From Lachnospiraceae bacterium (GTDB lineage Bacteria > Bacillota > Clostridia > Lachnospirales > Lachnospiraceae): a stretch of 64,000 nucleotides of DNA. The notes under the pieces are model-generated. The model was not told where the DNA came from. It worked only from the letters and a program-made list of their open reading frames with translations, and did no database searches. The stretch lies in contig JAKVNF010000002.1 in assembly GCA_022483465.1 (NCBI GenBank), positions 124,001-188,000 of the forward strand, given 5' to 3'. Numbering within the stretch: position 1 is the first letter of the stretch; each line of letters opens with the position of its first letter. Below, one piece after another: positions 1-64,000 of this stretch. Both the position numbers and the translations under genes were made by a program.

Positions 1-111
1 CGCAAAGAAGCGAAGGAAAAGAAGAAAGAGGACCGGGCCCGGGAAAAGCAGCTCGAGCGGGAAGAGGAGAAAAAGCTCCTGCAAGAGGATAAGAAAAAAA
101 CCAGCAAGTGA
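1..111 (+). CDS. C-terminal tail of an unidentified protein (cut by window edge)
   Basis: An open frame runs from the first base to a TGA at 109-111, giving 36 residues made almost entirely of Lys, Glu, Arg and Gln. This is a highly charged, helix-forming tail. It ends 12 bases before era, and an AAGGAG site overlaps the gap, so the two genes are probably co-transcribed. The tail is too low in complexity to assign a family. Confidence 0.6.
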   Translation, partial: RKEAKEKKKEDRAREKQLEREEEKKLLQEDKKKTSK

Positions 112-123
112 TAAGGAGTACGT

Positions 124-1059
124 ATGGCAAAGGCAGGTTTTGCAGCCATCATCGGCAAGCCCAATGTTGGCAAGTCGACCCTGATGAATACCCTGATCGG
201 GCAGAAGATCGCAATCACGTCCTACAAGCCCCAGACGACGAGAAATCAGATCCGGACGATCTACACGGATGAGAACGGGCAGGTCGTCTTTCTGGACACT
301 CCGGGCATCTTTACCGCAAAGGACCGGCTCGGCCGGTACATGGAGAAGTCCGCAGAGAACGCGATCCAGGACGTGGACGTCGTCCTCTGGCTCGTGGAGC
401 CAAAGGACAAGCTCAAGGAGGAGGACCTGGCGGTCCTATCTCTTGTTGCCAAGTCCGGTTCCCCGGTCATTATCGTGATCACCAAGACCGATACCGTGAA
501 GAAGGAGGTCGTCCTCGCCGTCATCGCCGCCTATGCGAACGCCTGGCAGAAGGAGACCGGAAAGGATCTGCCTGACATCATTCCGGTGTCCGCAAGGACA
601 AGGAACGGGATGGAGGAGCTCAAATCCCTCATCTTTGACAAGCTCCCGGAGGGGGAGCCCTTCTACGACCCGGAGGAGGTCACCACCCAGACCCAGCGGG
701 AGATCGCAGCGGAGATCATAAGGGAGAAGGCCCTTCGCCTTCTGCAGGAGGAGGTGCCCCACGGCATCGCCGTGGAGATCCGCACGATGCACCAAAGGAA
801 GGCAAAGGGCGGCGCCGGTGAGATCTGGGACATCGACGCGGACGTCTTCTGCGAGCGGGAGTCCCACAAGGGCATCATCATCGGCAAGGGCGGCGCGATG
901 CTCAAGAAGATCGGCACCGCGGCCCGGATCGACATGGAAAACATGCTGCAGAGCAAGGTCAACCTCCACCTGTTCGTGAAGGTGCGCCCGGGCTGGAAGG
1001 ATGACGCCGGGACCCTTCGGGGCCTTGGCTACGACGAGAAAAAGCTCCGGAAGGAGTAA
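124..1059 (+). CDS. era: GTPase Era
   Basis: A 311-residue GTPase that binds the 3' end of 16S rRNA and supports 30S subunit maturation. The G1 loop GKPNVGKST is at residues 11-19, the switch TT at 38-39, G3 DTPG at 58-61, G4 TKTD at 120-123 and G5 VSA near 155. The C-terminal KH domain carries GKGG at 254-257. Length and domain order match Era. G4 is TKTD rather than the usual NKxD, a conservative change. The ATG follows a TAAGGAG site by 5 bases. RecO follows 21 bases later, the usual Era-RecO pairing in Firmicutes. Confidence 0.97.
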   Translation: MAKAGFAAIIGKPNVGKSTLMNTLIGQKIAITSYKPQTTRNQIRTIYTDENGQVVFLDTPGIFTAKDRLGRYMEKSAENAIQDVDVVLWLVEPKDKLKEEDLAVLSLVAKSGSPVIIVITKTDTVKKEVVLAVIAAYANAWQKETGKDLPDIIPVSARTRNGMEELKSLIFDKLPEGEPFYDPEEVTTQTQREIAAEIIREKALRLLQEEVPHGIAVEIRTMHQRKAKGGAGEIWDIDADVFCERESHKGIIIGKGGAMLKKIGTAARIDMENMLQSKVNLHLFVKVRPGWKDDAGTLRGLGYDEKKLRKE

Positions 1060-1080
1060 CAAAGAAGGAGGTGTTCGCCC

Positions 1081-1785
1081 ATGGCAGAGGGTGTGGATCC
1101 CGAGGCACTGGACAATCCCTACTTCGAGGTCACCGGGATGGTGATCGAGGTGCGCCCCATCGGGGAGTACGACAGGAGAGTGGTGCTCCTCACGAGAGAG
1201 CGGGGCAAGATCAGCGCCTTTGCCAAGAGCGCCAGAAAGCCCACCGCCCCGCTCCACGGGACGACCGATCTCTTTGCCTTCGGGACCTTCCGACTCTTTG
1301 CGGGCAAGAGCTCCTACACCCTGACCGAGGCCTCGATTCTGAACTACTTCGAGAGCTTCCGCACGGACATCGAGGGCGCCATGTACGGCGCCTACTTCTG
1401 CGAGGTGCTGGAGTACGCGACCCGGGAGAACAACGACGAGGCGCTGCTCCTTTTACTTGCCTACCAGTCCCTCCGGGCCCTGGAATCCAAGACCTTCCCG
1501 GACCGGTTCGTTAGGGCGGTCTTTGAGATCAAGCTGATTTGCCTCGAGGGCGAGTACCCGGGGCTTCCGAAGGAGGAATCCGTCTCCCCCGCCTGCATCA
1601 AGGCGGTGGACACGATCGCGAACGCCTCCATCGGAAAGCTCTACTCGTTCCTTCTGGACGAGAAGGCGGAGAGGGAGCTGGAGGGCGTTGCGAGGAGCAT
1701 GATGCACCGCGCCTTCGGGCCCCACATCTTCAAGAGCCTCCTGGTTCTGGAGTCGATGGGGATCGGAGAGGACAAGAAAACTTGA
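1081..1785 (+). CDS. recO: DNA repair protein RecO
   Basis: A 234-residue recombination mediator that loads RecA with RecR at single-strand gaps. The N-terminal OB-fold begins near residue 17 (VTGMVIEVRPIGEYDRRVVLLTRERG, seen in pieces), followed by the helical RecO_C region. The C-terminal zinc finger common in RecO is largely absent: only two cysteines remain around residues 150-165, as is also seen in other clostridial RecO proteins. A strong AAGGAGGTG site ends 8 bases before the ATG. It is the second gene of the era operon. Confidence 0.93.
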   Translation: MAEGVDPEALDNPYFEVTGMVIEVRPIGEYDRRVVLLTRERGKISAFAKSARKPTAPLHGTTDLFAFGTFRLFAGKSSYTLTEASILNYFESFRTDIEGAMYGAYFCEVLEYATRENNDEALLLLLAYQSLRALESKTFPDRFVRAVFEIKLICLEGEYPGLPKEESVSPACIKAVDTIANASIGKLYSFLLDEKAERELEGVARSMMHRAFGPHIFKSLLVLESMGIGEDKKT

Positions 1786-1810
1786 AATATCGCAACAGAG
1801 AGGGTAGAGC

Positions 1811-2440
1811 GTGAACGAAAGGAAGCCCCCGGAAAATTTCAAAAAGAGAAAAAAGCAGGACCCGGCGGGACTAGTGGCAGCAGGCATGCTGGCAGCCGGG
1901 TTTCTGTTTTTTTGCGTTCCGACGGCAAGGCGTCTGGTGCAGGCCAAGGTGCAGGATAAGGAAAGCGCCCCCATCGAAGACGCAGCCGAGGAGATGGAAC
2001 AGCGCCCCGGCATGGTCGGGCGCCTCGTGATCCCGGACTGCGGGATTGACGTCGCGGTCTTCTCCGTGACGGGAGATGACACGGCGGGGACGAGGCAGCG
2101 CATCGTCAACCGAAAGGACTCCGCCCTGTACCTGCCGGCAACCGAGAACACCCGGGAGATCATCGCGGACCACGCGGTCCAGGGCTTTTCCGGGATGGAG
2201 CAGGCTGTCCCCGGCTCGACCCTCCTCTATCTCAACGGAAACGGCACAACTAAGGTCTACCGGTGCACTGCCTGCGCAGTCGGCACCGGCACCAACACCG
2301 GGTCGGACCTTCTGGATGCAAACGGCACCTCCCTCCTTGCCGGGCAGGACGGGAAGCTTCTCCTCTACACCTGTCATGGCCTGTGGCAGACGGTGAGCTA
2401 CACCATCTGGGAGCCTCTGGAGACCGTCCCGAACGGGTAA
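1811..2440 (+). CDS. sortase-like membrane-anchored protein
   Basis: A 209-residue protein starting at GTG 1811, 25 bases after recO. It has a basic N-terminus, one membrane segment at about residues 16-40 and an extracellular domain. That domain shows sortase-like features: GRLVIPDCGID (strand entry), IADHAVQGF with a candidate catalytic His, and LLLYTCHG with the TC motif of sortase cysteines. The arginine expected about 8-10 residues after the Cys is not obvious, so activity is uncertain. No sorting-signal substrate is adjacent. It could be a class B/D-like housekeeping sortase or a degenerate relative. Confidence 0.6.
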   Translation: MNERKPPENFKKRKKQDPAGLVAAGMLAAGFLFFCVPTARRLVQAKVQDKESAPIEDAAEEMEQRPGMVGRLVIPDCGIDVAVFSVTGDDTAGTRQRIVNRKDSALYLPATENTREIIADHAVQGFSGMEQAVPGSTLLYLNGNGTTKVYRCTACAVGTGTNTGSDLLDANGTSLLAGQDGKLLLYTCHGLWQTVSYTIWEPLETVPNG

Positions 2441-2803
2441 AATCCTGTGATACCAGCGAACTTTCGGAGATCTCCCCGGAGCAGTGCCGGCATCTGCTTG
2501 ATGGCCTTGTCGTGATCGACACATCGACCGTCCAAACAGATCTGCACCCCACAGAATGTCTCTGCGTATTGTGCAGAACGGAGAAAATATCAAACTTTCT
2601 TCCCGTCCGGCCGGTTGATAACCGCTTATGTATCACGGCGGTTTGTTGATTACTGCGTTCCATTGTTTCAGATCGTCGGGATAACGTTTGCACATGCGTT
2701 TTTTTCTAGAAAATACGCGGTTTTCCCGGATTTTGCCTTCCCGGTCCCGGTATTCAGGGCAAGCGATATATCAGCGCCGTGATAAAACCGCATGTAAAAA
2801 TGA
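2441..2803. other. 363-bp gap without a recognised gene
   Basis: I see no complete gene here. A minus-strand open stretch of about 40 codons at roughly 2777-2655 ends in residues RYPDDLKQWNAVINKPP, which looks like a real protein C-terminus, but it has no start and no family I recognise. The segment lies between the era operon and the broken toxin-antitoxin locus and may be decayed accessory DNA. Confidence 0.35.
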
Positions 2804-2885
2804 GTGCTATAGCACATAATAAGCACTTGTAATATGCTTGCATTTTCACTATAATGAAAGTACAAGTAAGGAGGCTTTCATTATG
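2804..2885 (+). promoter_or_regulatory. promoter and probable operator of the toxin-antitoxin pair
   Basis: TTGTAA (2827-2832) and TATAAT (2850-2855) are separated by 17 bases. AAGGAGG (2868-2874) lies 8 bases before ATG 2883. A perfect 12-base palindrome GTGCTATAGCAC is at 2804-2815, and the arms ACTTGT (2825-2830) and ACAAGT (2862-2867) flank the promoter core. Antitoxins of this family bind such palindromes and repress their own promoter; that role here is inferred. Confidence 0.7.
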
Positions 2886-2916
2886 CCGAAAACTGAGGAA
2901 ATGACAAATTTCACTT

Positions 2917-2944
2917 GTGAACTACCCGCAGTTAAAACTGCGGG
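2917..2944 (-). repeat. right-end hairpin of the IS605-type element
   Basis: CCCGCAG (2925-2931) and CTGCGGG (2938-2944) form a perfect stem, extended by TT/AA pairs. On the minus strand the stem is followed by TAGTTCAC and then host DNA. TnpA of this family recognises such subterminal hairpins in single-stranded form. Confidence 0.8.
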
Positions 2945-3130
2945 CTTCGGTGGTTTTTCCACCTCATTTGAGTTGCCTTCAACGGTGTCTTATACACAGA
3001 TGGCTGTGATGCGCCGGAAATCTGGGGCCTAACCCCATCCGAACCGGATGGTTGGTGCGCCGTTGCTTCTCTATTCACCGCTTTCGCGGGCAGTCACGGC
3101 GATTGATGTTTCTATATGGTTATGCGGCTT
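2917..3130 (-). ncRNA. putative omega RNA (TnpB guide RNA)
   Basis: About 200 noncoding bases lie between the tnpB stop (3120) and the right end (2917). In characterised IS200/IS605 elements this segment is transcribed as the scaffold of the TnpB guide RNA, with the guide read from the flanking host DNA. Here the guide would come from the minus strand at about 2916-2897, inside the antitoxin. The 5' limit and processing are not visible. Confidence 0.45.
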
Positions 3131-4316
3131 GCTCTTGATGATAAAGCCGCAGACCTTCCTCTTTGATGTTGATTGCTGCCTGAAGGTCGCGATCGATGAT
3201 ATTGCCGCAGACAGGACAGATATACAAACGATCACTTAGCGTCAGATCATCTTTCCTGGAACCGCAATGACAGCATGTTTTGGATGATGGATACCATTGA
3301 TCGATTTTGACAAGTGTATGCCCGAAACGCTTGCATTTGTATTCCAGCATGCGTGTAAACATGCCCCAGCCCACATCCATAACCGATTTGCCAAGATGAA
3401 AGCTTTGCGCCATGGCATGCATGTTCAGGTCTTCAATGCAGATCACGTCATAATGATATGCGAGGTTATAGGACAGTTTGTCCAGAAAATCCCGCCTTTG
3501 TGCCGCTATTTTTTCGTGCAGCTTTGCGATTTTGTGCTTCTGACGCTCGTAGCGCTTTGATCCGCGTTTCATACCCGACAGCACATGCTGAAGTTTTGCA
3601 AGTTTCTCTTCCTGCTGACGATAAAACCGTGGAAACTCTGCAGTGTCACCATCGCTGTCTACATACAAGTGCTCCAATGACATGTCCAATCCGATGGCAC
3701 GGATACCTTGGTTATCAGTATGCGTGTTTGCAGATGGAACAGCTTTGGGTTCCTTGTATTCGTACTTGAGTGATACGAAAAATCTCCCGTTGCGGTCCAT
3801 GGAGATGGTAGCTGATTTGAGAACGCCGCCTTTTTTGATTTTGCGGTGCAGCTTCAGTTTGATCAGCGTTTTCAGCTTTGGAAGTTTCAACAACCCGGAG
3901 CTTTCATCATAGGTAAGATTGGAGTGCTCCCCATTGCTGACAACGTTTGTCGTGTAGGACTGCGCTTCGTGCTTGCTATGAAAGCGAGGCATTTTGGCTC
4001 TTCCTTCGTAGAAATTGGCCCACGACTGTTCGTATTCGAGCTGAGCATTTGCAAGTGCAAGCGAGTCAGCCTGCTTAAGCCACTGGCACTCTTCCTGGTC
4101 TTTATAATCCGCAGGAGTGTTATGGAGATGTATCCCCATTTCGTTGTACATGAACAGGTCATCTTCCAGCATGCGGTTTTTGAGCCACCGTTTGGCGCCA
4201 AAATTGAAACGAATAAAGCTGCGCTGATCAGCGGTAGGAACAATTTCGTCTTTATAGCAGATGTAGTAAACGTCTGTATTTGATGATTTTGGTTTGTTCT
4301 TCTTTTTGACAGCCAT
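3120..4316 (-). CDS. tnpB: TnpB RNA-guided nuclease of IS605-type element
   Basis: A 398-residue protein, full length for TnpB. It has the N-terminal helical and wedge region (VYYICYKDEI onward) and a RuvC-like domain with GLDMS (first Asp), IEDLN (Glu) and DRDLQAAINI (last Asp). The four-cysteine zinc finger is CCHCG with CPVCG. All catalytic positions are present, so it may still cut guide-matched DNA. ATG 4316 is preferred over an in-frame TTG at 4322 that overlaps the tnpA stop. It is probably translated by coupling to tnpA. Confidence 0.92.
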   Translation of the reverse strand: MAVKKKNKPKSSNTDVYYICYKDEIVPTADQRSFIRFNFGAKRWLKNRMLEDDLFMYNEMGIHLHNTPADYKDQEECQWLKQADSLALANAQLEYEQSWANFYEGRAKMPRFHSKHEAQSYTTNVVSNGEHSNLTYDESSGLLKLPKLKTLIKLKLHRKIKKGGVLKSATISMDRNGRFFVSLKYEYKEPKAVPSANTHTDNQGIRAIGLDMSLEHLYVDSDGDTAEFPRFYRQQEEKLAKLQHVLSGMKRGSKRYERQKHKIAKLHEKIAAQRRDFLDKLSYNLAYHYDVICIEDLNMHAMAQSFHLGKSVMDVGWGMFTRMLEYKCKRFGHTLVKIDQWYPSSKTCCHCGSRKDDLTLSDRLYICPVCGNIIDRDLQAAINIKEEGLRLYHQEQAA

Positions 4317-4318
4317 AA

Positions 4319-4729
4319 TCAATACGCCTTGCTCTGACGCTCAATGTATTTGCGAATGGTTTCTTCAGAAACATCGCCTACGGTTTCAACGTAGTACGAA
4401 TGATTCCAAAGTTGCCCTCTCCACAAATGGTTTCTTAGCTCCGGATGCCTTTCAAATAGCATGCGGCCCGAAATGCCCTTCATGTATTTGACCAGATTTG
4501 TGATCGACAGCTTCGGGGGTGCAGACACGAAGCAATGTACATGGTCAGCAGTGCCGACTTCGCATTCGTGGATGGTGAACCCCTTATCCTTGGCGACGGA
4601 AAGCAGAATAGCTTTCAGGTCCTTCTCAATTTCTGGGGTTAATACCTTCTGTCGGTACTTGACGCACCATACCACATGGTAATTGATATTGCACACGCAT
4701 GTGCGGTAATGCACGAGGTTTGTTTTCAT
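4319..4729 (-). CDS. tnpA: TnpA single-strand (Y1) transposase of IS605-type element
   Basis: A 136-residue HUH endonuclease that cuts and rejoins single-stranded element ends. The HUH motif is HVH in ADHVHCFVSAPP, and the nucleophile Tyr lies in YYVETVGD near residue 115. Length matches IS200-type TnpA. The stop overlaps the start region of tnpB. No truncation is seen. Confidence 0.95.
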   Translation of the reverse strand: MKTNLVHYRTCVCNINYHVVWCVKYRQKVLTPEIEKDLKAILLSVAKDKGFTIHECEVGTADHVHCFVSAPPKLSITNLVKYMKGISGRMLFERHPELRNHLWRGQLWNHSYYVETVGDVSEETIRKYIERQSKAY

Positions 4730-4818
4730 ACCTATAGTTTAGCAGATATATAGCGGTATGTGTATAATCTATTTATAAAATCTTGTTGTAAGCTAAGCAA
4801 TGCGTTGCAGCCGAGGAA

Positions 4819-4864
4819 GCGGGCTCGCTTTCATCTCGGCAATTGAATTGCCGAGAATTCCCGC
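4819..4864 (-). repeat. left-end hairpin of the IS605-type element
   Basis: CTCGGCAATTGAATTGCCGAG (21 bases, 4835-4855) is a perfect palindrome around one central base. It is enclosed by GCGGG (4819-4823) and CCCGC (4860-4864), giving a two-part stem. It lies about 90 bases upstream of tnpA, where the family's left end is expected. Confidence 0.75.
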
Positions 4865-5107
4865 TCGCAATCTTAAAATGGATCGGAAGACCCGTGACAG
4901 CTATTCCAAACTCTGTGATGACTTCGGGCTTTCCATGTCATCAGCAACATTGGCGTTGGTGCGGCAGGCAGTTCGTACGCAGAGTATGAGCTTTTCCATG
5001 CGTGATGAGAATGGTTTCACTCCGGCTCAGGCGGCAGAACTACTGAAGCGGATCGATGAAATTGAAAAAGGCAATGCTGTCAGGCACGATTTGATTGAAG
5101 AGTGAAC

Positions 5108-5373
5108 ATGAGAGAACTTCTGTGGTCAGTGGGTGCTTGGGATGACTATTTAGAGCTTCAGACGGACAAGGCCGCGCTGAAAAAAGTAAACAAACTGCTC
5201 AAAGATGTAATGAGAAATGGTTATCAGGCTTATTATGGAAAGTTGAGATGCTAAAAGGCAATTTCAGAGGATACGCCAGCGTCCGGATCGACCATAAGAA
5301 TCGACTGATCTTCAGGGCAGATGAGGTGACCATCTACATCGCTCAATGCGGCGGACATTATGACGATGAGTAG
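5108..5373 (+). pseudogene. YoeB/Txe-type toxin with a frameshift
   Basis: ATG 5108 lies 2 bases after the antitoxin stop. The first 44 codons read MRELLWSVGAWDDYLELQ to LLKDVMRNGYQAYYG, typical of YoeB/Txe mRNA interferases. The frame then shifts and stops at 5252-5254. The shifted frame continues as MLKGNFRGYASVRIDHKNR and ends IAQCGGHYDDE at 5373, the expected C-terminus. One lost base in the A-run at about 5239-5241 explains it. The toxin is therefore probably dead, which would make loss of the antitoxin tolerable. A sequencing error cannot be excluded. Confidence 0.8.
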
Positions 5374-5415
5374 AAAATGTAAAAGTGAATTTATGTGATT
5401 AATTTCAACTTATTA

Positions 5416-5445
5416 AGCACCTGATAAAAAGTCAGGTGCTTTTTT
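5416..5445 (+). terminator. rho-independent terminator
   Basis: AGCACCTGA (5416-5424) pairs perfectly with TCAGGTGCT (5432-5440), followed by TTTTTT. It lies 43 bases after the toxin gene. Confidence 0.9.
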
Positions 5446-5474
5446 CATGCCATTTCTTCAGGAGGTTAGAGCAC

Positions 5475-5672
5475 ATGGCAGATCGCATTAAGGAAATCAC
5501 AATCGAGCTGGACGGCGACACCAAGCTCTCCAATGCCCTGAAGGGTGTGAATAAGGAAATCCGGGACACCCAGTCGAATCTTAAGGATGAAAATAAATTT
5601 CTGAAGATGGATCCGAGCAATGCGGATCTTCGTAAGCGTAACAACCAGCGTACGCTGAAATGGCCTGTATGA
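5475..5672 (+). pseudogene. N-terminal fragment of a phage tail tape-measure protein
   Basis: ATG 5475 follows GGAGG at 5461-5465. The 65 residues begin MADRIKEITIELDGDTKLSN and contain ALKGVNKEI, QSNLKD and FLKMDPSNADL, which is the conserved start of Siphoviridae-type tape-measure proteins in Firmicutes. A full protein would be 600-1500 residues, so nearly all is missing. No other tail gene is adjacent, so this is a prophage remnant. An in-frame start at 5436 lies inside the terminator and is unlikely. Confidence 0.7.
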
Positions 5673-6114
5673 AGCGCTATCATTATCAGGGAGGCTCCCA
5701 GTGGTATCGGCAAGTGTCCCGGATACGCCGTTATCCGCATGTGGCAGCTGGGTGCGGAGCCACACGAAAATTCCGATTTCAGAGCCGCTTCTCTTGGTAG
5801 GCTGCCGCTAAAGTACCGGATCCGGCCAGTATGGTACGCTGGTTGTTAGCGCTGGCTGCACACACCCACTATCGCCACACTTCCGGTTCGATTACCATGG
5901 ACAGCGGAAGACAAGAAGAAAGCTGCAGCAGAGGGAGTCTGTCCATCTTTTTGCGCGGAAGACAGCTGCAAGACCAGGGCAAGTTCCGCTACCGCCCTTC
6001 TGGAGAAGAAAGAAGGCAACGCCCTCTGCCTGACATTTTGGTTGGCAGGACCAGCCTCATCCCGTACAATTACTGTGTAGCGCAGTATGAACGGTACGGA
6101 TAAGGAGGAGTGCA
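5673..6114. other. 442-bp degenerate stretch after the phage fragment
   Basis: Short open pieces occur in several frames (for example 5831-6103 on the plus strand) but none has a convincing ribosome site, composition or family. One frame contains a Cys-rich piece reading CPSFCAEDSCKTRASSATALL near 5935-5995, which suggests decayed coding DNA. Nothing here is assignable. Confidence 0.4.
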
Positions 6115-6489
6115 ATGTTTGGGCTTTATGACCTTTTGGGCTACATGTTCACCGGCGCCTGGATCGCGGTTTGGATTACGGTCTACTTGCTCCTGGTGAT
6201 TGCGAACTGGCAGATCTTTCAGAAGGCGGGGGAGGCGGGATGGAAGTCCCTGATCCCGATCTGGAACCTGTACATCTTCTTCAAGATCACCTGGGGAAAC
6301 GGCTGGTTCTTCCTGCTGATGTGCATCCCGTATGTCGGCTGGATCTTCTACGTGATCGCGGAGTACCACCTGTGCCGGGCCTTCGGCAAGGGGGTCCTGT
6401 TCTTTCTGGGGATGCTCTTTCTCCCCAACCTGTTCACGCTGATCCTGGGCTTTGGCTCTGCAACCTACCACAGGCCATACGCGTATTGA
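6115..6489 (+). CDS. small multi-pass membrane protein, DUF5684-like
   Basis: A 124-residue protein with three or four hydrophobic segments and short loops. The pattern ANWQIFQKAGEAGWKSLIPIWNLY followed by a tyrosine-rich membrane stretch is that of the DUF5684 family, whose function is unknown; some members sit beside signal peptidase-like domains. ATAAGGAGG lies 8 bases before the ATG. It is flanked by a hairpin at 6500 and appears to be a single-gene unit. Confidence 0.75.
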   Translation: MFGLYDLLGYMFTGAWIAVWITVYLLLVIANWQIFQKAGEAGWKSLIPIWNLYIFFKITWGNGWFFLLMCIPYVGWIFYVIAEYHLCRAFGKGVLFFLGMLFLPNLFTLILGFGSATYHRPYAY

Positions 6490-6499
6490 AACACATGAA

Positions 6500-6535
6500 A
6501 AAGGGGATGTCCCGCTTCCTGCGGGGCATCCCCTT
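6500..6535 (+). terminator. hairpin after the DUF5684 gene
   Basis: AAAGGGGATG...CCCGC pairs with GCGGGG.CATCCCCTTT around a TTCCT loop, a stem of about 15 pairs. There is no long T-run after it, so termination is likely but not certain. Confidence 0.6.
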
Positions 6536-6576
6536 TGCCCTGCGCTTTGGGGAAAGGGAGAGAAGCCAATTCCTGA

Positions 6577-6605
6577 TTGCGCAGGGCAGGGCAAATGTTT
6601 ATAAT
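6577..6605 (+). promoter_or_regulatory. promoter of glyS
   Basis: TTGCGC (6577-6582) and TATAAT (6600-6605) are 17 bases apart. The leader of about 100 bases before ATG 6712 shows no T-box consensus (TGGNACCGCG) that I can find. Confidence 0.6.
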
Positions 6606-6711
6606 TACTGAATTGTGGGTTACTGTGCCCAAAGGAAAGGTGCGGACCGGGAAGGGCTGCGGCGTTTCATTTGCGCGCATAACCAAAGCCAATAGCAAAA
6701 AGGAGATTACG

Positions 6712-8103
6712 ATGGAAAAGACAATGGACAAAATCGTTGCTCTCTGCAACAACAGAGGTTTCATCTATCCCGGCTCCCAGATCTACGGCGGACTGTCCAA
6801 CACCTGGGATTACGGCAACCTCGGTGTAGAGCTGAAGAACAACGTCAAGAAGGCATGGTGGCAGAAGTTCGTCCAGGAGAGCCCGACCAATGTCGGCATC
6901 GACTGCGCGATTATGATGAACCCGAAGACCTGGGTGGCCTCCGGACACCTTGCCGGCTTCTCGGATCCCCTGATGGACTGCAAGGGCTGCGGTGAGCGCT
7001 TCCGTGCCGACAACCTGATCGAGGACTACGCCAAGGAGCACAACATGACCCTGGACTCCTCCGTGGACGGCTGGACAAGAGACGAGATGATGAGCTTCAT
7101 CAACAAGTTTCAGGTTCCCTGCCCCTCCTGCGGCAAGTTCCACTGGACGGACATCCGCCAGTTCAACCTGATGTTCAAGACCTACCAGGGCGTCACCGAG
7201 GACTCCACCAACGAGATCTACCTGCGCCCCGAGACCGCACAGGGCATCTTCGTGAACTTCAAGAACGTGCTGCGCACCTCCAGAAAGCACCTGCCGTTCG
7301 GCATCTGCCAGATCGGAAAGTCCTTCCGCAATGAGATCACACCCGGCAACTTCACCTTCCGCACCCGTGAGTTCGAGCAGATGGAGATGGAGTTCTTCTG
7401 CAAGCCCGACACCGACCTCGAGTGGTTCCAGTACTGGAAGGACTACGCGATGAAGTGGCTGACCACCCTTGGACTCAAGCCGGAGCACCTGCGCTTCCGC
7501 GACCATGCCAAGGAAGAGTTGTCATTCTACTCCAAGGCGACCTCCGACATTGAGTACACCTTCCCCTTCACCGACTGGGGCGAGCTCTGGGGCATCGCAG
7601 ACCGCACCGACTACGATCTGTCCCAGCACCAGAAGTACTCCGGAGAGGATCTGACCTACTTCGACGAAGATACCAAGGAGCGCTACATCCCCTACGTCAT
7701 CGAGCCGTCGCTTGGGTGCGACCGCGTGACGCTGGCGTTCATCTGCGAGGCCTATGACGAGGAGACTCTCGAGAACGGCGATGTGAGAAACGTCATGCAC
7801 TTCCACCCGGCCATCGCTCCGGTGAAGATCGCCGTCCTGCCGCTGTCCAAGAAGCTGGCTGAGCCCGCTGAGAAGATCTACACGGAGCTCTCCAAGCTCT
7901 ACAACTGCGACTACGATGACCGCGGCGCCATCGGAAAGCGCTATCGCAGAGAGGACGAGATCGGAACGCCCTACTGCATCACCTATGACTTCGATTCCGA
8001 GAACGACCAGGCGGTCACGATCCGTGAGCGCGATTCCATGAGTCAGGTCCGCGTCCCGATCGCAGAGCTGAAGAACTGGTTCGACGGGAAGTTCAGCTTC
8101 TGA
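6712..8103 (+). CDS. glyS: glycyl-tRNA synthetase (alpha2 type)
   Basis: A 463-residue class II synthetase that charges tRNA-Gly. [14 protein letters not shown] at the N-terminus, RPETAQGIF (substrate binding, class II motif 2 region) and PSLGCDRV with the motif 3 arginine near the C-terminus are diagnostic. The insert with CKGCG and CPSCG is normal for this type. ATG 6712 is chosen because AAAAGGAG precedes it by 7 bases; an in-frame start at 6577 would add 45 unrelated residues and overlap the promoter. alaS follows after 28 bases. Confidence 0.97.
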
Positions 8104-8131
8104 AGAAAAAACAGTTAGGAGAAAAATCCAA

Positions 8132-10858
<2,727 letters not shown>

Positions 10859-10888
10859 GCCGAAGAAAACCGTGCATACAGAGGGAGA

Positions 10889-10924
10889 GCCATTCTGCCG
10901 GAGGGCAGGATGGCCCTTCTTTGT
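10889..10924 (+). terminator. terminator of alaS
   Basis: GCCATTCTGCC (10889-10899) pairs with GGCAGGATGGC (10904-10914), with one G-T pair, followed by CCTTCTTTGTT. Confidence 0.8.
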
Positions 10925-11018
10925 TCCGGAAAAAGACTTGAGATGCGGGCTCTGTGCGGGTATGATGGGAGCACTGTATGCAAACAGGAAAAGGCCTGTT
11001 TGAAGGAGATCGAAGCAC

Positions 11019-11477
11019 TTGAAGAAATCTGGGATTTGGAACTACATCAAAAAGGCGGACCTGGTCCTTCTTTCCGCCTTTGTTCTGGTCGGGATCCTCA
11101 TGATCGTCGTGCCCCTTGCAGGGACTGCAAAGGAGGATGCCGCGGCCGGGGACACCGAGACCGAGTCGGGCCCCATGGTGGTGATCTACACCGACGGGAA
11201 CGAATACGGGCGCTATCCCCTTGACGAGGATCAGACCATCACCGTCTCCCAGCTGGGGGACTCCATCACGGACACCGCCACCAACGTGGTGCAGATCCAG
11301 GACGGAAGGGTGCGCATGGAGGAGGCCAGCTGCAAGAACCAGGTCTGCGTGAACACGGGCTGGATCTCGAAGACAAACGAGATCATCGTCTGCCTCCCGA
11401 ACCGGGTCTATGTGACGATTGAGAGCGGAAGCGATGCATCCTCTTCGGACACCGAGATGGATGCGGTGGCGAGGTGA
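11019..11477 (+). CDS. NusG domain II-containing exported protein
   Basis: A 152-residue protein starting at TTG 11019, with AAGGAGA 9 bases upstream. One N-terminal membrane segment (about residues 15-34) is followed by an extracellular domain of the NusG_II family, recognised by VVIYTDGNEYGRYPL, VQIQDGRVRMEEASCKNQVC and NTGWISKTNE. Two conserved cysteines sit in CKNQVC. Its function is unknown. In many Firmicutes it precedes a Gx-type membrane protein and FMN-insertion genes, and the Gx gene follows here with start codons overlapping its stop region. Confidence 0.85.
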   Translation: MKKSGIWNYIKKADLVLLSAFVLVGILMIVVPLAGTAKEDAAAGDTETESGPMVVIYTDGNEYGRYPLDEDQTITVSQLGDSITDTATNVVQIQDGRVRMEEASCKNQVCVNTGWISKTNEIIVCLPNRVYVTIESGSDASSSDTEMDAVAR

Positions 11478-11479
11478 AC

Positions 11480-12040
11480 ATGAGCGCAAAGAAAATCGCA
11501 CTCAGCGGCATGTTTGCGGCGCTGGGGATCATCTTTTCTTATATTGAATACATTCTGCCATTTCAGACCGGCGTGCCTGGGGTGAAACTGGGTCTTGCCA
11601 ACCTCGTCATCGTGGTGGCCCTCTACCGAATGGGGTACAAGGATGCCCTGGTCATCAACCTGATCCGGATCCTGGTGTCCGGGCTCTTGTTCACCGGCCT
11701 CTCGGGGACCTTTTACTCTCTCTGCGGCTCGATCTGCAGTTTTGCGGTGATGGCCCTGCTCAAGAGAACGGACCGCTTCTCCGTGATCGGGGTCTCCATG
11801 GCGGGCGGCGTCTTCCACAACTTCGGACAGCTGATCGCCGCCATGATCATGGTCTCCACGACCAAGCTCGTCTACTACTTCCCGGTTCTTCTGTTCTCGG
11901 GGTTGGCCGCCGGCATCATCGTCGGCATCGGCGGGACGATCCTGCTGCGCGCCCTGCCGGCAAAGCTCTTTGCCGACGAGGCGGGAAGCGCCAAAAAGAA
12001 GAAAGAGAAAAACGGTCCGGAGGCGTCCGAAAAGGACTGA
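11480..12040 (+). CDS. Gx transporter family membrane protein (Hpre_diP_synt_I)
   Basis: A 186-residue protein with about five membrane segments. KIALSGMFAALGIIFSYIEY, the GVKLGLANL motif and GGVFHNFGQLIAA identify the family, once annotated as heptaprenyl diphosphate synthase component I and now regarded as a probable ECF-like transporter. ATG 11480 is chosen; a GTG at 11474 is also in frame. The C-terminus is a lysine-rich tail. It overlaps or abuts the NusG-II gene, so the two form an operon closed by the terminator at 12078. Confidence 0.85.
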   Translation: MSAKKIALSGMFAALGIIFSYIEYILPFQTGVPGVKLGLANLVIVVALYRMGYKDALVINLIRILVSGLLFTGLSGTFYSLCGSICSFAVMALLKRTDRFSVIGVSMAGGVFHNFGQLIAAMIMVSTTKLVYYFPVLLFSGLAAGIIVGIGGTILLRALPAKLFADEAGSAKKKKEKNGPEASEKD

Positions 12041-12077
12041 TCCATAAAGGATGGAACCATAAAGACAGGAACTGTGC

Positions 12078-12113
12078 AAAGCGGTGGAAGAGTGCATCTT
12101 CCGCCGCTTTTTT
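12078..12113 (+). terminator. strong terminator after the NusG-II/Gx pair
   Basis: AAAGCGGTGGAAGA (12078-12091) pairs with TCTTCCGCCGCTTT (12097-12110) around GTGCA, with one wobble, followed by T residues. Confidence 0.9.
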
Positions 12114-12148
12114 GACATCACAACAAAAACGACATTTGTGGTTGGAAA

Positions 12149-12158
12149 TTGCTATAAT
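12149..12158 (+). promoter_or_regulatory. extended -10 promoter of the HTH regulator
   Basis: TTGCTATAAT contains TATAAT at 12153-12158 with TG two bases upstream. No good -35 is present at normal spacing, which fits an extended -10 promoter. It implies that translation starts downstream of 12165, supporting ATG 12199. Confidence 0.5.
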
Positions 12159-12198
12159 GGGCCGGAACGATGAAAAGCTGGCGAATGAGGTTGGCCCT

Positions 12199-13506
12199 AT
12201 GAACGTATCGGAAGCACTGCGCGACACCATGGCGCACAGGAACATGTCCAAAAACGAGATGATCCGGCGGACCGGGATCGATCGCTCCACATTTTTCCAG
12301 ATCCTGGGCGGGCGCCGCAGCGCCACCCCGGCGCAGTTCGAAAAGATCCTGGAGAAGCTGGATCCAGAGCCCTGCGAGCGCGCAAGCCTCCTTCAGACTT
12401 ATGAGGCGGAGCGGGTCGGGGAAGCGGTCTATGCGGCCTGGGAGAAGATCCGACAGTTCTGGAAGCGGCTGGATGCGCTGGATGCAGCGGGCTTGCCGCC
12501 GCAGAAGGCGCCCCTCTCTTGCATCGGGCAGGCCATGGAGCAGGCGGTCAGCGGACCGGATCCCGCTGAGATCCGGATCTTTCTGCCGGAGGATCTTCTG
12601 GGACGCCTCGGCGTCTTCACTGACCTTGCGCGGATCGGCGCCCTGCAGCCGGATTGCGAGATCTGGGTGGCATTTCTGCTGGCACCGGCGCCGGAGAGCA
12701 GCGCATTCGAGACCGTGCTCGACAACCTGCCGGAGCTCCTGGAGCTTGTCAAGGCGCAGAACTTCCGGATCAGCGCGGGCAGTGTTCCCGCCGGGGCGGA
12801 CCAGTTCACCGTCCTGACACCGTACCCGTACTTTGTACTGGCGGGAGATGTGCTGATCCTGGTAAGCAGGGACGGCAGCAAGCAAAAGGAGCTGACGGAC
12901 CCGTCCTTTGTCCGGGACTATGAAAAGAGCTTTGCGGAGGCACTTGGGCGCGCCGGAAAGGTCATCGATTCCTCCAGAGACCTCCATTCGTGTCTGCAGA
13001 TCCTGGGCGGCTGTTTTCAGCGCTTTGCGGGGCAGGAGATCTACCTGCTCGATCCCACCCCCTGCATCGATCTGAGCATCACGGATGAAGAGCTTCGCCG
13101 CTACCTTCAGGATGACACGCTCCTTTCCTACAAACACCTGCTGGAGCAGACCGGAGTCCGGGAGTTCTCCACAAAGACCGGGATGCAGCAGCTTGTCGGG
13201 AATGGCAATGTGGCGGAGTCCGGGGTGCACATCAGAATCCAGCCGGAGGATGTCCCGGTATTGGCGGGGAATCTGAAAGCGCGGCTCGGAAAGAACCTGT
13301 TTTTGCTCAGCGAGGAGACGGTCACAGTTCCCCGCGACTGGAGCATGTATGTCCTAGGAGAGGAGATGCTGATCATTGTACCCCACGATGACAACCGGTT
13401 TCTGGTCGCCGTCTCCAGCCGGAAGATCGCAGAGAAGTTTGCCGGTTGGTTTCACTCGCGCCTTTCCATGGAAAATGCGGACCTTTTGACCAGGCCGGGA
13501 TCGTGA
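12199..13506 (+). CDS. HTH (XRE-type) regulator with a large uncharacterised C-terminal domain
   Basis: A 435-residue protein from ATG 12199; a longer in-frame start at 12112 overlaps the preceding terminator. Residues 1-60 form a helix-turn-helix: MNVSEALRDTMAHRNMSKNE, then GIDRSTFFQILGGRRSATPAQF. The remaining 370 residues have no motif I know. They look like two globular alpha/beta halves with alternating strands (EIRIFLPEDLLGRLG, PYPYFVLAGDVLILVSRDG, MYVLGEEMLIIVPHDD). No membrane segment or enzyme motif is seen. It is monocistronic. Its targets are unknown. Confidence 0.7.
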   Translation: MNVSEALRDTMAHRNMSKNEMIRRTGIDRSTFFQILGGRRSATPAQFEKILEKLDPEPCERASLLQTYEAERVGEAVYAAWEKIRQFWKRLDALDAAGLPPQKAPLSCIGQAMEQAVSGPDPAEIRIFLPEDLLGRLGVFTDLARIGALQPDCEIWVAFLLAPAPESSAFETVLDNLPELLELVKAQNFRISAGSVPAGADQFTVLTPYPYFVLAGDVLILVSRDGSKQKELTDPSFVRDYEKSFAEALGRAGKVIDSSRDLHSCLQILGGCFQRFAGQEIYLLDPTPCIDLSITDEELRRYLQDDTLLSYKHLLEQTGVREFSTKTGMQQLVGNGNVAESGVHIRIQPEDVPVLAGNLKARLGKNLFLLSEETVTVPRDWSMYVLGEEMLIIVPHDDNRFLVAVSSRKIAEKFAGWFHSRLSMENADLLTRPGS

Positions 13507-13696
13507 GAAGAAACGCGTTAAGGGATGGACCGATGAGGGAATCGGCTGGTATTCCGCAGATGCCAATGGCATTCCGGTCTATCAGAATAGCTTCGGCGCG
13601 GTGCACAACTACACCGCATCGACTGAGGAGAAGGATGCCCTTACTGCAGCAGGCCGGATGGATGACAGCATCGCCTGGTATGGCAGCAGGAACTGA
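13502..13696 (+). pseudogene. C-terminal fragment of a surface protein repeat (DUF5648-like)
   Basis: An open frame without a start codon encodes KGWTDEGIGWYSADANGIPV, then HNYTASTEEKDALTAAG and DDSIAWYGSRN before TGA 13694. The GW-EG-WY pattern with VY and HNYT is that of DUF5648 repeats found at the ends of clostridial cell-wall and lysozyme-type proteins. It directly abuts the stop of the HTH gene, so it is a leftover of a deleted gene. Confidence 0.6.
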
Positions 13697-13731
13697 GATC
13701 TCTGAAGATAAGCCCTCTGAAACTTGAAGAA

Positions 13732-13768
13732 GGCAGGCTGGGAAAGACGGACAGCCTGCCTGGTTTTG
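13732..13768 (+). terminator. terminator
   Basis: GGCAGGCTG (13732-13740) pairs with CAGCCTGCC (13752-13760), followed by TGGTTTTG. Confidence 0.75.
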
Positions 13769-13828
13769 TTTGTTGAATCAGGGTCAACTGGCTCTTGCCT
13801 GATGAACTCTTCATGGGTATCATTACAG

Positions 13829-13858
13829 GCAGACGGGCCGCAACACCCGTCTGCTTTT
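13829..13858 (+). terminator. second terminator-like hairpin
   Basis: GCAGACGGG (13829-13837) pairs perfectly with CCCGTCTGC (13846-13854), followed by TTTT. Confidence 0.7.
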
Positions 13859-14079
13859 GTGGTGAGACGGAAGGGACTTTCTTGCAGGGATGTTGGCCTT
13901 CCGCCTCTTTTTTATGCGCAACAGGGAACAGTATAGTACTGACAGGGAAAAATGAGAATAGTTTTTTATAGAGATGGTGTAAGACTGATATCAATGTAGA
14001 ACTATGTGAAAGATTTATATCCACTTCAGTGGAAACTCGGATTACACTTCAGGTTTCCCTTAAATTTTTGAATTCAGCC
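13859..14079. other. AT-rich intergenic segment
   Basis: No gene or RNA is recognised. Base composition drops to AT-rich compared with the surroundings, as is common upstream of strong promoters. Confidence 0.4.
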
Positions 14080-14108
14080 TTTACAAACCACTACCCCTTT
14101 AGTAAAAT
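14080..14108 (+). promoter_or_regulatory. promoter of rpsU
   Basis: TTTACA (14080-14085) and TAAAAT (14103-14108) are 17 bases apart, close to the vegetative consensus. It leaves a leader of about 90 bases before rpsU. Confidence 0.75.
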
Positions 14109-14203
14109 ATCTTTCGTGCTTCAAGCAAGCATAAAAACCCGAACAGTCTGAGGCATCAATCCGAAGGTGCCTAAGCAGAGGGACTGAAGGGAGGGTAGAA
14201 GAA

Positions 14204-14380
14204 ATGTCTAGTGTTATCGTAAAAGAGAATGAGACTCTTGACAGCGCACTCAGAAGATTTAAGAGAAGTTGCGCCAAGGCTGGGATCCAGCAGGAGATCC
14301 GCAAGAGAGAGCATTATGAGAAGCCCAGCGTAAAGCGGAAAAAGAAGTCTGAGGCAGCAAGAAAGAGAAAGTACAACTGA
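14204..14380 (+). CDS. rpsU: 30S ribosomal protein bS21
   Basis: A 58-residue basic protein: [20 protein letters not shown], then [20 protein letters not shown] and a Lys/Arg-rich tail ending RKRKYN. This is the complete bS21 sequence pattern. GGGAGGG lies 9 bases before the ATG. It has its own promoter and terminator. Confidence 0.97.
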
Positions 14381-14420
14381 TCCGCCTGCTGCGGAAAACC
14401 CATCAGGGGCAACAACATGA

Positions 14421-14451
14421 CCTCCGGCAATCCGAATGCCGGAGGTTTTTT
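14421..14451 (+). terminator. terminator of rpsU
   Basis: CCTCCGGCA (14421-14429) pairs perfectly with TGCCGGAGG (14437-14445), followed by six T residues. Confidence 0.92.
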
Positions 14452-14556
14452 CATGCCCAAAATCCGGAGATGTACTGCCTGACATGTCCGCATCTTGTGT
14501 CCCCTCCCCGGAGAATCCACAGGATTTTGTTGCTCACGGCCCGGGAAGCCATTATA

Positions 14557-15489
14557 ATGACAGCCATGGAAACCGCATGGATCATTCTCGTCATCCTGGC
14601 CGCCCTCGCGGCGGTGCTGTGCCTTGTCGCCATCTGGGATGACACCAGGTTTGTCACACGAAAGTACACGATCCGCTCCGCAAAGGTAAGCAAAAAACTT
14701 ACCTTTGTTTTTGTGTCCGACCTTCACGAAAAGGAGTACGGCCCCCACAACGAAAAGCTGATCCGGGCCATCGAGGCCATCCATCCGGATGCGGTCCTCT
14801 CCGGCGGTGACAACCTGATCGCCAAAAAGGCGATGTACGACACCACCGAGTCCTTCATGGAGCGGCCGCTGGCCCTATACGGTGCCCTGGCGAAGGAGTT
14901 TCCCGTCTTTGCGGTGAACGGAAACCACGAGGATGCCATGCGCCAGCCCGAGTACAATGAGGAGTGCCCGGGGTATGAGGGAAGTCACATCGCCCGGGAT
15001 CTGAACGACGCCTACGAGGAAAAGCTCCGGGCTGCCGGTGTCATTTCCCTTCATAACGAACGGGTACGCTTTTCAGGAATCGATCTGGTGGGCCTGGAGC
15101 TCCCCCACGAGTCCTACGACAAGCTCCGCACCTGGAAGCCCACGGAGGATGTGGTGGAGGAGACCCTCGGCTTTGCACCGGACCCGGAGGTCTTCACCCT
15201 GCTGGTCACCCACAATCCCAAGTACTTTCCCCAGTACGCGCACTGGGGCGCCGATGCAAGCCTGTGCGGCCACATCCACGGCGGCATTGTGCGCTTTGGG
15301 CGGCACGGCCTTTTGAGCCCGGACTACACGTTTTTCCCGACCTACTGCTGCGGGGAGTACCACCTTTACGCAGGCGGCTTCGATCACACGCTGATCGTCT
15401 CCTGCGGTATGGGCACTCACACCGTCCCGGTGCGGATCGGAAACCCGGCGGAACTGGTCACGATCACCATCCTGCCAGAAGAAAACTAA
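14557..15489 (+). CDS. membrane-anchored metallophosphoesterase
   Basis: A 310-residue calcineurin-like phosphoesterase. One N-terminal membrane anchor (AWIILVILAALAAVLCLVAIW) is followed by all five metal motifs in order: SDLHE, SGGDN, NGNHE, VTHNP and GHIHGG. This arrangement resembles YkuE/YaeI-type phosphodiesterases. The substrate is not evident. The start is uncertain: ATG 14557 and ATG 14566 are both possible, and a TATAAT overlaps the first. scpA follows after 39 bases. Confidence 0.85.
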   Translation: MTAMETAWIILVILAALAAVLCLVAIWDDTRFVTRKYTIRSAKVSKKLTFVFVSDLHEKEYGPHNEKLIRAIEAIHPDAVLSGGDNLIAKKAMYDTTESFMERPLALYGALAKEFPVFAVNGNHEDAMRQPEYNEECPGYEGSHIARDLNDAYEEKLRAAGVISLHNERVRFSGIDLVGLELPHESYDKLRTWKPTEDVVEETLGFAPDPEVFTLLVTHNPKYFPQYAHWGADASLCGHIHGGIVRFGRHGLLSPDYTFFPTYCCGEYHLYAGGFDHTLIVSCGMGTHTVPVRIGNPAELVTITILPEEN

Positions 15490-15528
15490 CCCAGCCTGCC
15501 CCCTGTGGCAGGGATTTGGAGAGAGAGC

Positions 15529-16500
15529 ATGTCAGAGGAAAACAACGAAAATTTGAGCAGCAAGATCACCCCCGAGGAGGAAGCCAAAAAGCCTGAAGGC
15601 GGTGAGACGGCCATGCCCGCTATCCGCCAGGAGATGGATGCCACCGATACCCGGGAGCTTCGGGAAGAGGAGCATGATCTGGAGAACGGCGACCTCAACG
15701 ACCAGAAGGCGGGCCAGCTCTCCTTCAAGCTGGAGAAGTTTGAGGGGCCGCTGGACCTTCTGCTCCACCTCATCGACAAGAACAAGGTGGACATCTACGA
15801 CATCCCCATCGCGGAGATCACGGACCAGTACATGGACTACGTGAACCAGATGCAGGAGGAGGACTTAAACGTCATGAGCGAGTTCCTCGTCATGGCCGCC
15901 ACCCTCCTGGACATCAAGTGCCGCATGCTCCTTCCCAAGGAGGTCAACGAGGAAGGCGAGGAGCAGGATCCCCGGGATGAGCTGGTGCAGAAACTCCTGG
16001 AGTACAAGGTCTACAAGTACATGTCCCAGGAGCTGCGGGACCGGCTCCTTACCGCCTCCCAGAACCTCTACCGCAAGAAGAAGATCCTGCCGCGGGAAGT
16101 CACGGGATATATTCCGCCCATCAACTACGACGAGCTCTTGAAGGGCACCACCCTGGCCCAGCTCCAGGACATCTTCCGGGACGTGATCAAGAAACAGAAG
16201 TACCGGGTAGACCCGGTGCGATCCGGTTTCGGCAAGATCGAGCGGGAGGAGGTGGACCTCTCCGGAAAGGAGCTCTACATCAAGGCCTACCTGAACAGCC
16301 ACAGGATGACGGACTTCCGGGATCTTCTGGAGCGCCAGCGCTCCCGGGAGGAGATCATCGTCGCCTTCCTGGTCATCCTGGAGCTCATGAAGACCGGAAA
16401 GATCCGAGTGACCCAGGCGGAGCTCTTTGGGCACATCACGATCGAGACCATCGGATACATCAACGCGGATGCGGGCAGCGCCTCCGAGTTCTCCGCATAA
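15529..16500 (+). CDS. scpA: segregation and condensation protein A
   Basis: A 323-residue kleisin that bridges Smc heads with ScpB in chromosome segregation. The conserved core starts at about residue 63: LSFKLEKFEGPLDLLLHLID, then VDIYDIPIAEITDQYM and EFLVMAATLLDIKCRMLLP. The C-terminal winged helix ends in VAFLVILELMKTGKI and VTQAELFG. The first 60 residues are a Glu-rich extension not found in most ScpA proteins. GGAGAGAG precedes ATG 15529. scpB follows after 33 bases. Confidence 0.95.
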   Translation: MSEENNENLSSKITPEEEAKKPEGGETAMPAIRQEMDATDTRELREEEHDLENGDLNDQKAGQLSFKLEKFEGPLDLLLHLIDKNKVDIYDIPIAEITDQYMDYVNQMQEEDLNVMSEFLVMAATLLDIKCRMLLPKEVNEEGEEQDPRDELVQKLLEYKVYKYMSQELRDRLLTASQNLYRKKKILPREVTGYIPPINYDELLKGTTLAQLQDIFRDVIKKQKYRVDPVRSGFGKIEREEVDLSGKELYIKAYLNSHRMTDFRDLLERQRSREEIIVAFLVILELMKTGKIRVTQAELFGHITIETIGYINADAGSASEFSA

Positions 16501-16533
16501 AAACACCGCAAGAGGGGATCAGAGTCAGAACAC

Positions 16534-17235
16534 ATGTCAGAAGAGATCAGAGAAGAAGAGAACAAACCGCTCACCGGGGGCATTGAAGAGGATGCCTCCG
16601 GCGCGGTAGAAGAGAAGGAAAACGAAGAAGAAGCACAGGATGCGATGGCAAACTACACCCCGCCCCAGTCGGAGGAGGAGCTGATGGCTGCCATCGAGGC
16701 CATCCTGTTTGCGATGGGAGACTCGGTGGAGATCGGCGATCTGTCCAAGGCACTGTGTAAGTCAGAGGACCGGATCATCGACGCCGCGACCAAGCTCGAA
16801 CAGAGTTATGAAGACCGGCACGCGGGCATCATGATCCAGCGCTTTGACAGCGCCCTGCAGCTCTCCACCAGGGCCACCCAGTACCAGAACCTGATCCGCA
16901 TCGCGCGGGTCCCGAAAAAGCTCACCCTGTCCGACTCGGTGATCGAGACCCTCTCCATCATCGCCTACAAGCAGCCGATCACCAAGGCGGAAATCGAGGA
17001 GATCCGCGGCGTGTCCAGCGACTACGCGATCAACAAGCTGATCTCCTACGACCTGGTGAAGGAGCTGGGGAGAAAGGATGCCCCCGGAAGACCGCTCCTT
17101 TTTGGCACCACGGAGCAGTTTCTTCGGAGCTTCGGCGTCCGGGACCTCGCGGAGCTCCCCAGCCTCAACACGATGAAGACCGAGGAGTTCAAGGAGGAGG
17201 CGGAGAAGGAAGTGGACAGCCGCCTCGGCGTGTAA
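16534..17235 (+). CDS. scpB: segregation and condensation protein B
   Basis: A 233-residue partner of ScpA. After an acidic N-terminal extension of about 45 residues, the core reads LMAAIEAILFAMGDSVEIGDL, then LTLSDSVIETLSIIAYKQPI and ITKAEIEEIRGVSSDYAINKL, the paired winged-helix pattern of ScpB. The C-terminus ends FGTTEQFLRSFGV and a Glu-rich tail. Both Scp proteins here carry unusual acidic N-terminal extensions. Confidence 0.95.
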   Translation: MSEEIREEENKPLTGGIEEDASGAVEEKENEEEAQDAMANYTPPQSEEELMAAIEAILFAMGDSVEIGDLSKALCKSEDRIIDAATKLEQSYEDRHAGIMIQRFDSALQLSTRATQYQNLIRIARVPKKLTLSDSVIETLSIIAYKQPITKAEIEEIRGVSSDYAINKLISYDLVKELGRKDAPGRPLLFGTTEQFLRSFGVRDLAELPSLNTMKTEEFKEEAEKEVDSRLGV

Positions 17236-17364
17236 GCAAGTGTCCATTTTCAATTTGTCAACTTGCTGCAAGCATATTGATGACAATTGATTCTGCCCGC
17301 TGCATATTGGGCAGCAAAACGGGATGGCCGGAAAAAACTTTGTCAATTTCTTCACAATTTCCGG

Positions 17365-17393
17365 TTCGTTTTTCCAAGGCGGTATGCTATACT
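17365..17393 (+). promoter_or_regulatory. promoter of the decarboxylase operon
   Basis: TATACT (17388-17393) carries an upstream TG (17385-17386), an extended -10. TTCGTT (17365-17370) is a weak -35 at 17 bases. The following 67-base leader ends in GGAGG before ATG 17461. Confidence 0.5.
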
Positions 17394-17460
17394 TTCCCAT
17401 GGCGCATTGCAGGGTTTCCCCCTGTCTTGGCAAAAGCTACTATATATGGAGGTTTAAAGT

Positions 17461-18879
17461 ATGAGCAGTTCTTCAAAGGCGAGAGAGAGAATTGACGCTC
17501 TCCTCGATGAAAACAGTTTCGTTGAAGTTGGCGCTGCTGTCACTGCCAGAGCAACCAGCTTTAACCTGACCCCCGCGCAGACGCCGTCCGACGGCGTGGT
17601 CACAGGCTACGGCACGGTCAACGGAAACCTTGTTTTTGTCTACTCTCAGGACGCGGCAGTTCTCGGCGGTTCCATCGGCGAGATGCACGCAAAGAAGATC
17701 ACCGGACTCTATGAGCTGGCCATCAAGACCGGCGCACCGATCGTGGGTCTTCTGGATTCCACCGGAATCCGTCTGCAGGAGGCAACCGATGCCCTGAACG
17801 CATTCGGCACCATCTATGCGGAGCAGGCAAAGGCTTCCGGCGTGATCCCCCAGATCACCGGTATCTTCGGCACCTGTGGCGGCGGTCTTGCCCTTGTCGC
17901 AGGCATGAGCGACTTTGCCTTCATGGCAGACGGCGCAAAGCTCTTCGTGAACTCCCCGAACGCTCTGCCCGGAAATGCCGAGGACAAGGATGACACCGCA
18001 GCCTCCGGCGCCAAGGCAGCCAACGGCAATGTCGATGCAGCAGGCACCGAGGACGAGGTTCTTGCCAAGATCCGCGACTGCATCGATCTGCTTCCCTCCA
18101 ACAACGAGGACGAGGCAGTCACCGAGTGCTCGGATGATCTGAACCGCGCATCCGACAGCTTCGAGGCAGGAGAGAAGGATCCCTCCGTCTCCGTCGCTGA
18201 TCTTGCTGATGATTCCGTCTTCTTCGAGACCAAGAAGGATTTTGCGCCCGAGATGGCAACCGGCTTTATCCGCCTGAATGGCGCTACCGTCGGTGTTGTC
18301 GCAAACCGCGCCGCATCCTTCGACGAGAAGGGCGAGGTCAAGGCTTCCTATGACACTGTCCTCACCACCAAGGGTCTGACCAAGGCAGCCCGCTTCGTGA
18401 AGTTCTGCGATGCCTTCGAGCTTCCGGTCCTGACCGTGACCAATGTCACCGGCTTTGCTGCCTCCAAGGATGAGGAGTCCACGATCGCACAGGCTGCTGC
18501 CTCCTTTGTGGCTGCTCTGTCCGAGACCACCTCTCCGAAGGTCAACATCATTCTGAACGCCATCGGCTCCGCCTATGCCGTCATGAACTCCAAGGCCATC
18601 GGCGCAGACATCACCATCGCTCTGCCGGATGCCAAGATCGGCGTCATCGATGCCAGACATGCAGCAGACATCCTCGCTGCTGGCAAGAGCGCTGACGAGA
18701 AGGCAGCTGTGGAGAAGGAGTACGATACCCTGCAGAATGCCTCCGCTTCCGCAGCGGCCCGCGGCTATGTGGATGAGATCGCAGATCCCGCAGACCTTCG
18801 CAAGTATGTAATCGGTGCTTTCGAAATGCTTTATACGAAGAGAGAGGAAGTTCTTTCCAAGAAGCACGGCACCGTATAA
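17461..18879 (+). CDS. acyl-CoA-type carboxyltransferase subunit (MmdA/12S-like)
   Basis: A 472-residue crotonase-fold carboxyltransferase that moves CO2 between biotin and an acyl-CoA. The first half has GVVTGYGTVNGNLVFVYSQD, GSIGEMHAKKI and the oxyanion-type glycine loop GTCGGGLALV. The second half has DVTGFAA-like VTNVTGFAASKDEES and NAIGSAYAVMNSK. It resembles methylmalonyl-CoA decarboxylase alpha and the 12S transcarboxylase subunit but is about 40 residues shorter. It leads an operon with a biotin carrier and sodium pump. The CoA substrate cannot be told from sequence. Confidence 0.85.
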   Translation: MSSSSKARERIDALLDENSFVEVGAAVTARATSFNLTPAQTPSDGVVTGYGTVNGNLVFVYSQDAAVLGGSIGEMHAKKITGLYELAIKTGAPIVGLLDSTGIRLQEATDALNAFGTIYAEQAKASGVIPQITGIFGTCGGGLALVAGMSDFAFMADGAKLFVNSPNALPGNAEDKDDTAASGAKAANGNVDAAGTEDEVLAKIRDCIDLLPSNNEDEAVTECSDDLNRASDSFEAGEKDPSVSVADLADDSVFFETKKDFAPEMATGFIRLNGATVGVVANRAASFDEKGEVKASYDTVLTTKGLTKAARFVKFCDAFELPVLTVTNVTGFAASKDEESTIAQAAASFVAALSETTSPKVNIILNAIGSAYAVMNSKAIGADITIALPDAKIGVIDARHAADILAAGKSADEKAAVEKEYDTLQNASASAAARGYVDEIADPADLRKYVIGAFEMLYTKREEVLSKKHGTV

Positions 18880-18898
18880 GAAAAGGAGATACAGCACA

Positions 18899-19642
18899 AT
18901 GAAAAAATGGTTGGCAACACTTGGAATCATTACCTGTGTCTTCGGTCTTACCGGCTGCGGCGCCAAGGAGACGAAAATCACGGGTGATCCCGTTGATTCC
19001 TCTGTGGAGTCTCAGCTGATCAGTTTCGGCGAGTCCTACGTGACGGGCGTGGCCCAGGCAGCAGATGCCGGCCAGGCATCCGCCTATGCAGACAACGACG
19101 CCATCACCGCCGCCATCGAGAGCTATGATTCCGTCAAGGAGGACATCGGCACCATCCAAGGCTTCCGCTCTGATGATGAGTACGTGGTGATGCCCGACGA
19201 CTCCACCTATGAGATCGTCATCGGCTACGATGGCTCTGACCACGACGGCTATGTCACGCTGAACGTGGATTCCACCAGCGGCACGCTCACCAGCATGCAG
19301 TACAACGTCAATTACTCCTTCGGAGAGCTGATGGAACAGGCTGGTCTGAACACCGTGCTCGGCATGGGCACCACCTTCGTCATCCTGATCCTGCTTTGCC
19401 TCCTGATCTCCCTGTTCAAGTTCATCCCGAACGGACAGACCAAGAAGAAGGCAGCTGCCAAAGAGGAAGATGTGACACCCGAGCAGGCTCTTTCTGAGGC
19501 TGCCGAGGAGGCACCCGCTGAGGATCTGACCGACGACGGCGAGCTCGTCGCGGTGATCGCCGCTGCCATCGCTGCAAGCGAGGGCAAGAGAACCACCAGC
19601 GGCTTCCAGGTCCGCTCCATCAGAAAGTCCAGAAACAGGTAA
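18899..19642 (+). CDS. lipoprotein with OadG-like membrane segment
   Basis: A 247-residue protein from ATG 18899 (AAAAGGAG upstream). A signal peptide ends in the lipobox LTGC at residues 18-21. Residues 30-135 form an exported domain, then a single membrane helix (VLGMGTTFVILILLCLLISLF) of the OadG/MmdD type, then a cytosolic Lys/Glu-rich tail ending in LVAVIAAAIAASEG. OadG proteins hold the biotin decarboxylase to its membrane pump. The extra lipoprotein domain is typical of clostridial versions. It sits between the carboxyltransferase and biotin carrier genes. Confidence 0.8.
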   Translation: MKKWLATLGIITCVFGLTGCGAKETKITGDPVDSSVESQLISFGESYVTGVAQAADAGQASAYADNDAITAAIESYDSVKEDIGTIQGFRSDDEYVVMPDDSTYEIVIGYDGSDHDGYVTLNVDSTSGTLTSMQYNVNYSFGELMEQAGLNTVLGMGTTFVILILLCLLISLFKFIPNGQTKKKAAAKEEDVTPEQALSEAAEEAPAEDLTDDGELVAVIAAAIAASEGKRTTSGFQVRSIRKSRNR

Positions 19643-19707
19643 TTGAAAATTAACCGGACGTGGTGTCCGGATGAGAACAAACAACACAAATCCAGTGGAG
19701 GTTCAAA

Positions 19708-20088
19708 ATGAAGAATTATACCATTACCGTGAATGGCACCGCATATGAGGTCACTGTTGAGGAGACCGGCGAGAGCGCAGCTCCTGCAGCTCCCAAGGCC
19801 GCAGCTCCGAAGGCTGCCGCAGCTCCCAAGGCTGCTGCTCCTGCCAAGAAGCCCGCAGCTTCCGGCGCACAGGGCGCCAAGAAGGTCACTGCCGGCGCAG
19901 CTGGCAAGGTCTTCAAGATCGAGAAGAAGGTCGGCGATGTTGTCAAGAAGGGTGATTCCGTTGTCGTGGTCGAGGCCATGAAGATGGAGATCCCGATGGT
20001 CGCTCCGGAGGATGGAACTGTCGCCTCCATCGACTGCGCGGTCGGCGATGCAGTTGAGGCAGGGGCTGTCCTTGCTACCCTCAACTGA
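19708..20088 (+). CDS. biotin carboxyl carrier subunit
   Basis: A 126-residue protein carrying biotin. The N-terminal 20 residues (MKNYTITVNGTAYEVTVEET) are followed by an Ala/Pro/Lys hinge of about 40 residues and a biotinyl domain with EAMKMEI; the biotinylated Lys is residue 92, 34 residues from the C-terminus as usual. It would shuttle CO2 between the carboxyltransferases and the beta subunit. GGAGG lies 8 bases before the ATG. Confidence 0.95.
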   Translation: MKNYTITVNGTAYEVTVEETGESAAPAAPKAAAPKAAAAPKAAAPAKKPAASGAQGAKKVTAGAAGKVFKIEKKVGDVVKKGDSVVVVEAMKMEIPMVAPEDGTVASIDCAVGDAVEAGAVLATLN

Positions 20089-20148
20089 TTCCCGGCAAAG
20101 CGCAACCAGCCGGGGGATCTTTCCCGGCAACTCTGGAGGTCGTAACGT

Positions 20149-21300
20149 ATGAGTTATATCGCAAATACTTTAACCAACTTATTACACCAGACCGCTTTCG
20201 CTCAGCTGACCTGGGGCAACTACCTCATGATCGCCATTGCCTGTGTCTTCCTGTATCTCGCAATCGCCCATGACTTCGAGCCCCTGCTTCTCGTTCCGAT
20301 TGCATTCGGCATGATGCTCGTCAACATCTACCCCGACATCATCGCGGCTCCCTCCGGATCGGGTGCAGCCGGCGGTCTTCTGTGGTACTTCTATCAGCTC
20401 GACCAGTGGTCCATCCTGCCGTCCCTGATCTTCATGGGCGTCGGTGCGATGACAGACTTCGGTCCCCTCATCGCAAACCCGATGAGCTTCCTGCTGGGCG
20501 CTGCCGCACAGTTCGGTATCTTCGCCGCTTACTTCGGCGCCATCGCCCTGGGCTTTAACGGCAAGGCTGCCGCCGCCATCTCCATCATCGGCGGTGCTGA
20601 CGGCCCGACCTCGATCTTCCTCTGCGGCAAGCTCGGGCAGACAGAGATCATGGGACCCATCGCAGTTGCTGCGTACTCCTACATGTCCCTGGTCCCGATC
20701 ATTCAGCCTCCGGTCATGAAGCTGTTCACCAGCCACAAGGACCGCGCCATCCGCATGGAGCAGCTTCGCCCGGTCTCCAAGCTTGAGCGTATCCTGTTCC
20801 CCATCGTCGTCACGGTTGTGGTCTGCATGATCCTTCCCACCACGGCACCCCTTGTCGGTATGCTGATGCTCGGCAACCTGTTCCGTGAGTGCGGCGTCGT
20901 GAGACAGCTCCAGGAGACCGCTTCCAACGCCATGATGTACATCGTCGTCATCCTGCTGGGCACCTCCGTCGGTGCGACCACCAGTGCCAGCGCTTTCCTG
21001 AACGCCACCACGCTCAAGATCGTCGCGCTCGGCCTGATCGCCTTCATCTTCGGTACCGCAGCCGGTGTCTGGTTTGGCCAGCTGATGAAGCTCGTCAGCC
21101 ACGGCAAGATCAACCCGCTCATCGGCTCCGCCGGTGTGTCGGCCGTCCCGATGGCAGCCCGTGTTTCCCAGAAGGTCGGTGCCGAGGAGGATCCCACGAA
21201 CTTCCTTCTCATGCACGCTATGGGACCGAACGTGGCCGGCGTTATCGGAACTGCAGTCGTTGCCGGTGTGTTCATGGCAGTGTTCGGAATTGCTGCCTAA
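20149..21300 (+). CDS. sodium ion-translocating decarboxylase beta subunit
   Basis: A 383-residue integral membrane protein with about nine helices that decarboxylates carboxybiotin and exports Na+. The conserved GGADGPTSIF motif contains the Na+-binding Asp, here residue 151, and a second signature lies in GTSVGATTSASAFLN and GPNVAGVIGTAV. Length fits MmdB/GcdB/OadB. CTGGAGG precedes the ATG. It is the pump for one or both carboxyltransferases of the operon. Confidence 0.95.
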   Translation: MSYIANTLTNLLHQTAFAQLTWGNYLMIAIACVFLYLAIAHDFEPLLLVPIAFGMMLVNIYPDIIAAPSGSGAAGGLLWYFYQLDQWSILPSLIFMGVGAMTDFGPLIANPMSFLLGAAAQFGIFAAYFGAIALGFNGKAAAAISIIGGADGPTSIFLCGKLGQTEIMGPIAVAAYSYMSLVPIIQPPVMKLFTSHKDRAIRMEQLRPVSKLERILFPIVVTVVVCMILPTTAPLVGMLMLGNLFRECGVVRQLQETASNAMMYIVVILLGTSVGATTSASAFLNATTLKIVALGLIAFIFGTAAGVWFGQLMKLVSHGKINPLIGSAGVSAVPMAARVSQKVGAEEDPTNFLLMHAMGPNVAGVIGTAVVAGVFMAVFGIAA

Positions 21301-21339
21301 GTTTGATTACAATCTTTGATTTTGAAGGAGAATAATACA

Positions 21340-22758
21340 ATGGCTGAACAGGTTGCAAAGCATCCCGTGAAGATCATGGAGACCGTGCTGCGTGACGCAG
21401 GCCAGTCCCTGATCGCAACGAGAATGCCGATTGAAGAAATGCTTCCCATCCTGGACACGATGGACCAGGTCGGTTATGCTGCTGTGGAGTGCTGGGGCGG
21501 TGCAACATTCGATTCCTGCCTGCGCTTCCTGCATGAGGATCCTTGGGAGAGACTTCGTACCTTAAAGTCCCACTTCAAGAACACCCCCACCCAGATGCTG
21601 CTGCGCGGCCAGAACATTCTGGGTTACTCCCACTACGCCGATGACGTTGTCGATCGCTTTGTGAAGAAGTCCGTCGAGAACGGTATCGACCGCATCCGTA
21701 TCTTTGACTGCCTGAACGATCTGCGCAACATGAAGACCGCTGTCAAGGCAACGAAGGAGGCCGGTGCCCATGCACAGATCGCCCTGGTCTATACCCTGGG
21801 CGATGCCTACACCATGGAGTACTGGGAGAACATCGCAAGACAGATCGAGGAGATGGGCGCAGATTCCATCTGCATCAAGGATATGTCCGGACTGCTTCGT
21901 CCGTTCACCGCTTACGAGCTGATCTCCGCATTAAAGAGAGGCTCCAAGCTTCCCATCGATCTGCACACGCACTACACCTCCGGACAGGCTTCCATGACCT
22001 ATCTGAAGGCTGCTGAGGCCGGCGTCGACATCATCGACTGCGCGACCACACCGTTCTCCATGGGTACTTCTCAGCCCTCCACAGATGTCATGGTCGAGGC
22101 CTTCCGCGGTACTCCTTATGACACCGGACTGAACCAGAACACCCTGAAGAAGATCTCCGACTACTTCCAGCCGTACCGCGAGGAGTGCATCAAGAACGGC
22201 CTCATGAGCACCAAGGTCCTGGGCGTCAACACCAGAACCATGCTGTATCAGGTCCCTGGCGGCATGCTCTCCAACATGATCAAGCAGCTGGATGAGCAGG
22301 GCAAGGGCGACAAGCTCACCGACGTGCTCGAGGAAGTCCCGAGAGTCCGCAAGGATCTGGGTGAGCCGCCGCTGGTTACCCCTTCTTCTCAGATCGTCGG
22401 AACCCAGGCCGTCATGAACGTACTCTTCGGCGAGAGATACAAGGTCTGCACCGAGCAGACCAAGGATCTGGTCCGCGGCAAGTACGGCCAGACCATCAAG
22501 CCGATGAACCCGGATGTGGTCAAGAAGATCATCGGCGACGAGGAGCGGATCACCTGCAGACCCGCCGATCTCATTGCCCCTGCTATGGACAAGTTCACGA
22601 AAGAGGGCAAGGAGCACGGCGCAAAGAGTGAGGAGGATGTGCTGTCCTATGCACTGTTCCCGCAGGTTGCTACCGACTTCTTCAAGTGGAGAGATGCCCA
22701 GGAGACCAGGGTCGACCTCTCCAAGGCAGACACCAAGAACGGTGCCTATCCTGCATAA
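21340..22758 (+). CDS. 2-oxoacid carboxyltransferase subunit (OadA/5S-like, no biotin domain)
   Basis: A 472-residue TIM-barrel carboxyltransferase. ETVLRDAGQSLIATRM gives the catalytic loop, LHTHYTSGQASM the metal-binding His pair and DCATTPFSMGTSQPSTD the active-site Lys/Thr region. It resembles the alpha subunit of oxaloacetate decarboxylase or the 5S transcarboxylase subunit, but ends after the conserved PYC_OADA region and lacks the fused biotin domain, so it must use the separate carrier at 19708. GAAGGAG precedes ATG 21340. It closes the operon before a strong terminator. Confidence 0.9.
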   Translation: MAEQVAKHPVKIMETVLRDAGQSLIATRMPIEEMLPILDTMDQVGYAAVECWGGATFDSCLRFLHEDPWERLRTLKSHFKNTPTQMLLRGQNILGYSHYADDVVDRFVKKSVENGIDRIRIFDCLNDLRNMKTAVKATKEAGAHAQIALVYTLGDAYTMEYWENIARQIEEMGADSICIKDMSGLLRPFTAYELISALKRGSKLPIDLHTHYTSGQASMTYLKAAEAGVDIIDCATTPFSMGTSQPSTDVMVEAFRGTPYDTGLNQNTLKKISDYFQPYREECIKNGLMSTKVLGVNTRTMLYQVPGGMLSNMIKQLDEQGKGDKLTDVLEEVPRVRKDLGEPPLVTPSSQIVGTQAVMNVLFGERYKVCTEQTKDLVRGKYGQTIKPMNPDVVKKIIGDEERITCRPADLIAPAMDKFTKEGKEHGAKSEEDVLSYALFPQVATDFFKWRDAQETRVDLSKADTKNGAYPA

Positions 22759-22792
22759 GCAAGACAAGACAGATCGCATGATCTGAAGAATG

Positions 22793-22827
22793 TCCGGAGA
22801 AGCGTTTGCTTCTCCGGATATTTTTTT
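22793..22827 (+). terminator. terminator of the decarboxylase operon
   Basis: TCCGGAGAAGC (22793-22803) pairs perfectly with GCTTCTCCGGA (22808-22818), followed by TATTTTTTT. Confidence 0.95.
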
Positions 22828-22981
22828 GAACCAAATCGCGCGAGCGCGATGCTCCATCAAAGTTATCCCTAAAGCTCACAGCTTTCTCTGTTGGGGATAC
22901 CATGACAAACTTCAGCATAGACAAAAGAGGAAGAAATGATCTTGTCATCTCTTCCTCTTTTCTGTATTCTACAAAAAAAAT

Positions 22982-23240
22982 GGCCCTTTCACTTTTTTTG
23001 TGGGATGAGCCCCTCCTGACCTCCGCTCAGAGCCCTGGATCCGGCTTCTTCTCTGGTGCCCAATAAGCCTTTTGGGTTACTGTAATCTTTGCCGGACCGT
23101 GGGAGCATCGCCGAGGGGCCCACGGTCTCGGAGCTGTCTCTGCCAGTCTAGACTACCACTTGAAGTGGTAGTACTTTTAAGAAGATATCATCTATGGATT
23201 ATCTCCTTCTGGTGCATCACACAAGAAAAATGAAAGACCC
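22982..23240. mobile_element. 259-bp ISL3-derived miniature element
   Basis: The left end GGCCCTTTCACTTTTTTTGT and the inverted right end GGGTCTTTCATTTTTCTTGT form imperfect terminal repeats of about 29 bases. An 8-bp duplication AAAAAAAT flanks it (22974-22981 and 23241-23248). Both ends and about 150 internal bases match the ends of the ISL3 element at 48758-51733, including the hairpin ACCGTGGG/CCCACGGT. It has no transposase, so it is a deletion derivative movable in trans. Confidence 0.85.
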
Positions 23241-23405
23241 AAAAAAATAACCCACAGATGACCTTGATTGGCGTCGAGCGTTCATCCATGGGGCTCTCAT
23301 AAGCAAGGTGAGTTTATCAAGTCCCTTGCAAATCTGCAAGCCCCATCTTTGTCGGCCGGCCAATCATGAGTTTCATCCCCATACCATCATTGCCGGAACG
23401 ATTTC

Positions 23406-24326
23406 ATGAGATACCTTGATTCCCCGAAATTCAAAACCGAACTGTCCAGGCTGGAAGTATTTCTGTCCCTGATCGACTACCGCGAGTCTACCATTCAGGG
23501 CTATCTGCAGACCGTCTTCGAGTGCTGTGAATGGCTTGAGAGAACCTATCATGTTTCCCTCGATGATGCTGATCTTGAACAGCTTCAGAGTTTTCTCGTT
23601 TATCTCCATAAGCCCATAAGCAAAGGCGGGAGAGAGCTCAAGCCCAGATCTGTCAACGTCTACAACGTCAGCATCCGGCGTTATCGTGCTTCCGTTGCGC
23701 ATGCTCCCATCCCTCTGGAAAACCTTCCGCTGATGAAGGTGGATCATACCCTCCCGAAGGTACCGACGCGTCAGGAAGTGCAGAAGCTGATTATGGGGAC
23801 GAAAGATCCGAGAAACCGCCTGATTCTCGCCCTCGGCTTTGGCTGTGCGCTCCGTCTGAATGAAGTCCTGTCTCTGCGCTTCGGTGATATCTCCATCAAA
23901 AGAATGCAGATCACAATTCGTGCGGAAGTCAGCAAGAACCGAAATGAAGGGAAGGTCGAACTTCCAAAAGATCTCGCGCGGATGCTCTACTTCTACTTCA
24001 AAAGATTCCGTCGGGATGCCGGAGAGGGGGACTACCTTTTTCCCGGCAGAGATGCCGCACATCATCTGTCTGACGGAGCAGTGCAGCGCTTCTTTCAGAA
24101 GCGCCTGAAAGAACTCGGATGGGAAAACCGCGGATATCATTTCCATTCCCTCCGACACGCCCATGCGCTTTTCTACTATCAGGGCGGCGCTGATCTCTTT
24201 CAGGTACAGGTCAGACTTCGGCACCGCTCCATTGCTTCCACGATGATCTACGTACAGCTGGATGGTCAGCTTCAGGAGAGAAAAAACGTTGCAAACCCCT
24301 TCGACGGAAACGGCTTCGCGCTCTGA
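23406..24326 (+). CDS. tyrosine recombinase/integrase of an IS91-like unit
   Basis: A 306-residue phage-integrase-type recombinase. A SAM-like N-terminal domain (residues 1-100) precedes the catalytic domain with ALRLNE (Arg), HSLRHAH (His-x-x-Arg), RLRHRSI (His) and the nucleophile Tyr in TMIYVQL. All catalytic residues are present. It stands directly upstream of an IS91-family transposase, a pairing common in Clostridia. It probably belongs to that element rather than to a prophage. Confidence 0.85.
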   Translation: MRYLDSPKFKTELSRLEVFLSLIDYRESTIQGYLQTVFECCEWLERTYHVSLDDADLEQLQSFLVYLHKPISKGGRELKPRSVNVYNVSIRRYRASVAHAPIPLENLPLMKVDHTLPKVPTRQEVQKLIMGTKDPRNRLILALGFGCALRLNEVLSLRFGDISIKRMQITIRAEVSKNRNEGKVELPKDLARMLYFYFKRFRRDAGEGDYLFPGRDAAHHLSDGAVQRFFQKRLKELGWENRGYHFHSLRHAHALFYYQGGADLFQVQVRLRHRSIASTMIYVQLDGQLQERKNVANPFDGNGFAL

Positions 24327-24339
24327 AAAAACAAAAAAG

Positions 24340-25746
24340 ATGGTACCCTCGAGCCGGCCAGGCAGAACCTTCCGCCTTCCTGACAGTCAGACTGCGATCA
24401 GAGTCCGCAGATGCATTACCGGCTTCAGACAGGAAAAAGAGCCTTCAAGATATCGAATCCGCCAGATCTTCCGGAGATTTCTCCCAGACTATCTGGCAAA
24501 GCACGGAAAGGAAATGCCGCCCGAAAAGGTGAAGATTCTCCGTCTCATGGCACAATGCGGCACGGGAGATCTGGGTTATATTGTCTCCATCTGCCCTGAC
24601 TGCGGAGAAATTTCGTTTACACCGAGATCCTGCGGCAACTCGAACTGCCCCTGCTGTGGCTTTTTTCGCCGTGAAAAGTGGATCGCTGAGCGCAGGTCCG
24701 AAGTCATTCACGGGATGTCCTACCATCATCTTGTGTTCACGGTTCCCCACGATCTGAATGAGTTGATCTACAACAATCAGAAGGCTCTGCTGGATCTTCT
24801 GTTTCATTCCGCGCAGGATGCCCTTCTGGAGCTCTGCCTTGAAAGGCACAACATTAAGCCCGGAATCATCATGGTGCTCCACACTTTTGGGAGCAGTATG
24901 ACGCTCCACTACCACCTGCACGTGCTGATCTCCGCGGGCGGACTGACACCAGATGACACCTCCTTTAAGAAAATCAGGGGCTTCTTTCTCCCTGTCCAGA
25001 AGATATCCGGACGATACCGGAAGCACTTCATGAGAGGACTCAAGCGGCTCTACAGAAAGGGAAAACTTTCCTTCAATGGCTCTGCCGCACCCTATGAGAG
25101 TGAGGAGTCATTCCAGAACTTATGCGACGAGTGCTACAAGTGCCTCTGGAATGTCAACCTCAAGAGGTATGGCTCTTACTCTGAAGAAGACAGGGAGCGG
25201 GATCCGTCACTTCCGGATGTGGAGGATGTCATAGGTTATTTCGGGCGGTACGCCGACAGAACGGCAATCACTTCCTCCCGGATCAGGGACGTCTCGGACA
25301 GCGGTATCACGTTTGAGTACAAGGACTATCATACCGATGGCTCGTATGACAAGAAGGACATGGTACTCACGCCGGAAGAATTCATCCGACGGTTTTCACT
25401 TCACATCCTTCCGAAGGGAGTACGCAAGATCCGGATGGCAGGGTATCTTGCCGGGAATGTCCGTAAAAAGAAGCTTGCAAGGATCCACGAAATTCTGGGT
25501 GATGAATATGTACCGAGTCTGATTCGCGGAATGAAAAGCTGTGAGGTCATGAAGGCCCTTTTTGATAAGGATCCGGCCCGCTGCTCCAACTGTGGGGCAC
25601 AGATGCATGCCTTTCTCTTCAGCATGGATAAGACAGCGATCTATCTCAGAGCAATGGGGAAGGTTGAAGGAAGCAGCTATATCGAAATACCCCGGTATTG
25701 CCGGGGACCGGATGGAATGTTGGATGTCTCCCATCCGCGCTTTTAA
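24340..25746 (+). CDS. IS91-family (HUH, Y2) transposase
   Basis: A 468-residue rolling-circle transposase from ATG 24340, 13 bases after the recombinase stop. It has an N-terminal zinc finger (CPDCGEISFTP, CGNSNCPCCG), then YHHLVFTVPHDL and the HUH motif HYHLHVLISAGG. An in-frame start at 24262 would overlap the recombinase. The C-terminal part includes another zinc-binding pair (CSNCGAQM). It appears complete; element ends were not located. Confidence 0.85.
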   Translation: MVPSSRPGRTFRLPDSQTAIRVRRCITGFRQEKEPSRYRIRQIFRRFLPDYLAKHGKEMPPEKVKILRLMAQCGTGDLGYIVSICPDCGEISFTPRSCGNSNCPCCGFFRREKWIAERRSEVIHGMSYHHLVFTVPHDLNELIYNNQKALLDLLFHSAQDALLELCLERHNIKPGIIMVLHTFGSSMTLHYHLHVLISAGGLTPDDTSFKKIRGFFLPVQKISGRYRKHFMRGLKRLYRKGKLSFNGSAAPYESEESFQNLCDECYKCLWNVNLKRYGSYSEEDRERDPSLPDVEDVIGYFGRYADRTAITSSRIRDVSDSGITFEYKDYHTDGSYDKKDMVLTPEEFIRRFSLHILPKGVRKIRMAGYLAGNVRKKKLARIHEILGDEYVPSLIRGMKSCEVMKALFDKDPARCSNCGAQMHAFLFSMDKTAIYLRAMGKVEGSSYIEIPRYCRGPDGMLDVSHPRF

Positions 25747-25937
25747 TAAAGATTCTTTTCAGGTCATCTGCCCGGATGGCCTATTTCTCATGTCACAACG
25801 TCTGTAAATCCCATCCGGTCAACGGTTCAGAAGAAGAAAGATGGTTTTCTGAGCCAGGGTATTCAAGCCAAGTCGGATGCTAAAAATTCCTAACTATTCC
25901 CATAGTCTACGCTGAGAGCGATTCGGTTCAAAACAAA

Positions 25938-25976
25938 GGATAGTTGCCGGCCCCCTACGGGAACCGGCAACTATCC
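25938..25976. terminator. strong symmetrical hairpin before the MBOAT gene
   Basis: GGATAGTTGCCGG (25938-25950) pairs perfectly with CCGGCAACTATCC (25964-25976). There is no long T-run, so it may be a terminator or an element end. It separates the IS91-like unit from the next operon. The 336-bp gap 25747-26082 holds no other feature. Confidence 0.6.
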
Positions 25977-26082
25977 TTCACAATTTATCCATGTATCCGG
26001 GTCCGAAAGAGACGAGGGACAAAGGCGCTCCCGCGCACTATAATAAGGAGGATCTGAACTTTGCAGAAAGAGAGTCCTTGTC

Positions 26083-27558
26083 ATGGGCTACGTCTCGTTT
26101 TCCTACGCGGCACTGGTGATTTCCTGCTGCATCCTCTACTACCTGTTCCCCCTGCAACACCGGTACCTGGTGCTCGCGGCGGGGAGCCTTCTCTTTGCCC
26201 TCCTGGCAAACGACGGAGGAGCGAGCCTTGCCGTCTTTGGGGCGACCCTTCTTCTCGGGTACGGGCTCTCCCGATACCTTGCAGGGCGCAGGGAACGCGC
26301 CCAGAGTGCCGCGCCCCTGGCAGGGTCCCTTGTCCTTGTTCTCTTCCCGCTTCTTCTTGTCAAGACCTGCGACTACCTGGTGTGCTTTGGCTTGGTGTCA
26401 AAGGATGTGGCATCGCGCCTTCCAAGGCCCGTCGGCCTCTCGTTCTACACCCTGCTCCTTGTGGCCTACCTCGTCGACATCTGGCGGGGGAGGTGCCCTG
26501 CAGAGCAGAACCCCGCCAAGTACTTCCTCTTTGTCTCCTTCTTTCCCCAGCTCATCCAGGGGCCGATCGCCCGGGAGGAGGAGACGCTGGAGCAGCTCTC
26601 AACCGGCCACCGCTTCGTCCACGAAAACCTGGTCCGGGGGCTTCGTCTCGTCTTATGGGGGCTATTCTTAAAGCTTGTCATCGCCGACAAGGCGGGCGTT
26701 CTCGTGGATGCGGTGTTTGCAAGCCCCGGGGACTACTCCGGCGCGGTGAACCTTTTGGCAGCTCTTTTCTACAGCATCCAGCTCTACGCGGACTTCTCCT
26801 CCTGCGTCTGCCTCTCCCTGGGGGCAGCAAGGCTCTTTGGCATTGTCCTGCCGGAGAACTTCTGCCACCCCTACTTTGCGGTGGGGATCCGGGACTTCTG
26901 GAGAAGATGGCACATGACGCTCTCCAAGTGGCTGCGGGACTACGTCTACATCCCGCTTGGTGGGAGCCGCCACGGGAAGGCGAAAAAGTACCGAAACCTC
27001 CTTCTCACCTTCCTTGTCTCCGGTTTCTGGCACGGGAGCAGCCCTGCGTTTCTTGCCTGGGGCCTTCTCCACGGCGGATACCAGATCGCAGAGGACGCCC
27101 TGGGGCTTGGGAAAAAGAAGGGGAGAGAAGAGAAGGGAAAGGCCCCCTCCTTTGGCAGGAGCTTTGTCTTCAGGATCCCGGGGATGGTCATCACCTTCCT
27201 CCTTGTCACCCTGGCCTGGATCCTGTTCCGTGCGGAGCGCTTTTCCACGACGGGCGCGATCCTGAAGCAGATCCTGCACGGCGCCCCGGGTTCTGGGACC
27301 CTTGCGGACGAGCTCACCCTCGCCGGCACCGACGGGAAGGACCTGATCGTCCTTCTCATTGCCATCGGGATCCTGTTTGTGGTGAGCTACCTGCAGGAGC
27401 GATCGGGAAACCGCTCCTTTGCCCTCTCGGACGGGGTGGACAAGCTGCCGGTACCGGTGCGCTTCCTCTTGGAGCTTGGCCTTTTTGCCGTGATCGTGGT
27501 CTTTGGCACCTACGGCGCGGGGTATGATGCGAAGGATTTCATCTATGGGGGATTCTAA
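26083..27558 (+). CDS. MBOAT family O-acyltransferase (AlgI/DltB-like)
   Basis: A 491-residue protein with about ten membrane helices that transfers acyl groups to an exported polymer. GFWHGSSPAFLAWG contains the invariant MBOAT His, and FWRRWHMTLSKWLRDYVYIPLGG is the conserved cytosolic signature. The nearest good ribosome site (AAGGAGG, 26045-26051) lies about 30 bases upstream and better fits a TTG at 26061 in another frame; AGAGAG nearer the ATG is weaker. The next gene encodes an SGNH protein that overlaps this stop, giving a typical acetylation pair. Confidence 0.92.
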   Translation: MGYVSFSYAALVISCCILYYLFPLQHRYLVLAAGSLLFALLANDGGASLAVFGATLLLGYGLSRYLAGRRERAQSAAPLAGSLVLVLFPLLLVKTCDYLVCFGLVSKDVASRLPRPVGLSFYTLLLVAYLVDIWRGRCPAEQNPAKYFLFVSFFPQLIQGPIAREEETLEQLSTGHRFVHENLVRGLRLVLWGLFLKLVIADKAGVLVDAVFASPGDYSGAVNLLAALFYSIQLYADFSSCVCLSLGAARLFGIVLPENFCHPYFAVGIRDFWRRWHMTLSKWLRDYVYIPLGGSRHGKAKKYRNLLLTFLVSGFWHGSSPAFLAWGLLHGGYQIAEDALGLGKKKGREEKGKAPSFGRSFVFRIPGMVITFLLVTLAWILFRAERFSTTGAILKQILHGAPGSGTLADELTLAGTDGKDLIVLLIAIGILFVVSYLQERSGNRSFALSDGVDKLPVPVRFLLELGLFAVIVVFGTYGAGYDAKDFIYGGF

Positions 27559-28630
27559 CAAGATGGAAAAACAGGAAGAGACGGGGGAGACGCCCTTTTC
27601 GGACCTGCCCAAAAAGGTGAGAAGGCGGATGATCCGGCGGGATGTGCTGTTTGCCCTCTGTGCCCTTTTGGTCTTTCTCGGCCTCTCCATGGCCCTGGAC
27701 CTCAAGGGGGCGGAGAGCGATGCCTACAGCGCGGCGGCGGTGTATACCGGCTTTTATGAAGAGGAGAAGGACAGCATGGACGTCCTGTTTCTCGGCTCCT
27801 CCAACGCCTACTGCGCCTTCTCCCCGAATGAGCTGGAGAGCCGGACGGGCCTTTCCTCCTGGAACCTTGCCTCCTCCCAGCAGAGCATCTTTACCTCCTA
27901 CTACTGGCTGCGGGAGGCGCTCTCCCGGCAAAAGCCGAAGGTGGTGGTCCTCGATGCCTACTACCTCTACTTCACCCTGGGAAACGAGGGGTCCCTCCAC
28001 AAGGCCTTTGACTTCATGCTGCCGACGAAGGTGAAGCAGGAGGCGGTGCACCGCCTGACCCTGTTGGACCCGGACACCTACCAGGCGGTGGACTTTGCCC
28101 TGCCGCTTCTTCGCTACCACACAAGGTGGAAGGAGATGACGGCAGAGGAGCTCTTTGGGTCCAAGTCGCTCCCTGCCCTCTTGCAGAATACCTCGGAGCG
28201 GGGGTACTGCCCGAGAACCGACGAGATGGGAGACTGCACCTACATGCCCCTCTCGCCGGACGGGTCGGTGCTGTACACGTCCCTGGAGACCAAGGACGGT
28301 CAGCCCTATGACATGATGGAGACGGGCAGGATCACGGACCTTGCCCGGTACTACTTCGGCGAGATCGCAGACCTCTGCGCCAAAAACGGCATCCGGCTGA
28401 TTCTCGTCAAGACCCCGATTCTCTGGTGGTCAGAACCGATGCACGAGAGCGCCAGCGCCCTGGCACAGGAAAATGGCGTCCCCTTCCTGGATCTCAATGA
28501 GGAGAACGCCATTGCTGCGATGGGATATGACTATGAGACGGACGCGGCGGACCATCTGCACGCCAACGAGAGCGGGGCAAAGAAGATCACGGATTACCTG
28601 GCGCCGGTCCTGGTGCAGGCGGCGCAGTAG
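27545..28630 (+). CDS. SGNH-like acetyltransferase partner (AlgX/DltD-type role)
   Basis: A 361-residue protein whose start overlaps the MBOAT stop by 14 bases; ATG 27563 is also possible. A basic cytosolic N-terminus and one membrane anchor (VLFALCALLVFLGLSMALDL) precede an extracytoplasmic SGNH-type domain. LFLGSSNAYC carries the block I Ser, and DHLHANESGAKKI the block V Asp-x-x-His. Such proteins move acetyl groups from the MBOAT protein to a cell-envelope glycan. The polymer is unknown. Its 3' end overlaps the convergent LysR gene by 44 bases. Confidence 0.8.
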   Translation: MGDSNKMEKQEETGETPFSDLPKKVRRRMIRRDVLFALCALLVFLGLSMALDLKGAESDAYSAAAVYTGFYEEEKDSMDVLFLGSSNAYCAFSPNELESRTGLSSWNLASSQQSIFTSYYWLREALSRQKPKVVVLDAYYLYFTLGNEGSLHKAFDFMLPTKVKQEAVHRLTLLDPDTYQAVDFALPLLRYHTRWKEMTAEELFGSKSLPALLQNTSERGYCPRTDEMGDCTYMPLSPDGSVLYTSLETKDGQPYDMMETGRITDLARYYFGEIADLCAKNGIRLILVKTPILWWSEPMHESASALAQENGVPFLDLNEENAIAAMGYDYETDAADHLHANESGAKKITDYLAPVLVQAAQ

Positions 28631-29522
28631 GAGAGGTCTCTAAGTTCCGGCACCAGTGCACCGCGTGGTCGATGAGGGCCTGGAGGTTTTCCGAGACCGC
28701 GGCGTCCCGCCGGAGAAGGAGGGCCACCCGCCAGATCGGATGCTCCTTGAAGGGGATCATCCGGAGCGTCTCGTCCTTCATGTCGTCGAAGATGAAGTCC
28801 ATGGAGGCGGTGTTGGCCTCGCCGCTTTTGCAGAGCTTGTAGCAGAGGGAAAAGCCGCTGGTGTGGAAGTAGATGTCAGGGCGGACCCCCTCCTGCCGGC
28901 AGGTGTCAAAGTAGATGTGGTGGATGAGAAAGTTCTCGTTCTCGAGCACAAAGGGCTCTGCCTGCACCTCCCGCACGGAGACTTCCTCCCGGTCGTAGAA
29001 GCGGCTCCCCGGATGGGTGACGAAGAAGATCTCACAGGAAAAGAGGTCGGTGTAGGCAAGGTCCGGGTCCTTCGCAAGGTACGGGGCGAGGGCGAGATCG
29101 TAGTTTCCGTTCTTTAAGTTCGCAGAGACGTACCGGTCCGGGTACTCCATGTAGTCGAGGTGGAGGTCCGGGTGGGCATCGGTGAAGGCGTGGACAAAGC
29201 CCGGGGTCAGGTGCCGCAGGATCCCGAAGGCGGAGGCCATGCGCAGAAGCCCCCGGTTCTGAAGACGGAGAGAGCGGATCGAGGTCCTCGTCAGGTCATA
29301 CTCCTGCAGGACCTTGTCCGCAAAGGCAAGAAGGAGCGACCCACAGGGCGTCGGGACCACGCCGCCGCTTTGGCGCACAAGGAGCGGCGCGTCCAGCTCG
29401 GCCTCCATCTTCTGAATCATCTTGCTGAGCGCCTGGGGGCTCTCGAAGAGCTCCTGGGAGGCAGCCGAGATGCTGCCGCAGCGGCAGATTGTCTCAAAGG
29501 CGTGGAGATCTTTGAAGTTCAT
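28587..29522 (-). CDS. LysR-type transcriptional regulator
   Basis: A 311-residue protein. The N-terminal winged helix-turn-helix reads MNFKDLHAFETICRCGSISA then ALSKMIQKMEAELDAPLLVR, the classic LysR start. Residues 90-290 form the periplasmic-binding-like effector domain. The C-terminus is Pro-rich. AGAGGAT precedes the ATG. It lies downstream of the nitrilase gene on the same strand, so it may control that gene; the effector is unknown. Confidence 0.9.
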   Translation of the reverse strand: MNFKDLHAFETICRCGSISAASQELFESPQALSKMIQKMEAELDAPLLVRQSGGVVPTPCGSLLLAFADKVLQEYDLTRTSIRSLRLQNRGLLRMASAFGILRHLTPGFVHAFTDAHPDLHLDYMEYPDRYVSANLKNGNYDLALAPYLAKDPDLAYTDLFSCEIFFVTHPGSRFYDREEVSVREVQAEPFVLENENFLIHHIYFDTCRQEGVRPDIYFHTSGFSLCYKLCKSGEANTASMDFIFDDMKDETLRMIPFKEHPIWRVALLLRRDAAVSENLQALIDHAVHWCRNLETSPTAPPAPGPAPGNP

Positions 29523-29546
29523 GGATTTATCCTCTTTAGACCATGC

Positions 29547-29578
29547 GAAAGGGAGCAGCCGGATCGCTGCTCCCTTTC
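29547..29578 (-). terminator. hairpin between nitrilase and lysR-type genes
   Basis: GAAAGGGAGCAGC (29547-29559) pairs perfectly with GCTGCTCCCTTTC (29566-29578). Without a T-run it may be only a partial terminator. Confidence 0.55.
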
Positions 29579-29628
29579 ATTGAATCGCGGAACCACGCAA
29601 TCGTCAATCCCGCCCGGATGATCCCGGT

Positions 29629-30630
29629 TTACGCTTCCTCTTCCTTGCCGGGCTGGAGCTCCTCATAGGGGATGGGCTCCTGGGTGCCCTCACCGATGAA
29701 GTTGCAGAAGGGGTGGGGCTTTCTGTAGAAGTTCAGGGTCAGGTACTGGTTGCGGTAGTGGCCTGCCGCGTCAAAGCCGTACTTGTAGTCGATGATCTCC
29801 TCCAGGTCGATGTCCGCATAGGCGATGCCCTCCTTGCCCGAGGGGACGTACTCGCTGATCGGATACCCGTCGGGTCCGATGATCGCGGTGTGTCCCTGCT
29901 TGAGGGTCTTGAAGTAGGCGAGCCGGTCCTCCTCGAGGTTGCCGTTCTCGTCGGTGCAGAGCATCGTGTAGAGCCGATCGTCGTAGACGGAGCTGGTCAT
30001 CAGGACGAAGGTGCCGGTCTGCATTGCATAGGCCTTGCTGGCCGGATCATCGTCGAAGTAGCCGGGCCAGGATGCCACATGGACCTGCTCGTTCTGGGCA
30101 TTCATTGCCGCCACATCCAGGGCCACGTCGTGCTCCCAGCACTGGCAGCCGCCGAGACGTCCGAGCTCGGTGTCAAACACCGGCATCAGGGAACCCTCGC
30201 CGTCACCCCAGATCAGGCGCTCTGCGACGGAGACGCGCATCTTGCGGTGCTTGCCCATGAGGTCGCCCTTGTTGTTGAACCAGAACTGGGTCAGATACAG
30301 GGAGCCGCCATCCTTCTCAGAGCCGGAGATGCAGACGTAGATGTCGTTGTCCCGAGCAGCCTGGCTGATCTTGGCCAGGGCGTCACTGGGGACCTCCACC
30401 GCGTTCAGGTAGAGCTGATGGTAGAATCGGGGCACATAGTCCAGCGCTCTGCCCAGGAATGCAAACCAGGGATAGCCCGGAAGAAAGCCCTCCGGGAAGC
30501 CGATGAGCTTGGCCCCCTTGGAGGCCGCCTCCTCGATGATCTTCACCGACTTGTCCACCGTCGCCGCCAGATCCAGATAGACCGGCGCCGCCTGCACCGC
30601 AGCAACTTTGTACTTGGGATAAGAAGCCAT
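29629..30630 (-). CDS. nitrilase / carbon-nitrogen hydrolase
   Basis: A 333-residue enzyme from ATG 30630 (AAGGAGG 8 bases upstream; an in-frame start at 30726 lies in a hairpin). The Glu-Lys-Cys triad is visible: FPEGFLPGYPW (Glu), GKHRKMRV (Lys) and GGCQCWEHD (Cys). The WEH after the Cys and the length point to true nitrilases (nitrile to acid plus ammonia) rather than amidases. The substrate is unknown. It is followed on the same strand by a LysR gene. Confidence 0.9.
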   Translation of the reverse strand: MASYPKYKVAAVQAAPVYLDLAATVDKSVKIIEEAASKGAKLIGFPEGFLPGYPWFAFLGRALDYVPRFYHQLYLNAVEVPSDALAKISQAARDNDIYVCISGSEKDGGSLYLTQFWFNNKGDLMGKHRKMRVSVAERLIWGDGEGSLMPVFDTELGRLGGCQCWEHDVALDVAAMNAQNEQVHVASWPGYFDDDPASKAYAMQTGTFVLMTSSVYDDRLYTMLCTDENGNLEEDRLAYFKTLKQGHTAIIGPDGYPISEYVPSGKEGIAYADIDLEEIIDYKYGFDAAGHYRNQYLTLNFYRKPHPFCNFIGEGTQEPIPYEELQPGKEEEA

Positions 30631-30686
30631 TTCGCATACCTCCTTCATGCATTCACTACATCGCGCACTGCGTTCCCGGGAAACGA

Positions 30687-30732
30687 ACAAGGGTGCCGGC
30701 AGAATCCTTCCGATTCTGTCCGACACCCTTGT
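30687..30732 (-). promoter_or_regulatory. long hairpin in the nitrilase leader
   Basis: ACAAGGGTGCCGGCAGAATC (30687-30706) pairs with GATTCTGTCCGACACCCTTG and one more T (30712-30732), about 18-19 pairs with one bulge, around a 5-base loop. It ends 57 bases before the nitrilase ATG and, on the minus strand, is followed by TTCGTTT. It may be an attenuator, or the terminator of an upstream transcript; no known riboswitch class is evident. Confidence 0.5.
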
Positions 30733-30975
30733 CAGCTGATGCCCACATCGTACCCCGAAGACACTCCCCCGGCAATCAGTCCTTTTTTGAGAGCCATCAA
30801 CCTGCGGTTGATGCCAGCGCTTTGCACGAAAGATCGGGCCGGCCTCTGTGAGCCTCGCCGAAAGAAATGGGGATTTTCATCCATTTTCGCAAACATGACG
30901 AAAAATTTTCCCGAATTTCTACGGAAACTGACCGTCCCCCTTGCTGGTTTCCCCTGTTTTCCCACCCGCAAATTT

Positions 30976-30983
30976 GCTAAAAT
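30976..30983 (+). promoter_or_regulatory. -10 element upstream of the debranching enzyme
   Basis: TGCTAAAAT places TAAAAT at 30978-30983 with an extended TG. The -35 is not clear. The divergent gap of 399 bases (30631-31029) otherwise holds only the nitrilase leader hairpin. Confidence 0.45.
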
Positions 30984-31029
30984 AACTATCAAATCCGTAC
31001 AAAAAGCAGAACAAGGAGCGGATACGCTG

Positions 31030-33234
31030 ATGAAATTAAACGACGTGGTACAGGAGCTGATCGCCTCCAACGCGAGGGAGCAGTCCGTCAACACGGAATA
31101 CAAGGAACGCGTCGACAAGATGTATGAGGACCTGGGGAGTGCGGTGATGAACCACTGGACCCCCACGGATGTGATCTGCGGCTTTAAGACGAGGCCCGGC
31201 AACTGCGAGCTCAACGGGGCGACGGAGCTGCCCGGCGGGGTGAACTTCACGATCTCCTCCCTCCAGGCCACCGCCTGCGAGCTCCTGCTCTATCACCGGA
31301 AGGCGCCGGAGCCCTACGCGGTGATCCAGATCCCCGACAGCTACCGGATCGGCAAGACCTGGTCCATCATGATCTTCGGCCTGAACGTCGAGGACTTCGA
31401 GTACGCCTATCGGCTGGACGGGCCCTACGATCCGGCAAGAGGCCTTCGCTTTGACAAGACCCGGATCATCCTGGACCCCTATGCCAAGGCAGTGGTGAGG
31501 CAGCGCAAGTGGGGCGAGCAGAAGACCGCCAACGGCTCCTACCGGGCCCGGGTGGTCAAGAACAACTTCCACTGGGACACCTCCCGCTTTCCGAACACCC
31601 CGATGGAGGACTCCATCATCTACGAGATGCACGTGCGGGGCTTTACCCGCCACCCCTCCAGCGGCGTCACCTATCCCGGGACCTTTGCGGGGATCATCGA
31701 GAAGATCCCCTATCTGAAGCAGCTGGGCGTGACCGCGGTGGAGCTGATGCCGATCTTTGAGTTCGATGAGGTGGCCTCCGGTCATATGTCCGGAAACGAG
31801 CACCTCTACGAGTACTGGGGCTACAACACCGTCGCCTTCTTTGCCCCCAACACGAGCTATGCTGCCTCCGCCGAGTACAACCGGGAGGGTCGAGAGCTCA
31901 AGGAGACGATCCAGCTCCTGAAAGAAAACGGGATTGAGGTCATCCTGGACGTCGTGTTCAACCACACGGCGGAGGGAAATGAGTTCGGCCCCTTCATCTC
32001 GTTTCGCGGCATCGACAACAACATCTACTACATGCTGACGCCGGACGGCCACTACTACAACTTCTCGGGCTGCGGCAACACCATGAACTGCAACCACCCG
32101 GTGGTGCAGCAGTTCATTGTGGACTGCCTGCGCTACTGGGTGACGCGCTACCACGTGGACGGCTTCCGCTTCGACCTCGCGAGCATTTTGGGGCGGGATG
32201 AGAACGGACGGCCCCTGGAGGATCCGCCTCTTCTAAAGCGCCTTGCCTACGATCCGATCCTCGGAAACGTGAAGCTCATCGCCGAGTCTTGGGACGCGGG
32301 CGGCATGTATCAGGTGGGGAGCTTCCCCGCCTACAACCGCTGGGCGGAGTGGAACGGCAAATACCGGGACACGATGCGGGACTTCTTAAAGGGAAACACC
32401 TGGTGCGCCCCGGAGGCGGCCCAGCGCATCACCGGGTCCCTGGACCTATACTACAGCGTCTACAAGGGCTACACCTCCAGTGTGAACTTCCTGACCTGTC
32501 ACGACGGGTTCACGCTCTACGACCTGTACGCCTACAACAACAAGCACAACGAGAAGAACGGCTGGGGCAACACCGACGGTGCCAATGACAACCGCAGCTG
32601 GAACTGCGGGGCAGAAGGGGAGACAGACGACCCGAATGTCCTATCGCTGCGCTTCCGCATGATGCGAAACGCCATCACAACCCTCATGTGCTCCCGGGGA
32701 ACTCCGATGATCCTCTCCGGGGATGAGTTTGCCAACAGCCAGTTCGGCAACAACAACAGCTACTGCCAGGACAACGAGATCAGCTGGCTCAACTGGGAGG
32801 ATTTAGAGAAGAACCGGAAGTTCTTCGACTTCTACTGCGGCATGATCGCCTTTCGAAAGAGCCACCGGGTGATCTCCAGGGAGCTTCCGCCCGCCCAGTG
32901 CGGCCTTCCCAAGCTCTCCATCGGCGACAGCAATCCGGACAACCACAGCATCACCAGCAGCACGAGGACCCTGGGCGTCCTCTTTGCAGGGTACGATCCC
33001 ACCAAGGGGGCGGACGATGTGGTGTACCTTGTCGTCAACCCTTACTGGGAGCCCGTCTCGGTCCGCCTCCCCGCCCTGCCCGCGGGGTACTGCTGGGGCA
33101 TCTCCATCGACACGGCGGAGGAGGACCTCGCCAAGCAGTGTCGGGAGGAGCCTGCCTTTCTCTCACGGGTCGTCGTCAGCGTCCGGGAGCGGAGCGTCTG
33201 CGTCTTCGTGATGATGCAGGAGCATAAATCGTAA
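31030..33234 (+). CDS. glgX: glycogen debranching enzyme / isoamylase-type GH13
   Basis: A 734-residue alpha-1,6-glucosidase. An N-terminal CBM48-like domain (about residues 50-150) precedes the GH13 barrel. FRFDLAS gives the nucleophile Asp382, AESWDAGG the acid Glu419 and TCHDGF the Asp492 transition-state stabiliser. GlgX would trim branches of glycogen or imported maltodextrin in the cytoplasm. ATG 31030 follows AAGGAG at 31013; the frame is open far upstream, over the nitrilase gene, which is coincidental. It is monocistronic. Confidence 0.92.
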   Translation: MKLNDVVQELIASNAREQSVNTEYKERVDKMYEDLGSAVMNHWTPTDVICGFKTRPGNCELNGATELPGGVNFTISSLQATACELLLYHRKAPEPYAVIQIPDSYRIGKTWSIMIFGLNVEDFEYAYRLDGPYDPARGLRFDKTRIILDPYAKAVVRQRKWGEQKTANGSYRARVVKNNFHWDTSRFPNTPMEDSIIYEMHVRGFTRHPSSGVTYPGTFAGIIEKIPYLKQLGVTAVELMPIFEFDEVASGHMSGNEHLYEYWGYNTVAFFAPNTSYAASAEYNREGRELKETIQLLKENGIEVILDVVFNHTAEGNEFGPFISFRGIDNNIYYMLTPDGHYYNFSGCGNTMNCNHPVVQQFIVDCLRYWVTRYHVDGFRFDLASILGRDENGRPLEDPPLLKRLAYDPILGNVKLIAESWDAGGMYQVGSFPAYNRWAEWNGKYRDTMRDFLKGNTWCAPEAAQRITGSLDLYYSVYKGYTSSVNFLTCHDGFTLYDLYAYNNKHNEKNGWGNTDGANDNRSWNCGAEGETDDPNVLSLRFRMMRNAITTLMCSRGTPMILSGDEFANSQFGNNNSYCQDNEISWLNWEDLEKNRKFFDFYCGMIAFRKSHRVISRELPPAQCGLPKLSIGDSNPDNHSITSSTRTLGVLFAGYDPTKGADDVVYLVVNPYWEPVSVRLPALPAGYCWGISIDTAEEDLAKQCREEPAFLSRVVVSVRERSVCVFVMMQEHKS

Positions 33235-33254
33235 GCAGTTTGACCAGAAAGACC

Positions 33255-33287
33255 GCGCGCACAGATGACATTCTGTGCGCGCTTTTT
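33255..33287 (+). terminator. terminator of glgX
   Basis: GCGCGCACAGA (33255-33265) pairs perfectly with TCTGTGCGCGC (33272-33282), followed by TTTTT. Confidence 0.95.
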
Positions 33288-33300
33288 GTTGGAATTGTTG

Positions 33301-33354
33301 TTGACAGGCACAGCCCTTGGTCTTAGAGTAATCACGTGAACAGGTAACATGTTA
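33301..33354 (+). promoter_or_regulatory. promoter and operator of the MarR gene
   Basis: TTGACA (33301-33306) and TAGAGT (33324-33329) are 17 bases apart. A perfect palindrome TAACATGTTA lies at 33345-33354, just after the transcription start, where a MarR repressor would block its own gene. Confidence 0.65.
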
Positions 33355-33386
33355 ATCATACACATTCGCTGTAAGGAGAAATTGGA

Positions 33387-33872
33387 ATGGAACTGGATAC
33401 CACTTTGTTTGAAGCATCGCCGCTGGGGTTCAAGCTGAAACTCCTGCATGACCAGTTTGTGGCAGGCCGCAACGCGCAGCTCGAGGAGGAGGGCGTCACG
33501 GTGACCCAGCTGGGCATCCTCACCTATCTGGACCGGAACCGGGACCACCGCGTCCCCCAGAAGGAGCTCTCGGAGAAGCTCGGGGTGTCCCATCCCGCGA
33601 TCAGCGGCACCGTCTACCGCCTGGAGGAGAAGGGCCTGATCTTCCGCACCGAGGACCCGGCCAACAAGCGCCAGAACTCCGTGCAGCTCACCGAGCGGGG
33701 CAACGCGCTGCTCGACACCGTCCGGAAAACCGACAGCAGAAAGAACGAACTCCTCTGCACGGGCTTTACGGAGGAGGAGAAGAAGGAGCTGGACAAGCTC
33801 CTGCTTCGCGTCTATGAAAATATGGCCGCCTGGAAAAAGAGCGTCGAGAATCAGGCCGACCCCACATGCTGA
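33387..33872 (+). CDS. MarR family transcriptional regulator
   Basis: A 161-residue winged-helix protein. The core reads LGILTYLDRNRDHRVPQKEL, then LGVSHPAISGTVYRLEEKGL (recognition helix) and FRTEDPANKRQNSVQLTERG (wing). AAGGAG precedes the ATG. The stop overlaps the start of an ABC exporter gene by 7 bases, so it presumably regulates that exporter, which is now destroyed. Confidence 0.92.
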   Translation: MELDTTLFEASPLGFKLKLLHDQFVAGRNAQLEEEGVTVTQLGILTYLDRNRDHRVPQKELSEKLGVSHPAISGTVYRLEEKGLIFRTEDPANKRQNSVQLTERGNALLDTVRKTDSRKNELLCTGFTEEEKKELDKLLLRVYENMAAWKKSVENQADPTC

Positions 33873-34209
33873 AAAAATCGCGTTCTACCTCGGCCCCTAC
33901 CGGCGGGACGTCTTCTGGTCCCTCCTTTGCGATGGTGGGAGAGGTGGTCTGTGAGATGCTGATCCCGGCCCTGATGGGGCTTCTCGTGGACAACGGCATC
34001 TACCAGAGCGATCCCTCCTACGTCACCCACCTGGACGTTCTCATGCTCCTCGTGGCCGTGGGGGGCTTTTTTTTCGGCTGCGCGGGCTCCTACTTTGCCT
34101 CGAAGGCAAGTGCGGGCCTTGCGAAAAACCTGCGCAGGGAGATGTTCGTCAACATTCAGAAGTTCTCCTTCGCCAACATCGACCGCTTCAGCACCGCGGG
34201 TCTTGTGAC
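33866..34209 (+). pseudogene. ABC exporter, N-terminal fragment with compensating frameshifts
   Basis: ATG 33866 starts inside the MarR stop region. The expected start MLKKIAFYLGPYRRDVFWSL is present only if one A is added to the A-run at 33871-33876 and the frame is restored by dropping a base at about 33929. Read directly, 20 residues are scrambled. From MVGEVVCEMLIPALMGLLVD onward the frame is that of an exporter membrane domain with two helices, ending at RFSTAGLVT where a mobile element begins. About 115 of roughly 570 residues remain here. Confidence 0.75.
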
Positions 34210-34453
34210 GTCAATGACCCCGCCCCATAAAGGGACGGGGCTTGAATAACAGCCGTCAGGCTGTTGTTCAGGTCCGCTCCTTTATGAGAAAGAGTTGTTG
34301 AGCAGAGTCATGATACGTGTGTGCACCGGAGCTGACTCCAAGGCCCCCGCACTGCTTAAGCGTACCAAGACTATGGAAACTGTAAGATTCGGAAGTTATG
34401 CCTTACCGGAGACGGCTTCCGAATTCCATGTATGAACATGGATTCCATGATTT
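34210..34453 (-). mobile_element. remnant of a second IS200/IS605-type right end
   Basis: CCCCG.CCC (34218-34226) pairs with GGG.CGGGG (34231-34240). On the minus strand the hairpin is followed by TCATTGAC and then the exporter sequence, the same layout as the IS605-type right end at 2917 (hairpin plus TAGTTCAC). About 200 further bases contain AACAGCC/GGCTGTT pairs, as in guide-RNA scaffolds, but no tnpB remains. A hairpin CCATGT/ACATGG at about 34425-34440 may be a transposase terminator. Confidence 0.4.
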
Positions 34454-35944
34454 TTACGTAGCAGACAACACGACCCCCAGTGTATCCAGTATTTCCTGAG
34501 TCTCCTTCCTGATATGGGTCAGGTGCTGTGTCCCATTCGGGTCCGTGATTCTGCATATATCCTTCGTCATCAGGATTGCCTCCTTGGGAGTCAGCTTCTC
34601 GGACAGATGATGAACATTGATTGCATTGATCAGCCCATAGTAGTAAAGAAGACTGATGTGATTCAGAAATGCCAACCCGCGAAAGTACTCATCGTTGTGG
34701 GCGTGTGAAGCTTCCGCCCTGACACTGTTCTTCAGGTAATCAAAACACTCCTCAATGTCCCAGCGTTCCTTGTAATCCAGATATATCTCCTTTGGCACTG
34801 CGTCCAGATTACTGCAGAAACAGAAGTAACCCATACGGGGCTTTTTGGCCAGATCCATAGGGGTATTGGCAGATTCATCATAATCATCTTCGCACCGCTC
34901 AATGAAGTGTGCGTGCTCCTGTGCCCGCTGCTGTTCATCCATAAAGATGTAGATGTAGTCTCCGAGATTGCCGCTTTTCTGCTTGTGATACCAGATGGCA
35001 CGGCCATGATAAGCAAAGGTTCCGTCGAACTTATCCAGACCTTCTCTTTCGAAGAACTCCTGCTTCACGGCCTTTGTGTTTTCCTGAAGCGGCAGAATGT
35101 ATTTCAGGTGGCTTTCCATCAGGGCGGAAACGTTCTTTTTGGAGTAGAACCCCTTGTCTCCGAGAATGATGACATCCTTGCAGCCGGATCTTTGAACGAC
35201 ATCCAGAAACTCTGACTTGTCAACGATAGATCCCTGAATCACAACATAGAACAGCGGGCAGTGGGTATCCTTCTCGAAGACATAGAGCAGCCTTGCCTGG
35301 GGATCCCTTGAATGCTCTGCGTTGTACCCGGATGCAGCAAGTGAATCTCCAAAGTCCAGAAAGATTGACGTCCCATCAAACAGGAGAGTTGTGTTTTCGG
35401 TGATGTGAAGCCGCATAAACGACTCAGCACGTTCCTGCATAGTTCCCAAACGGAGGATAAACCTCTGTACCGTTCCTTCTGATATGGAAAGATCCGGAGC
35501 AAGATCGCTCAGGTAGGACTGTTCGAAGACCGACTGCAATACTCTGGCAGAGGCGACTCCTTCCACCAGTCGTAGAAGTGCAATCGTACGGATCTCCCGG
35601 TAGCAATCCGGGAAGCATTTCTTCAAATCCGTTTCGAGGTTTGGAGACAGCTGCGACAGCAGCTCATAGGCCCCGAAGGTCTTGGAGCGATATGTGACGG
35701 CTCCAGTGGCAGGTGGAAGCATACCATTCTGCTGCATAAGTTCAATTGCATAGCGGTTGGGAATGAATCCATCCTGTTCCGAGATCTTGCCAATGCACTT
35801 ACCGGTTTTCTTCCGAGAGCGTTTGGTTACCCGGCTATACTCGGACGTGATCTGGTAAACATAGTAGTGATTATTAAGGAGCCGTATTTCACAAGCTCCG
35901 AACTGTGTAGGGCGCTGGTTCCGAATGGCTTCTGGTATGCTCAT
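34454..35944 (-). CDS. DDE transposase, IS4/IS1634-like
   Basis: A 496-residue transposase. LLFDGTSIFLDFG holds the first catalytic Asp, VIILGDKGFYSKK the second, and YKERWDIEECFDYLKN the Y-R-E signature with the catalytic Glu. These motifs and the length fit the IS1634 branch of IS4-related elements. It appears intact. The element ends are not defined; it sits inside the deleted middle of the ABC exporter gene, beside an IS605-type remnant. Confidence 0.85.
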   Translation of the reverse strand: MSIPEAIRNQRPTQFGACEIRLLNNHYYVYQITSEYSRVTKRSRKKTGKCIGKISEQDGFIPNRYAIELMQQNGMLPPATGAVTYRSKTFGAYELLSQLSPNLETDLKKCFPDCYREIRTIALLRLVEGVASARVLQSVFEQSYLSDLAPDLSISEGTVQRFILRLGTMQERAESFMRLHITENTTLLFDGTSIFLDFGDSLAASGYNAEHSRDPQARLLYVFEKDTHCPLFYVVIQGSIVDKSEFLDVVQRSGCKDVIILGDKGFYSKKNVSALMESHLKYILPLQENTKAVKQEFFEREGLDKFDGTFAYHGRAIWYHKQKSGNLGDYIYIFMDEQQRAQEHAHFIERCEDDYDESANTPMDLAKKPRMGYFCFCSNLDAVPKEIYLDYKERWDIEECFDYLKNSVRAEASHAHNDEYFRGLAFLNHISLLYYYGLINAINVHHLSEKLTPKEAILMTKDICRITDPNGTQHLTHIRKETQEILDTLGVVLSAT

Positions 35945-36196
35945 ATCGGCCTCTGTAAATATACGTACATATATCCGTAATAGACGTATATTTTAGTCCT
36001 ATATGAGCGCTAAATCAAACAATTTGGACCTCAAAATGAGCTCACAGAGCTGTTTTTGGAATCACTACTGACATAAAACCCAGTGCACGAAATTTTTCTG
36101 CACCGTATGGAGCATTTCTATCTACGCAAAAATGTGGGAAACCATGCTACACAGGTCATGTTAAGAAGGGGACCCTCTTCCTTACGGACGGAATTG
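35945..36196. other. 252-bp junction between transposase and exporter remnant
   Basis: The first 60 bases hold the transposase promoter region (AT-rich, TATATTTT-like boxes on the minus strand). The remaining 190 bases match neither the transposase nor the exporter. A short inverted repeat GTGCA/TGCAC lies at about 36083-36104. No gene is recognised. Confidence 0.4.
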
Positions 36197-36542
36197 AATG
36201 ATACAGTCCTTACCGGGGACGGCACCAACCTCTCCCAGGGACAGCGCCAGCTCCTTGCCATCTCCCGGGCCGCGATTGCGGATCCCCCCGATCCTCATCC
36301 TCGATGAGGCGACGAGCTCCATCGACACGAGGACTGAGAAGATCGTCCAGAGCGGTATGGATTCCCTGATGAAGGGCCGAACCACCTTCGTCATCGCCCA
36401 CCGGCTCTCCACGATCCGCAACAGCGACCGGATCCTGGTCCACGAGCACGGGCACATCATCGAGCGCGGCAGCCACGATGAGCTGCTATCCCAGAAGGGC
36501 CGGTACTACGAGCTCTGGACCGGGGAGAAGACAAACGCCTGA
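36197..36542 (+). pseudogene. ABC exporter, C-terminal ATPase fragment with a frameshift
   Basis: The fragment begins [20 protein letters not shown] (ABC signature), then [11 protein letters not shown] run of six C at 36284-36289, where five are needed, shifts the frame. The new frame gives [20 protein letters not shown] (Walker B) and [17 protein letters not shown] (H-loop), ending at TGA 36542. Walker A and most of the membrane domain, about 360 residues, are missing between the two fragments. The gene is clearly dead. Confidence 0.85.
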
Positions 36543-36607
36543 GAAATTTTGCCCACACAGACCGGAGAAAAAGTTGTAAGATAGGGAAAACGGTGTGAGG
36601 TGGGTTT

Positions 36608-37324
36608 ATGGCAAATGGAAAGATCCTCGTCGTGGACGACGAGGCGAGAATGAGAAAACTGATCCGGGACTTTCTTGGAAAGGCCGGGTACACCGTGGCA
36701 GAGGCGGGAGACGGCCAGGAAGCGGTCGAGGTCTTCCGCAGGGAGGGCGACATCGCCTGCATCATCATGGACGTGATGATGCCCCGGATGGACGGCTACC
36801 AGGCGACCAAGGAGATCCGCAAGACCTCCCAGGTGCCGATCATCATGCTGACCGCCAAGAGCGAGGAGCAGGATGAGCTGCAGGGGTTTGAGCTGGGCAT
36901 CGACGAGTACGTCACGAAGCCCTTCTCCCCCAAGACCCTGGTGGCAAGGGTGGACGCGATTCTCCGCAGGACCTCCGGCGAGGCCCAGGGAAACGGCGAG
37001 CCGGACCGGCTCGAGATCGCGGGCATCGTCATGGACAAGAAGGGCCACACGGTCACCATCGACGGCAAGCCCCTGGAGCTCTCCTTCAAGGAGTATGAGC
37101 TTTTGCAGTACTTCATGGAGAACAACGGGATCGCCCTCTCGCGGGACCGGATCCTCAACAATGTCTGGAACTACGACTACTTTGGTGACGCCAGAACGAT
37201 CGACACGCACGTCAAGAAGCTCCGCAGCAAGATGGGAGACAAGGGCGAGCTGATCAAGACGATCTGGGGCATGGGCTACAAGTTTGAGGCCCCCACCGGG
37301 GAAGAGCCCAAGGAACAGAACTAA
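36608..37324 (+). CDS. OmpR-family response regulator (orphan)
   Basis: A 238-residue regulator. The receiver domain has the acidic pair D10-D11, phospho-acceptor D55, T82 and K104. The DNA-binding domain starts near residue 130 and contains ELSFKEYELLQYFMENNG and DARTIDTHVKKLRSKMG then IWGMGYKFE. All key residues are present. A GAGGTGG site precedes the ATG. No histidine kinase lies on either side: a terminator closes the unit, and upstream is the dead exporter. Confidence 0.93.
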   Translation: MANGKILVVDDEARMRKLIRDFLGKAGYTVAEAGDGQEAVEVFRREGDIACIIMDVMMPRMDGYQATKEIRKTSQVPIIMLTAKSEEQDELQGFELGIDEYVTKPFSPKTLVARVDAILRRTSGEAQGNGEPDRLEIAGIVMDKKGHTVTIDGKPLELSFKEYELLQYFMENNGIALSRDRILNNVWNYDYFGDARTIDTHVKKLRSKMGDKGELIKTIWGMGYKFEAPTGEEPKEQN

Positions 37325-37343
37325 CAAGATTAGACCAAGAGAG

Positions 37344-37373
37344 CATCTCCGCCGAGCGGCGGAGATGTTTTTT
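37344..37373 (+). terminator. terminator of the response regulator gene
   Basis: CATCTCCGCC (37344-37353) pairs perfectly with GGCGGAGATG (37358-37367), followed by six T residues. Confidence 0.95.
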
Positions 37374-37484
37374 CTTGTGGGGCCTTAGAGTTTCGCTTCC
37401 CTGTCCCGGATGGTACAATCAAAGAAGAAACACAGGACCGGGCCAGGGGATATGGCCCGCAGCAAAAAGGAGTTGAGTGGAAAG

Positions 37485-38909
37485 ATGAGAAAGAGAATGG
37501 TACAGATCATCCTGGCGGCACTGGCCGCCGGGACACTTGCGGTGACCGTGCCCACCGCGCTCCCCGGGAGCCGGGCAGAGGCTGCCTCCGTCCAGCTTGC
37601 CGGCGGCACCACCGTGGACGCAGTCGCGGTGGCGGGGATCGTCGCAGACGGCTGCACGGGGACTCTCCTCGTTTTGGATACCGAGATCGGGACGTTTCGG
37701 ATCGTGCTGGATACAAACACCCAGTACGGCACGACCCAGTACCTGAACAAGGGCGCCATCATCCTGACGGACATCTACGCGGGAACGGACAACCAGTTCC
37801 ACGCGGCGGACATCCAGATCAACACGGACAACGCGAAGAAGACGGGCTCTGTGGCGGTGGGGACCTCGGTCGCAAAGGCGGCCGCAGGCTCCACCACATC
37901 CTCCGGTACCACCGTGAAGGTGCAGCAGCAGACGACCCGGGTCTCCGGCGTTGTGGATGATGCCACCACCACAGACCTCTTGGTCCTCAAAACCAAGGAC
38001 GGCACCATGAAGATCACCCTGGATGCCTCCACCGACATGTCCGACGGGAAGGTTCTGATCCCCGGCGGCACCTACAAGGTGGACATCTACCGCGGGGACG
38101 GGGACTACAACCACGCGGCCAAGATCATCGACACCTCGGACAACACCGTGGGCACCAACGCGGGCGTGAACACCGCCAAGACCTTCTCATATACCGGCAC
38201 CGTCGTCTCCGGGACGAAGCAGAACAAGCTCCTCTTAAAGACCTCCGACGGCAGCACCCTGACGATCAAGATCGACTCCGGCACCGACACCTCCGCCTGC
38301 CACGTGCTGAAGGTGGGGCAGAAGGTCACCGCCACTGTGGCCTATGCCTCTGATGCCTACCTCCACGCGGTGCGCCTGACCGACAACACCAAGAAGGCGG
38401 TCACCGTCAAGGAGGGCTCCATGGGCGATGCGGGCATGCTGACCGGCCAGTCCACCGTGACCGTGCAGGGGACCGTGATGGCCGACTCCACCGATGACGT
38501 GATGCTCCTGTCCGTGAACGGGCAGACGATGCAGCTTCGCCTGGACTCCGGCTCCAAGGGGACGAACCTCTCCGCGATCGTGCCGGGCTTCTCCTACAGC
38601 GTAAGCCTCTACCTCGGAACCGACGGCTACAACCACGTGGCCACGATCACGAACCTTGCCGGGAACGACGCGGGCACCGGCAGCAACGTGAACAAGAACA
38701 CGAAGACCTCCGTGACCGGCACGATCACCGAGGCCCGCTGCGGGTATGTGAAGCTCAAGGACAGCCAGGGAAGTGTCTGGACGATCCGCCTCGACACCAC
38801 CACCGACACCTCCGCCTGCCGGATCCTGCGCACCGGGCGCAAGATCAAGGCCTCCTGCGCGCTGGGAACCGACGGCTACTGGCACGCCACCGCCCTGGCA
38901 AGGATGTAA
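37485..38909 (+). CDS. secreted protein with about five OB-fold-like repeats
   Basis: A 474-residue exported protein. The signal peptide (MRKRMVQIILAALAAGTLAV onward) ends at about residue 33. The rest is about five repeats of 70-85 residues with the pattern V.G.V / LLVL.T..G...I.LD..T / G....V.IY...D...HAA.I. Repeat units start near residues 45, 140, 225, 315 and 400. Strand-rich units of this shape resemble OB folds. No enzyme motif, cell-wall anchor or binding signature is seen. The start is uncertain; upstream in-frame starts exist at 37410 and 37452. Confidence 0.65.
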   Translation: MRKRMVQIILAALAAGTLAVTVPTALPGSRAEAASVQLAGGTTVDAVAVAGIVADGCTGTLLVLDTEIGTFRIVLDTNTQYGTTQYLNKGAIILTDIYAGTDNQFHAADIQINTDNAKKTGSVAVGTSVAKAAAGSTTSSGTTVKVQQQTTRVSGVVDDATTTDLLVLKTKDGTMKITLDASTDMSDGKVLIPGGTYKVDIYRGDGDYNHAAKIIDTSDNTVGTNAGVNTAKTFSYTGTVVSGTKQNKLLLKTSDGSTLTIKIDSGTDTSACHVLKVGQKVTATVAYASDAYLHAVRLTDNTKKAVTVKEGSMGDAGMLTGQSTVTVQGTVMADSTDDVMLLSVNGQTMQLRLDSGSKGTNLSAIVPGFSYSVSLYLGTDGYNHVATITNLAGNDAGTGSNVNKNTKTSVTGTITEARCGYVKLKDSQGSVWTIRLDTTTDTSACRILRTGRKIKASCALGTDGYWHATALARM

Positions 38910-38966
38910 ACGCAAGACAAAAAACCGGTTTCCCTTTTGGGAAAACTGTGATAAAGAAGAAAAAGC

Positions 38967-39005
38967 AAAGGTGCAGTATCCTCCAGGGGATCCTGTACCT
39001 TTTTT
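38967..39005 (+). terminator. terminator of the repeat protein gene
   Basis: AAAGGTGCAGTATCC pairs with GGATCCTGTACCTTT, with two imperfect positions, followed by a T-run at 38999-39005. Confidence 0.8.
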
Positions 39006-39229
39006 GCGCACGGAGCTGTGCGTGAAAAAAATTTTCTTCCCGGCAAAATTTCAGACATATTTTTCTTTTTGATATTTTCTTTTGCGACCGCATACGGTAG
39101 AATGGGGATTTGAGGAACCTGTCCAAAAGAGACATTATAAACAGGACGACATTCATTCAATATTTTGGATTTCTGCGGCCTGCCATAACAGATCTGCATG
39201 GCATTTCGTTAGAATGACCAAATACGGAG
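39006..39229. other. intergenic segment upstream of the group II intron
   Basis: Likely holds the original promoter of the phosphoglucomutase gene (TAGAAT near 39098). A terminator-like hairpin TGCCAT/ATGGCA followed by TTTCGTT lies at 39181-39210, about 20 bases before the intron; class C group II introns favour such sites. No gene is seen. Confidence 0.4.
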
Positions 39230-39726
39230 GTGCGCCAGTTCGGCGCTTGATATATAGGCGGGTGAAAGTCCTGCCCCGGTAAAGCCTCAGCAGGCAGCCG
39301 GTACACAGCCTTGGAGCCAAAGCCGTGAGGTGAGGTTTAAGCGTAGGCAGTGGAGTGCGAGAACCGCAATGCGAAAGCGTGAAGCGATTCAGCCCCGTAA
39401 GTAATATCGAGCGGAAGTCGAGGTGTTCTCCTTCACCGCAGACAGCAAGAAACGGTCGCTATGCAAGACCGCGGAGATTCCGTCGGGGTCCCAGAGCGTG
39501 GTGAGCGCACAAATGTAGATCAAGCGTACCTGGGAGGTCTGTGCATTTCTGCGGACAGCAGTAAGGCCAAGCAAAGTCTTGTAAACGGAGCGCGGCTAAC
39601 GAATACACAGAAGTCGGATCAGCCCATAGTAGCGTTGAAACCGTCGAAAGACGGTGGAGTCAAGGGGCTGACGAATCAACAATCGCCGGAGGCGAAGCAT
39701 GTGGGGCACAGGAGGCCCAATAACAC

Positions 39727-41007
39727 ATGGCACAGGAACTGAAGGGGATAAGGTATCAGTCGGAGACATACCCGAGACTGACGACTCTTATCAACCGAAT
39801 CAACGAAGAGAGCCTGAAGGAGGCACATCGGAGGCAGAAGACGGGCAAGGCGGCCGGGGTAGACGGCGTGACCAAGGAGATGTACGAAGAGAACCTCGAT
39901 GAGAACATCAAGAATCTCGTAACGAGAATGAAGTCGTTCAAGTACATCCCCCAGCCGGTAAGAAGAACGTACATACCCAAGGCAAACGGCAAGCTGAGAC
40001 CGCTCGGAATACCTGCGTACGAGGACAAGCTGGTTCAATGCGTAATGGCCGACATTCTGAACGAAGTCTATGAGCCGAGGTTTGCAGACTGCTCGTATGG
40101 ATTTCGCCCGAAGCGCAGTGCTCATGACGTCGTGAGGTTCATCAACCAGACGGTAATGAAGGGCAAAGTGAACTACATCCTCGACGCCGACATCAAAGGT
40201 TTCTTCGACAATCTCGACCAGAAGTGGCTGATGAAGTTTCTCGAGCATGACATCGCTGACAAGAACTTCCTGCGGTATATTGGAAGGTTCCTGAAAGCAG
40301 GCGTCATGGAAGGGACAGAGCTGCAGGACAGCGACCGGGGTACTCCGCAGGGAGGCCTGATCTCACCAATACTTGCAAACGTGTACCTGCATTACGTACT
40401 CGATTTGTGGTATGAGATTGGTCTGAAGCCCAAGCTCAGGGGAGAAGTATACTACGTCAGATATGCTGACGACTTCCTCTTCCTGTTTCAGTACGAGAAT
40501 GAGGCCCGCCTGGTCATGCAGGGATTGAGAAATCGGTTGAGCCGCTATGGACTGGAGCTCGCTCCGGACAAGACGAGAATACTACCGTTTGGGCGGTTCA
40601 AGGGCACAAAGGAGGACTTCACCTTTCTGGGATTCACGTTCTACAACACGAAAACCCGCGGCGGTAAATACCGGACCGGGATTAAGACCAGCAAGAAGAA
40701 GCTCAGCCAGAAGAAACAGACAGTCAAGGCGTGGCTTGCGACCAGGCTGACGAAGCCGGTGGCCGAAACAATGATGCTCATCGACAAGTCGTTGGCGGGA
40801 CACTACAGCTATTACGGAGTCAATGGGAACTTTCACTCGATTCAGACCTTCTGGAAGTATGTGAAATATGCGACCTACAGGATGTTGAATCGGAGGGACC
40901 AAAAGGGGAAATTCAGGTATGACAAGTTTCTCCGTGTGTGGAGCTTCTACGTCAAGGAGCCGCACCTGACGAAGGATATCTGGGGTTGGAAACCGACGTT
41001 GGTTTGA
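39727..41007 (+). CDS. ltrA: group II intron reverse transcriptase/maturase
   Basis: A 426-residue protein. RT blocks are clear: AAGVDGVTKEMYEENL, IPKANGKLRPLGIPAYEDK, FRPKRSAHDVV, DADIKGFFDNLD, GTPQGGLISPILANVYL and the catalytic YADD in VRYADDFLFLF. A thumb/maturase X region follows (HYSYYGVNGN). There is no HNH endonuclease domain at the C-terminus. The protein would splice the intron RNA and drive retrohoming. It appears intact. Confidence 0.95.
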   Translation: MAQELKGIRYQSETYPRLTTLINRINEESLKEAHRRQKTGKAAGVDGVTKEMYEENLDENIKNLVTRMKSFKYIPQPVRRTYIPKANGKLRPLGIPAYEDKLVQCVMADILNEVYEPRFADCSYGFRPKRSAHDVVRFINQTVMKGKVNYILDADIKGFFDNLDQKWLMKFLEHDIADKNFLRYIGRFLKAGVMEGTELQDSDRGTPQGGLISPILANVYLHYVLDLWYEIGLKPKLRGEVYYVRYADDFLFLFQYENEARLVMQGLRNRLSRYGLELAPDKTRILPFGRFKGTKEDFTFLGFTFYNTKTRGGKYRTGIKTSKKKLSQKKQTVKAWLATRLTKPVAETMMLIDKSLAGHYSYYGVNGNFHSIQTFWKYVKYATYRMLNRRDQKGKFRYDKFLRVWSFYVKEPHLTKDIWGWKPTLV

Positions 41008-41008
41008 A

Positions 41009-41041
41009 GAGCCGTATGCGGGAGAACCGCACGTACGGTTC
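41009..41041 (+). ncRNA. domain V of the group II intron
   Basis: A 33-base hairpin with the catalytic base of the stem AGCC, a central bulge and a GAGA tetraloop. It is the most conserved intron element and directly follows the reverse transcriptase stop codon. Confidence 0.85.
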
Positions 41042-41081
41042 TGTGAGGGGCAGTAGGCAAGCCTTTCACGATAATTGAGAA

Positions 41082-41389
41082 GGCGTTAGTTAAGAAACGG
41101 GTTGATAAGCGATCGCCTAGCATGAGACCACTAATACCTCACTTTGAGCTCGAGCTGGGTACACTCCTATCCGTGCTGTGTTGCATCATGTAACAAAGCA
41201 TCACCTAGATTGCCTAAACACATACACTCACTTGCCGAGTATGTGACTATAAATAACAAGATAGGCATTATGCGGAGAAGAAAAGAGCTCCAAATGGGGA
41301 TTCTATATCTTCATCGGACATTATCGCGTCGAGAGTTCACCATGGAGGTTGTGGTATGGAACCCATCAACCCGGTTCTTTACTAACGCC
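41082..41389 (+). mobile_element. IS1595-type MITE, copy A (308 bp)
   Basis: It begins GGCGTTAGTTAAGAAACGGG and ends in the inverted repeat read as GGCGTTAGTAAAGAACCGGG from the right. An 8-bp duplication ATTGAGAA flanks it (41074-41081, 41390-41397). It is near-identical to copies at 45420 and 62384. It lies between the group II intron and phosphoglucomutase. There is no transposase; the ends match those of the IS1595 element at 50189. Confidence 0.93.
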
Positions 41390-41429
41390 ATTGAGAAAGG
41401 AGTGTCGAGACTGTCTACTCGACGAGAAT

Positions 41430-42881
41430 ATGATACGATTTGGCACAGGCGGCTGGCGCGCCGTCATCGGAGAGGAGTTCACGCGCTGGAACCTGGAGCT
41501 TTTAGCCCAGGCGATGTGCGACAAGATGAAGGCCGAGGGCGTCTCGGACGCGGGCATGGTGATCGGGTACGACCGGCGCTTTCTCTCCAAGGAGGCCATG
41601 CAGTGGATGGCCCGGGTCTTTGCCGCGAACGGCATCAAGACGTGCCTCATCAACCGCTCCTGCCCGACGCCGGTGGCGATGTTCTACACGATGACCCACG
41701 ACCTGCCCTACGGCATGATGGTCACCGCCTCCCACAACCCCGCCACTTACAACGGCGTGAAGGTCTTCACCAGGGGCGGCCGGGACGCGGACGAGACCGT
41801 GACCGCAGACATCGAGAAATATGCACAGAAGATTGAGGACAAAAAGCTGGAGGCGCTGAAGGCGGGAACCGACTTCACAATCCCCTCGCTCCTCTACCAG
41901 GACGCGGTGGCCCAGGGCCTCATCCAGGAGATCTACCCCTTCAACGAGTATCTCGACAGCATCCTGTCGGTGATCGACGCAAAGAAGATCCGCAACGCGG
42001 ACCTTCGGATCGCCCTGGACCCGATGTACGGCGTCAGCGAGACCTCGATCAAGACGATCCTCATCACCGCACGGTGCGAGGTGTACACGATCCACGGAAA
42101 CCACGACACGCTCTTTGGCGGCAAGCTCCCCGCCCCGAATGAGAAGGCGATGGGTCCTTTGTCCACCGTGGTGACCGACGGGCACTTCGACATCGGCATT
42201 GCCACCGACGGCGACGCGGACCGGATCGGCGTCATCGACGACCTGGGCCGGTACCTCTCCCCGAACGACCTTCTGGTGGTGCTCTACTACTACCTGGAGA
42301 AGTACAAGGGCCTGCACGGACCGGCGGTGCGCAACATCTGCACCACCCACCGGCTGGACAAGCTGGCGGCGATGTTCGGCGAGACCTGCTACGAGGTCCC
42401 GGTCGGCTTCAAGTGGATCTCCTCGAAGATGACCGAGTCCAACGCTCTGATCGGCGGCGAGTCCTCCGGCGGCCTCTCGATAAGGGGCCACATCCACGGC
42501 AAGGACGGCGTCTACGCGGCGGCGCTCCTCGCGGAGATGCTGGCGGTGACCGGAAAGCCGATGAGCAAGATCATGGAGGACATCGAGACGGAGGTCGGAA
42601 AGACCGCCTTTGTCGAGAACAACTACCGCTTCCGCAAGGAGGACAAGCCCCGGTACCTCAAGACCATCATGGAGGACCGCTTTGTTCCGACCCTTCCCTA
42701 TGCAATCGACCACATCTCGTACCTGGACGGCTGCAAGGTCTACTTCGAAAACGGAGGCTGGGTCTCCATCCGCTTCTCCGGCACGGAGCCGCTGCTGCGC
42801 GTATTCTCGGAGATGCCGGAGAAAGAACAGGCAGACACCGTCTGCCAGATTTACAAGGACGCGCTGCATCTGGGCAGCTGA
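41430..42881 (+). CDS. phosphoglucomutase/phosphomannomutase family protein
   Basis: A 483-residue alpha-D-phosphohexomutase converting hexose 1- and 6-phosphates. It starts MIRFGTGGWRAVIGEEF. The catalytic Ser is in TASHNPATYNG, the metal site in TDGDADRIG, the sugar loop in GGESSGGLS and the phosphate site in RFSGTEPLLR. An in-frame start at 41349 lies inside the MITE and is rejected. The only good ribosome site, AAAGGAG (41396-41402), is 27 bases upstream, separated by a hairpin GTCGAG/CTCGAC (41404-41423). Confidence 0.92.
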   Translation: MIRFGTGGWRAVIGEEFTRWNLELLAQAMCDKMKAEGVSDAGMVIGYDRRFLSKEAMQWMARVFAANGIKTCLINRSCPTPVAMFYTMTHDLPYGMMVTASHNPATYNGVKVFTRGGRDADETVTADIEKYAQKIEDKKLEALKAGTDFTIPSLLYQDAVAQGLIQEIYPFNEYLDSILSVIDAKKIRNADLRIALDPMYGVSETSIKTILITARCEVYTIHGNHDTLFGGKLPAPNEKAMGPLSTVVTDGHFDIGIATDGDADRIGVIDDLGRYLSPNDLLVVLYYYLEKYKGLHGPAVRNICTTHRLDKLAAMFGETCYEVPVGFKWISSKMTESNALIGGESSGGLSIRGHIHGKDGVYAAALLAEMLAVTGKPMSKIMEDIETEVGKTAFVENNYRFRKEDKPRYLKTIMEDRFVPTLPYAIDHISYLDGCKVYFENGGWVSIRFSGTEPLLRVFSEMPEKEQADTVCQIYKDALHLGS

Positions 42882-42995
42882 TCCGTCCTTCCCCAACTGT
42901 CAAGGGAAGTCCCGGAGGACCAAAATAAAGCGCCGGATCATCACATAAGGAGCTTCCTGTATGCTTCAAAGTGTAGATCAGGTTTGACATAAAAA

Positions 42996-43067
42996 GATAC
43001 CTCGCGGTACATTGATACTACTTATCAACCCGGACGGTTATAAGAATCTAATGTACGAGAGGTATCT
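42996..43067 (+). promoter_or_regulatory. left-end inverted repeat covering the IS110 start region
   Basis: AGATACCTCGCGGTACATT (42996-43014) is matched by the inverted AATGTACGAGAGGTATCT (43050-43067), which contains the GAGAGG ribosome site of the ATG at 43071. In RNA the pair would hide the ribosome site; in DNA it offers a second copy of the terminal binding site. Self-limited transposase expression is inferred. Confidence 0.5.
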
Positions 43068-43540
43068 ACCATGAATCGTAACGCACACGCATCAAAAAAG
43101 CAAACATCTAAGAAGTCGGCACCAAACGAAAGGAGACGTGGAAAAGAAGAACAAGCGGAGTTCGTCAAGAAACGCGAAGAGATCATCAAAGGACTGCAGG
43201 CGCACTCCTGGAAAGATCTCGAAGTCGGACGCAAATTCAGACGTAACGAAAAACTCGATCTGATCACGGCAGATTCAGTGATCGTCGGCTGTGATATCGG
43301 AAGCGTCAAGCACTTTATCCGGGCTATTGATGCTCAGGGCAGAGCTCTCACCAGCAAGCCATTTTCCTTCGATAACGACGAAGAAGGCTTTAAGGCTGCC
43401 TATGACTGGATGGTCGGAATCGCGGCACAGAACGATAAGACGCAGATTGTTCTGGCGATGGAACCTACGGGCCATTACTGGTTTTGCTTCGCTGCCTGGT
43501 GTACCTCGCATGGAATAACCGTCGTGCAGGTTAACCCTTA

Positions 43541-44875
43541 GGATCTGCGCGTAAATAAATTAATCAATATATTGCGATTTCATCTCCTATTTCGTATTAT
43601 GGGTGCATGAGCGATGAAGATATCCTTAAAAAGCGAATAACCGGTGTCATGTCCCTCCTTAATGAGAAGCAGAGGAGGCAGTATCTTGCCTATGAAGCTG
43701 AGTCCCTCGGACGCGGTGGCATTTCAAAAGTCAGCCAATTATCAGGTGCGAACAGGAATACGATTGCCGTTGGATTGAAGGAAATTCATTCCGGGAATCC
43801 AGAGGCTGATCGTGAAATCCAGCAGGAGGATTCCGGACGCATCCGTAAAAAGGGTGCCGGAAGAAAACCAATTACGAAATCTCAGCCGGGTATTGAAGAG
43901 GCTCTGCTGAAGCTGGTAGAGAACGACAGCTATGGCAATCCCGAGACTCCTCTTCTCTGGACATCCAAAAGTACACGGCAACTGGCTCAGGAGCTCACAG
44001 AGCAGGGATATCAGATCGGCCCTACTTCGGTCCGCGAGTTACTGGCCGTAAATGGGTACAGCCTGCAACAAAATCAGAAAAACAAGCAGGTTGGCGAGCC
44101 ATCGCCGGACCGGGATGCCCAATTCAGACATATCAATGAGACCTGCCTGGCCTACATGACCAACGATGAACCAGTGATTTCCATCGACTGTAAGAAAAAG
44201 GAAAACATCGGCAATTTCAACAACAATGGTGTCGAATATACTCCAAAAGGCACCCCTACACAGGTATTGGATCACGATTTTCCGCTGCCTGAGAAAGGCA
44301 AGGCAATTCCATATGGTGTTTATGATCTCTCACAAAACGAAGGTTTCGTAAATGTTGGTATCACCTCAGATACTGCAGAATTTGCGGTAGCCTCCATACG
44401 TATGTGGTGGGAGGAAATGGGCAAAACACGGTATCCAAATGCAACTAAACTTTATATCACAGCAGACGGTGGCGGCAGTAACGGAAGCCGTAATCGCCTG
44501 TTTAAGGTCGAATTGCAAAAGCTCGTAAACGAGATAGGTATTCCGATAGAGGTTTCCCACTTCCCACCAGGAACATCAAAATGGAACAAGATTGAGCACC
44601 GCATGTTCAGCCAGATCAGCAAAAACTGGCGCGGCAGGCCGTTGGAAACACTGGCTGTCATCATAAACCTTATAGCGAATACAACAACAGAAAAAGGTCT
44701 TGTGATCAAGTGCGGGCTTGATTCCGGTACGTACACGACTGGGATCAAGGTCACAGATGAGGAGCTGGGACAAGTGAACATCATTCGTAATGCGTTTCGG
44801 GGAGACTGGAATTATGTCATCGCTCCAGCTATTTATTCCCAGTAGAATACGCATGAGTTAATTGCGCGCAGTTTC
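43541..44875 (+). mobile_element. ISAzo13-type element inside the IS110 gene
   Basis: A 1335-bp element. The left end GGATCTGCGCG and the inverted right end GAAACTGCGCG form short terminal repeats. TTA is duplicated at 43538-43540 and 44876-44878. Excision restores the host frame as VNPYAVK, the normal IS110 sequence, which supports these limits. Confidence 0.85.
43607..44845 (+). CDS. ISAzo13-family transposase
   Basis: A 412-residue DDE transposase. An N-terminal helix-turn-helix (GISKVSQLSGANRNTIAVGL) precedes a proline-and-charge linker. The DDE domain has PVISIDCKKKENIGNF (first Asp), LYITADGGGSNGSRNRLFK (second Asp) and FPPGTSKWNKIEHRMFSQIS (Glu), which is the signature of the ISAzo13/Rhodopirellula-type family. 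It appears intact. The ribosome site is weak. Confidence 0.9.
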   Translation: MSDEDILKKRITGVMSLLNEKQRRQYLAYEAESLGRGGISKVSQLSGANRNTIAVGLKEIHSGNPEADREIQQEDSGRIRKKGAGRKPITKSQPGIEEALLKLVENDSYGNPETPLLWTSKSTRQLAQELTEQGYQIGPTSVRELLAVNGYSLQQNQKNKQVGEPSPDRDAQFRHINETCLAYMTNDEPVISIDCKKKENIGNFNNNGVEYTPKGTPTQVLDHDFPLPEKGKAIPYGVYDLSQNEGFVNVGITSDTAEFAVASIRMWWEEMGKTRYPNATKLYITADGGGSNGSRNRLFKVELQKLVNEIGIPIEVSHFPPGTSKWNKIEHRMFSQISKNWRGRPLETLAVIINLIANTTTEKGLVIKCGLDSGTYTTGIKVTDEELGQVNIIRNAFRGDWNYVIAPAIYSQ

Positions 44876-45419
44876 TTATGCGGTAAAAGCAACAAAGGAG
44901 ATCCAGGACAACAGCCAGCTGAAGAGTGACCGCAAAGACCCTGGAGTAATCGCAGAACTGGCCAAAAACGGCAATTATTCGGTACCGTACATTGCTGAAG
45001 GAACTTATGCTTCACTCCGTGAGCTGGAGCTTTTCCGTGAGCGTGTCATGGAAGATAGGGTCCGCGACAACAACAGGCTCTGCCAGGAAATGGACAAATA
45101 CTTCCCGGAATACAGGCGCATCTACAAGGACGTAGATATGGTATTCAGCCTTGCAGTCCTGGCGAAAGCTCCTCTTCCCGAAGACATAGTCAGAATCGGA
45201 GAAGATGGGATCAGAGCTCTCTGGCACAGCGAGAAGCTGCGTGGCCGCGGATACAGTAAGGCTGCAGAGCTCCTTGAGAAGGCCCAACAGAGTGTTGGTT
45301 TAAGAGTGGGACAGGTCCAGGCCAGGATGTCCATACAGTACCTTGTGAGGTCAATCCGGGACAAAGACACATGCCTTGCTGAAATAGATGACGAGATCAC
45401 GAAACTGGCAAAATCGATT

Positions 45420-45727
45420 GGCGTTAGTTAAGAAACGGGTTGATAAGCGATCGCCTAGCATGAGACCACTAATCCCTCACTTTGAGCTCGAGCTGGGTAC
45501 ACTTCTATCCGTGCTGTGTTGCATCATGTAACAAAGTATCACCTAGATTGCCTAAAAGCATACACCTACTTGCCGAGCATGTGACTATAAATAACAAGAT
45601 AGGCATTATGCAGAGAAGAAAAGAGCTCCAAATGGGGATTCTATATCTTCATCAGACATTATCGCGTCGAGAGTTCACCATGGAGGTTGTGGTATGGAAC
45701 CCATCAACCCGGTTCTTTACTAACGCC
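45420..45727 (+). mobile_element. IS1595-type MITE, copy B (308 bp)
   Basis: Same length, orientation and ends as copy A, with only scattered base differences. An 8-bp duplication AATCGATT flanks it (45412-45419, 45728-45735). It interrupts the third quarter of the IS110 transposase gene, so it inserted after that element arrived. Confidence 0.93.
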
Positions 45728-46191
45728 AATCGATTCAATACGTTGATAAGCTCCAAGCGATTCCTGGACTTGGAGAACGCATCATTTCCGGAATCCTGTC
45801 CGAAATCGGTGATCTGACCCGCTTTGACGATGTTAAAGGGATCCAGAAGTACAGCGGTCTTGGGCTGGTCTCTGAAAGCTCCGGAAAGCACAATGGCGAG
45901 ACGCATATCAGCCACAGAGGACGCAAGAGACTCAGATACTGGCTGTACATAGGTGCTAAGAGTGTAGTGGCACATTCCCGTGAGTTTGCGGAGCTGCATG
46001 CGTACTACACGACCAGAGATGAGAATCCGCTAAAGAAGATGCAGTCGCTGATGGTGATCGCATGCAAACTCCTGAGGATCATTTACGTGGTTCTAACGAA
46101 GGGGGTGGACTATGACCCGCATAAGATGCTTGGGGACATTGTGAGGCCCGAGAACACGAAAAACAAGGCGAAAGGAGCTGCTGTAGCGTGA

Positions 46192-46708
46192 ACATATCAG
46201 CACATGGCGGAACAAGCCATCAGAGAGGGCGGAGGGCTGGCCTTCGGTAAAGTTATGCAGCACATCATGGTTCCAGCACCCTGCCAGATCCCGGATTGAG
46301 GATCTGAGACCTGGCAGGGCTCTGGAATCGACAGAGTTCTAAACCAGTAGGGGAAGACAGGCGGCAGTGTTGCGCCAGCTGTTCAAACAGCTCTGTTGTC
46401 CGATCCGAACCGGTCTGGTAGCAGTATCAAACAAATAAGAGCTGTAGTCGGCAGGAAGTTTTTTCCATGGGGCATGACCCCGTAGCCAAGCTTTGCCGAC
46501 ACCCGGTGTATGACAGGTGGGACGAAGGAAGTTGTGGACGTCAGAGTATCTCTGATGATCCCGGTAGACATGGGAGGTTCACCTCATAGATCATTCAGGG
46601 TATAAGAAGGCCTTTATAAAAGTAAAGGTGCTTTATTTCCTGTACGAACTTTTGGACAGAACGCTCCAATCCTTCTCTGGAATACACCCCTTGGCTCTTA
46701 TTCGTTCA
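46192..46708 (+). ncRNA. candidate bridge RNA region of the IS110 element
   Basis: A noncoding region of about 515 bases with several stems: CCTGCCAG/CTGGCAGG (about 46279-46318), AGCTGTT/AACAGCT (about 46377-46392), GGGG.CATGA.CCCC and GTCGGCA/TGCCGAC (about 46448-46500). Characterised IS110 elements encode a bridge RNA that selects donor and target, placed in the right end for the IS1111 group. The loop assignments cannot be made by eye. Confidence 0.45.
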
Positions 46709-46776
46709 GTACCGCGAGGTTAAAAAGCCTTGATTTAATGAAGGAAAATCCCTTGACACAATAGGGAGGAAATGAT

Positions 46777-48126
46777 ATGAAAAAGGAGCTCGTCACCATG
46801 ACCCTTGCGGCAGCGATGACCGCCGCCGCACTCGCAGGATGCGGAAGTTCCTCATCTTCGTCCTCGTCCGCTGATTCGGCTGCCACCACGGCGGCAACGC
46901 AGGCGGCCACCGCCGCAGCGACCGAGGCTGCCGCTGCCTCCACCGAGGCCCCTGCCGCCACCGGCGATCAGGTCACCCTGAACGTCATCGCGGCCCAGTA
47001 CGGCCAGAACACCGCCAGCTGGTGGGCAGACTTCCAGAAGGAGTTCAACGAGGCAAATCCTGGGATCAATCTGAACGTGGAAGTCGTCTCCTGGAATGAC
47101 ATCTACACCGTCGTCAACACGAGAATCGCAAACGGGCAGGCACCGGACATCCTCAACATCGACGTTTTTGCGGACTTCGTGGCAGATGACCTTCTGGTCC
47201 CCGCCTCCGAGTACACCTCCGATGAGGTCTACAACAAGCTATATCCGTCCTTCCTGGAGCAGTCCGACATCGACGGCACAATCTGGGCAATCCCGGATCT
47301 GGCCTCCGCAAGAGCCCTCTACTACAACAAGGACATCCTGGATGCTGCGGGCGTCGACGTTCCCACCACCTGGGACGAGCTCGAGGATGCCTGCGCGAAG
47401 ATCAAGGCCTATGACAGCTCCATCTACCCTTGGGGCATCGACATGACCACCGATGAGGGACAGGCTGCATTCGCGTACTACACCTGGAACAACGGCGGCG
47501 GCTTCGTCGACGACGACAACAAGTGGGCGCTCAACAGTGACAAGAACGTCGAGGCAGTCCAGTTCGAGATGGATCTGTACAACAAGGGCTACACCAACTC
47601 CGATCCCGCCAACGAGACCCGGTATGATCTCCAGGATATGTTCGGAGCCGGCCAGCTGGCCATGGTCATCGGACCCAACTCGATCCCGACCTACATCTCC
47701 GACGGCGGCTACTCCGTGAACTACGGCGTCGCAGCAATCCCGAACAACAGCACCGGCGAGTCGGTCTCCGCAGGCGTCATGGATCGCTTCATGGTCTTCG
47801 ATTCCGACGACATCGACAGCAAGCTCGACTCGATCAAGACCTTCTTCGACTATTTCTACGATGATGACCGCTACACCGCATGGGTCGAGATGGAGGGCTT
47901 CCTGCCCGCCACCACCACCGGCGGCGAGACCCTGGCAGCCAAGGATCCCGACATGGCGAACTGGATTGACATCCTCTCGAACTGCAAGTTCTACCCGACC
48001 GCAAAGTCCGAGTGGGCAGATGTGAAGCAGGGCGTCATCGACGTCGAGCAGCAGGCCCTTCTGGGAGGCGACGTACAGGAGCTTCTCGACAACCTGCAGT
48101 CTGAAATCACCGCAGTAGAAGAGTAA
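46777..48126 (+). CDS. sugar ABC transporter substrate-binding lipoprotein
   Basis: A 449-residue family 1 solute-binding protein. The signal peptide ends at the lipobox LAGC (residues 20-23), followed by a 40-residue Ser/Ala/Thr linker. The binding domain has SWWADFQKEFNEANPGI, NTRIANGQAPDIL, ARALYYNKDILDAAGVDVPT and TWDELEDACAKI, the pattern of oligosaccharide binders. GGAGG precedes the ATG. The IS110 element ends about 50 bases upstream and may have displaced its promoter. A truncated permease follows. Confidence 0.92.
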   Translation: MKKELVTMTLAAAMTAAALAGCGSSSSSSSSADSAATTAATQAATAAATEAAAASTEAPAATGDQVTLNVIAAQYGQNTASWWADFQKEFNEANPGINLNVEVVSWNDIYTVVNTRIANGQAPDILNIDVFADFVADDLLVPASEYTSDEVYNKLYPSFLEQSDIDGTIWAIPDLASARALYYNKDILDAAGVDVPTTWDELEDACAKIKAYDSSIYPWGIDMTTDEGQAAFAYYTWNNGGGFVDDDNKWALNSDKNVEAVQFEMDLYNKGYTNSDPANETRYDLQDMFGAGQLAMVIGPNSIPTYISDGGYSVNYGVAAIPNNSTGESVSAGVMDRFMVFDSDDIDSKLDSIKTFFDYFYDDDRYTAWVEMEGFLPATTTGGETLAAKDPDMANWIDILSNCKFYPTAKSEWADVKQGVIDVEQQALLGGDVQELLDNLQSEITAVEE

Positions 48127-48158
48127 ACCGATAGTCGCTGCCCCCTGGGGCAGCACAG

Positions 48159-48192
48159 CAGGGCGGCGGGATACGACCGACCGCCCTGTTTT
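48159..48192 (+). terminator. hairpin between binding protein and permease genes
   Basis: CAGGGCGG (48159-48166) pairs with CCGCCCTG (48181-48188), followed by TTTTTG. Such intercistronic hairpins usually lower permease expression relative to the binding protein. Confidence 0.75.
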
Positions 48193-48219
48193 TGTCAGGA
48201 TGGAACAGGAGGAAACACC

Positions 48220-48540
48220 TTGCGCAAGAAAACATGGAAACGCGTTTCACCCTATATCTGGATCCTTCCCAGCTGCGTGCTGATGGCGATTTTCATTGTC
48301 GTCCCCATCTTTTACGTGTTCCGGATGGCCTTCAGCAGGGTGACCAAGGCGGGCCTGATCAAGGAGCTCTCGGGCTTTGGCAACTTTGCCCGGGTGTTCG
48401 CCACCCCGGCCTTTGGCACGGTCCTGTGGAACACCGTGGTCTGGACCGTTGCGGTGGTGGGCATCTCCACCGTGCTCGGCTTCATCCTGGCCCTGATCCT
48501 GAACAACAAGTTCCGGGGACGCAAGATCGTCCGGCGAAAT
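48220..48540 (+). pseudogene. ABC sugar permease (MalF-type), truncated
   Basis: A TTG start at 48220 with AGGAGG 8 bases upstream. The 105 recognisable residues include the first membrane helix (YIWILPSCVLMAIFIVVPIF) and VLWNTVVWTVAVVGISTVLG, LALILNNKFRGRKIVR, the normal N-terminal third of a roughly 290-residue permease. The homology stops at about 48534. The rest, including the EAA loop, and the usual second permease gene are absent. Confidence 0.88.
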
Positions 48541-48757
48541 CGAGACGATTTACGAAAGAGATAAGTTTACGGGTTCCACCACTAAGGTTAGACGCCAGAC
48601 ATTAATGCCTTTACGGACAATCGGCACATATAGCAATACGGGGTGGCCGCTATTCCGACCCCGCCAATCCCCTCCTCGTGCTCTGTAGTGTATCGGCTTC
48701 TAACCAGATAATATCAGATAACATAATGGTTGCGGAAGGCATTATCTGAATATTTTT
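48541..48757. other. 217-bp segment of unknown origin at the permease break
   Basis: This stretch matches neither the permease nor the ISL3 element that follows. It contains an inverted repeat CAGATAAT/ATTATCTG near 48702-48748 and no coding frame. It may be the noncoding end of a further mobile element left after a deletion. Confidence 0.35.
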
Positions 48758-50188
48758 GGCCCTTTCACTTTTTTTGTGGGATGAGCCCTTCCTGACCGTC
48801 TCCGAGGTCCTCTGCCCCCGGTCCTCCACAGGTGCCCTCTGCTCTCCGTGTATCTGTACTCCCGGGCGGACCGTGGGAGCATCGCCGAGGGGCCCACGGT
48901 CTCGGAACAGCGTTCTCCATCAGATCCGCTTGTACGGATTTCTGGATGCATCCATGATCTTTAGGAAAAAGTACTCATCATCTGGAAGGCCATAGGCTTT
49001 CCTGCGGATGACCTTGATGTGTGCGTTGATCCCCTCTATCTTCCCGGAGCTGATCGGACAGAGCCCGTATCCCACAATGCCGTCAAAGTGGTTCTCAATG
49101 AGCCTGGCAAACCAGAGAAAGTGCTCATTTTTCGTGCCCCTGCACCAGTCGATGATATCTGTAAACTTCTCGATCATCGTCGCCTGATTGGCTGAGGCAT
49201 ATGCTTCCTGCATGGCCTGCTTGATCAGATCACAGGTGAACAGCAGCTTGTTCGAGTTGATGATGTCGTCGTATCGCCGCTCGAAATCGTCATGGGTATG
49301 CCTGTAATCGGTCGTACCGAAGATCGCAGATCCCTTGCGGCACACCTTGCCCTCACGGGCTTCCTGATCGTGTTTCTGCAGGGACTCCCTGCTGGCACAG
49401 AGTATCTTCCTTGACCCCTTCAGGATAGCAGCTTCCTCGACCAGGCCTTCCTTCTTCAGGCGGATCTGTTCCTCCTTCCGAACCTCGGCAATGACCTTCT
49501 CGTTGAAGTTCTTGACGATGTGGAAATGATCATAAACGATCTGGATCCAACCGCATTTTGCCTTGAAAGCCTCCTGGAAGTCGCTGTTCATATCCATGGC
49601 AACGGCCTCTACATGATGCATCCAGTCGTCACCCACCAGCTCCATGAATTCTTCTACAACGGCCTTTGTTTTGCCTGCTCGGATGAACAGCACCGCACCG
49701 GTTATCAGGTCTATGATGTGCGTCGCATATTTGTGTCCGTTATGCAGCTTGAACTCGTCAATGGCAAGATACCTTGCATAGGCGGCAGGCTTTTTGAGCT
49801 TGCCATTCTCATCCGCGTAAAGACTCTTCAGACGCTTAAGATCGATCTTCTTGATCGTATTGATGTTGACGCCAGTAATGATTGCCGTGTCCGTAAGGGT
49901 AAATTCATCCATAGAAAGATAGCGAATGATCAGCTGCTCAAGCTCCTTTGTAATCATCGAATCATCTGCCTTGAACGCGACATCCGGTGTGATGGTCTTG
50001 CCACAGAGATTGCATCTCCACTGGTACTTGTCGCACTCAATGATGGTTTGGCATGCCTGAAAGGGAATGTGTTTGATCTTCGTGTGGTAGGTCTGATTCT
50101 TGTACATTCTGCGCCCGCAGCAAGAGCATACAGGATGGTCCAGCTGGTCCAATTTACCGCGCAGAATATAAGCCCTTTTAAAGGTATT

Positions 50189-51402
50189 GGCGTTAGTAAG
50201 AAAACGGGTTGATAAGCAATAAGTGCATCTTGTAGTCATCAAATTGCAAGCAGATTGAGCTCCTTAACATCTCCATAATGGTGTACCTTCTTGGGATTCC
50301 TGGATGCAAAGAGAGCGTCCGCAAGTTCCCCAATCGTGGTCCTCTGCCTGTACGCTGCCCGGAATACGAGGTTGTAACGGTTCAAATACTTGGTAGCCAC
50401 GCCGCGATATTCGATATAGCGGTGCTTGATAAAGGAGTGAAGGTTGTTCACAGTGTTCAGATTGAAGAAACTTGCCGACTCCTTCTTCACATTCATGACC
50501 GTGATTCCCAGGATCTTGCCCAGTCTTGGATACACATTCATGCCGTCCGTCAGGAAAAGTGTTCCCTTCTGGACATGACCAGTATAGATATCAACAACAT
50601 CCGCACTGGAAGGCCTTGCCCGGTTCTCGGATTTCACGATCAGATCGCCAGTCTTGCGCTGTACTGCGGTGCAGATACAGATCTGCTCGTCTGAAAGGCC
50701 GCGTTTGGATGCGGGAGTGCCACGCTTGCGGGGCTTTCGACTGGCATCAGGGCCAAATTTCGTACCTTTTTTGGACTCCGGAACGTAGGTTTCATCCGCT
50801 TCCACGACATCTTCCACCGTGGCTGGCTGCTCCACCTGCATGTCCTCGAGAGCAAGCATGATCTTATGCCGCATGAAGAACAGACTGCTATGGCTGATCT
50901 TGCATCCATGGCTGGCAAGTGACTTGACCGTCTTATCCAGAGAGGTCCCCCTGAGCGTCTCTTCCAGAACCTTGGTCCAGATCTCAGTACCAAAGTGTGA
51001 GCCTGAGAGCAAAGTGTTGCTCGTTGTAACAAATGACGTTCCACATTGCCTGCAGATGTATGCCTGTTTTCCATGTTTGTGTCCATTCCTAACAACATGA
51101 GCATTGGAATGGCAGATCGGACAATCCAAACGGGGAGCAATCATCTTCTTCGGAGAAGAGGTTGCACTCTCATGGGAGAAGCCCTCCATGAGCTTGTTAA
51201 CAAGAAGAATCAGGTCGTCCCTGGAAAGATCTCTGGCTTCGGTCAGTATGCGCTCAATGCAGCTCATAGTCTTGCCCTCCTGGCAAGACTATTGTAGTTC
51301 AAGTTAGAGAAGGCCGTTGTACAGCAGAATGTACAAAACGGCATATTTTATACTTCTGCTAAAATGCTTTGGAGCTTATCAACCCGTTTTCTTACTAACG
51401 CC
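50189..51402 (-). mobile_element. IS1595-family element (1214 bp)
   Basis: Terminal repeats GGCGTTAGTAAGAAAACGGG (left) and its inverted copy (right) continue identically for at least 29 bases. An 8-bp duplication AAGGTATT flanks it (50181-50188, 51403-51410). The repeats match those of the three 308-bp MITEs at 26 of 29 positions, so this is their likely autonomous parent. Confidence 0.95.
50239..51267 (-). CDS. IS1595-family transposase
   Basis: A 342-residue transposase. The N-terminal zinc ribbon is CPICHSNAHVV with YICRQCGTSF, and the ISXO2-like DDE domain has VVEADETYVPESKKGTKF (first Asp), LFLTDGMNVYPRLG (second) and the C-terminal RYIEYRGVATKYLNRYNLVF region of the family. It appears intact and could mobilise itself and the MITEs in trans. 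Confidence 0.93.
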   Translation of the reverse strand: MSCIERILTEARDLSRDDLILLVNKLMEGFSHESATSSPKKMIAPRLDCPICHSNAHVVRNGHKHGKQAYICRQCGTSFVTTSNTLLSGSHFGTEIWTKVLEETLRGTSLDKTVKSLASHGCKISHSSLFFMRHKIMLALEDMQVEQPATVEDVVEADETYVPESKKGTKFGPDASRKPRKRGTPASKRGLSDEQICICTAVQRKTGDLIVKSENRARPSSADVVDIYTGHVQKGTLFLTDGMNVYPRLGKILGITVMNVKKESASFFNLNTVNNLHSFIKHRYIEYRGVATKYLNRYNLVFRAAYRQRTTIGELADALFASRNPKKVHHYGDVKELNLLAI

Positions 51403-51783
51403 AAGGTATTCTCACTCAGTTTGCTCTTCCGCATGGAGTGGAAGGGCCTGACGTCTCGAATAGGAACCTCTTCAACGCTCTCCTGATGGAACCCCGTCAG
51501 GTGGCTTGGGAACATCAGATAGTCATTTTGAGTCCGGGCAGCAAAAGACATTTGCCCATTCGCCTCGGTGTATGTATAATTCTGATTCATAAGAGGTTTC
51601 CTTTTTATCCCGTATTGCATATCTTGGTCGACGTGCAATCGAGATGATATCAGGAAATCTCTTTTTGTAAATAGAAGATATTCTCTATAGGTTGCCTTCT
51701 TTTAGTGCATCACACAAGAAAAATGAAAGACCCATATTTTTCATGCAACATCGGTGTCTTTCACAGAAAGGCGGTTTATAGCA

Positions 51784-52863
51784 ATGAAGCCATTGACAAG
51801 AAATGCACTGGAGCGCGCCGGGGCGGCGTTTGCCTTTGAGGGCACGATCCAGGACACGAAGAGCAACGAATCCGGCCACATCAATGACACCGTGGAGGTA
51901 AAGACCGTCGATGCCGCAGGCAGCGCGCACCACTACATCCTGCAGCGGATCAACACGGATGTCTTTGTGAACCCGAAGGAGCTCATGGAGAACATCTGCC
52001 GGATCACGAGCTTTATGAAGGAGAAGATCGAGGCGGAGGGGGGTGATCCCCTGCGGGAGACCCTGACGGTGGTCCCCACCAAAGACGGCGCCTCCTGCTA
52101 TCTCGATGAAGACGGCAATGCCTTCCGGGCCTACCTCTTTATCGAGAACGCGGTCTGCTACGACACGCCGACGCACACCGCGCTCTTTCGGGCGAGCGGC
52201 CTCGCCTTCGGTCACTTCCTGGACCTCCTCTCGGACTATCCCGCAAAGGAGCTCCATGAGACCATCCCGAACTTCCACAACACCGCCAAGCGCTACGCGG
52301 ACTTTCTGGAGGCGCAGGAGAGGGATGCGGCGGGCAGAAAGAAGGAGGTGGAAGAGGAGATCGCCTTCTTGAAGCGGCGCGCCTTCTACGCCCACGCCTT
52401 CGACGAGGCCCTGGCCGAGGGAAACCTTCCCCTTCGGGTCACCCACAACGACGCCAAGCTCTCCAACGTCATGTTTGATAAGACGACCGGAAAGGCCCTC
52501 TGCGTCATCGACCTCGACACCATCATGCCGGGACTTTCGGTTTTGGACTTTGGCGATGCGATCCGCTTCGGCGCCTCCACGGCGGCGGAGGATGAGCCCG
52601 ATCTGACCAAAGTTCGGCTGGACCTCGACCGGTACCACGCCTTTTTGGAGGGGTACCTTGCGGGCTGCGCTGGCAAGCTGACCAAACCGGAGGAGGACTT
52701 TCTTCCCCTCGGTGCCAAGGTCATCACCTTTGAGCAGGCCCTTCGGTTTCTCGGTGACTACTTAAACGGCGATGTCTACTACCACACGGAGCGCCCCGGC
52801 CAGAACCTGGACCGCACAAGGACCCAGATCCGGCTCCTGGAGCAGATGGAAAAGCTCCTCTGA
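51784..52863 (+). CDS. N-acetylhexosamine 1-kinase-like phosphotransferase
   Basis: A 359-residue kinase of the aminoglycoside-phosphotransferase fold, the same length as bifidobacterial NahK. Key segments match that enzyme: RVTHNDAKLSNVMFD (catalytic HND), CVIDLDTIMPG (metal-binding D) and LDFGDAIRFG. NahK makes GlcNAc- or GalNAc-1-phosphate. A sugar-binding protein gene lies upstream beyond the insertions, which supports a glycan role. ATG 51784 is preferred; an in-frame start at 51754 lies next to the ISL3 end. Confidence 0.8.
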   Translation: MKPLTRNALERAGAAFAFEGTIQDTKSNESGHINDTVEVKTVDAAGSAHHYILQRINTDVFVNPKELMENICRITSFMKEKIEAEGGDPLRETLTVVPTKDGASCYLDEDGNAFRAYLFIENAVCYDTPTHTALFRASGLAFGHFLDLLSDYPAKELHETIPNFHNTAKRYADFLEAQERDAAGRKKEVEEEIAFLKRRAFYAHAFDEALAEGNLPLRVTHNDAKLSNVMFDKTTGKALCVIDLDTIMPGLSVLDFGDAIRFGASTAAEDEPDLTKVRLDLDRYHAFLEGYLAGCAGKLTKPEEDFLPLGAKVITFEQALRFLGDYLNGDVYYHTERPGQNLDRTRTQIRLLEQMEKLL

Positions 52864-52884
52864 ATCGAATAGCAAACAGAAAGA

Positions 52885-52926
52885 ACGAGCCATCCGCAGA
52901 TTGCATTCCGCGGATGGCTCGTTTGC
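52885..52926. terminator. terminator between kinase and MATE genes
   Basis: ACGAGCCATCCGC (52885-52897) pairs perfectly with GCGGATGGCTCGT (52910-52922), followed by TTGCGTTT. It serves two convergent genes. Confidence 0.85.
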
Positions 52927-52941
52927 GTTTCGTATCGTCTT

Positions 52942-54342
52942 TTATTCCGCCCTGGCCGGCGACGTCCTGGTGAGATTCTTCAGCCACTTGTACTTGCGGA
53001 AGTGGTACATCACCCAGGGGATTTTGCCCACCTCATCGAGACAGGTGCAGGCGTACACGGCCAGCACTGGCCAGTGAAAGACGAACGCGCCCAAAAGGGC
53101 AGTTGGAATCGCGATGCACCACATGCAGACCGCGAGGGAGTAGATGTCAAACTTGGTGTCCCCGCCGCCGTCAAAGATGCCGTTGATGATGACCGTGTTG
53201 ACACAGCGCCCGATCATGTAGAAGCCCGTGACAATGAGCATCCCGACGAGCAGCTGCTGGGCCGCTGGTGTGAGCTTGTAGAAGCGCAGCACCAAAGGAA
53301 TCACGGCGATCACCACAAAACAGGTCACGATCCCGATAAGAAAGGCGATCTTCATCAGCCGCTGCCCGTAGTCCTTTGCCGTGTCGAGCTTTCCCTGTCC
53401 CAGCTCATTCCCCAGAAGGACCGAGCCCGCACCGGCAACGCCGTTGCACATGCAGCAGGTGAGATCCCGGACGACCGCCGCCACGGAGTTTGCCGCCGCG
53501 GCATCCTGCCCAAGATGCCCCATGATCGCCGTGTAGGAGGTAAAACCGATGCCCCAGAGAAGCGAGGCGCCGAGGATCGGCAGGGAGATCCGGACAAAGT
53601 CTTTGGAGAGCAGGGGATTTCTGTGGAAAAACCTCGCAAGGTTCGGATGCAGGTACCCCTTTCTCATCGAGGCGAGAACTGACCAGGTAAGCTCCAGGAC
53701 GCGGGAGAGGAGCGTTGCCAGGGCAGCGCCCCTTGCGCCCATCGACGGTGCGCCGAGAAGGCCGAAGATGAAGACCGTGTTGAGGCCGATGTTGGCAACG
53801 ACCGCCACACTCGAGACCAGGGCGCTGGCGCCGGCGTGCTCTGAGATCTTCATCATCACCAGGTACACCTGGGAGATGCCGGTCAGAAGGTAGGACCAGC
53901 CCGCAATCTGCAGGTAGGCGCAGCCGATCTCGGCCAGCGTCGGGTCATTGGTGAAGAACTGCATCAGCACCTGGGGCGCCAGGATGCAGGCAAGGCCGAA
54001 GACCAGGTCCACCACAAGGCACAGGCGCAGCATCATGTTGAAGATGTCGTCCAGAGAGTCCCGGTCGCGGATTCCCCAGTACTGGGCGCCCAGAATCAGG
54101 CCCGTCGAGGTGACGGCGGACAGAAACATGTTCATGACGAACTGGATCTGGGTGGCCAGGGACACCGCCGACATGGAGTTCTGGTCGAGCCGCCCCAGCA
54201 TGATCGCATCCGCCGCGGCCACTGCGGCCAGCATCAGGCTCTGCAGCGCCATGGGGAGCGTCAGGGTGATCAGCTTGTGGTTGAAGATCTTATCGGAAAA
54301 CAGTCCACCCTGTCTTCCTGTTTTGGCTGCAGATTGACGCAT
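52942..54342 (-). CDS. MATE family efflux transporter
   Basis: A 466-residue protein with twelve predicted helices, exporting cationic compounds in exchange for Na+ or H+. The two MatE halves start at about residues 20 (HKLITLTLPMALQSLML) and 245 (ISLPILGASLLWGIG). GAPSMGARGAALATLLSRV and GLLGNELGQGKLD-like VLLGNELGQG are typical. ATG 54342 has GGGAGGG upstream; the in-frame start at 54402 has none. No regulator is adjacent except the AraC gene upstream on the same strand. Confidence 0.93.
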   Translation of the reverse strand: MRQSAAKTGRQGGLFSDKIFNHKLITLTLPMALQSLMLAAVAAADAIMLGRLDQNSMSAVSLATQIQFVMNMFLSAVTSTGLILGAQYWGIRDRDSLDDIFNMMLRLCLVVDLVFGLACILAPQVLMQFFTNDPTLAEIGCAYLQIAGWSYLLTGISQVYLVMMKISEHAGASALVSSVAVVANIGLNTVFIFGLLGAPSMGARGAALATLLSRVLELTWSVLASMRKGYLHPNLARFFHRNPLLSKDFVRISLPILGASLLWGIGFTSYTAIMGHLGQDAAAANSVAAVVRDLTCCMCNGVAGAGSVLLGNELGQGKLDTAKDYGQRLMKIAFLIGIVTCFVVIAVIPLVLRFYKLTPAAQQLLVGMLIVTGFYMIGRCVNTVIINGIFDGGGDTKFDIYSLAVCMWCIAIPTALLGAFVFHWPVLAVYACTCLDEVGKIPWVMYHFRKYKWLKNLTRTSPARAE

Positions 54343-54437
54343 CAAACATTCCCTCCCTATCATACTCGTGGAAGTATATCCGCTTTGACCGGTTCCCGGC
54401 AAGCGTCAATCCTGCCCTTTTTGCGGCGGATTTTGGC

Positions 54438-55367
54438 CTACAGCTCCCGGATGCCCTCCTGATCCTGGATGCTGCGGCTGTAGAGGGACTGGTCCACCCC
54501 GGTTCGGATGAGGCTTCCCTCCGGCCAGCTGCTCCCGCGGCGCAGCTCCCCCGGCGTGCAGCCGTAGGACTCCCGGAAGAGCTTCCGAAACAGCTTGTAG
54601 TTGGTAAAGCCGTTGCGCTCCAGGATCCTTGCCAGGGAGAGGTCCGTGTGCAGAAGATCGTCGTAGATGTGGGTGAGCCGGATCCCCGCCAGGTAGTCCA
54701 GGTAGGTCATCCCCATGAGGCGCTTGAACTTGCGGCAGAAGTACTCCTCCTGCAGGTGCAGAACCCCCGCCGCCTCGGCGAGGGAGATGTGGCTCTGATA
54801 GTGCTCCTTCGTGTAGTCGAGGACGGGATAGAGGGAGGCGATCTCCCCGGACTCCTTCTCCCGCTTGCCGGGGAAGGGAACCCGGAAGTTGTGGTAGAGC
54901 TCGTAGAGGACCTCGAAGAGAAGCGAGGTAAAGCGCAGGTTCCCGCCCTCCGGGGAGAGCTCCTTCACAAGCGCCATGTTCTCGAGGACCGCGGAGAGCT
55001 GCAAGAGCTTTGTACGGTGCCTTGGATCCGTGCTGTGGGTATCCATGTCAAACCAGCACGCCGAGAAGTCCGGGATGTAGCGCTCCATGAACTGCTTGGG
55101 AAACTCCATCAAAATCGAGTCATTCCCGGGGCTTCCGTTGGTGGCGTGCACCTCCCCGGAGTTGACGATCAGAAAATCCCCTGCGGTGAGCCGGGTCCAC
55201 CTGCCGCCAAGCTGAAAGAGGAGTGCCCCTTTGGTGAGATAGACCAGCTCCACAGCGTCGTGCCAGTGGGCTCCCACGACATCGTGGGAGTTTGTAAAGA
55301 TCAGAAACGACACATCCCTGCCCCCCGCGGGCTGGATGAGTTCATGCCGATAGTCTTTTTTGCTCAA
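54438..55367 (-). CDS. AraC family regulator with cupin sensor domain
   Basis: A 309-residue regulator. Residues 20-110 form a cupin-like sugar-sensing domain (AHWHDAVELVYLTKGALLFQ, LTAGDFLIVNSGEVHA). The two helix-turn-helix motifs are at about 195-290: ISLAEAAGVLHLQEEYFCRK and LSLARILERNGFTNYKLFRK. GGGGAGG precedes the ATG. It is divergent from the GH5 operon and probably activates it. Confidence 0.92.
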   Translation of the reverse strand: MSKKDYRHELIQPAGGRDVSFLIFTNSHDVVGAHWHDAVELVYLTKGALLFQLGGRWTRLTAGDFLIVNSGEVHATNGSPGNDSILMEFPKQFMERYIPDFSACWFDMDTHSTDPRHRTKLLQLSAVLENMALVKELSPEGGNLRFTSLLFEVLYELYHNFRVPFPGKREKESGEIASLYPVLDYTKEHYQSHISLAEAAGVLHLQEEYFCRKFKRLMGMTYLDYLAGIRLTHIYDDLLHTDLSLARILERNGFTNYKLFRKLFRESYGCTPGELRRGSSWPEGSLIRTGVDQSLYSRSIQDQEGIREL

Positions 55368-55420
55368 TGCCGTGACCTCCCTTCCCCTTCCATCATACCA
55401 GACGGGGAAGAACCAGAAAA

Positions 55421-55447
55421 GTCAAAATTGACCTATGTTTTGCATAG
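55421..55447. promoter_or_regulatory. inverted repeats in the araC-GH5 divergent region
   Basis: GTCAAAATTGAC (55421-55432) and CTATG.TTTTG.CATAG (55433-55447) are adjacent inverted repeats 54-80 bases upstream of the AraC start. They are candidate operator or promoter sites for both directions. Confidence 0.4.
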
Positions 55448-55526
55448 AATCCGGTCTGTCACAGATAGGGACAACTCAGTAACATATTGTCCGAATCAAA
55501 GACCAAAGCCACAAAAGGAGAGCAGA

Positions 55527-56702
55527 ATGGAACGGGTAAACGGCGTCAATTTCGGCAACTGGCTGGTGCTGGAGAAGTGGATGAATCCGGCACTCTTTGC
55601 GGGGACCAAGGCGGAGGATGAGTACTGGCTCGCCCAGGATCTGCCGCAGGAAGTCTACGAGGCAAGAATCAAAATCCACCGCAGCGAGTACATCACGGAG
55701 CGGGACTTCGTGACCATCGCCTCCTGGGGCCTCAACACGATCCGGATCCCGATTCCCTACTTTGTCTTCGGCGACCGGCCGCCGTTCCTTGGCTGCATCG
55801 AGGAACTCGACAAGGCCTTTGCCTGGGCGGAGCGCTACGGCCTGAAGATCCTTCTTGACCTCCACACGGCCCCCGGCTCCCAGAACGGCTTTGACAACGG
55901 CGGCCTCTCCGGGGTTGTGACCTTCGGCCAGGACGAGAAGGAGGTCGAGTTTGTCCTCTCGGTGTTGGAGCGGCTTGCCGAGCGCTACGGAAAGCGCCCT
56001 GGCCTTTGGGGGATTGAGCCCCTCAACGAGCCCCTGACCGAGGGCATCTACGACGCCTCCCAGGTGGAAAAGCGGTACCCCGCAAGGGATCCGAAGATGG
56101 CCTCCCACAACAAGCCCATCAGCTTCTCCTTCCTTGAGGACTTCTACACGAGGGCCTATGAGCGAATCCGCCCGCATCTTGCCGCTGACAAGGTCGTTCT
56201 CCTTCACGACGGCTTCTCCCTCCTTCGCTGGCAGAGCTTCTTCAAAAAGAGCGGCTTCGCAAACGTGGCCCTCGACACCCACCAGTACCTGATGATGGCG
56301 GAGATGGCGGGCTGCCCCCAGACGGTGGAGGGGTACAAGGACTACATCAAGGAGCACTACGAGAAGGACATCGCAGCTGTCCAGGCCTATGTGCCCGTCA
56401 TCTGCGGCGAGTGGTGCCTGTTCAATTCCCTCGCCGTCGGCATCGACACCCACGGCGGGCAGACCGTGCTAAACGGCGTTGCGGGTGCCGCGAAGGAGTC
56501 CTTCACAAAAGAGGAGAAGCGGGCAATCTACCGGGAACTCGCGGATGCCTCCCTGAAGGCCTGGAACCGGGGGAGCGGCCAGTTCTACTGGAGCTACAAG
56601 CTCCTGACCGACACCGTGAACGAGGCGGGCTGGATCGGCTGGGATGCCTGGGACCTGGGAAGATGCGTTGACTTTGGCTGGTACCCGGTGGCACGGGCCT
56701 GA
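55527..56702 (+). CDS. GH5-family beta-glucosidase/glucanase
   Basis: A 391-residue TIM-barrel hydrolase without a signal peptide, so cytoplasmic. NGVNFGNWLVLEKWMNP and WGLNTIRIPIPYFVFGD are typical of exo-beta-1,3-glucanase-like GH5 members. LNEPL carries the acid/base Glu and CGEWCLF the nucleophile Glu. AAAGGAG precedes ATG 55527; the frame is open far upstream over the araC gene, which is coincidental. It leads an operon with a symporter and a GH30 enzyme. Confidence 0.88.
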   Translation: MERVNGVNFGNWLVLEKWMNPALFAGTKAEDEYWLAQDLPQEVYEARIKIHRSEYITERDFVTIASWGLNTIRIPIPYFVFGDRPPFLGCIEELDKAFAWAERYGLKILLDLHTAPGSQNGFDNGGLSGVVTFGQDEKEVEFVLSVLERLAERYGKRPGLWGIEPLNEPLTEGIYDASQVEKRYPARDPKMASHNKPISFSFLEDFYTRAYERIRPHLAADKVVLLHDGFSLLRWQSFFKKSGFANVALDTHQYLMMAEMAGCPQTVEGYKDYIKEHYEKDIAAVQAYVPVICGEWCLFNSLAVGIDTHGGQTVLNGVAGAAKESFTKEEKRAIYRELADASLKAWNRGSGQFYWSYKLLTDTVNEAGWIGWDAWDLGRCVDFGWYPVARA

Positions 56703-56781
56703 AACGGTCAGATGAGCGTATTGCCGGACAGAGATGGAAACCTGTCCGTGCTAAGGCCGCGAAGCGGCCCTGGAGGAAAAC

Positions 56782-58206
56782 ATGGTAAAGACAGACAAGA
56801 GAGTACACACTGCAACCGCGGTGAAGGATCCGAATGTAAAGCTCAGCTTCCTGGAGCGCCTGGGGTACGGCGCCGGGGACTATGCGGGGAACCTGGTCTA
56901 TTCCGCGATCAGCGCCTTCCTTTTGGTCTACTACACCAACGTGGTCGGCGCTTCCGCTGCGGCGGCCGCCTCGATCATCGCCATCAGCAAGTTCTTTGAC
57001 GGCGTCTCGGACCTCGTGATGGGCTACATCATCGACCGCACCCACACGAAGATCGGCAAGGCAAAGCCCTGGATCCAGCGGCTGTTCATCCCGCTCGCCG
57101 TCTGCGAGGTGCTGATGTTCACGGTGCCGTCCTCCTGGGCCTCCGGCGCACAGCTTGCGTACATGTTCCTGACTTACAACCTGGTCTCCACGGTCTTCTA
57201 CACCGGCATCAACGTCCCCTACGCGACGATGCAGGGCCTGATGACCACCAATCAGTATGAGAGAGGCGTTCTTGGCACCTTCCGGAACCTCCTTGCCACC
57301 GCGGGCACCATGACGATCAACACCGTCATGTACAAGATGACCGCCTTCTTCGGCGGTGGGGATGTCTACACCCAGCGCGGCTGGACGCTGACTACCATCG
57401 TCCTGATGCTGGTCTTCTGCGCGGTCACCATCTTCCAGCTGGCCACCACCCACGAGCGGGTCGACTCCTACAGCACGGACCAGGAGGGGAAGGATGAGAA
57501 GGTCAGCTTCGGAAAGGGACTCAAGGCCCTGGTCACAAACCGCTACTGGCTGCTCCTCATCGTCATGATCTTCAGCATGTACTTCATGATGTCCACGTTC
57601 TTCGGCTCTGCCGCCTACTACGCCCAGTACATCCTCGGCAGCACCGACTACTACACCCCGGTCTCCAACGCCCTGTCCCTGGCCCAGATCCTGACCCTGT
57701 TCGCCACCCCCTTTGTCATGAAGAAGGTGGGAAAGCGCAACACCGCCCTGCTCGGCGCGGTGATCTCCGGCGCGGGCTTTCTGATCAACGGCTTTGTGGG
57801 GGACTCCGTCGCGGCCGTCACCGCGCTCTCCGCCGTCAAGGGCATCGGCTTTGGCATGATGGGCGGCACGATGTTCGGCATGCTGCAGGATGCCATCACC
57901 TACGGCGAATGGCAGGTCGGCTTCAACCATGCGGGCATGGGCAACGCCGCCTCCTCCTTCTGCATGAAGATCGGTTCCGGCATCGGCACCGCTGCCCTGG
58001 GCTGGATCCTGGGAGCCGGCGGCTTCGACGCCCAGATGGCCGTCCAGAGCGCAGCTGGCGCGAACGCGATCCGCGTCGCCTTCGTCTGGGTGCCCGTCAT
58101 CACCTCGGTGATCTCCATCGTGGTGCTCCTGTTCTTTGATCTCGACAAGAAGTACGCCGCCATCGCCAAGGATCTGGCTGAGGGCCGGCACAAGAATGAC
58201 GCCTGA
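56782..58206 (+). CDS. glycoside-pentoside-hexuronide (GPH) cation symporter
   Basis: A 474-residue major-facilitator protein with twelve helices. ERLGYGAGDYAGNLVYSAIS starts the first helix, and DGVSDLVMGYIIDRTHTKIGKAKPW is the family signature after helix 2. It imports glycosides with Na+ or H+. TGGAGGAAAAC precedes the ATG. It lies between GH5 and GH30 genes, so it probably imports their beta-glucoside substrate. Confidence 0.93.
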   Translation: MVKTDKRVHTATAVKDPNVKLSFLERLGYGAGDYAGNLVYSAISAFLLVYYTNVVGASAAAAASIIAISKFFDGVSDLVMGYIIDRTHTKIGKAKPWIQRLFIPLAVCEVLMFTVPSSWASGAQLAYMFLTYNLVSTVFYTGINVPYATMQGLMTTNQYERGVLGTFRNLLATAGTMTINTVMYKMTAFFGGGDVYTQRGWTLTTIVLMLVFCAVTIFQLATTHERVDSYSTDQEGKDEKVSFGKGLKALVTNRYWLLLIVMIFSMYFMMSTFFGSAAYYAQYILGSTDYYTPVSNALSLAQILTLFATPFVMKKVGKRNTALLGAVISGAGFLINGFVGDSVAAVTALSAVKGIGFGMMGGTMFGMLQDAITYGEWQVGFNHAGMGNAASSFCMKIGSGIGTAALGWILGAGGFDAQMAVQSAAGANAIRVAFVWVPVITSVISIVVLLFFDLDKKYAAIAKDLAEGRHKNDA

Positions 58207-58221
58207 GAAGGAGTACAATCC

Positions 58222-59742
58222 ATGAAGGCCGTACAAAAGACCGTAAGCTATGACGTACATACCGGTATCACTTCCGTGCAGGAGAAGGACCTTCCCCTTC
58301 GGGAGGAGGCCTACCTCCCGGTCCATGTGGAGAGCAGCGTGGTGGGCCTCTACCCGGACTACCGCTTTCAGACCGTTGAGGGCTTTGGCTGCGCCCTGAC
58401 CGAGTCCGCCTGCTACCTGCTCTCCAAGCTCTCCGAGAGCGAGCGCAGGAGGGCCCTCTCCCTCTGGTTTTCGAAAGAGGGCATGAACGCCTCCTTCCTT
58501 CGCCTCTCGATCGACTCCTGCGACTACAGCCTCTCGGAGTACCAGGCGGTGGAAGACCCCATCGCGGACCCGGAGCTTGCCACCTTTTCCATCGATCGGG
58601 ACCGGAAGTACATCCTCCCCGTGGTGAAGGAGGCGCTCTCGATGGCAGACCATCCGCTGTCCGTCCTCCTCTCCCCCTGGAGTCCGCCCAAGCAGTGGAA
58701 GACCCCGCCGGAGCTCTCCGCCAATGACGCCGCAGTCTACGGCGGCATGGGCATGCAGGTGGACACCGACCGCCCCGGCCGCTGCTTTGGCGGGCGCCTC
58801 AAACCGGAGTTCTACGGGCCCTACGCAAAGTACCTTGTAAAGTACGTGCAGGCCTACCTTGCGGAGGGGATCCCGGTGCGCATGCTCTCCATCCAGAACG
58901 AGGCCTCTGCCGCCACCAACTGGGACAGCTGCCTCTGGAGCGGAGAGGAGGAGCGGACCTTCCTCACGAAGTACCTGTACCCGGAGCTTTCACGGGCCGG
59001 CCTTGCCGGAAAGATTCAGATCTTCATCTGGGACCACAACAAGGAGCGGGCCATCGAGCACATCGATGCCTTCCTTAAGGATCCCGCCGCAAGGCAGGAG
59101 GTGGACGGCTTTGCGTTCCACTGGTACAGCGGGGACCACTTTGAGGCCCTCTCCCTCCTGCACGGAAAGTACCCGGACAAGATTCTGATGCACAGCGAGA
59201 GCTGCGGCCTCCACATCCCGGGGCGGACCACCGCCTTCGTGCTCACGAAGGAGCAGGAGGAGGCCCTTGCCGGGAAAAAGATGGAGCTGGACCAGGCGGG
59301 GGAGAGAAAGACCCCGAACCAGTGCGACCTCAAAGATGCCCTCCACTATGCCCACGACATCCTGGGAGATGTGAACCACGGCCTGCAGCGCTGGATCGAC
59401 TGGAACCTCCTCGTGGACCGAAACGGCGGCCCCCGGCACGTCCCCGGCGGCTTTGCGGCGCCCCTTGTCTATGAGGAGAACGGCACGGTTACCGAGACCA
59501 TCTCCTTTGCCTTCCTGAAGGCAATCGCCGAGGCCATCCGGCCCGGCGCCGTGCGCCTTGGGAGCAGCACCTACGGACGGGACGTGGAGGCTACAGCGGT
59601 GCGGAACCCGGACGGAACCCTTGCGGTTCTTCTCTTAAACCTCGGCACAAAACCCGCGAAGGTGAACCTCCGGTTTTCGGAAACAATCCTCCAGGACATC
59701 GCGCTTCCCTCGGATGCCCTTGTGAGCGTTCGGATTTCGTAA
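58222..59742 (+). CDS. GH30-family beta-glucosidase/glucanase
   Basis: A 506-residue retaining hydrolase without a signal peptide. The barrel has QTVEGFGCALTESACYLL, SPWSPPKQWKTP, SIQNEASAATNWDSC (acid/base Glu) and LMHSESCGL (nucleophile Glu), with a C-terminal beta-sandwich ending in LRFSETILQD. These are GH30 subfamily 1 or 3 features (glucocerebrosidase or beta-1,6-glucanase). The start is 15 bases after the symporter stop. The operon ends at a strong terminator. Confidence 0.92.
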   Translation: MKAVQKTVSYDVHTGITSVQEKDLPLREEAYLPVHVESSVVGLYPDYRFQTVEGFGCALTESACYLLSKLSESERRRALSLWFSKEGMNASFLRLSIDSCDYSLSEYQAVEDPIADPELATFSIDRDRKYILPVVKEALSMADHPLSVLLSPWSPPKQWKTPPELSANDAAVYGGMGMQVDTDRPGRCFGGRLKPEFYGPYAKYLVKYVQAYLAEGIPVRMLSIQNEASAATNWDSCLWSGEEERTFLTKYLYPELSRAGLAGKIQIFIWDHNKERAIEHIDAFLKDPAARQEVDGFAFHWYSGDHFEALSLLHGKYPDKILMHSESCGLHIPGRTTAFVLTKEQEEALAGKKMELDQAGERKTPNQCDLKDALHYAHDILGDVNHGLQRWIDWNLLVDRNGGPRHVPGGFAAPLVYEENGTVTETISFAFLKAIAEAIRPGAVRLGSSTYGRDVEATAVRNPDGTLAVLLLNLGTKPAKVNLRFSETILQDIALPSDALVSVRIS

Positions 59743-59782
59743 ACCGGAAGACGAAAGCAAAATCGTAAGACAAGCAGGCTTC

Positions 59783-59819
59783 AAAAGCCCCTTCTCCAAT
59801 CAGAGGAGAAGGGGCTTTT
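59783..59819. terminator. bidirectional terminator between GH30 and AraC genes
   Basis: AAAAGCCCCTTCTCC (59783-59797) pairs perfectly with GGAGAAGGGGCTTTT (59805-59819). The A/T ends serve both convergent genes. Confidence 0.95.
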
Positions 59820-59825
59820 CCTGTA

Positions 59826-60836
59826 TCAGCGACTGCTGCGGAATGCGGACGGCGTCATCCCGGTCTGTCTCCGGAACGCCTTCCGAAGATGCGAGGCATC
59901 ACAGAATCCCGTCTGCTCCGCGATCTCGGCGACTGACAGATCGGTGTTCAGCAGGAGCTTTTCTGCCTCGGAGATTCGGATCTCCCGGAGGTTTTCAACA
60001 AAGCCCATGCCGGTCGCACCGAGCAGGATCCGCTCTGTCTGGCGCTCGCTGTAGTGAAAGAATCCGGCAAGACTTGACAGGGAAAGGTTTCGGAAGTTGT
60101 GCTTCATGTACTCGAGAAGGAACACCGTGTCCCTGCTGACATAGCTCGTGCGGGCACCGGGGGATGAGACATCCATCTCATGGTTTCGCAAAAGAAAAGC
60201 AAAAAAGCCCGCGAGAAGACTCCGGATCATGGCCTCCCGGTAGCGCATGTGCCCGCTGCATTCCATCTCAAGATAGGAGAGAATCCGGAACAGCTGGGGA
60301 TCCTGCCCGGCAGAAAAGAGCAGCACCTGGGACGGTTCCCTTCCGTCCAAAGCCCGCGCAAAGAAGGTGTGAAGGATATCGTCCTCGGGGAGAATCCCGA
60401 AGAAGTGCTCCCGGAAGGTGGAGCGCCGCACCAGGATGTTGGTCATCTGTGCGTCCGGCTGTTCGGTGCAGACGGCGTGCTCTGTCCCCGGGGAGACGAT
60501 GAGAAGATTCCCCTGGGTGGTGACAAAGCGCTGTCCGCCGTAGAAGTTCTGAAAGACGCCGGACTTCACACAGGAGATCTCGAAGAAGTCATGGCTGTGC
60601 CAGACGGGCGGGAGGATGGCAAGGTGCGAAAAGAGAGCCACATCCTCATCTCTGCGGATGAAGGCGTCCTCCGAAAGCCGCCCGGAGAGCAGGGTGAGCG
60701 GCGTCACATTCCGGCCGGTCCCGGTAAAAAGCCCCCGCACCTCCTCGGCTGTCAAAGGCGCCTGAAAGAGCCGTTTTCCGTAGTGCTTCCGGAGGACTTC
60801 CATCTCTGCTTCCAGCTGTCTTTGTTCTTCCTGCAT
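59826..60836 (-). CDS. AraC family regulator of the rhamnosidase locus
   Basis: A 336-residue regulator. After a coiled N-terminus (QRQLEAEMEVLRKHYGKRL), a cupin domain covers about residues 60-150 (PVWHSHDFFEISCVKSG, GNLLIVSPGTEHAV). The AraC helix-turn-helix pair lies at 235-335 (LSLSSLAGFFHYSERQTERI, LSVAEIAEQTGFCDASHLRK). AAGGAAG precedes the ATG. It is divergent from the GH78 gene and likely activates it. Confidence 0.92.
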   Translation of the reverse strand: MQEEQRQLEAEMEVLRKHYGKRLFQAPLTAEEVRGLFTGTGRNVTPLTLLSGRLSEDAFIRRDEDVALFSHLAILPPVWHSHDFFEISCVKSGVFQNFYGGQRFVTTQGNLLIVSPGTEHAVCTEQPDAQMTNILVRRSTFREHFFGILPEDDILHTFFARALDGREPSQVLLFSAGQDPQLFRILSYLEMECSGHMRYREAMIRSLLAGFFAFLLRNHEMDVSSPGARTSYVSRDTVFLLEYMKHNFRNLSLSSLAGFFHYSERQTERILLGATGMGFVENLREIRISEAEKLLLNTDLSVAEIAEQTGFCDASHLRKAFRRQTGMTPSAFRSSR

Positions 60837-60924
60837 CGTAGGTCTTCCTTCCTGTCTTTCTTACGCCATTGTAGGGCAGTGAAGTGGAATCGTCAAAATT
60901 TCGTGTCGGAAATTTACCCCTGCG

Positions 60925-60950
60925 GCTGTCCGAATGATCTCTTGGACAGC
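60925..60950. promoter_or_regulatory. inverted repeat upstream of the rhamnosidase gene
   Basis: GCTGTCC (60925-60931) and GGACAGC (60944-60950) are inverted with a 12-base gap. The core TGTCCGAAT also occurs 35-45 bases before the GH5 gene (about 55491). It is a candidate AraC site. Confidence 0.4.
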
Positions 60951-60994
60951 GGGTTCCGAAAGGGTATTCTGAAAAACAGAGAGGAGAAGAACTA

Positions 60995-63614
60995 ATGAAA
61001 CAGACGGACACCGCACCCTTTATCACCGCAGGCACCACAAGCCCTTTTTATGCAAGGAAAGAATTTACCCTTTCCGCCGTGCCGGATTACGCAGAAGCCA
61101 TGGTATGCGGCCTCGGACAGTTCGCCTTTTATGTCAACGGAAAGAAGGTGGGAGATCATGTCCTGGATCCCGCCTGGACCGACTACAAAAAGCGCGTGTG
61201 TTTTGTGAAATTTGAGATCACCCCCTATCTGCAGAAGGGAAAAAACGTTCTCGCCGCGGAGGTGGGAAACGGCTGGTACCTGGCAGACAGGTCGTTCGGC
61301 TATTTCTTTCATTTTCCGTCCTTTCTTCCGCAAAACCCCAACGGGTACCGCCCCTTTGACAGGGAGCTGGTGCTCAGCGTCTGGGTGGAGATGACGTTTT
61401 CCCACGGAGAGACATATCGGATCGAAACGGATTGCTCGTGGAAGACGGCGCCTCATCCCGTGACGCACACAAACTGCTACGGAAGCGAGATGATCGACCA
61501 CAGGAAGCAGATCCCTGGCTGGAACCTGCCAAAGATCCCTGCAGGGACCTGGCAGAATGCCGCCATCGCGGCCTCCTCCCAAGAGCTCTCGGCACTTGCC
61601 GCACCGACCATCATCCCTCCCATCCGGGTGCTGCGTTCCCTCCCTGGGACCTTTCTGTATCAGAAGGAGGGCAAATCCGTCTATGACTTTGGCACCAACT
61701 GCGCCGGCATGCTCTCGCTCCGGGTTAGGGGAAAGCGGGGAGAAGAGATCACCGTACGCCCCGCAGAAAAACTCGGTGCAGACGGACTGCCGGACCAGAT
61801 GGCGGATGGCTGGATCCCGATCGACGTAAAGGAGGTCCTGATCCCGGGAGAGAATGACACCTTTGAGACGTTCTCCCAGACCTTCACCTATGTGGGCGCA
61901 AGATACCTGGCCGTGTCCGCTCCGCCGGAGGATGTCGCGTGGGTCCGCCTCGATGCCATTTCCTCCGCAATAGAGGATGCCGGTACCTTTTCCTGTGATG
62001 ACAGGCGCTATGAAGAGGTACTCACTCTGATCAAAACGGCCATGGAATCCAATCTCCAGAGCGTCCACACGGACTGCCCGACCATCGAGCGCTTTGCCTG
62101 GCAGGAGGTCAACCACCTGCTGGCACCGTCTGTGATGTTTCTGAAGCAGGTCCGCCCTCACTGGGAAAAGTTCCTTACGGATCTTCGGGATGCGCAGCTC
62201 ACAAAGGAGGATCACTTTCACGACGGAAAGGGAGGCGAGTATTACCCCGGAGCGGGCCTTGTCCCCTCCCAGGCGCCCTGCTATGACCCGAACGTGCTTC
62301 CGATTCCAGGACTCGGCGATTTCTACAATGCCCCCGGCTGGGGAAGCAGCATTCTTCTCGGCACCAGATGGCACTATCTCTTTGGCGTTAGTAAAGAACC
62401 GGGTTGACGGGTTCCATACCACAACCTCCATGGTGAACTCTCGACGCGATAATGTCTGATGAAGATATAGAATCCCCATTTGGAGCTCTTTTCTTCTCTG
62501 CATAATGCCTATCTTGTTATTTATAGTCACATGCTCGGCAAGTGGGTGTATGCTTTTAGGCAATCTAGGTGATGCTTTGTTACATGATGCAACACAGCAC
62601 GGATAGGAGTGTACCCAGCTCGAGCTCAAAGTGAGGGATTAGTGGTCTCATGCTAGGCGATCGCTTATCAACCCGTTTCTTAACTAACGCCATCTCTTTT
62701 ATGGGGACAGGCGCGTTGTTGCGGACAACTATGAGGCGGGAAAGCGCTACGTCTCCTTCCTCGACACGTGCCTGGATGCAGATGGCCTGCTGTCCTGCGG
62801 CCTCGGAGACTGGGGCAATCCAAAGCAGCGCTTTGCAAAAGAGAACATCGACACCGCGCTGTACTATGCCGATGTCAGAACCCTGGCAGACTTTGCAGGG
62901 ATCCTGGGAATGCCCGGGGAGCAAGCAGCTTTCCGGAAGAAAGCGCAGGAGATTTCTGAGAACTACAACCTTGTCTTTCTTGCCCGCGATGATAGGTCGG
63001 GAAAAATGAGCTATCGGCTGAAGGACGGATCCCCTGCAACCCAGGCGGCGCTTGCGCTGCCCCTTTTCTGGAAAATGGTTCCCGAAGAAGCCAGGGCAGA
63101 TACCGCCTCAGCCCTTGTCAGACAGGTTGAAGCGGACGGCACCCTGCTTGCGGGGGAGGTGGGACTTGCCTACCTCATCCCGGTCCTCTCGGACCTTGGC
63201 CGGAATGACCTCGTCAATGCCTTCCTCCTTCGAGGGGAGCACCCGGGGTATTATGCCTTTGTGCGGGACGGGGAGACCTCCCTCGGGGAGTACTGGAAGA
63301 CCAATCCCCGAAGCCACAACCACGACATGTTGGGACACATCGCCGCCTGGTATTTCTACGGCATGGCGGGAATCCGGCCTCTTGCACCCGGATTTTCCCG
63401 GGTTCTCATAAGGCCCTGGCTTCCAAAGGAATGCAGCCATCTTACCTGCACCTATCACAGCATAGCGGGCAGCATCACCGTTATGATGGACCGCACAGGG
63501 GATGGGATTTCCCTGAAGGCAGATGCTTCATCGGGAATTACCCTCACTTTGGACACCAGCCTTCTCGGGGATGAAAAGGCAAATCAAAAACAGGAGAGCA
63601 GAACAAGTGAATGA
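60995..63614 (+). pseudogene. GH78 alpha-L-rhamnosidase, interrupted by MITE C
   Basis: The first piece (60995-62383) has the N-terminal beta-sandwich (EAMVCGLGQFAFYVNGKKVG, AEVGNGWYL), the Bac_rhamnosid domain (VYDFGTNCAGMLSLRVRGKR) and the barrel start (VHTDCPTIERFAWQEV). The second piece (62700-63614) continues YGDRRVVADNYEAGKRYVSF to the C-terminal domain (IRPWLPKECSHLTC). Removing the MITE and one duplication gives a single 767-residue frame, normal for intracellular GH78. The insertion brings a stop after KEPG at 62405, so the enzyme is inactivated. Confidence 0.92.
62384..62691 (-). mobile_element. IS1595-type MITE, copy C (308 bp, inverted)
   Basis: Same 308-bp sequence as copies A and B in the opposite orientation. 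An 8-bp duplication ATCTCTTT flanks it (62376-62383, 62692-62699). It disrupts the rhamnosidase gene, which shows that its movement is recent relative to that gene's intact remainder. Confidence 0.93.
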
Positions 63615-64000
63615 CATCAGAACCTGGTCAAACAAACGCAATCCGCTGCTTCCGCTGGACATCCATATCCCGGACGCGGAGGGCCACGTCATGCCTGACG
63701 GGAAGCTCTACCTTTACGGGAGCTTCGACGAGAAAGAAGACGTCTACTGCAGCGACCGCTACCACGTGGTCTCGACGCCGGACATGCTCCACTGGACCAT
63801 CCACGACACCTCCCTCTCGGGGGAGCAGATCCCCTGGTTTTCTGATCCGAACGCCCCGAAATACCCCGGCATCGACTGGTCCCACCCGACCCCCTTCATC
63901 CGAAAGATGCTCGAGGAGACAAAGGCGAAGGAAGGCACCGACATGAAGGAGAAGTTCGAGAAGAAGAAGGATGCGGCCCCGGAGCCCCTTCTCTTTGCCC
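63607..64000 (+). CDS. GH43-like glycoside hydrolase (N-terminal part, cut by window edge)
   Basis: A GTG start at 63607 overlaps the rhamnosidase stop by 8 bases, with AGGAGAG 10 bases upstream. The visible 131 residues include NKRNPLLPLDIHIPDAEGHV, GKLYLYGSFDEKEDVYCSDR and VVSTPDMLHWTIHD, the first blade of a five-bladed GH43 propeller with its early acidic residue. Substrates of such enzymes are usually arabinosides, xylosides or galactosides. With GH78 it fits degradation of a pectic or glycoside-decorated polymer. The rest lies outside the window. Confidence 0.8.
   Translation, partial: MNDIRTWSNKRNPLLPLDIHIPDAEGHVMPDGKLYLYGSFDEKEDVYCSDRYHVVSTPDMLHWTIHDTSLSGEQIPWFSDPNAPKYPGIDWSHPTPFIRKMLEETKAKEGTDMKEKFEKKKDAAPEPLLFA

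Follow-up and report, generated by a model that had tools for sequence, protein, structure and literature searches.

The 64-kb window, the whole stretch of DNA that was analysed, contains three copies of a recently spread MITE family that was most likely moved by transposase from other elements of the same genome. In the reading that we consider probable, it is a non-autonomous IS1595-type MITE with IS-b-like ends that relied on transposase supplied in trans, of late chiefly by IS-a; IS-a denotes the IS1595-family element of the window and IS-b a second IS1595 element of the genome. MITEs as a biological kind are already known. This genome, which retains clear traces of the mode of MITE movement, contains 111 full copies and two candidate transposase suppliers that differ in their ends; it also has chimeric units that combine both kinds of end, empty alleles, and a target rule that is sharply defined.

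The three elements of the window are each exactly 308 bp long and near-identical, as originally predicted, with 10 differences between copies A and B, 8 between A and C, and 4 between B and C (copy C taken as reverse complement). They carry terminal inverted repeats and lack a transposase gene. Copy A (positions 41082–41389, plus strand) represents the most frequent sequence type of the genome and is neighboured by the end of a group II intron on one side and a phosphoglucomutase-like gene on the other; its target duplication ATTGAGAA occupies 41074–41081 and 41390–41397. Copy B (45420–45727, plus strand) lies within an IS110 transposase gene between AATCGATT repeats (45412–45419 and 45728–45735), and copy C (62384–62691, minus strand, inverted) interrupts an alpha-L-rhamnosidase-like gene between ATCTCTTT repeats (62376–62383 and 62692–62699). 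The predicted 8-bp duplications are indeed perfect and different at each copy, and the IS110 transposase and rhamnosidase-like frames both read through once the respective MITE is removed (empty site). A scan with the end pattern, allowing up to three mismatches, gave eight places in 64 kb, namely the six MITE ends and two IS-a ends; the same pattern had no match in 100 shuffles of the window.

The intact IS1595-type element that had been predicted at 50189–51402 (IS-a, 1214 bp, minus strand), the likely present-day mobiliser, is bounded by 29-bp terminal inverted repeats of identical sequence (50189–50217 and 51374–51402) and by 8-bp duplications of AAGGTATT (50181–50188 and 51403–51410). Its 342-amino acid transposase (50239–51267, minus strand) has a zinc-binding N-terminus and a DDE_Tnp_IS1595 domain, with profile scores above cut-off for NCBIfam NF033547 (113.6 bits, cut-off 75), Pfam PF12762 (44.9 bits, cut-off 27) and, for the zinc-binding domain, NF050000 (42.5 bits, cut-off 28); Pfam PF03811 gave 21 bits, under the cut-off of 26.1. 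According to the account of the family in PMC8101967, all IS1595 groups except IS1016 have such an N-terminal domain. The whole genome contains 65 IS1595 protein matches, and intact transposase frames number 44 for IS-a versus 2 for IS-b. The 8-bp duplications expected of IS1595 were seen at 17 of the 19 IS-a copies examined among these 44; one further copy had 9 bp and one had no duplication.

A search of the 4.3-Mb genome with the 308-bp sequence retrieved 114 MITE copies, 111 full-length and 3 split. Identical sequences account for 66 of the 111, and the remainder fall into five further types. Perfect duplications flank 108 of the full copies (97 with 8 bp, 11 with 9 bp); of the other three, one is mismatched by a single base, the second sits in a 340-bp composite whose outer duplications are perfect, and the third has no duplication. 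Given 111 full copies across the 4.3-Mb genome, finding three within 21.6 kb is not in itself striking (0.56 expected, probability of at least three 0.019; Poisson, one preset stretch). On this figure we rejected the local burst that had been deduced from three copies in 21 kb; the spread is genome-wide, and the claim of a recent burst holds for the family, given its 66 identical members. The empty-site comparison extended beyond the two continuous frames in the window, as an empty allele was found within the genome itself: another element has nine near-identical copies, six of which carry a MITE at one place that is unoccupied in the other three.

The insertion sites follow a target rule like that of IS-a. 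The motif WWNNNNWW was present at 95 of the 97 8-bp MITE duplications, the remaining two having W at three of the four edge positions; by comparison, W occurs at all four edge positions at 4.4% of window positions. All 17 8-bp IS-a sites examined conform as well. The rule also holds for the one 8-bp duplication observed at an intact copy of IS-b, so target choice cannot tell IS-a from IS-b. Copy number and the rule shared with IS-a agree with the predicted MITE family of IS1595 type. An open frame runs across 36 of 95 MITE sites versus 340 of 570 control points (Fisher p = 9e-5; 98 sites with long flanks, less 3 without duplication). The control points lay in the flanks and differed from the sites in not being matched by A+T content, so the lower number of MITEs in frames may follow from the target rule by itself, and avoidance of genes was discarded as an explanation.

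Two co-resident autonomous elements, IS-a and IS-b, have MITE-like ends. Over 29 positions IS-a matches the left MITE end at 26, the value given in the original prediction, and the right end at 23. IS-b has an intact 336-amino acid frame in two identical copies, one of them flanked by a perfect 8-bp duplication; its other copies are decayed (about 94–96%). Its left end agrees with both MITE ends at 24 of 25 positions, compared with 22 of 25 for IS-a, which means that IS-b may be the helper. The right end of the intact copies, at 20 and 22 of 25, is no closer than IS-a, and that of one decayed copy (L067) reaches 24 of 25 to the right and 22 of 25 to the left MITE end. A better-matching transposase elsewhere in the genome, named beforehand as an argument against the window element as parent, thus exists in part, as judged by the left end of IS-b and not by its right end. 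Local alignment (six comparisons, 100 shuffles each) gave no clear similarity between the MITE interior and IS-a or IS-b: against IS-a, one orientation scored 28, a value matched by 1 of 100 shuffles and not counted as homology, and the other was at chance. An origin of the MITE as an internal deletion of either element therefore found no clear support. Of the predicted parentage, movement in trans was supported and descent from the window IS-a was not. The MITE ends seem either to derive from an IS-b-like lineage or to have converged on it.

For its movement, an IS1595-family transposase would bind MITE ends of roughly 25–29 bp, cut them and join the MITE into A+T-edged WWNNNNWW sites, and this joining would yield the 8-bp, sometimes 9-bp, duplications. 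The supplier in the recent burst was most likely IS-a, an abundant near-identical element with one copy within the window; its protein rather than that of IS-b probably did most of the work. Movement in trans is suggested by the shared target rule together with units of mixed IS-a and MITE ends between perfect duplications. One such unit of 340 bp (IS-a[1-32]+MITE; C3:522817-523156) lies between perfect 8-bp TTTTTATA repeats; alternatively, a MITE may have inserted into the end of an IS-a copy, the rest of that IS-a copy having been deleted exactly. In two further MITEs the left 29 bp are exactly those of IS-a, one with a perfect 9-bp duplication and one without duplication. The gain or change of a MITE's transposase supplier is usually inferred from end similarity, a line of reasoning also followed in the papers cited here. 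It is conceivable, though we would not favour it, that helper switching is in progress here, the MITE having been born with IS-b-like ends and adopted by IS-a, and its ends being replaced. IS-a ends would then be acquired by conversion and by insertion into IS-a ends, and the products, each combining one IS-a end with one MITE end, would be the 340-bp unit and the two copies with a converted left end.

That IS-b was both the source of the ends and the mobiliser, with transposase supplied by its two intact copies, appears unlikely. The closeness of its left end and of the L067 right end, the intact frame and the perfect duplication at one copy speak for this; on this view IS-a ends would be employed no more than occasionally, owing to their similarity. 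However, IS-b has only two intact copies and otherwise decayed ones, whereas 66 MITEs are identical, the right end of its intact copies fits poorly, and the chimeric ends found are those of IS-a. Far less probable is a lost or unseen IS1595 mobiliser nearer to an element in Fusobacterium naviforme, the left end of which gave the best match seen to the left MITE end (28 of 29); no such ends were seen among the 65 IS1595 protein matches, for part of which the ends were viewed. Least probable of all is that the copies arose mostly by recombination or gene conversion instead of transposition, or by assembly error. Secondary duplication did occur, as one tandem array of four MITEs and one tandem pair (8-bp spacers), and the six copies inside another element and one full copy of mixed type point the same way, but perfect 8- or 9-bp repeats of many different sequences at 108 of 111 copies and the empty allele within the same genome make the recombination form hard to hold. 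Mobilisation in trans mainly by IS-a remains the preferred reading.

Among 146 genomes the MITE matched only in its own, with at most five candidates scored per genome and many genomes being fragmented drafts; copies that distant relatives share at identical sites, the other finding named beforehand as an argument against the prediction, did not turn up in this search. An end-to-end MITE pattern that recovers all three window copies gave no hit in genome_contigs or viral_contigs, blastn found no MITE in plasmids and phages, and no IS1595 relative was confirmed in viral_contigs. The IS-b protein matched in 7 other genomes of the 146 (best 42 and 47% identity, same genus), and the IS-a protein in 71 plasmid records, every one below 60% identity.

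A comparable IS1595 MITE is listed in Table 4 of PMC3852290 for Haloquadratum walsbyi (putative IS: ISHwa6; 165 bp, 7 copies, IR 25 bp, DR 8 bp), where MITEs in general resemble their partner IS only at the borders. Both are non-autonomous, assigned to IS1595 and flanked by 8-bp duplications, but the former belongs to an archaeon, whereas the present one is bacterial, longer and far more numerous. MITEAba12 of Acinetobacter, described with ISAba12 in PMC6382973 as mostly 113 bp, with up to 22 copies per genome, 9-bp duplications (8-bp in one subgroup) and occurrence in many Acinetobacter genomes and one Moraxella, is likewise presumed to depend on an IS that shares its genome, has similar ends and acts in trans, with a possible burst in one strain; its IS partner is a different one. 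TIMEs, the Tn3-derived MITEs of PMC4133298, are also of miniature size, give rise to mosaic mobile units and have A+T-rich targets, but possess 38-bp Tn3-family ends and 5–6-bp duplications. ERIC (711 in Photorhabdus luminescens) and Correia (>120 in Neisseria gonorrhoeae) share the high copy number per genome but are different elements; the main text of the review that reports them (PMC10969869) nowhere mentions IS1595.

RNA and protein functions of the MITE were considered and rejected. Folding was more favourable than in 100 shuffles for either strand (z = −4.7 and −3.8), but inverted ends by themselves already promote it. Inspected by eye, the substitutions from A to B at positions 138, 139 and 159 all lie within a single small hairpin in copy A and weaken it without compensation. 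In 39000–63000 Rfam gave only two group II intron matches, one of which (41007–41118) extends into copy A; the one sigma-70-like match in 41050–41450 lies outside this copy. The longest frame leaving the MITE, 85 codons out of the right end, shows no sign of constraint in the translations, since copy types differ mostly by amino acid changes. This frame can fuse in frame with downstream genes; in-frame gene fusions are reported for other MITEs in PMC10969869.

The three MITE copies of the window, A (41082-41389), B (45420-45727) and C (62384-62691, inverted), are each exactly 308 bp long, differ from one another at 4–10 positions and are each flanked by a separate perfect 8-bp target duplication. 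The element IS-a (50189-51402) contains an open transposase frame of 342 amino acids belonging to the IS1595 family. Searching the 64 kb with the common end pattern (≤3 mismatches) yielded eight matches, one at each end of the three MITEs and of IS-a, and 100 shuffles gave none. Both this anatomy and the kind of element, a MITE family of the IS1595 type, are as originally predicted.

Genome-wide copies were counted with two 48-base core patterns (≤2 mismatches tolerated), which identified 114 copies, 68 of the A type and 46 of the B/C type, with no mismatch in any match listed. Full-length copies numbered 111, two were split by a nested MITE and one by another element, whose frame appears to resemble the ISAzo13-like frame of the window. 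The full-length copies fell into six sequence types (66, 22, 16, 4, 2 and 1 copies), and perfect duplications of 8 bp (97 copies) or 9 bp (11 copies) flanked 108 of them; these are partly non-independent, since six represent one site of one repeated element, two lie within 1622 bp of identical surroundings, and tandem copies have common spacers. As for the remainder, the duplication at C2:244186 has a single mismatch, the copy at C3:522849 has no perfect duplication of its own and is part of a composite with IS-a, and none was found at C4:754958.

A/T occupied all four edge positions (WWNNNNWW) in 95 of the 97 8-bp sites, three of four in the other two, and the same four positions in 11/11 9-bp sites, compared with a background of 4.4% of window positions. 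Among 19 IS-a copies examined (of 44 with intact frames), 17 had 8-bp duplications, one a 9-bp duplication and one none; all 17 8-bp sites followed the pattern, as did one copy of IS-b, the genome's second IS1595 element.

Empty sites were provided by another element with nine near-identical copies: a MITE is present at one place in six of them, and the remaining three read straight through the site. Likewise, a 767-codon rhamnosidase frame, which has Pfam domains on either side, and an IS110 frame become continuous once the MITE and one duplication are omitted. At L014:1563-2168, an open frame passes from a MITE into the gene of the repeated element around it; as six copies bear the MITE, this element may have remained mobile with a borrowed start. 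At L045:86-1196, the receiver and AraC-type domains of a response-regulator gene are separated by a MITE, with which the second half of the gene is in frame.

IS-b (1187 bp), with a transposase 72% identical to that of IS-a, occurs twice in intact, identical form, alongside seven relatives, full or partial, that are decayed (94–96% DNA identity). Compared over 25 positions, the left end of IS-b agrees with each MITE end at 24, its right end agrees with the left MITE end at 20 and with the right one at 22, and either IS-a end agrees with both at 22. Over 29 positions, the matches to the left and right MITE ends are 27 and 26 for the IS-b left end, 24 and 23 for its right end, and 26 and 23 for both IS-a ends. 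Only at one end, therefore, is IS-b nearer. In a decayed IS-b copy (L067), the right end agrees with the left and right MITE ends at 22 and 24 of 25. An IS of Fusobacterium naviforme ATCC 25832, around which no duplication was found, has a transposase matching that of IS-b at 80%; its left end agrees with the MITE left end at 28/29 and its right end with the MITE right end at 25/29. On these comparisons, the MITE ends lean toward the IS-b lineage; the interior leans to neither element. Descent from IS-a, the parent originally proposed, is thus unsupported.

Mixed ends were found in several units. A 340-bp unit (C3:522817-523156) comprises positions 1-32 of IS-a and then an entire MITE, and lies between perfect TTTTTATA repeats, for which exact deletion after insertion is an alternative origin. 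Two further MITEs carry the IS-a letters at positions 10, 12 and 13 and are otherwise of type A; one is flanked by a perfect 9-bp duplication, and the other, which has none, could alternatively have arisen by conversion in place. At the sequence level, these three cases provide the best evidence for IS-a and MITE ends being able to function in one reaction. Four tandem MITEs lie within an IS-a end at C1:1014618, with TAAGCAAT between copies; their order, B', B, B', B, suggests two insertions and then duplication of the pair. A second tandem pair (C2:928411) has AAATTGTT spacers. An A-in-B unit of 624 bp occurs in identical form at two places whose outer duplications differ, which is most simply explained by movement of the whole. 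The predicted movement in trans is probably right, IS-a being the likelier present mobiliser and IS-b-like ends the likelier origin of the MITE.

Among 146 genomes searched, only this one contained the MITE; the end-to-end pattern was absent from genome_contigs and viral_contigs, and the MITE from plasmids and phages, collections that may omit records near this genome. IS-a recurs in a Eubacterium MAG (L076:2366-3579, 99.9% identity over 1214 bp) without a matching duplication; the element may have been transferred recently, or the contig may come from a shared community. A literature search found no report of this 308-bp family, which does not establish that none exists. The family itself is new and its kind already known, an IS1595-type MITE with 8-bp repeats being recorded for Haloquadratum (PMC3852290); the 8- and 9-bp duplications agree with the IS1595/Merlin group (PMC8101967). 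The family offers good natural evidence on helper choice.

In the window, a group II intron (39265-41118), matched in Rfam at either end and with its reverse transcriptase frame at 39727-41007, terminates immediately before copy A. At 43071-45431, an IS110 transposase gene is interrupted by an ISAzo13-like element and a second time by copy B, so that the insertions are layered. At 48920-50242, IS-a directly adjoins an ISL3 transposase gene at its start, the listed ISL3 frame entering the IS-a end.
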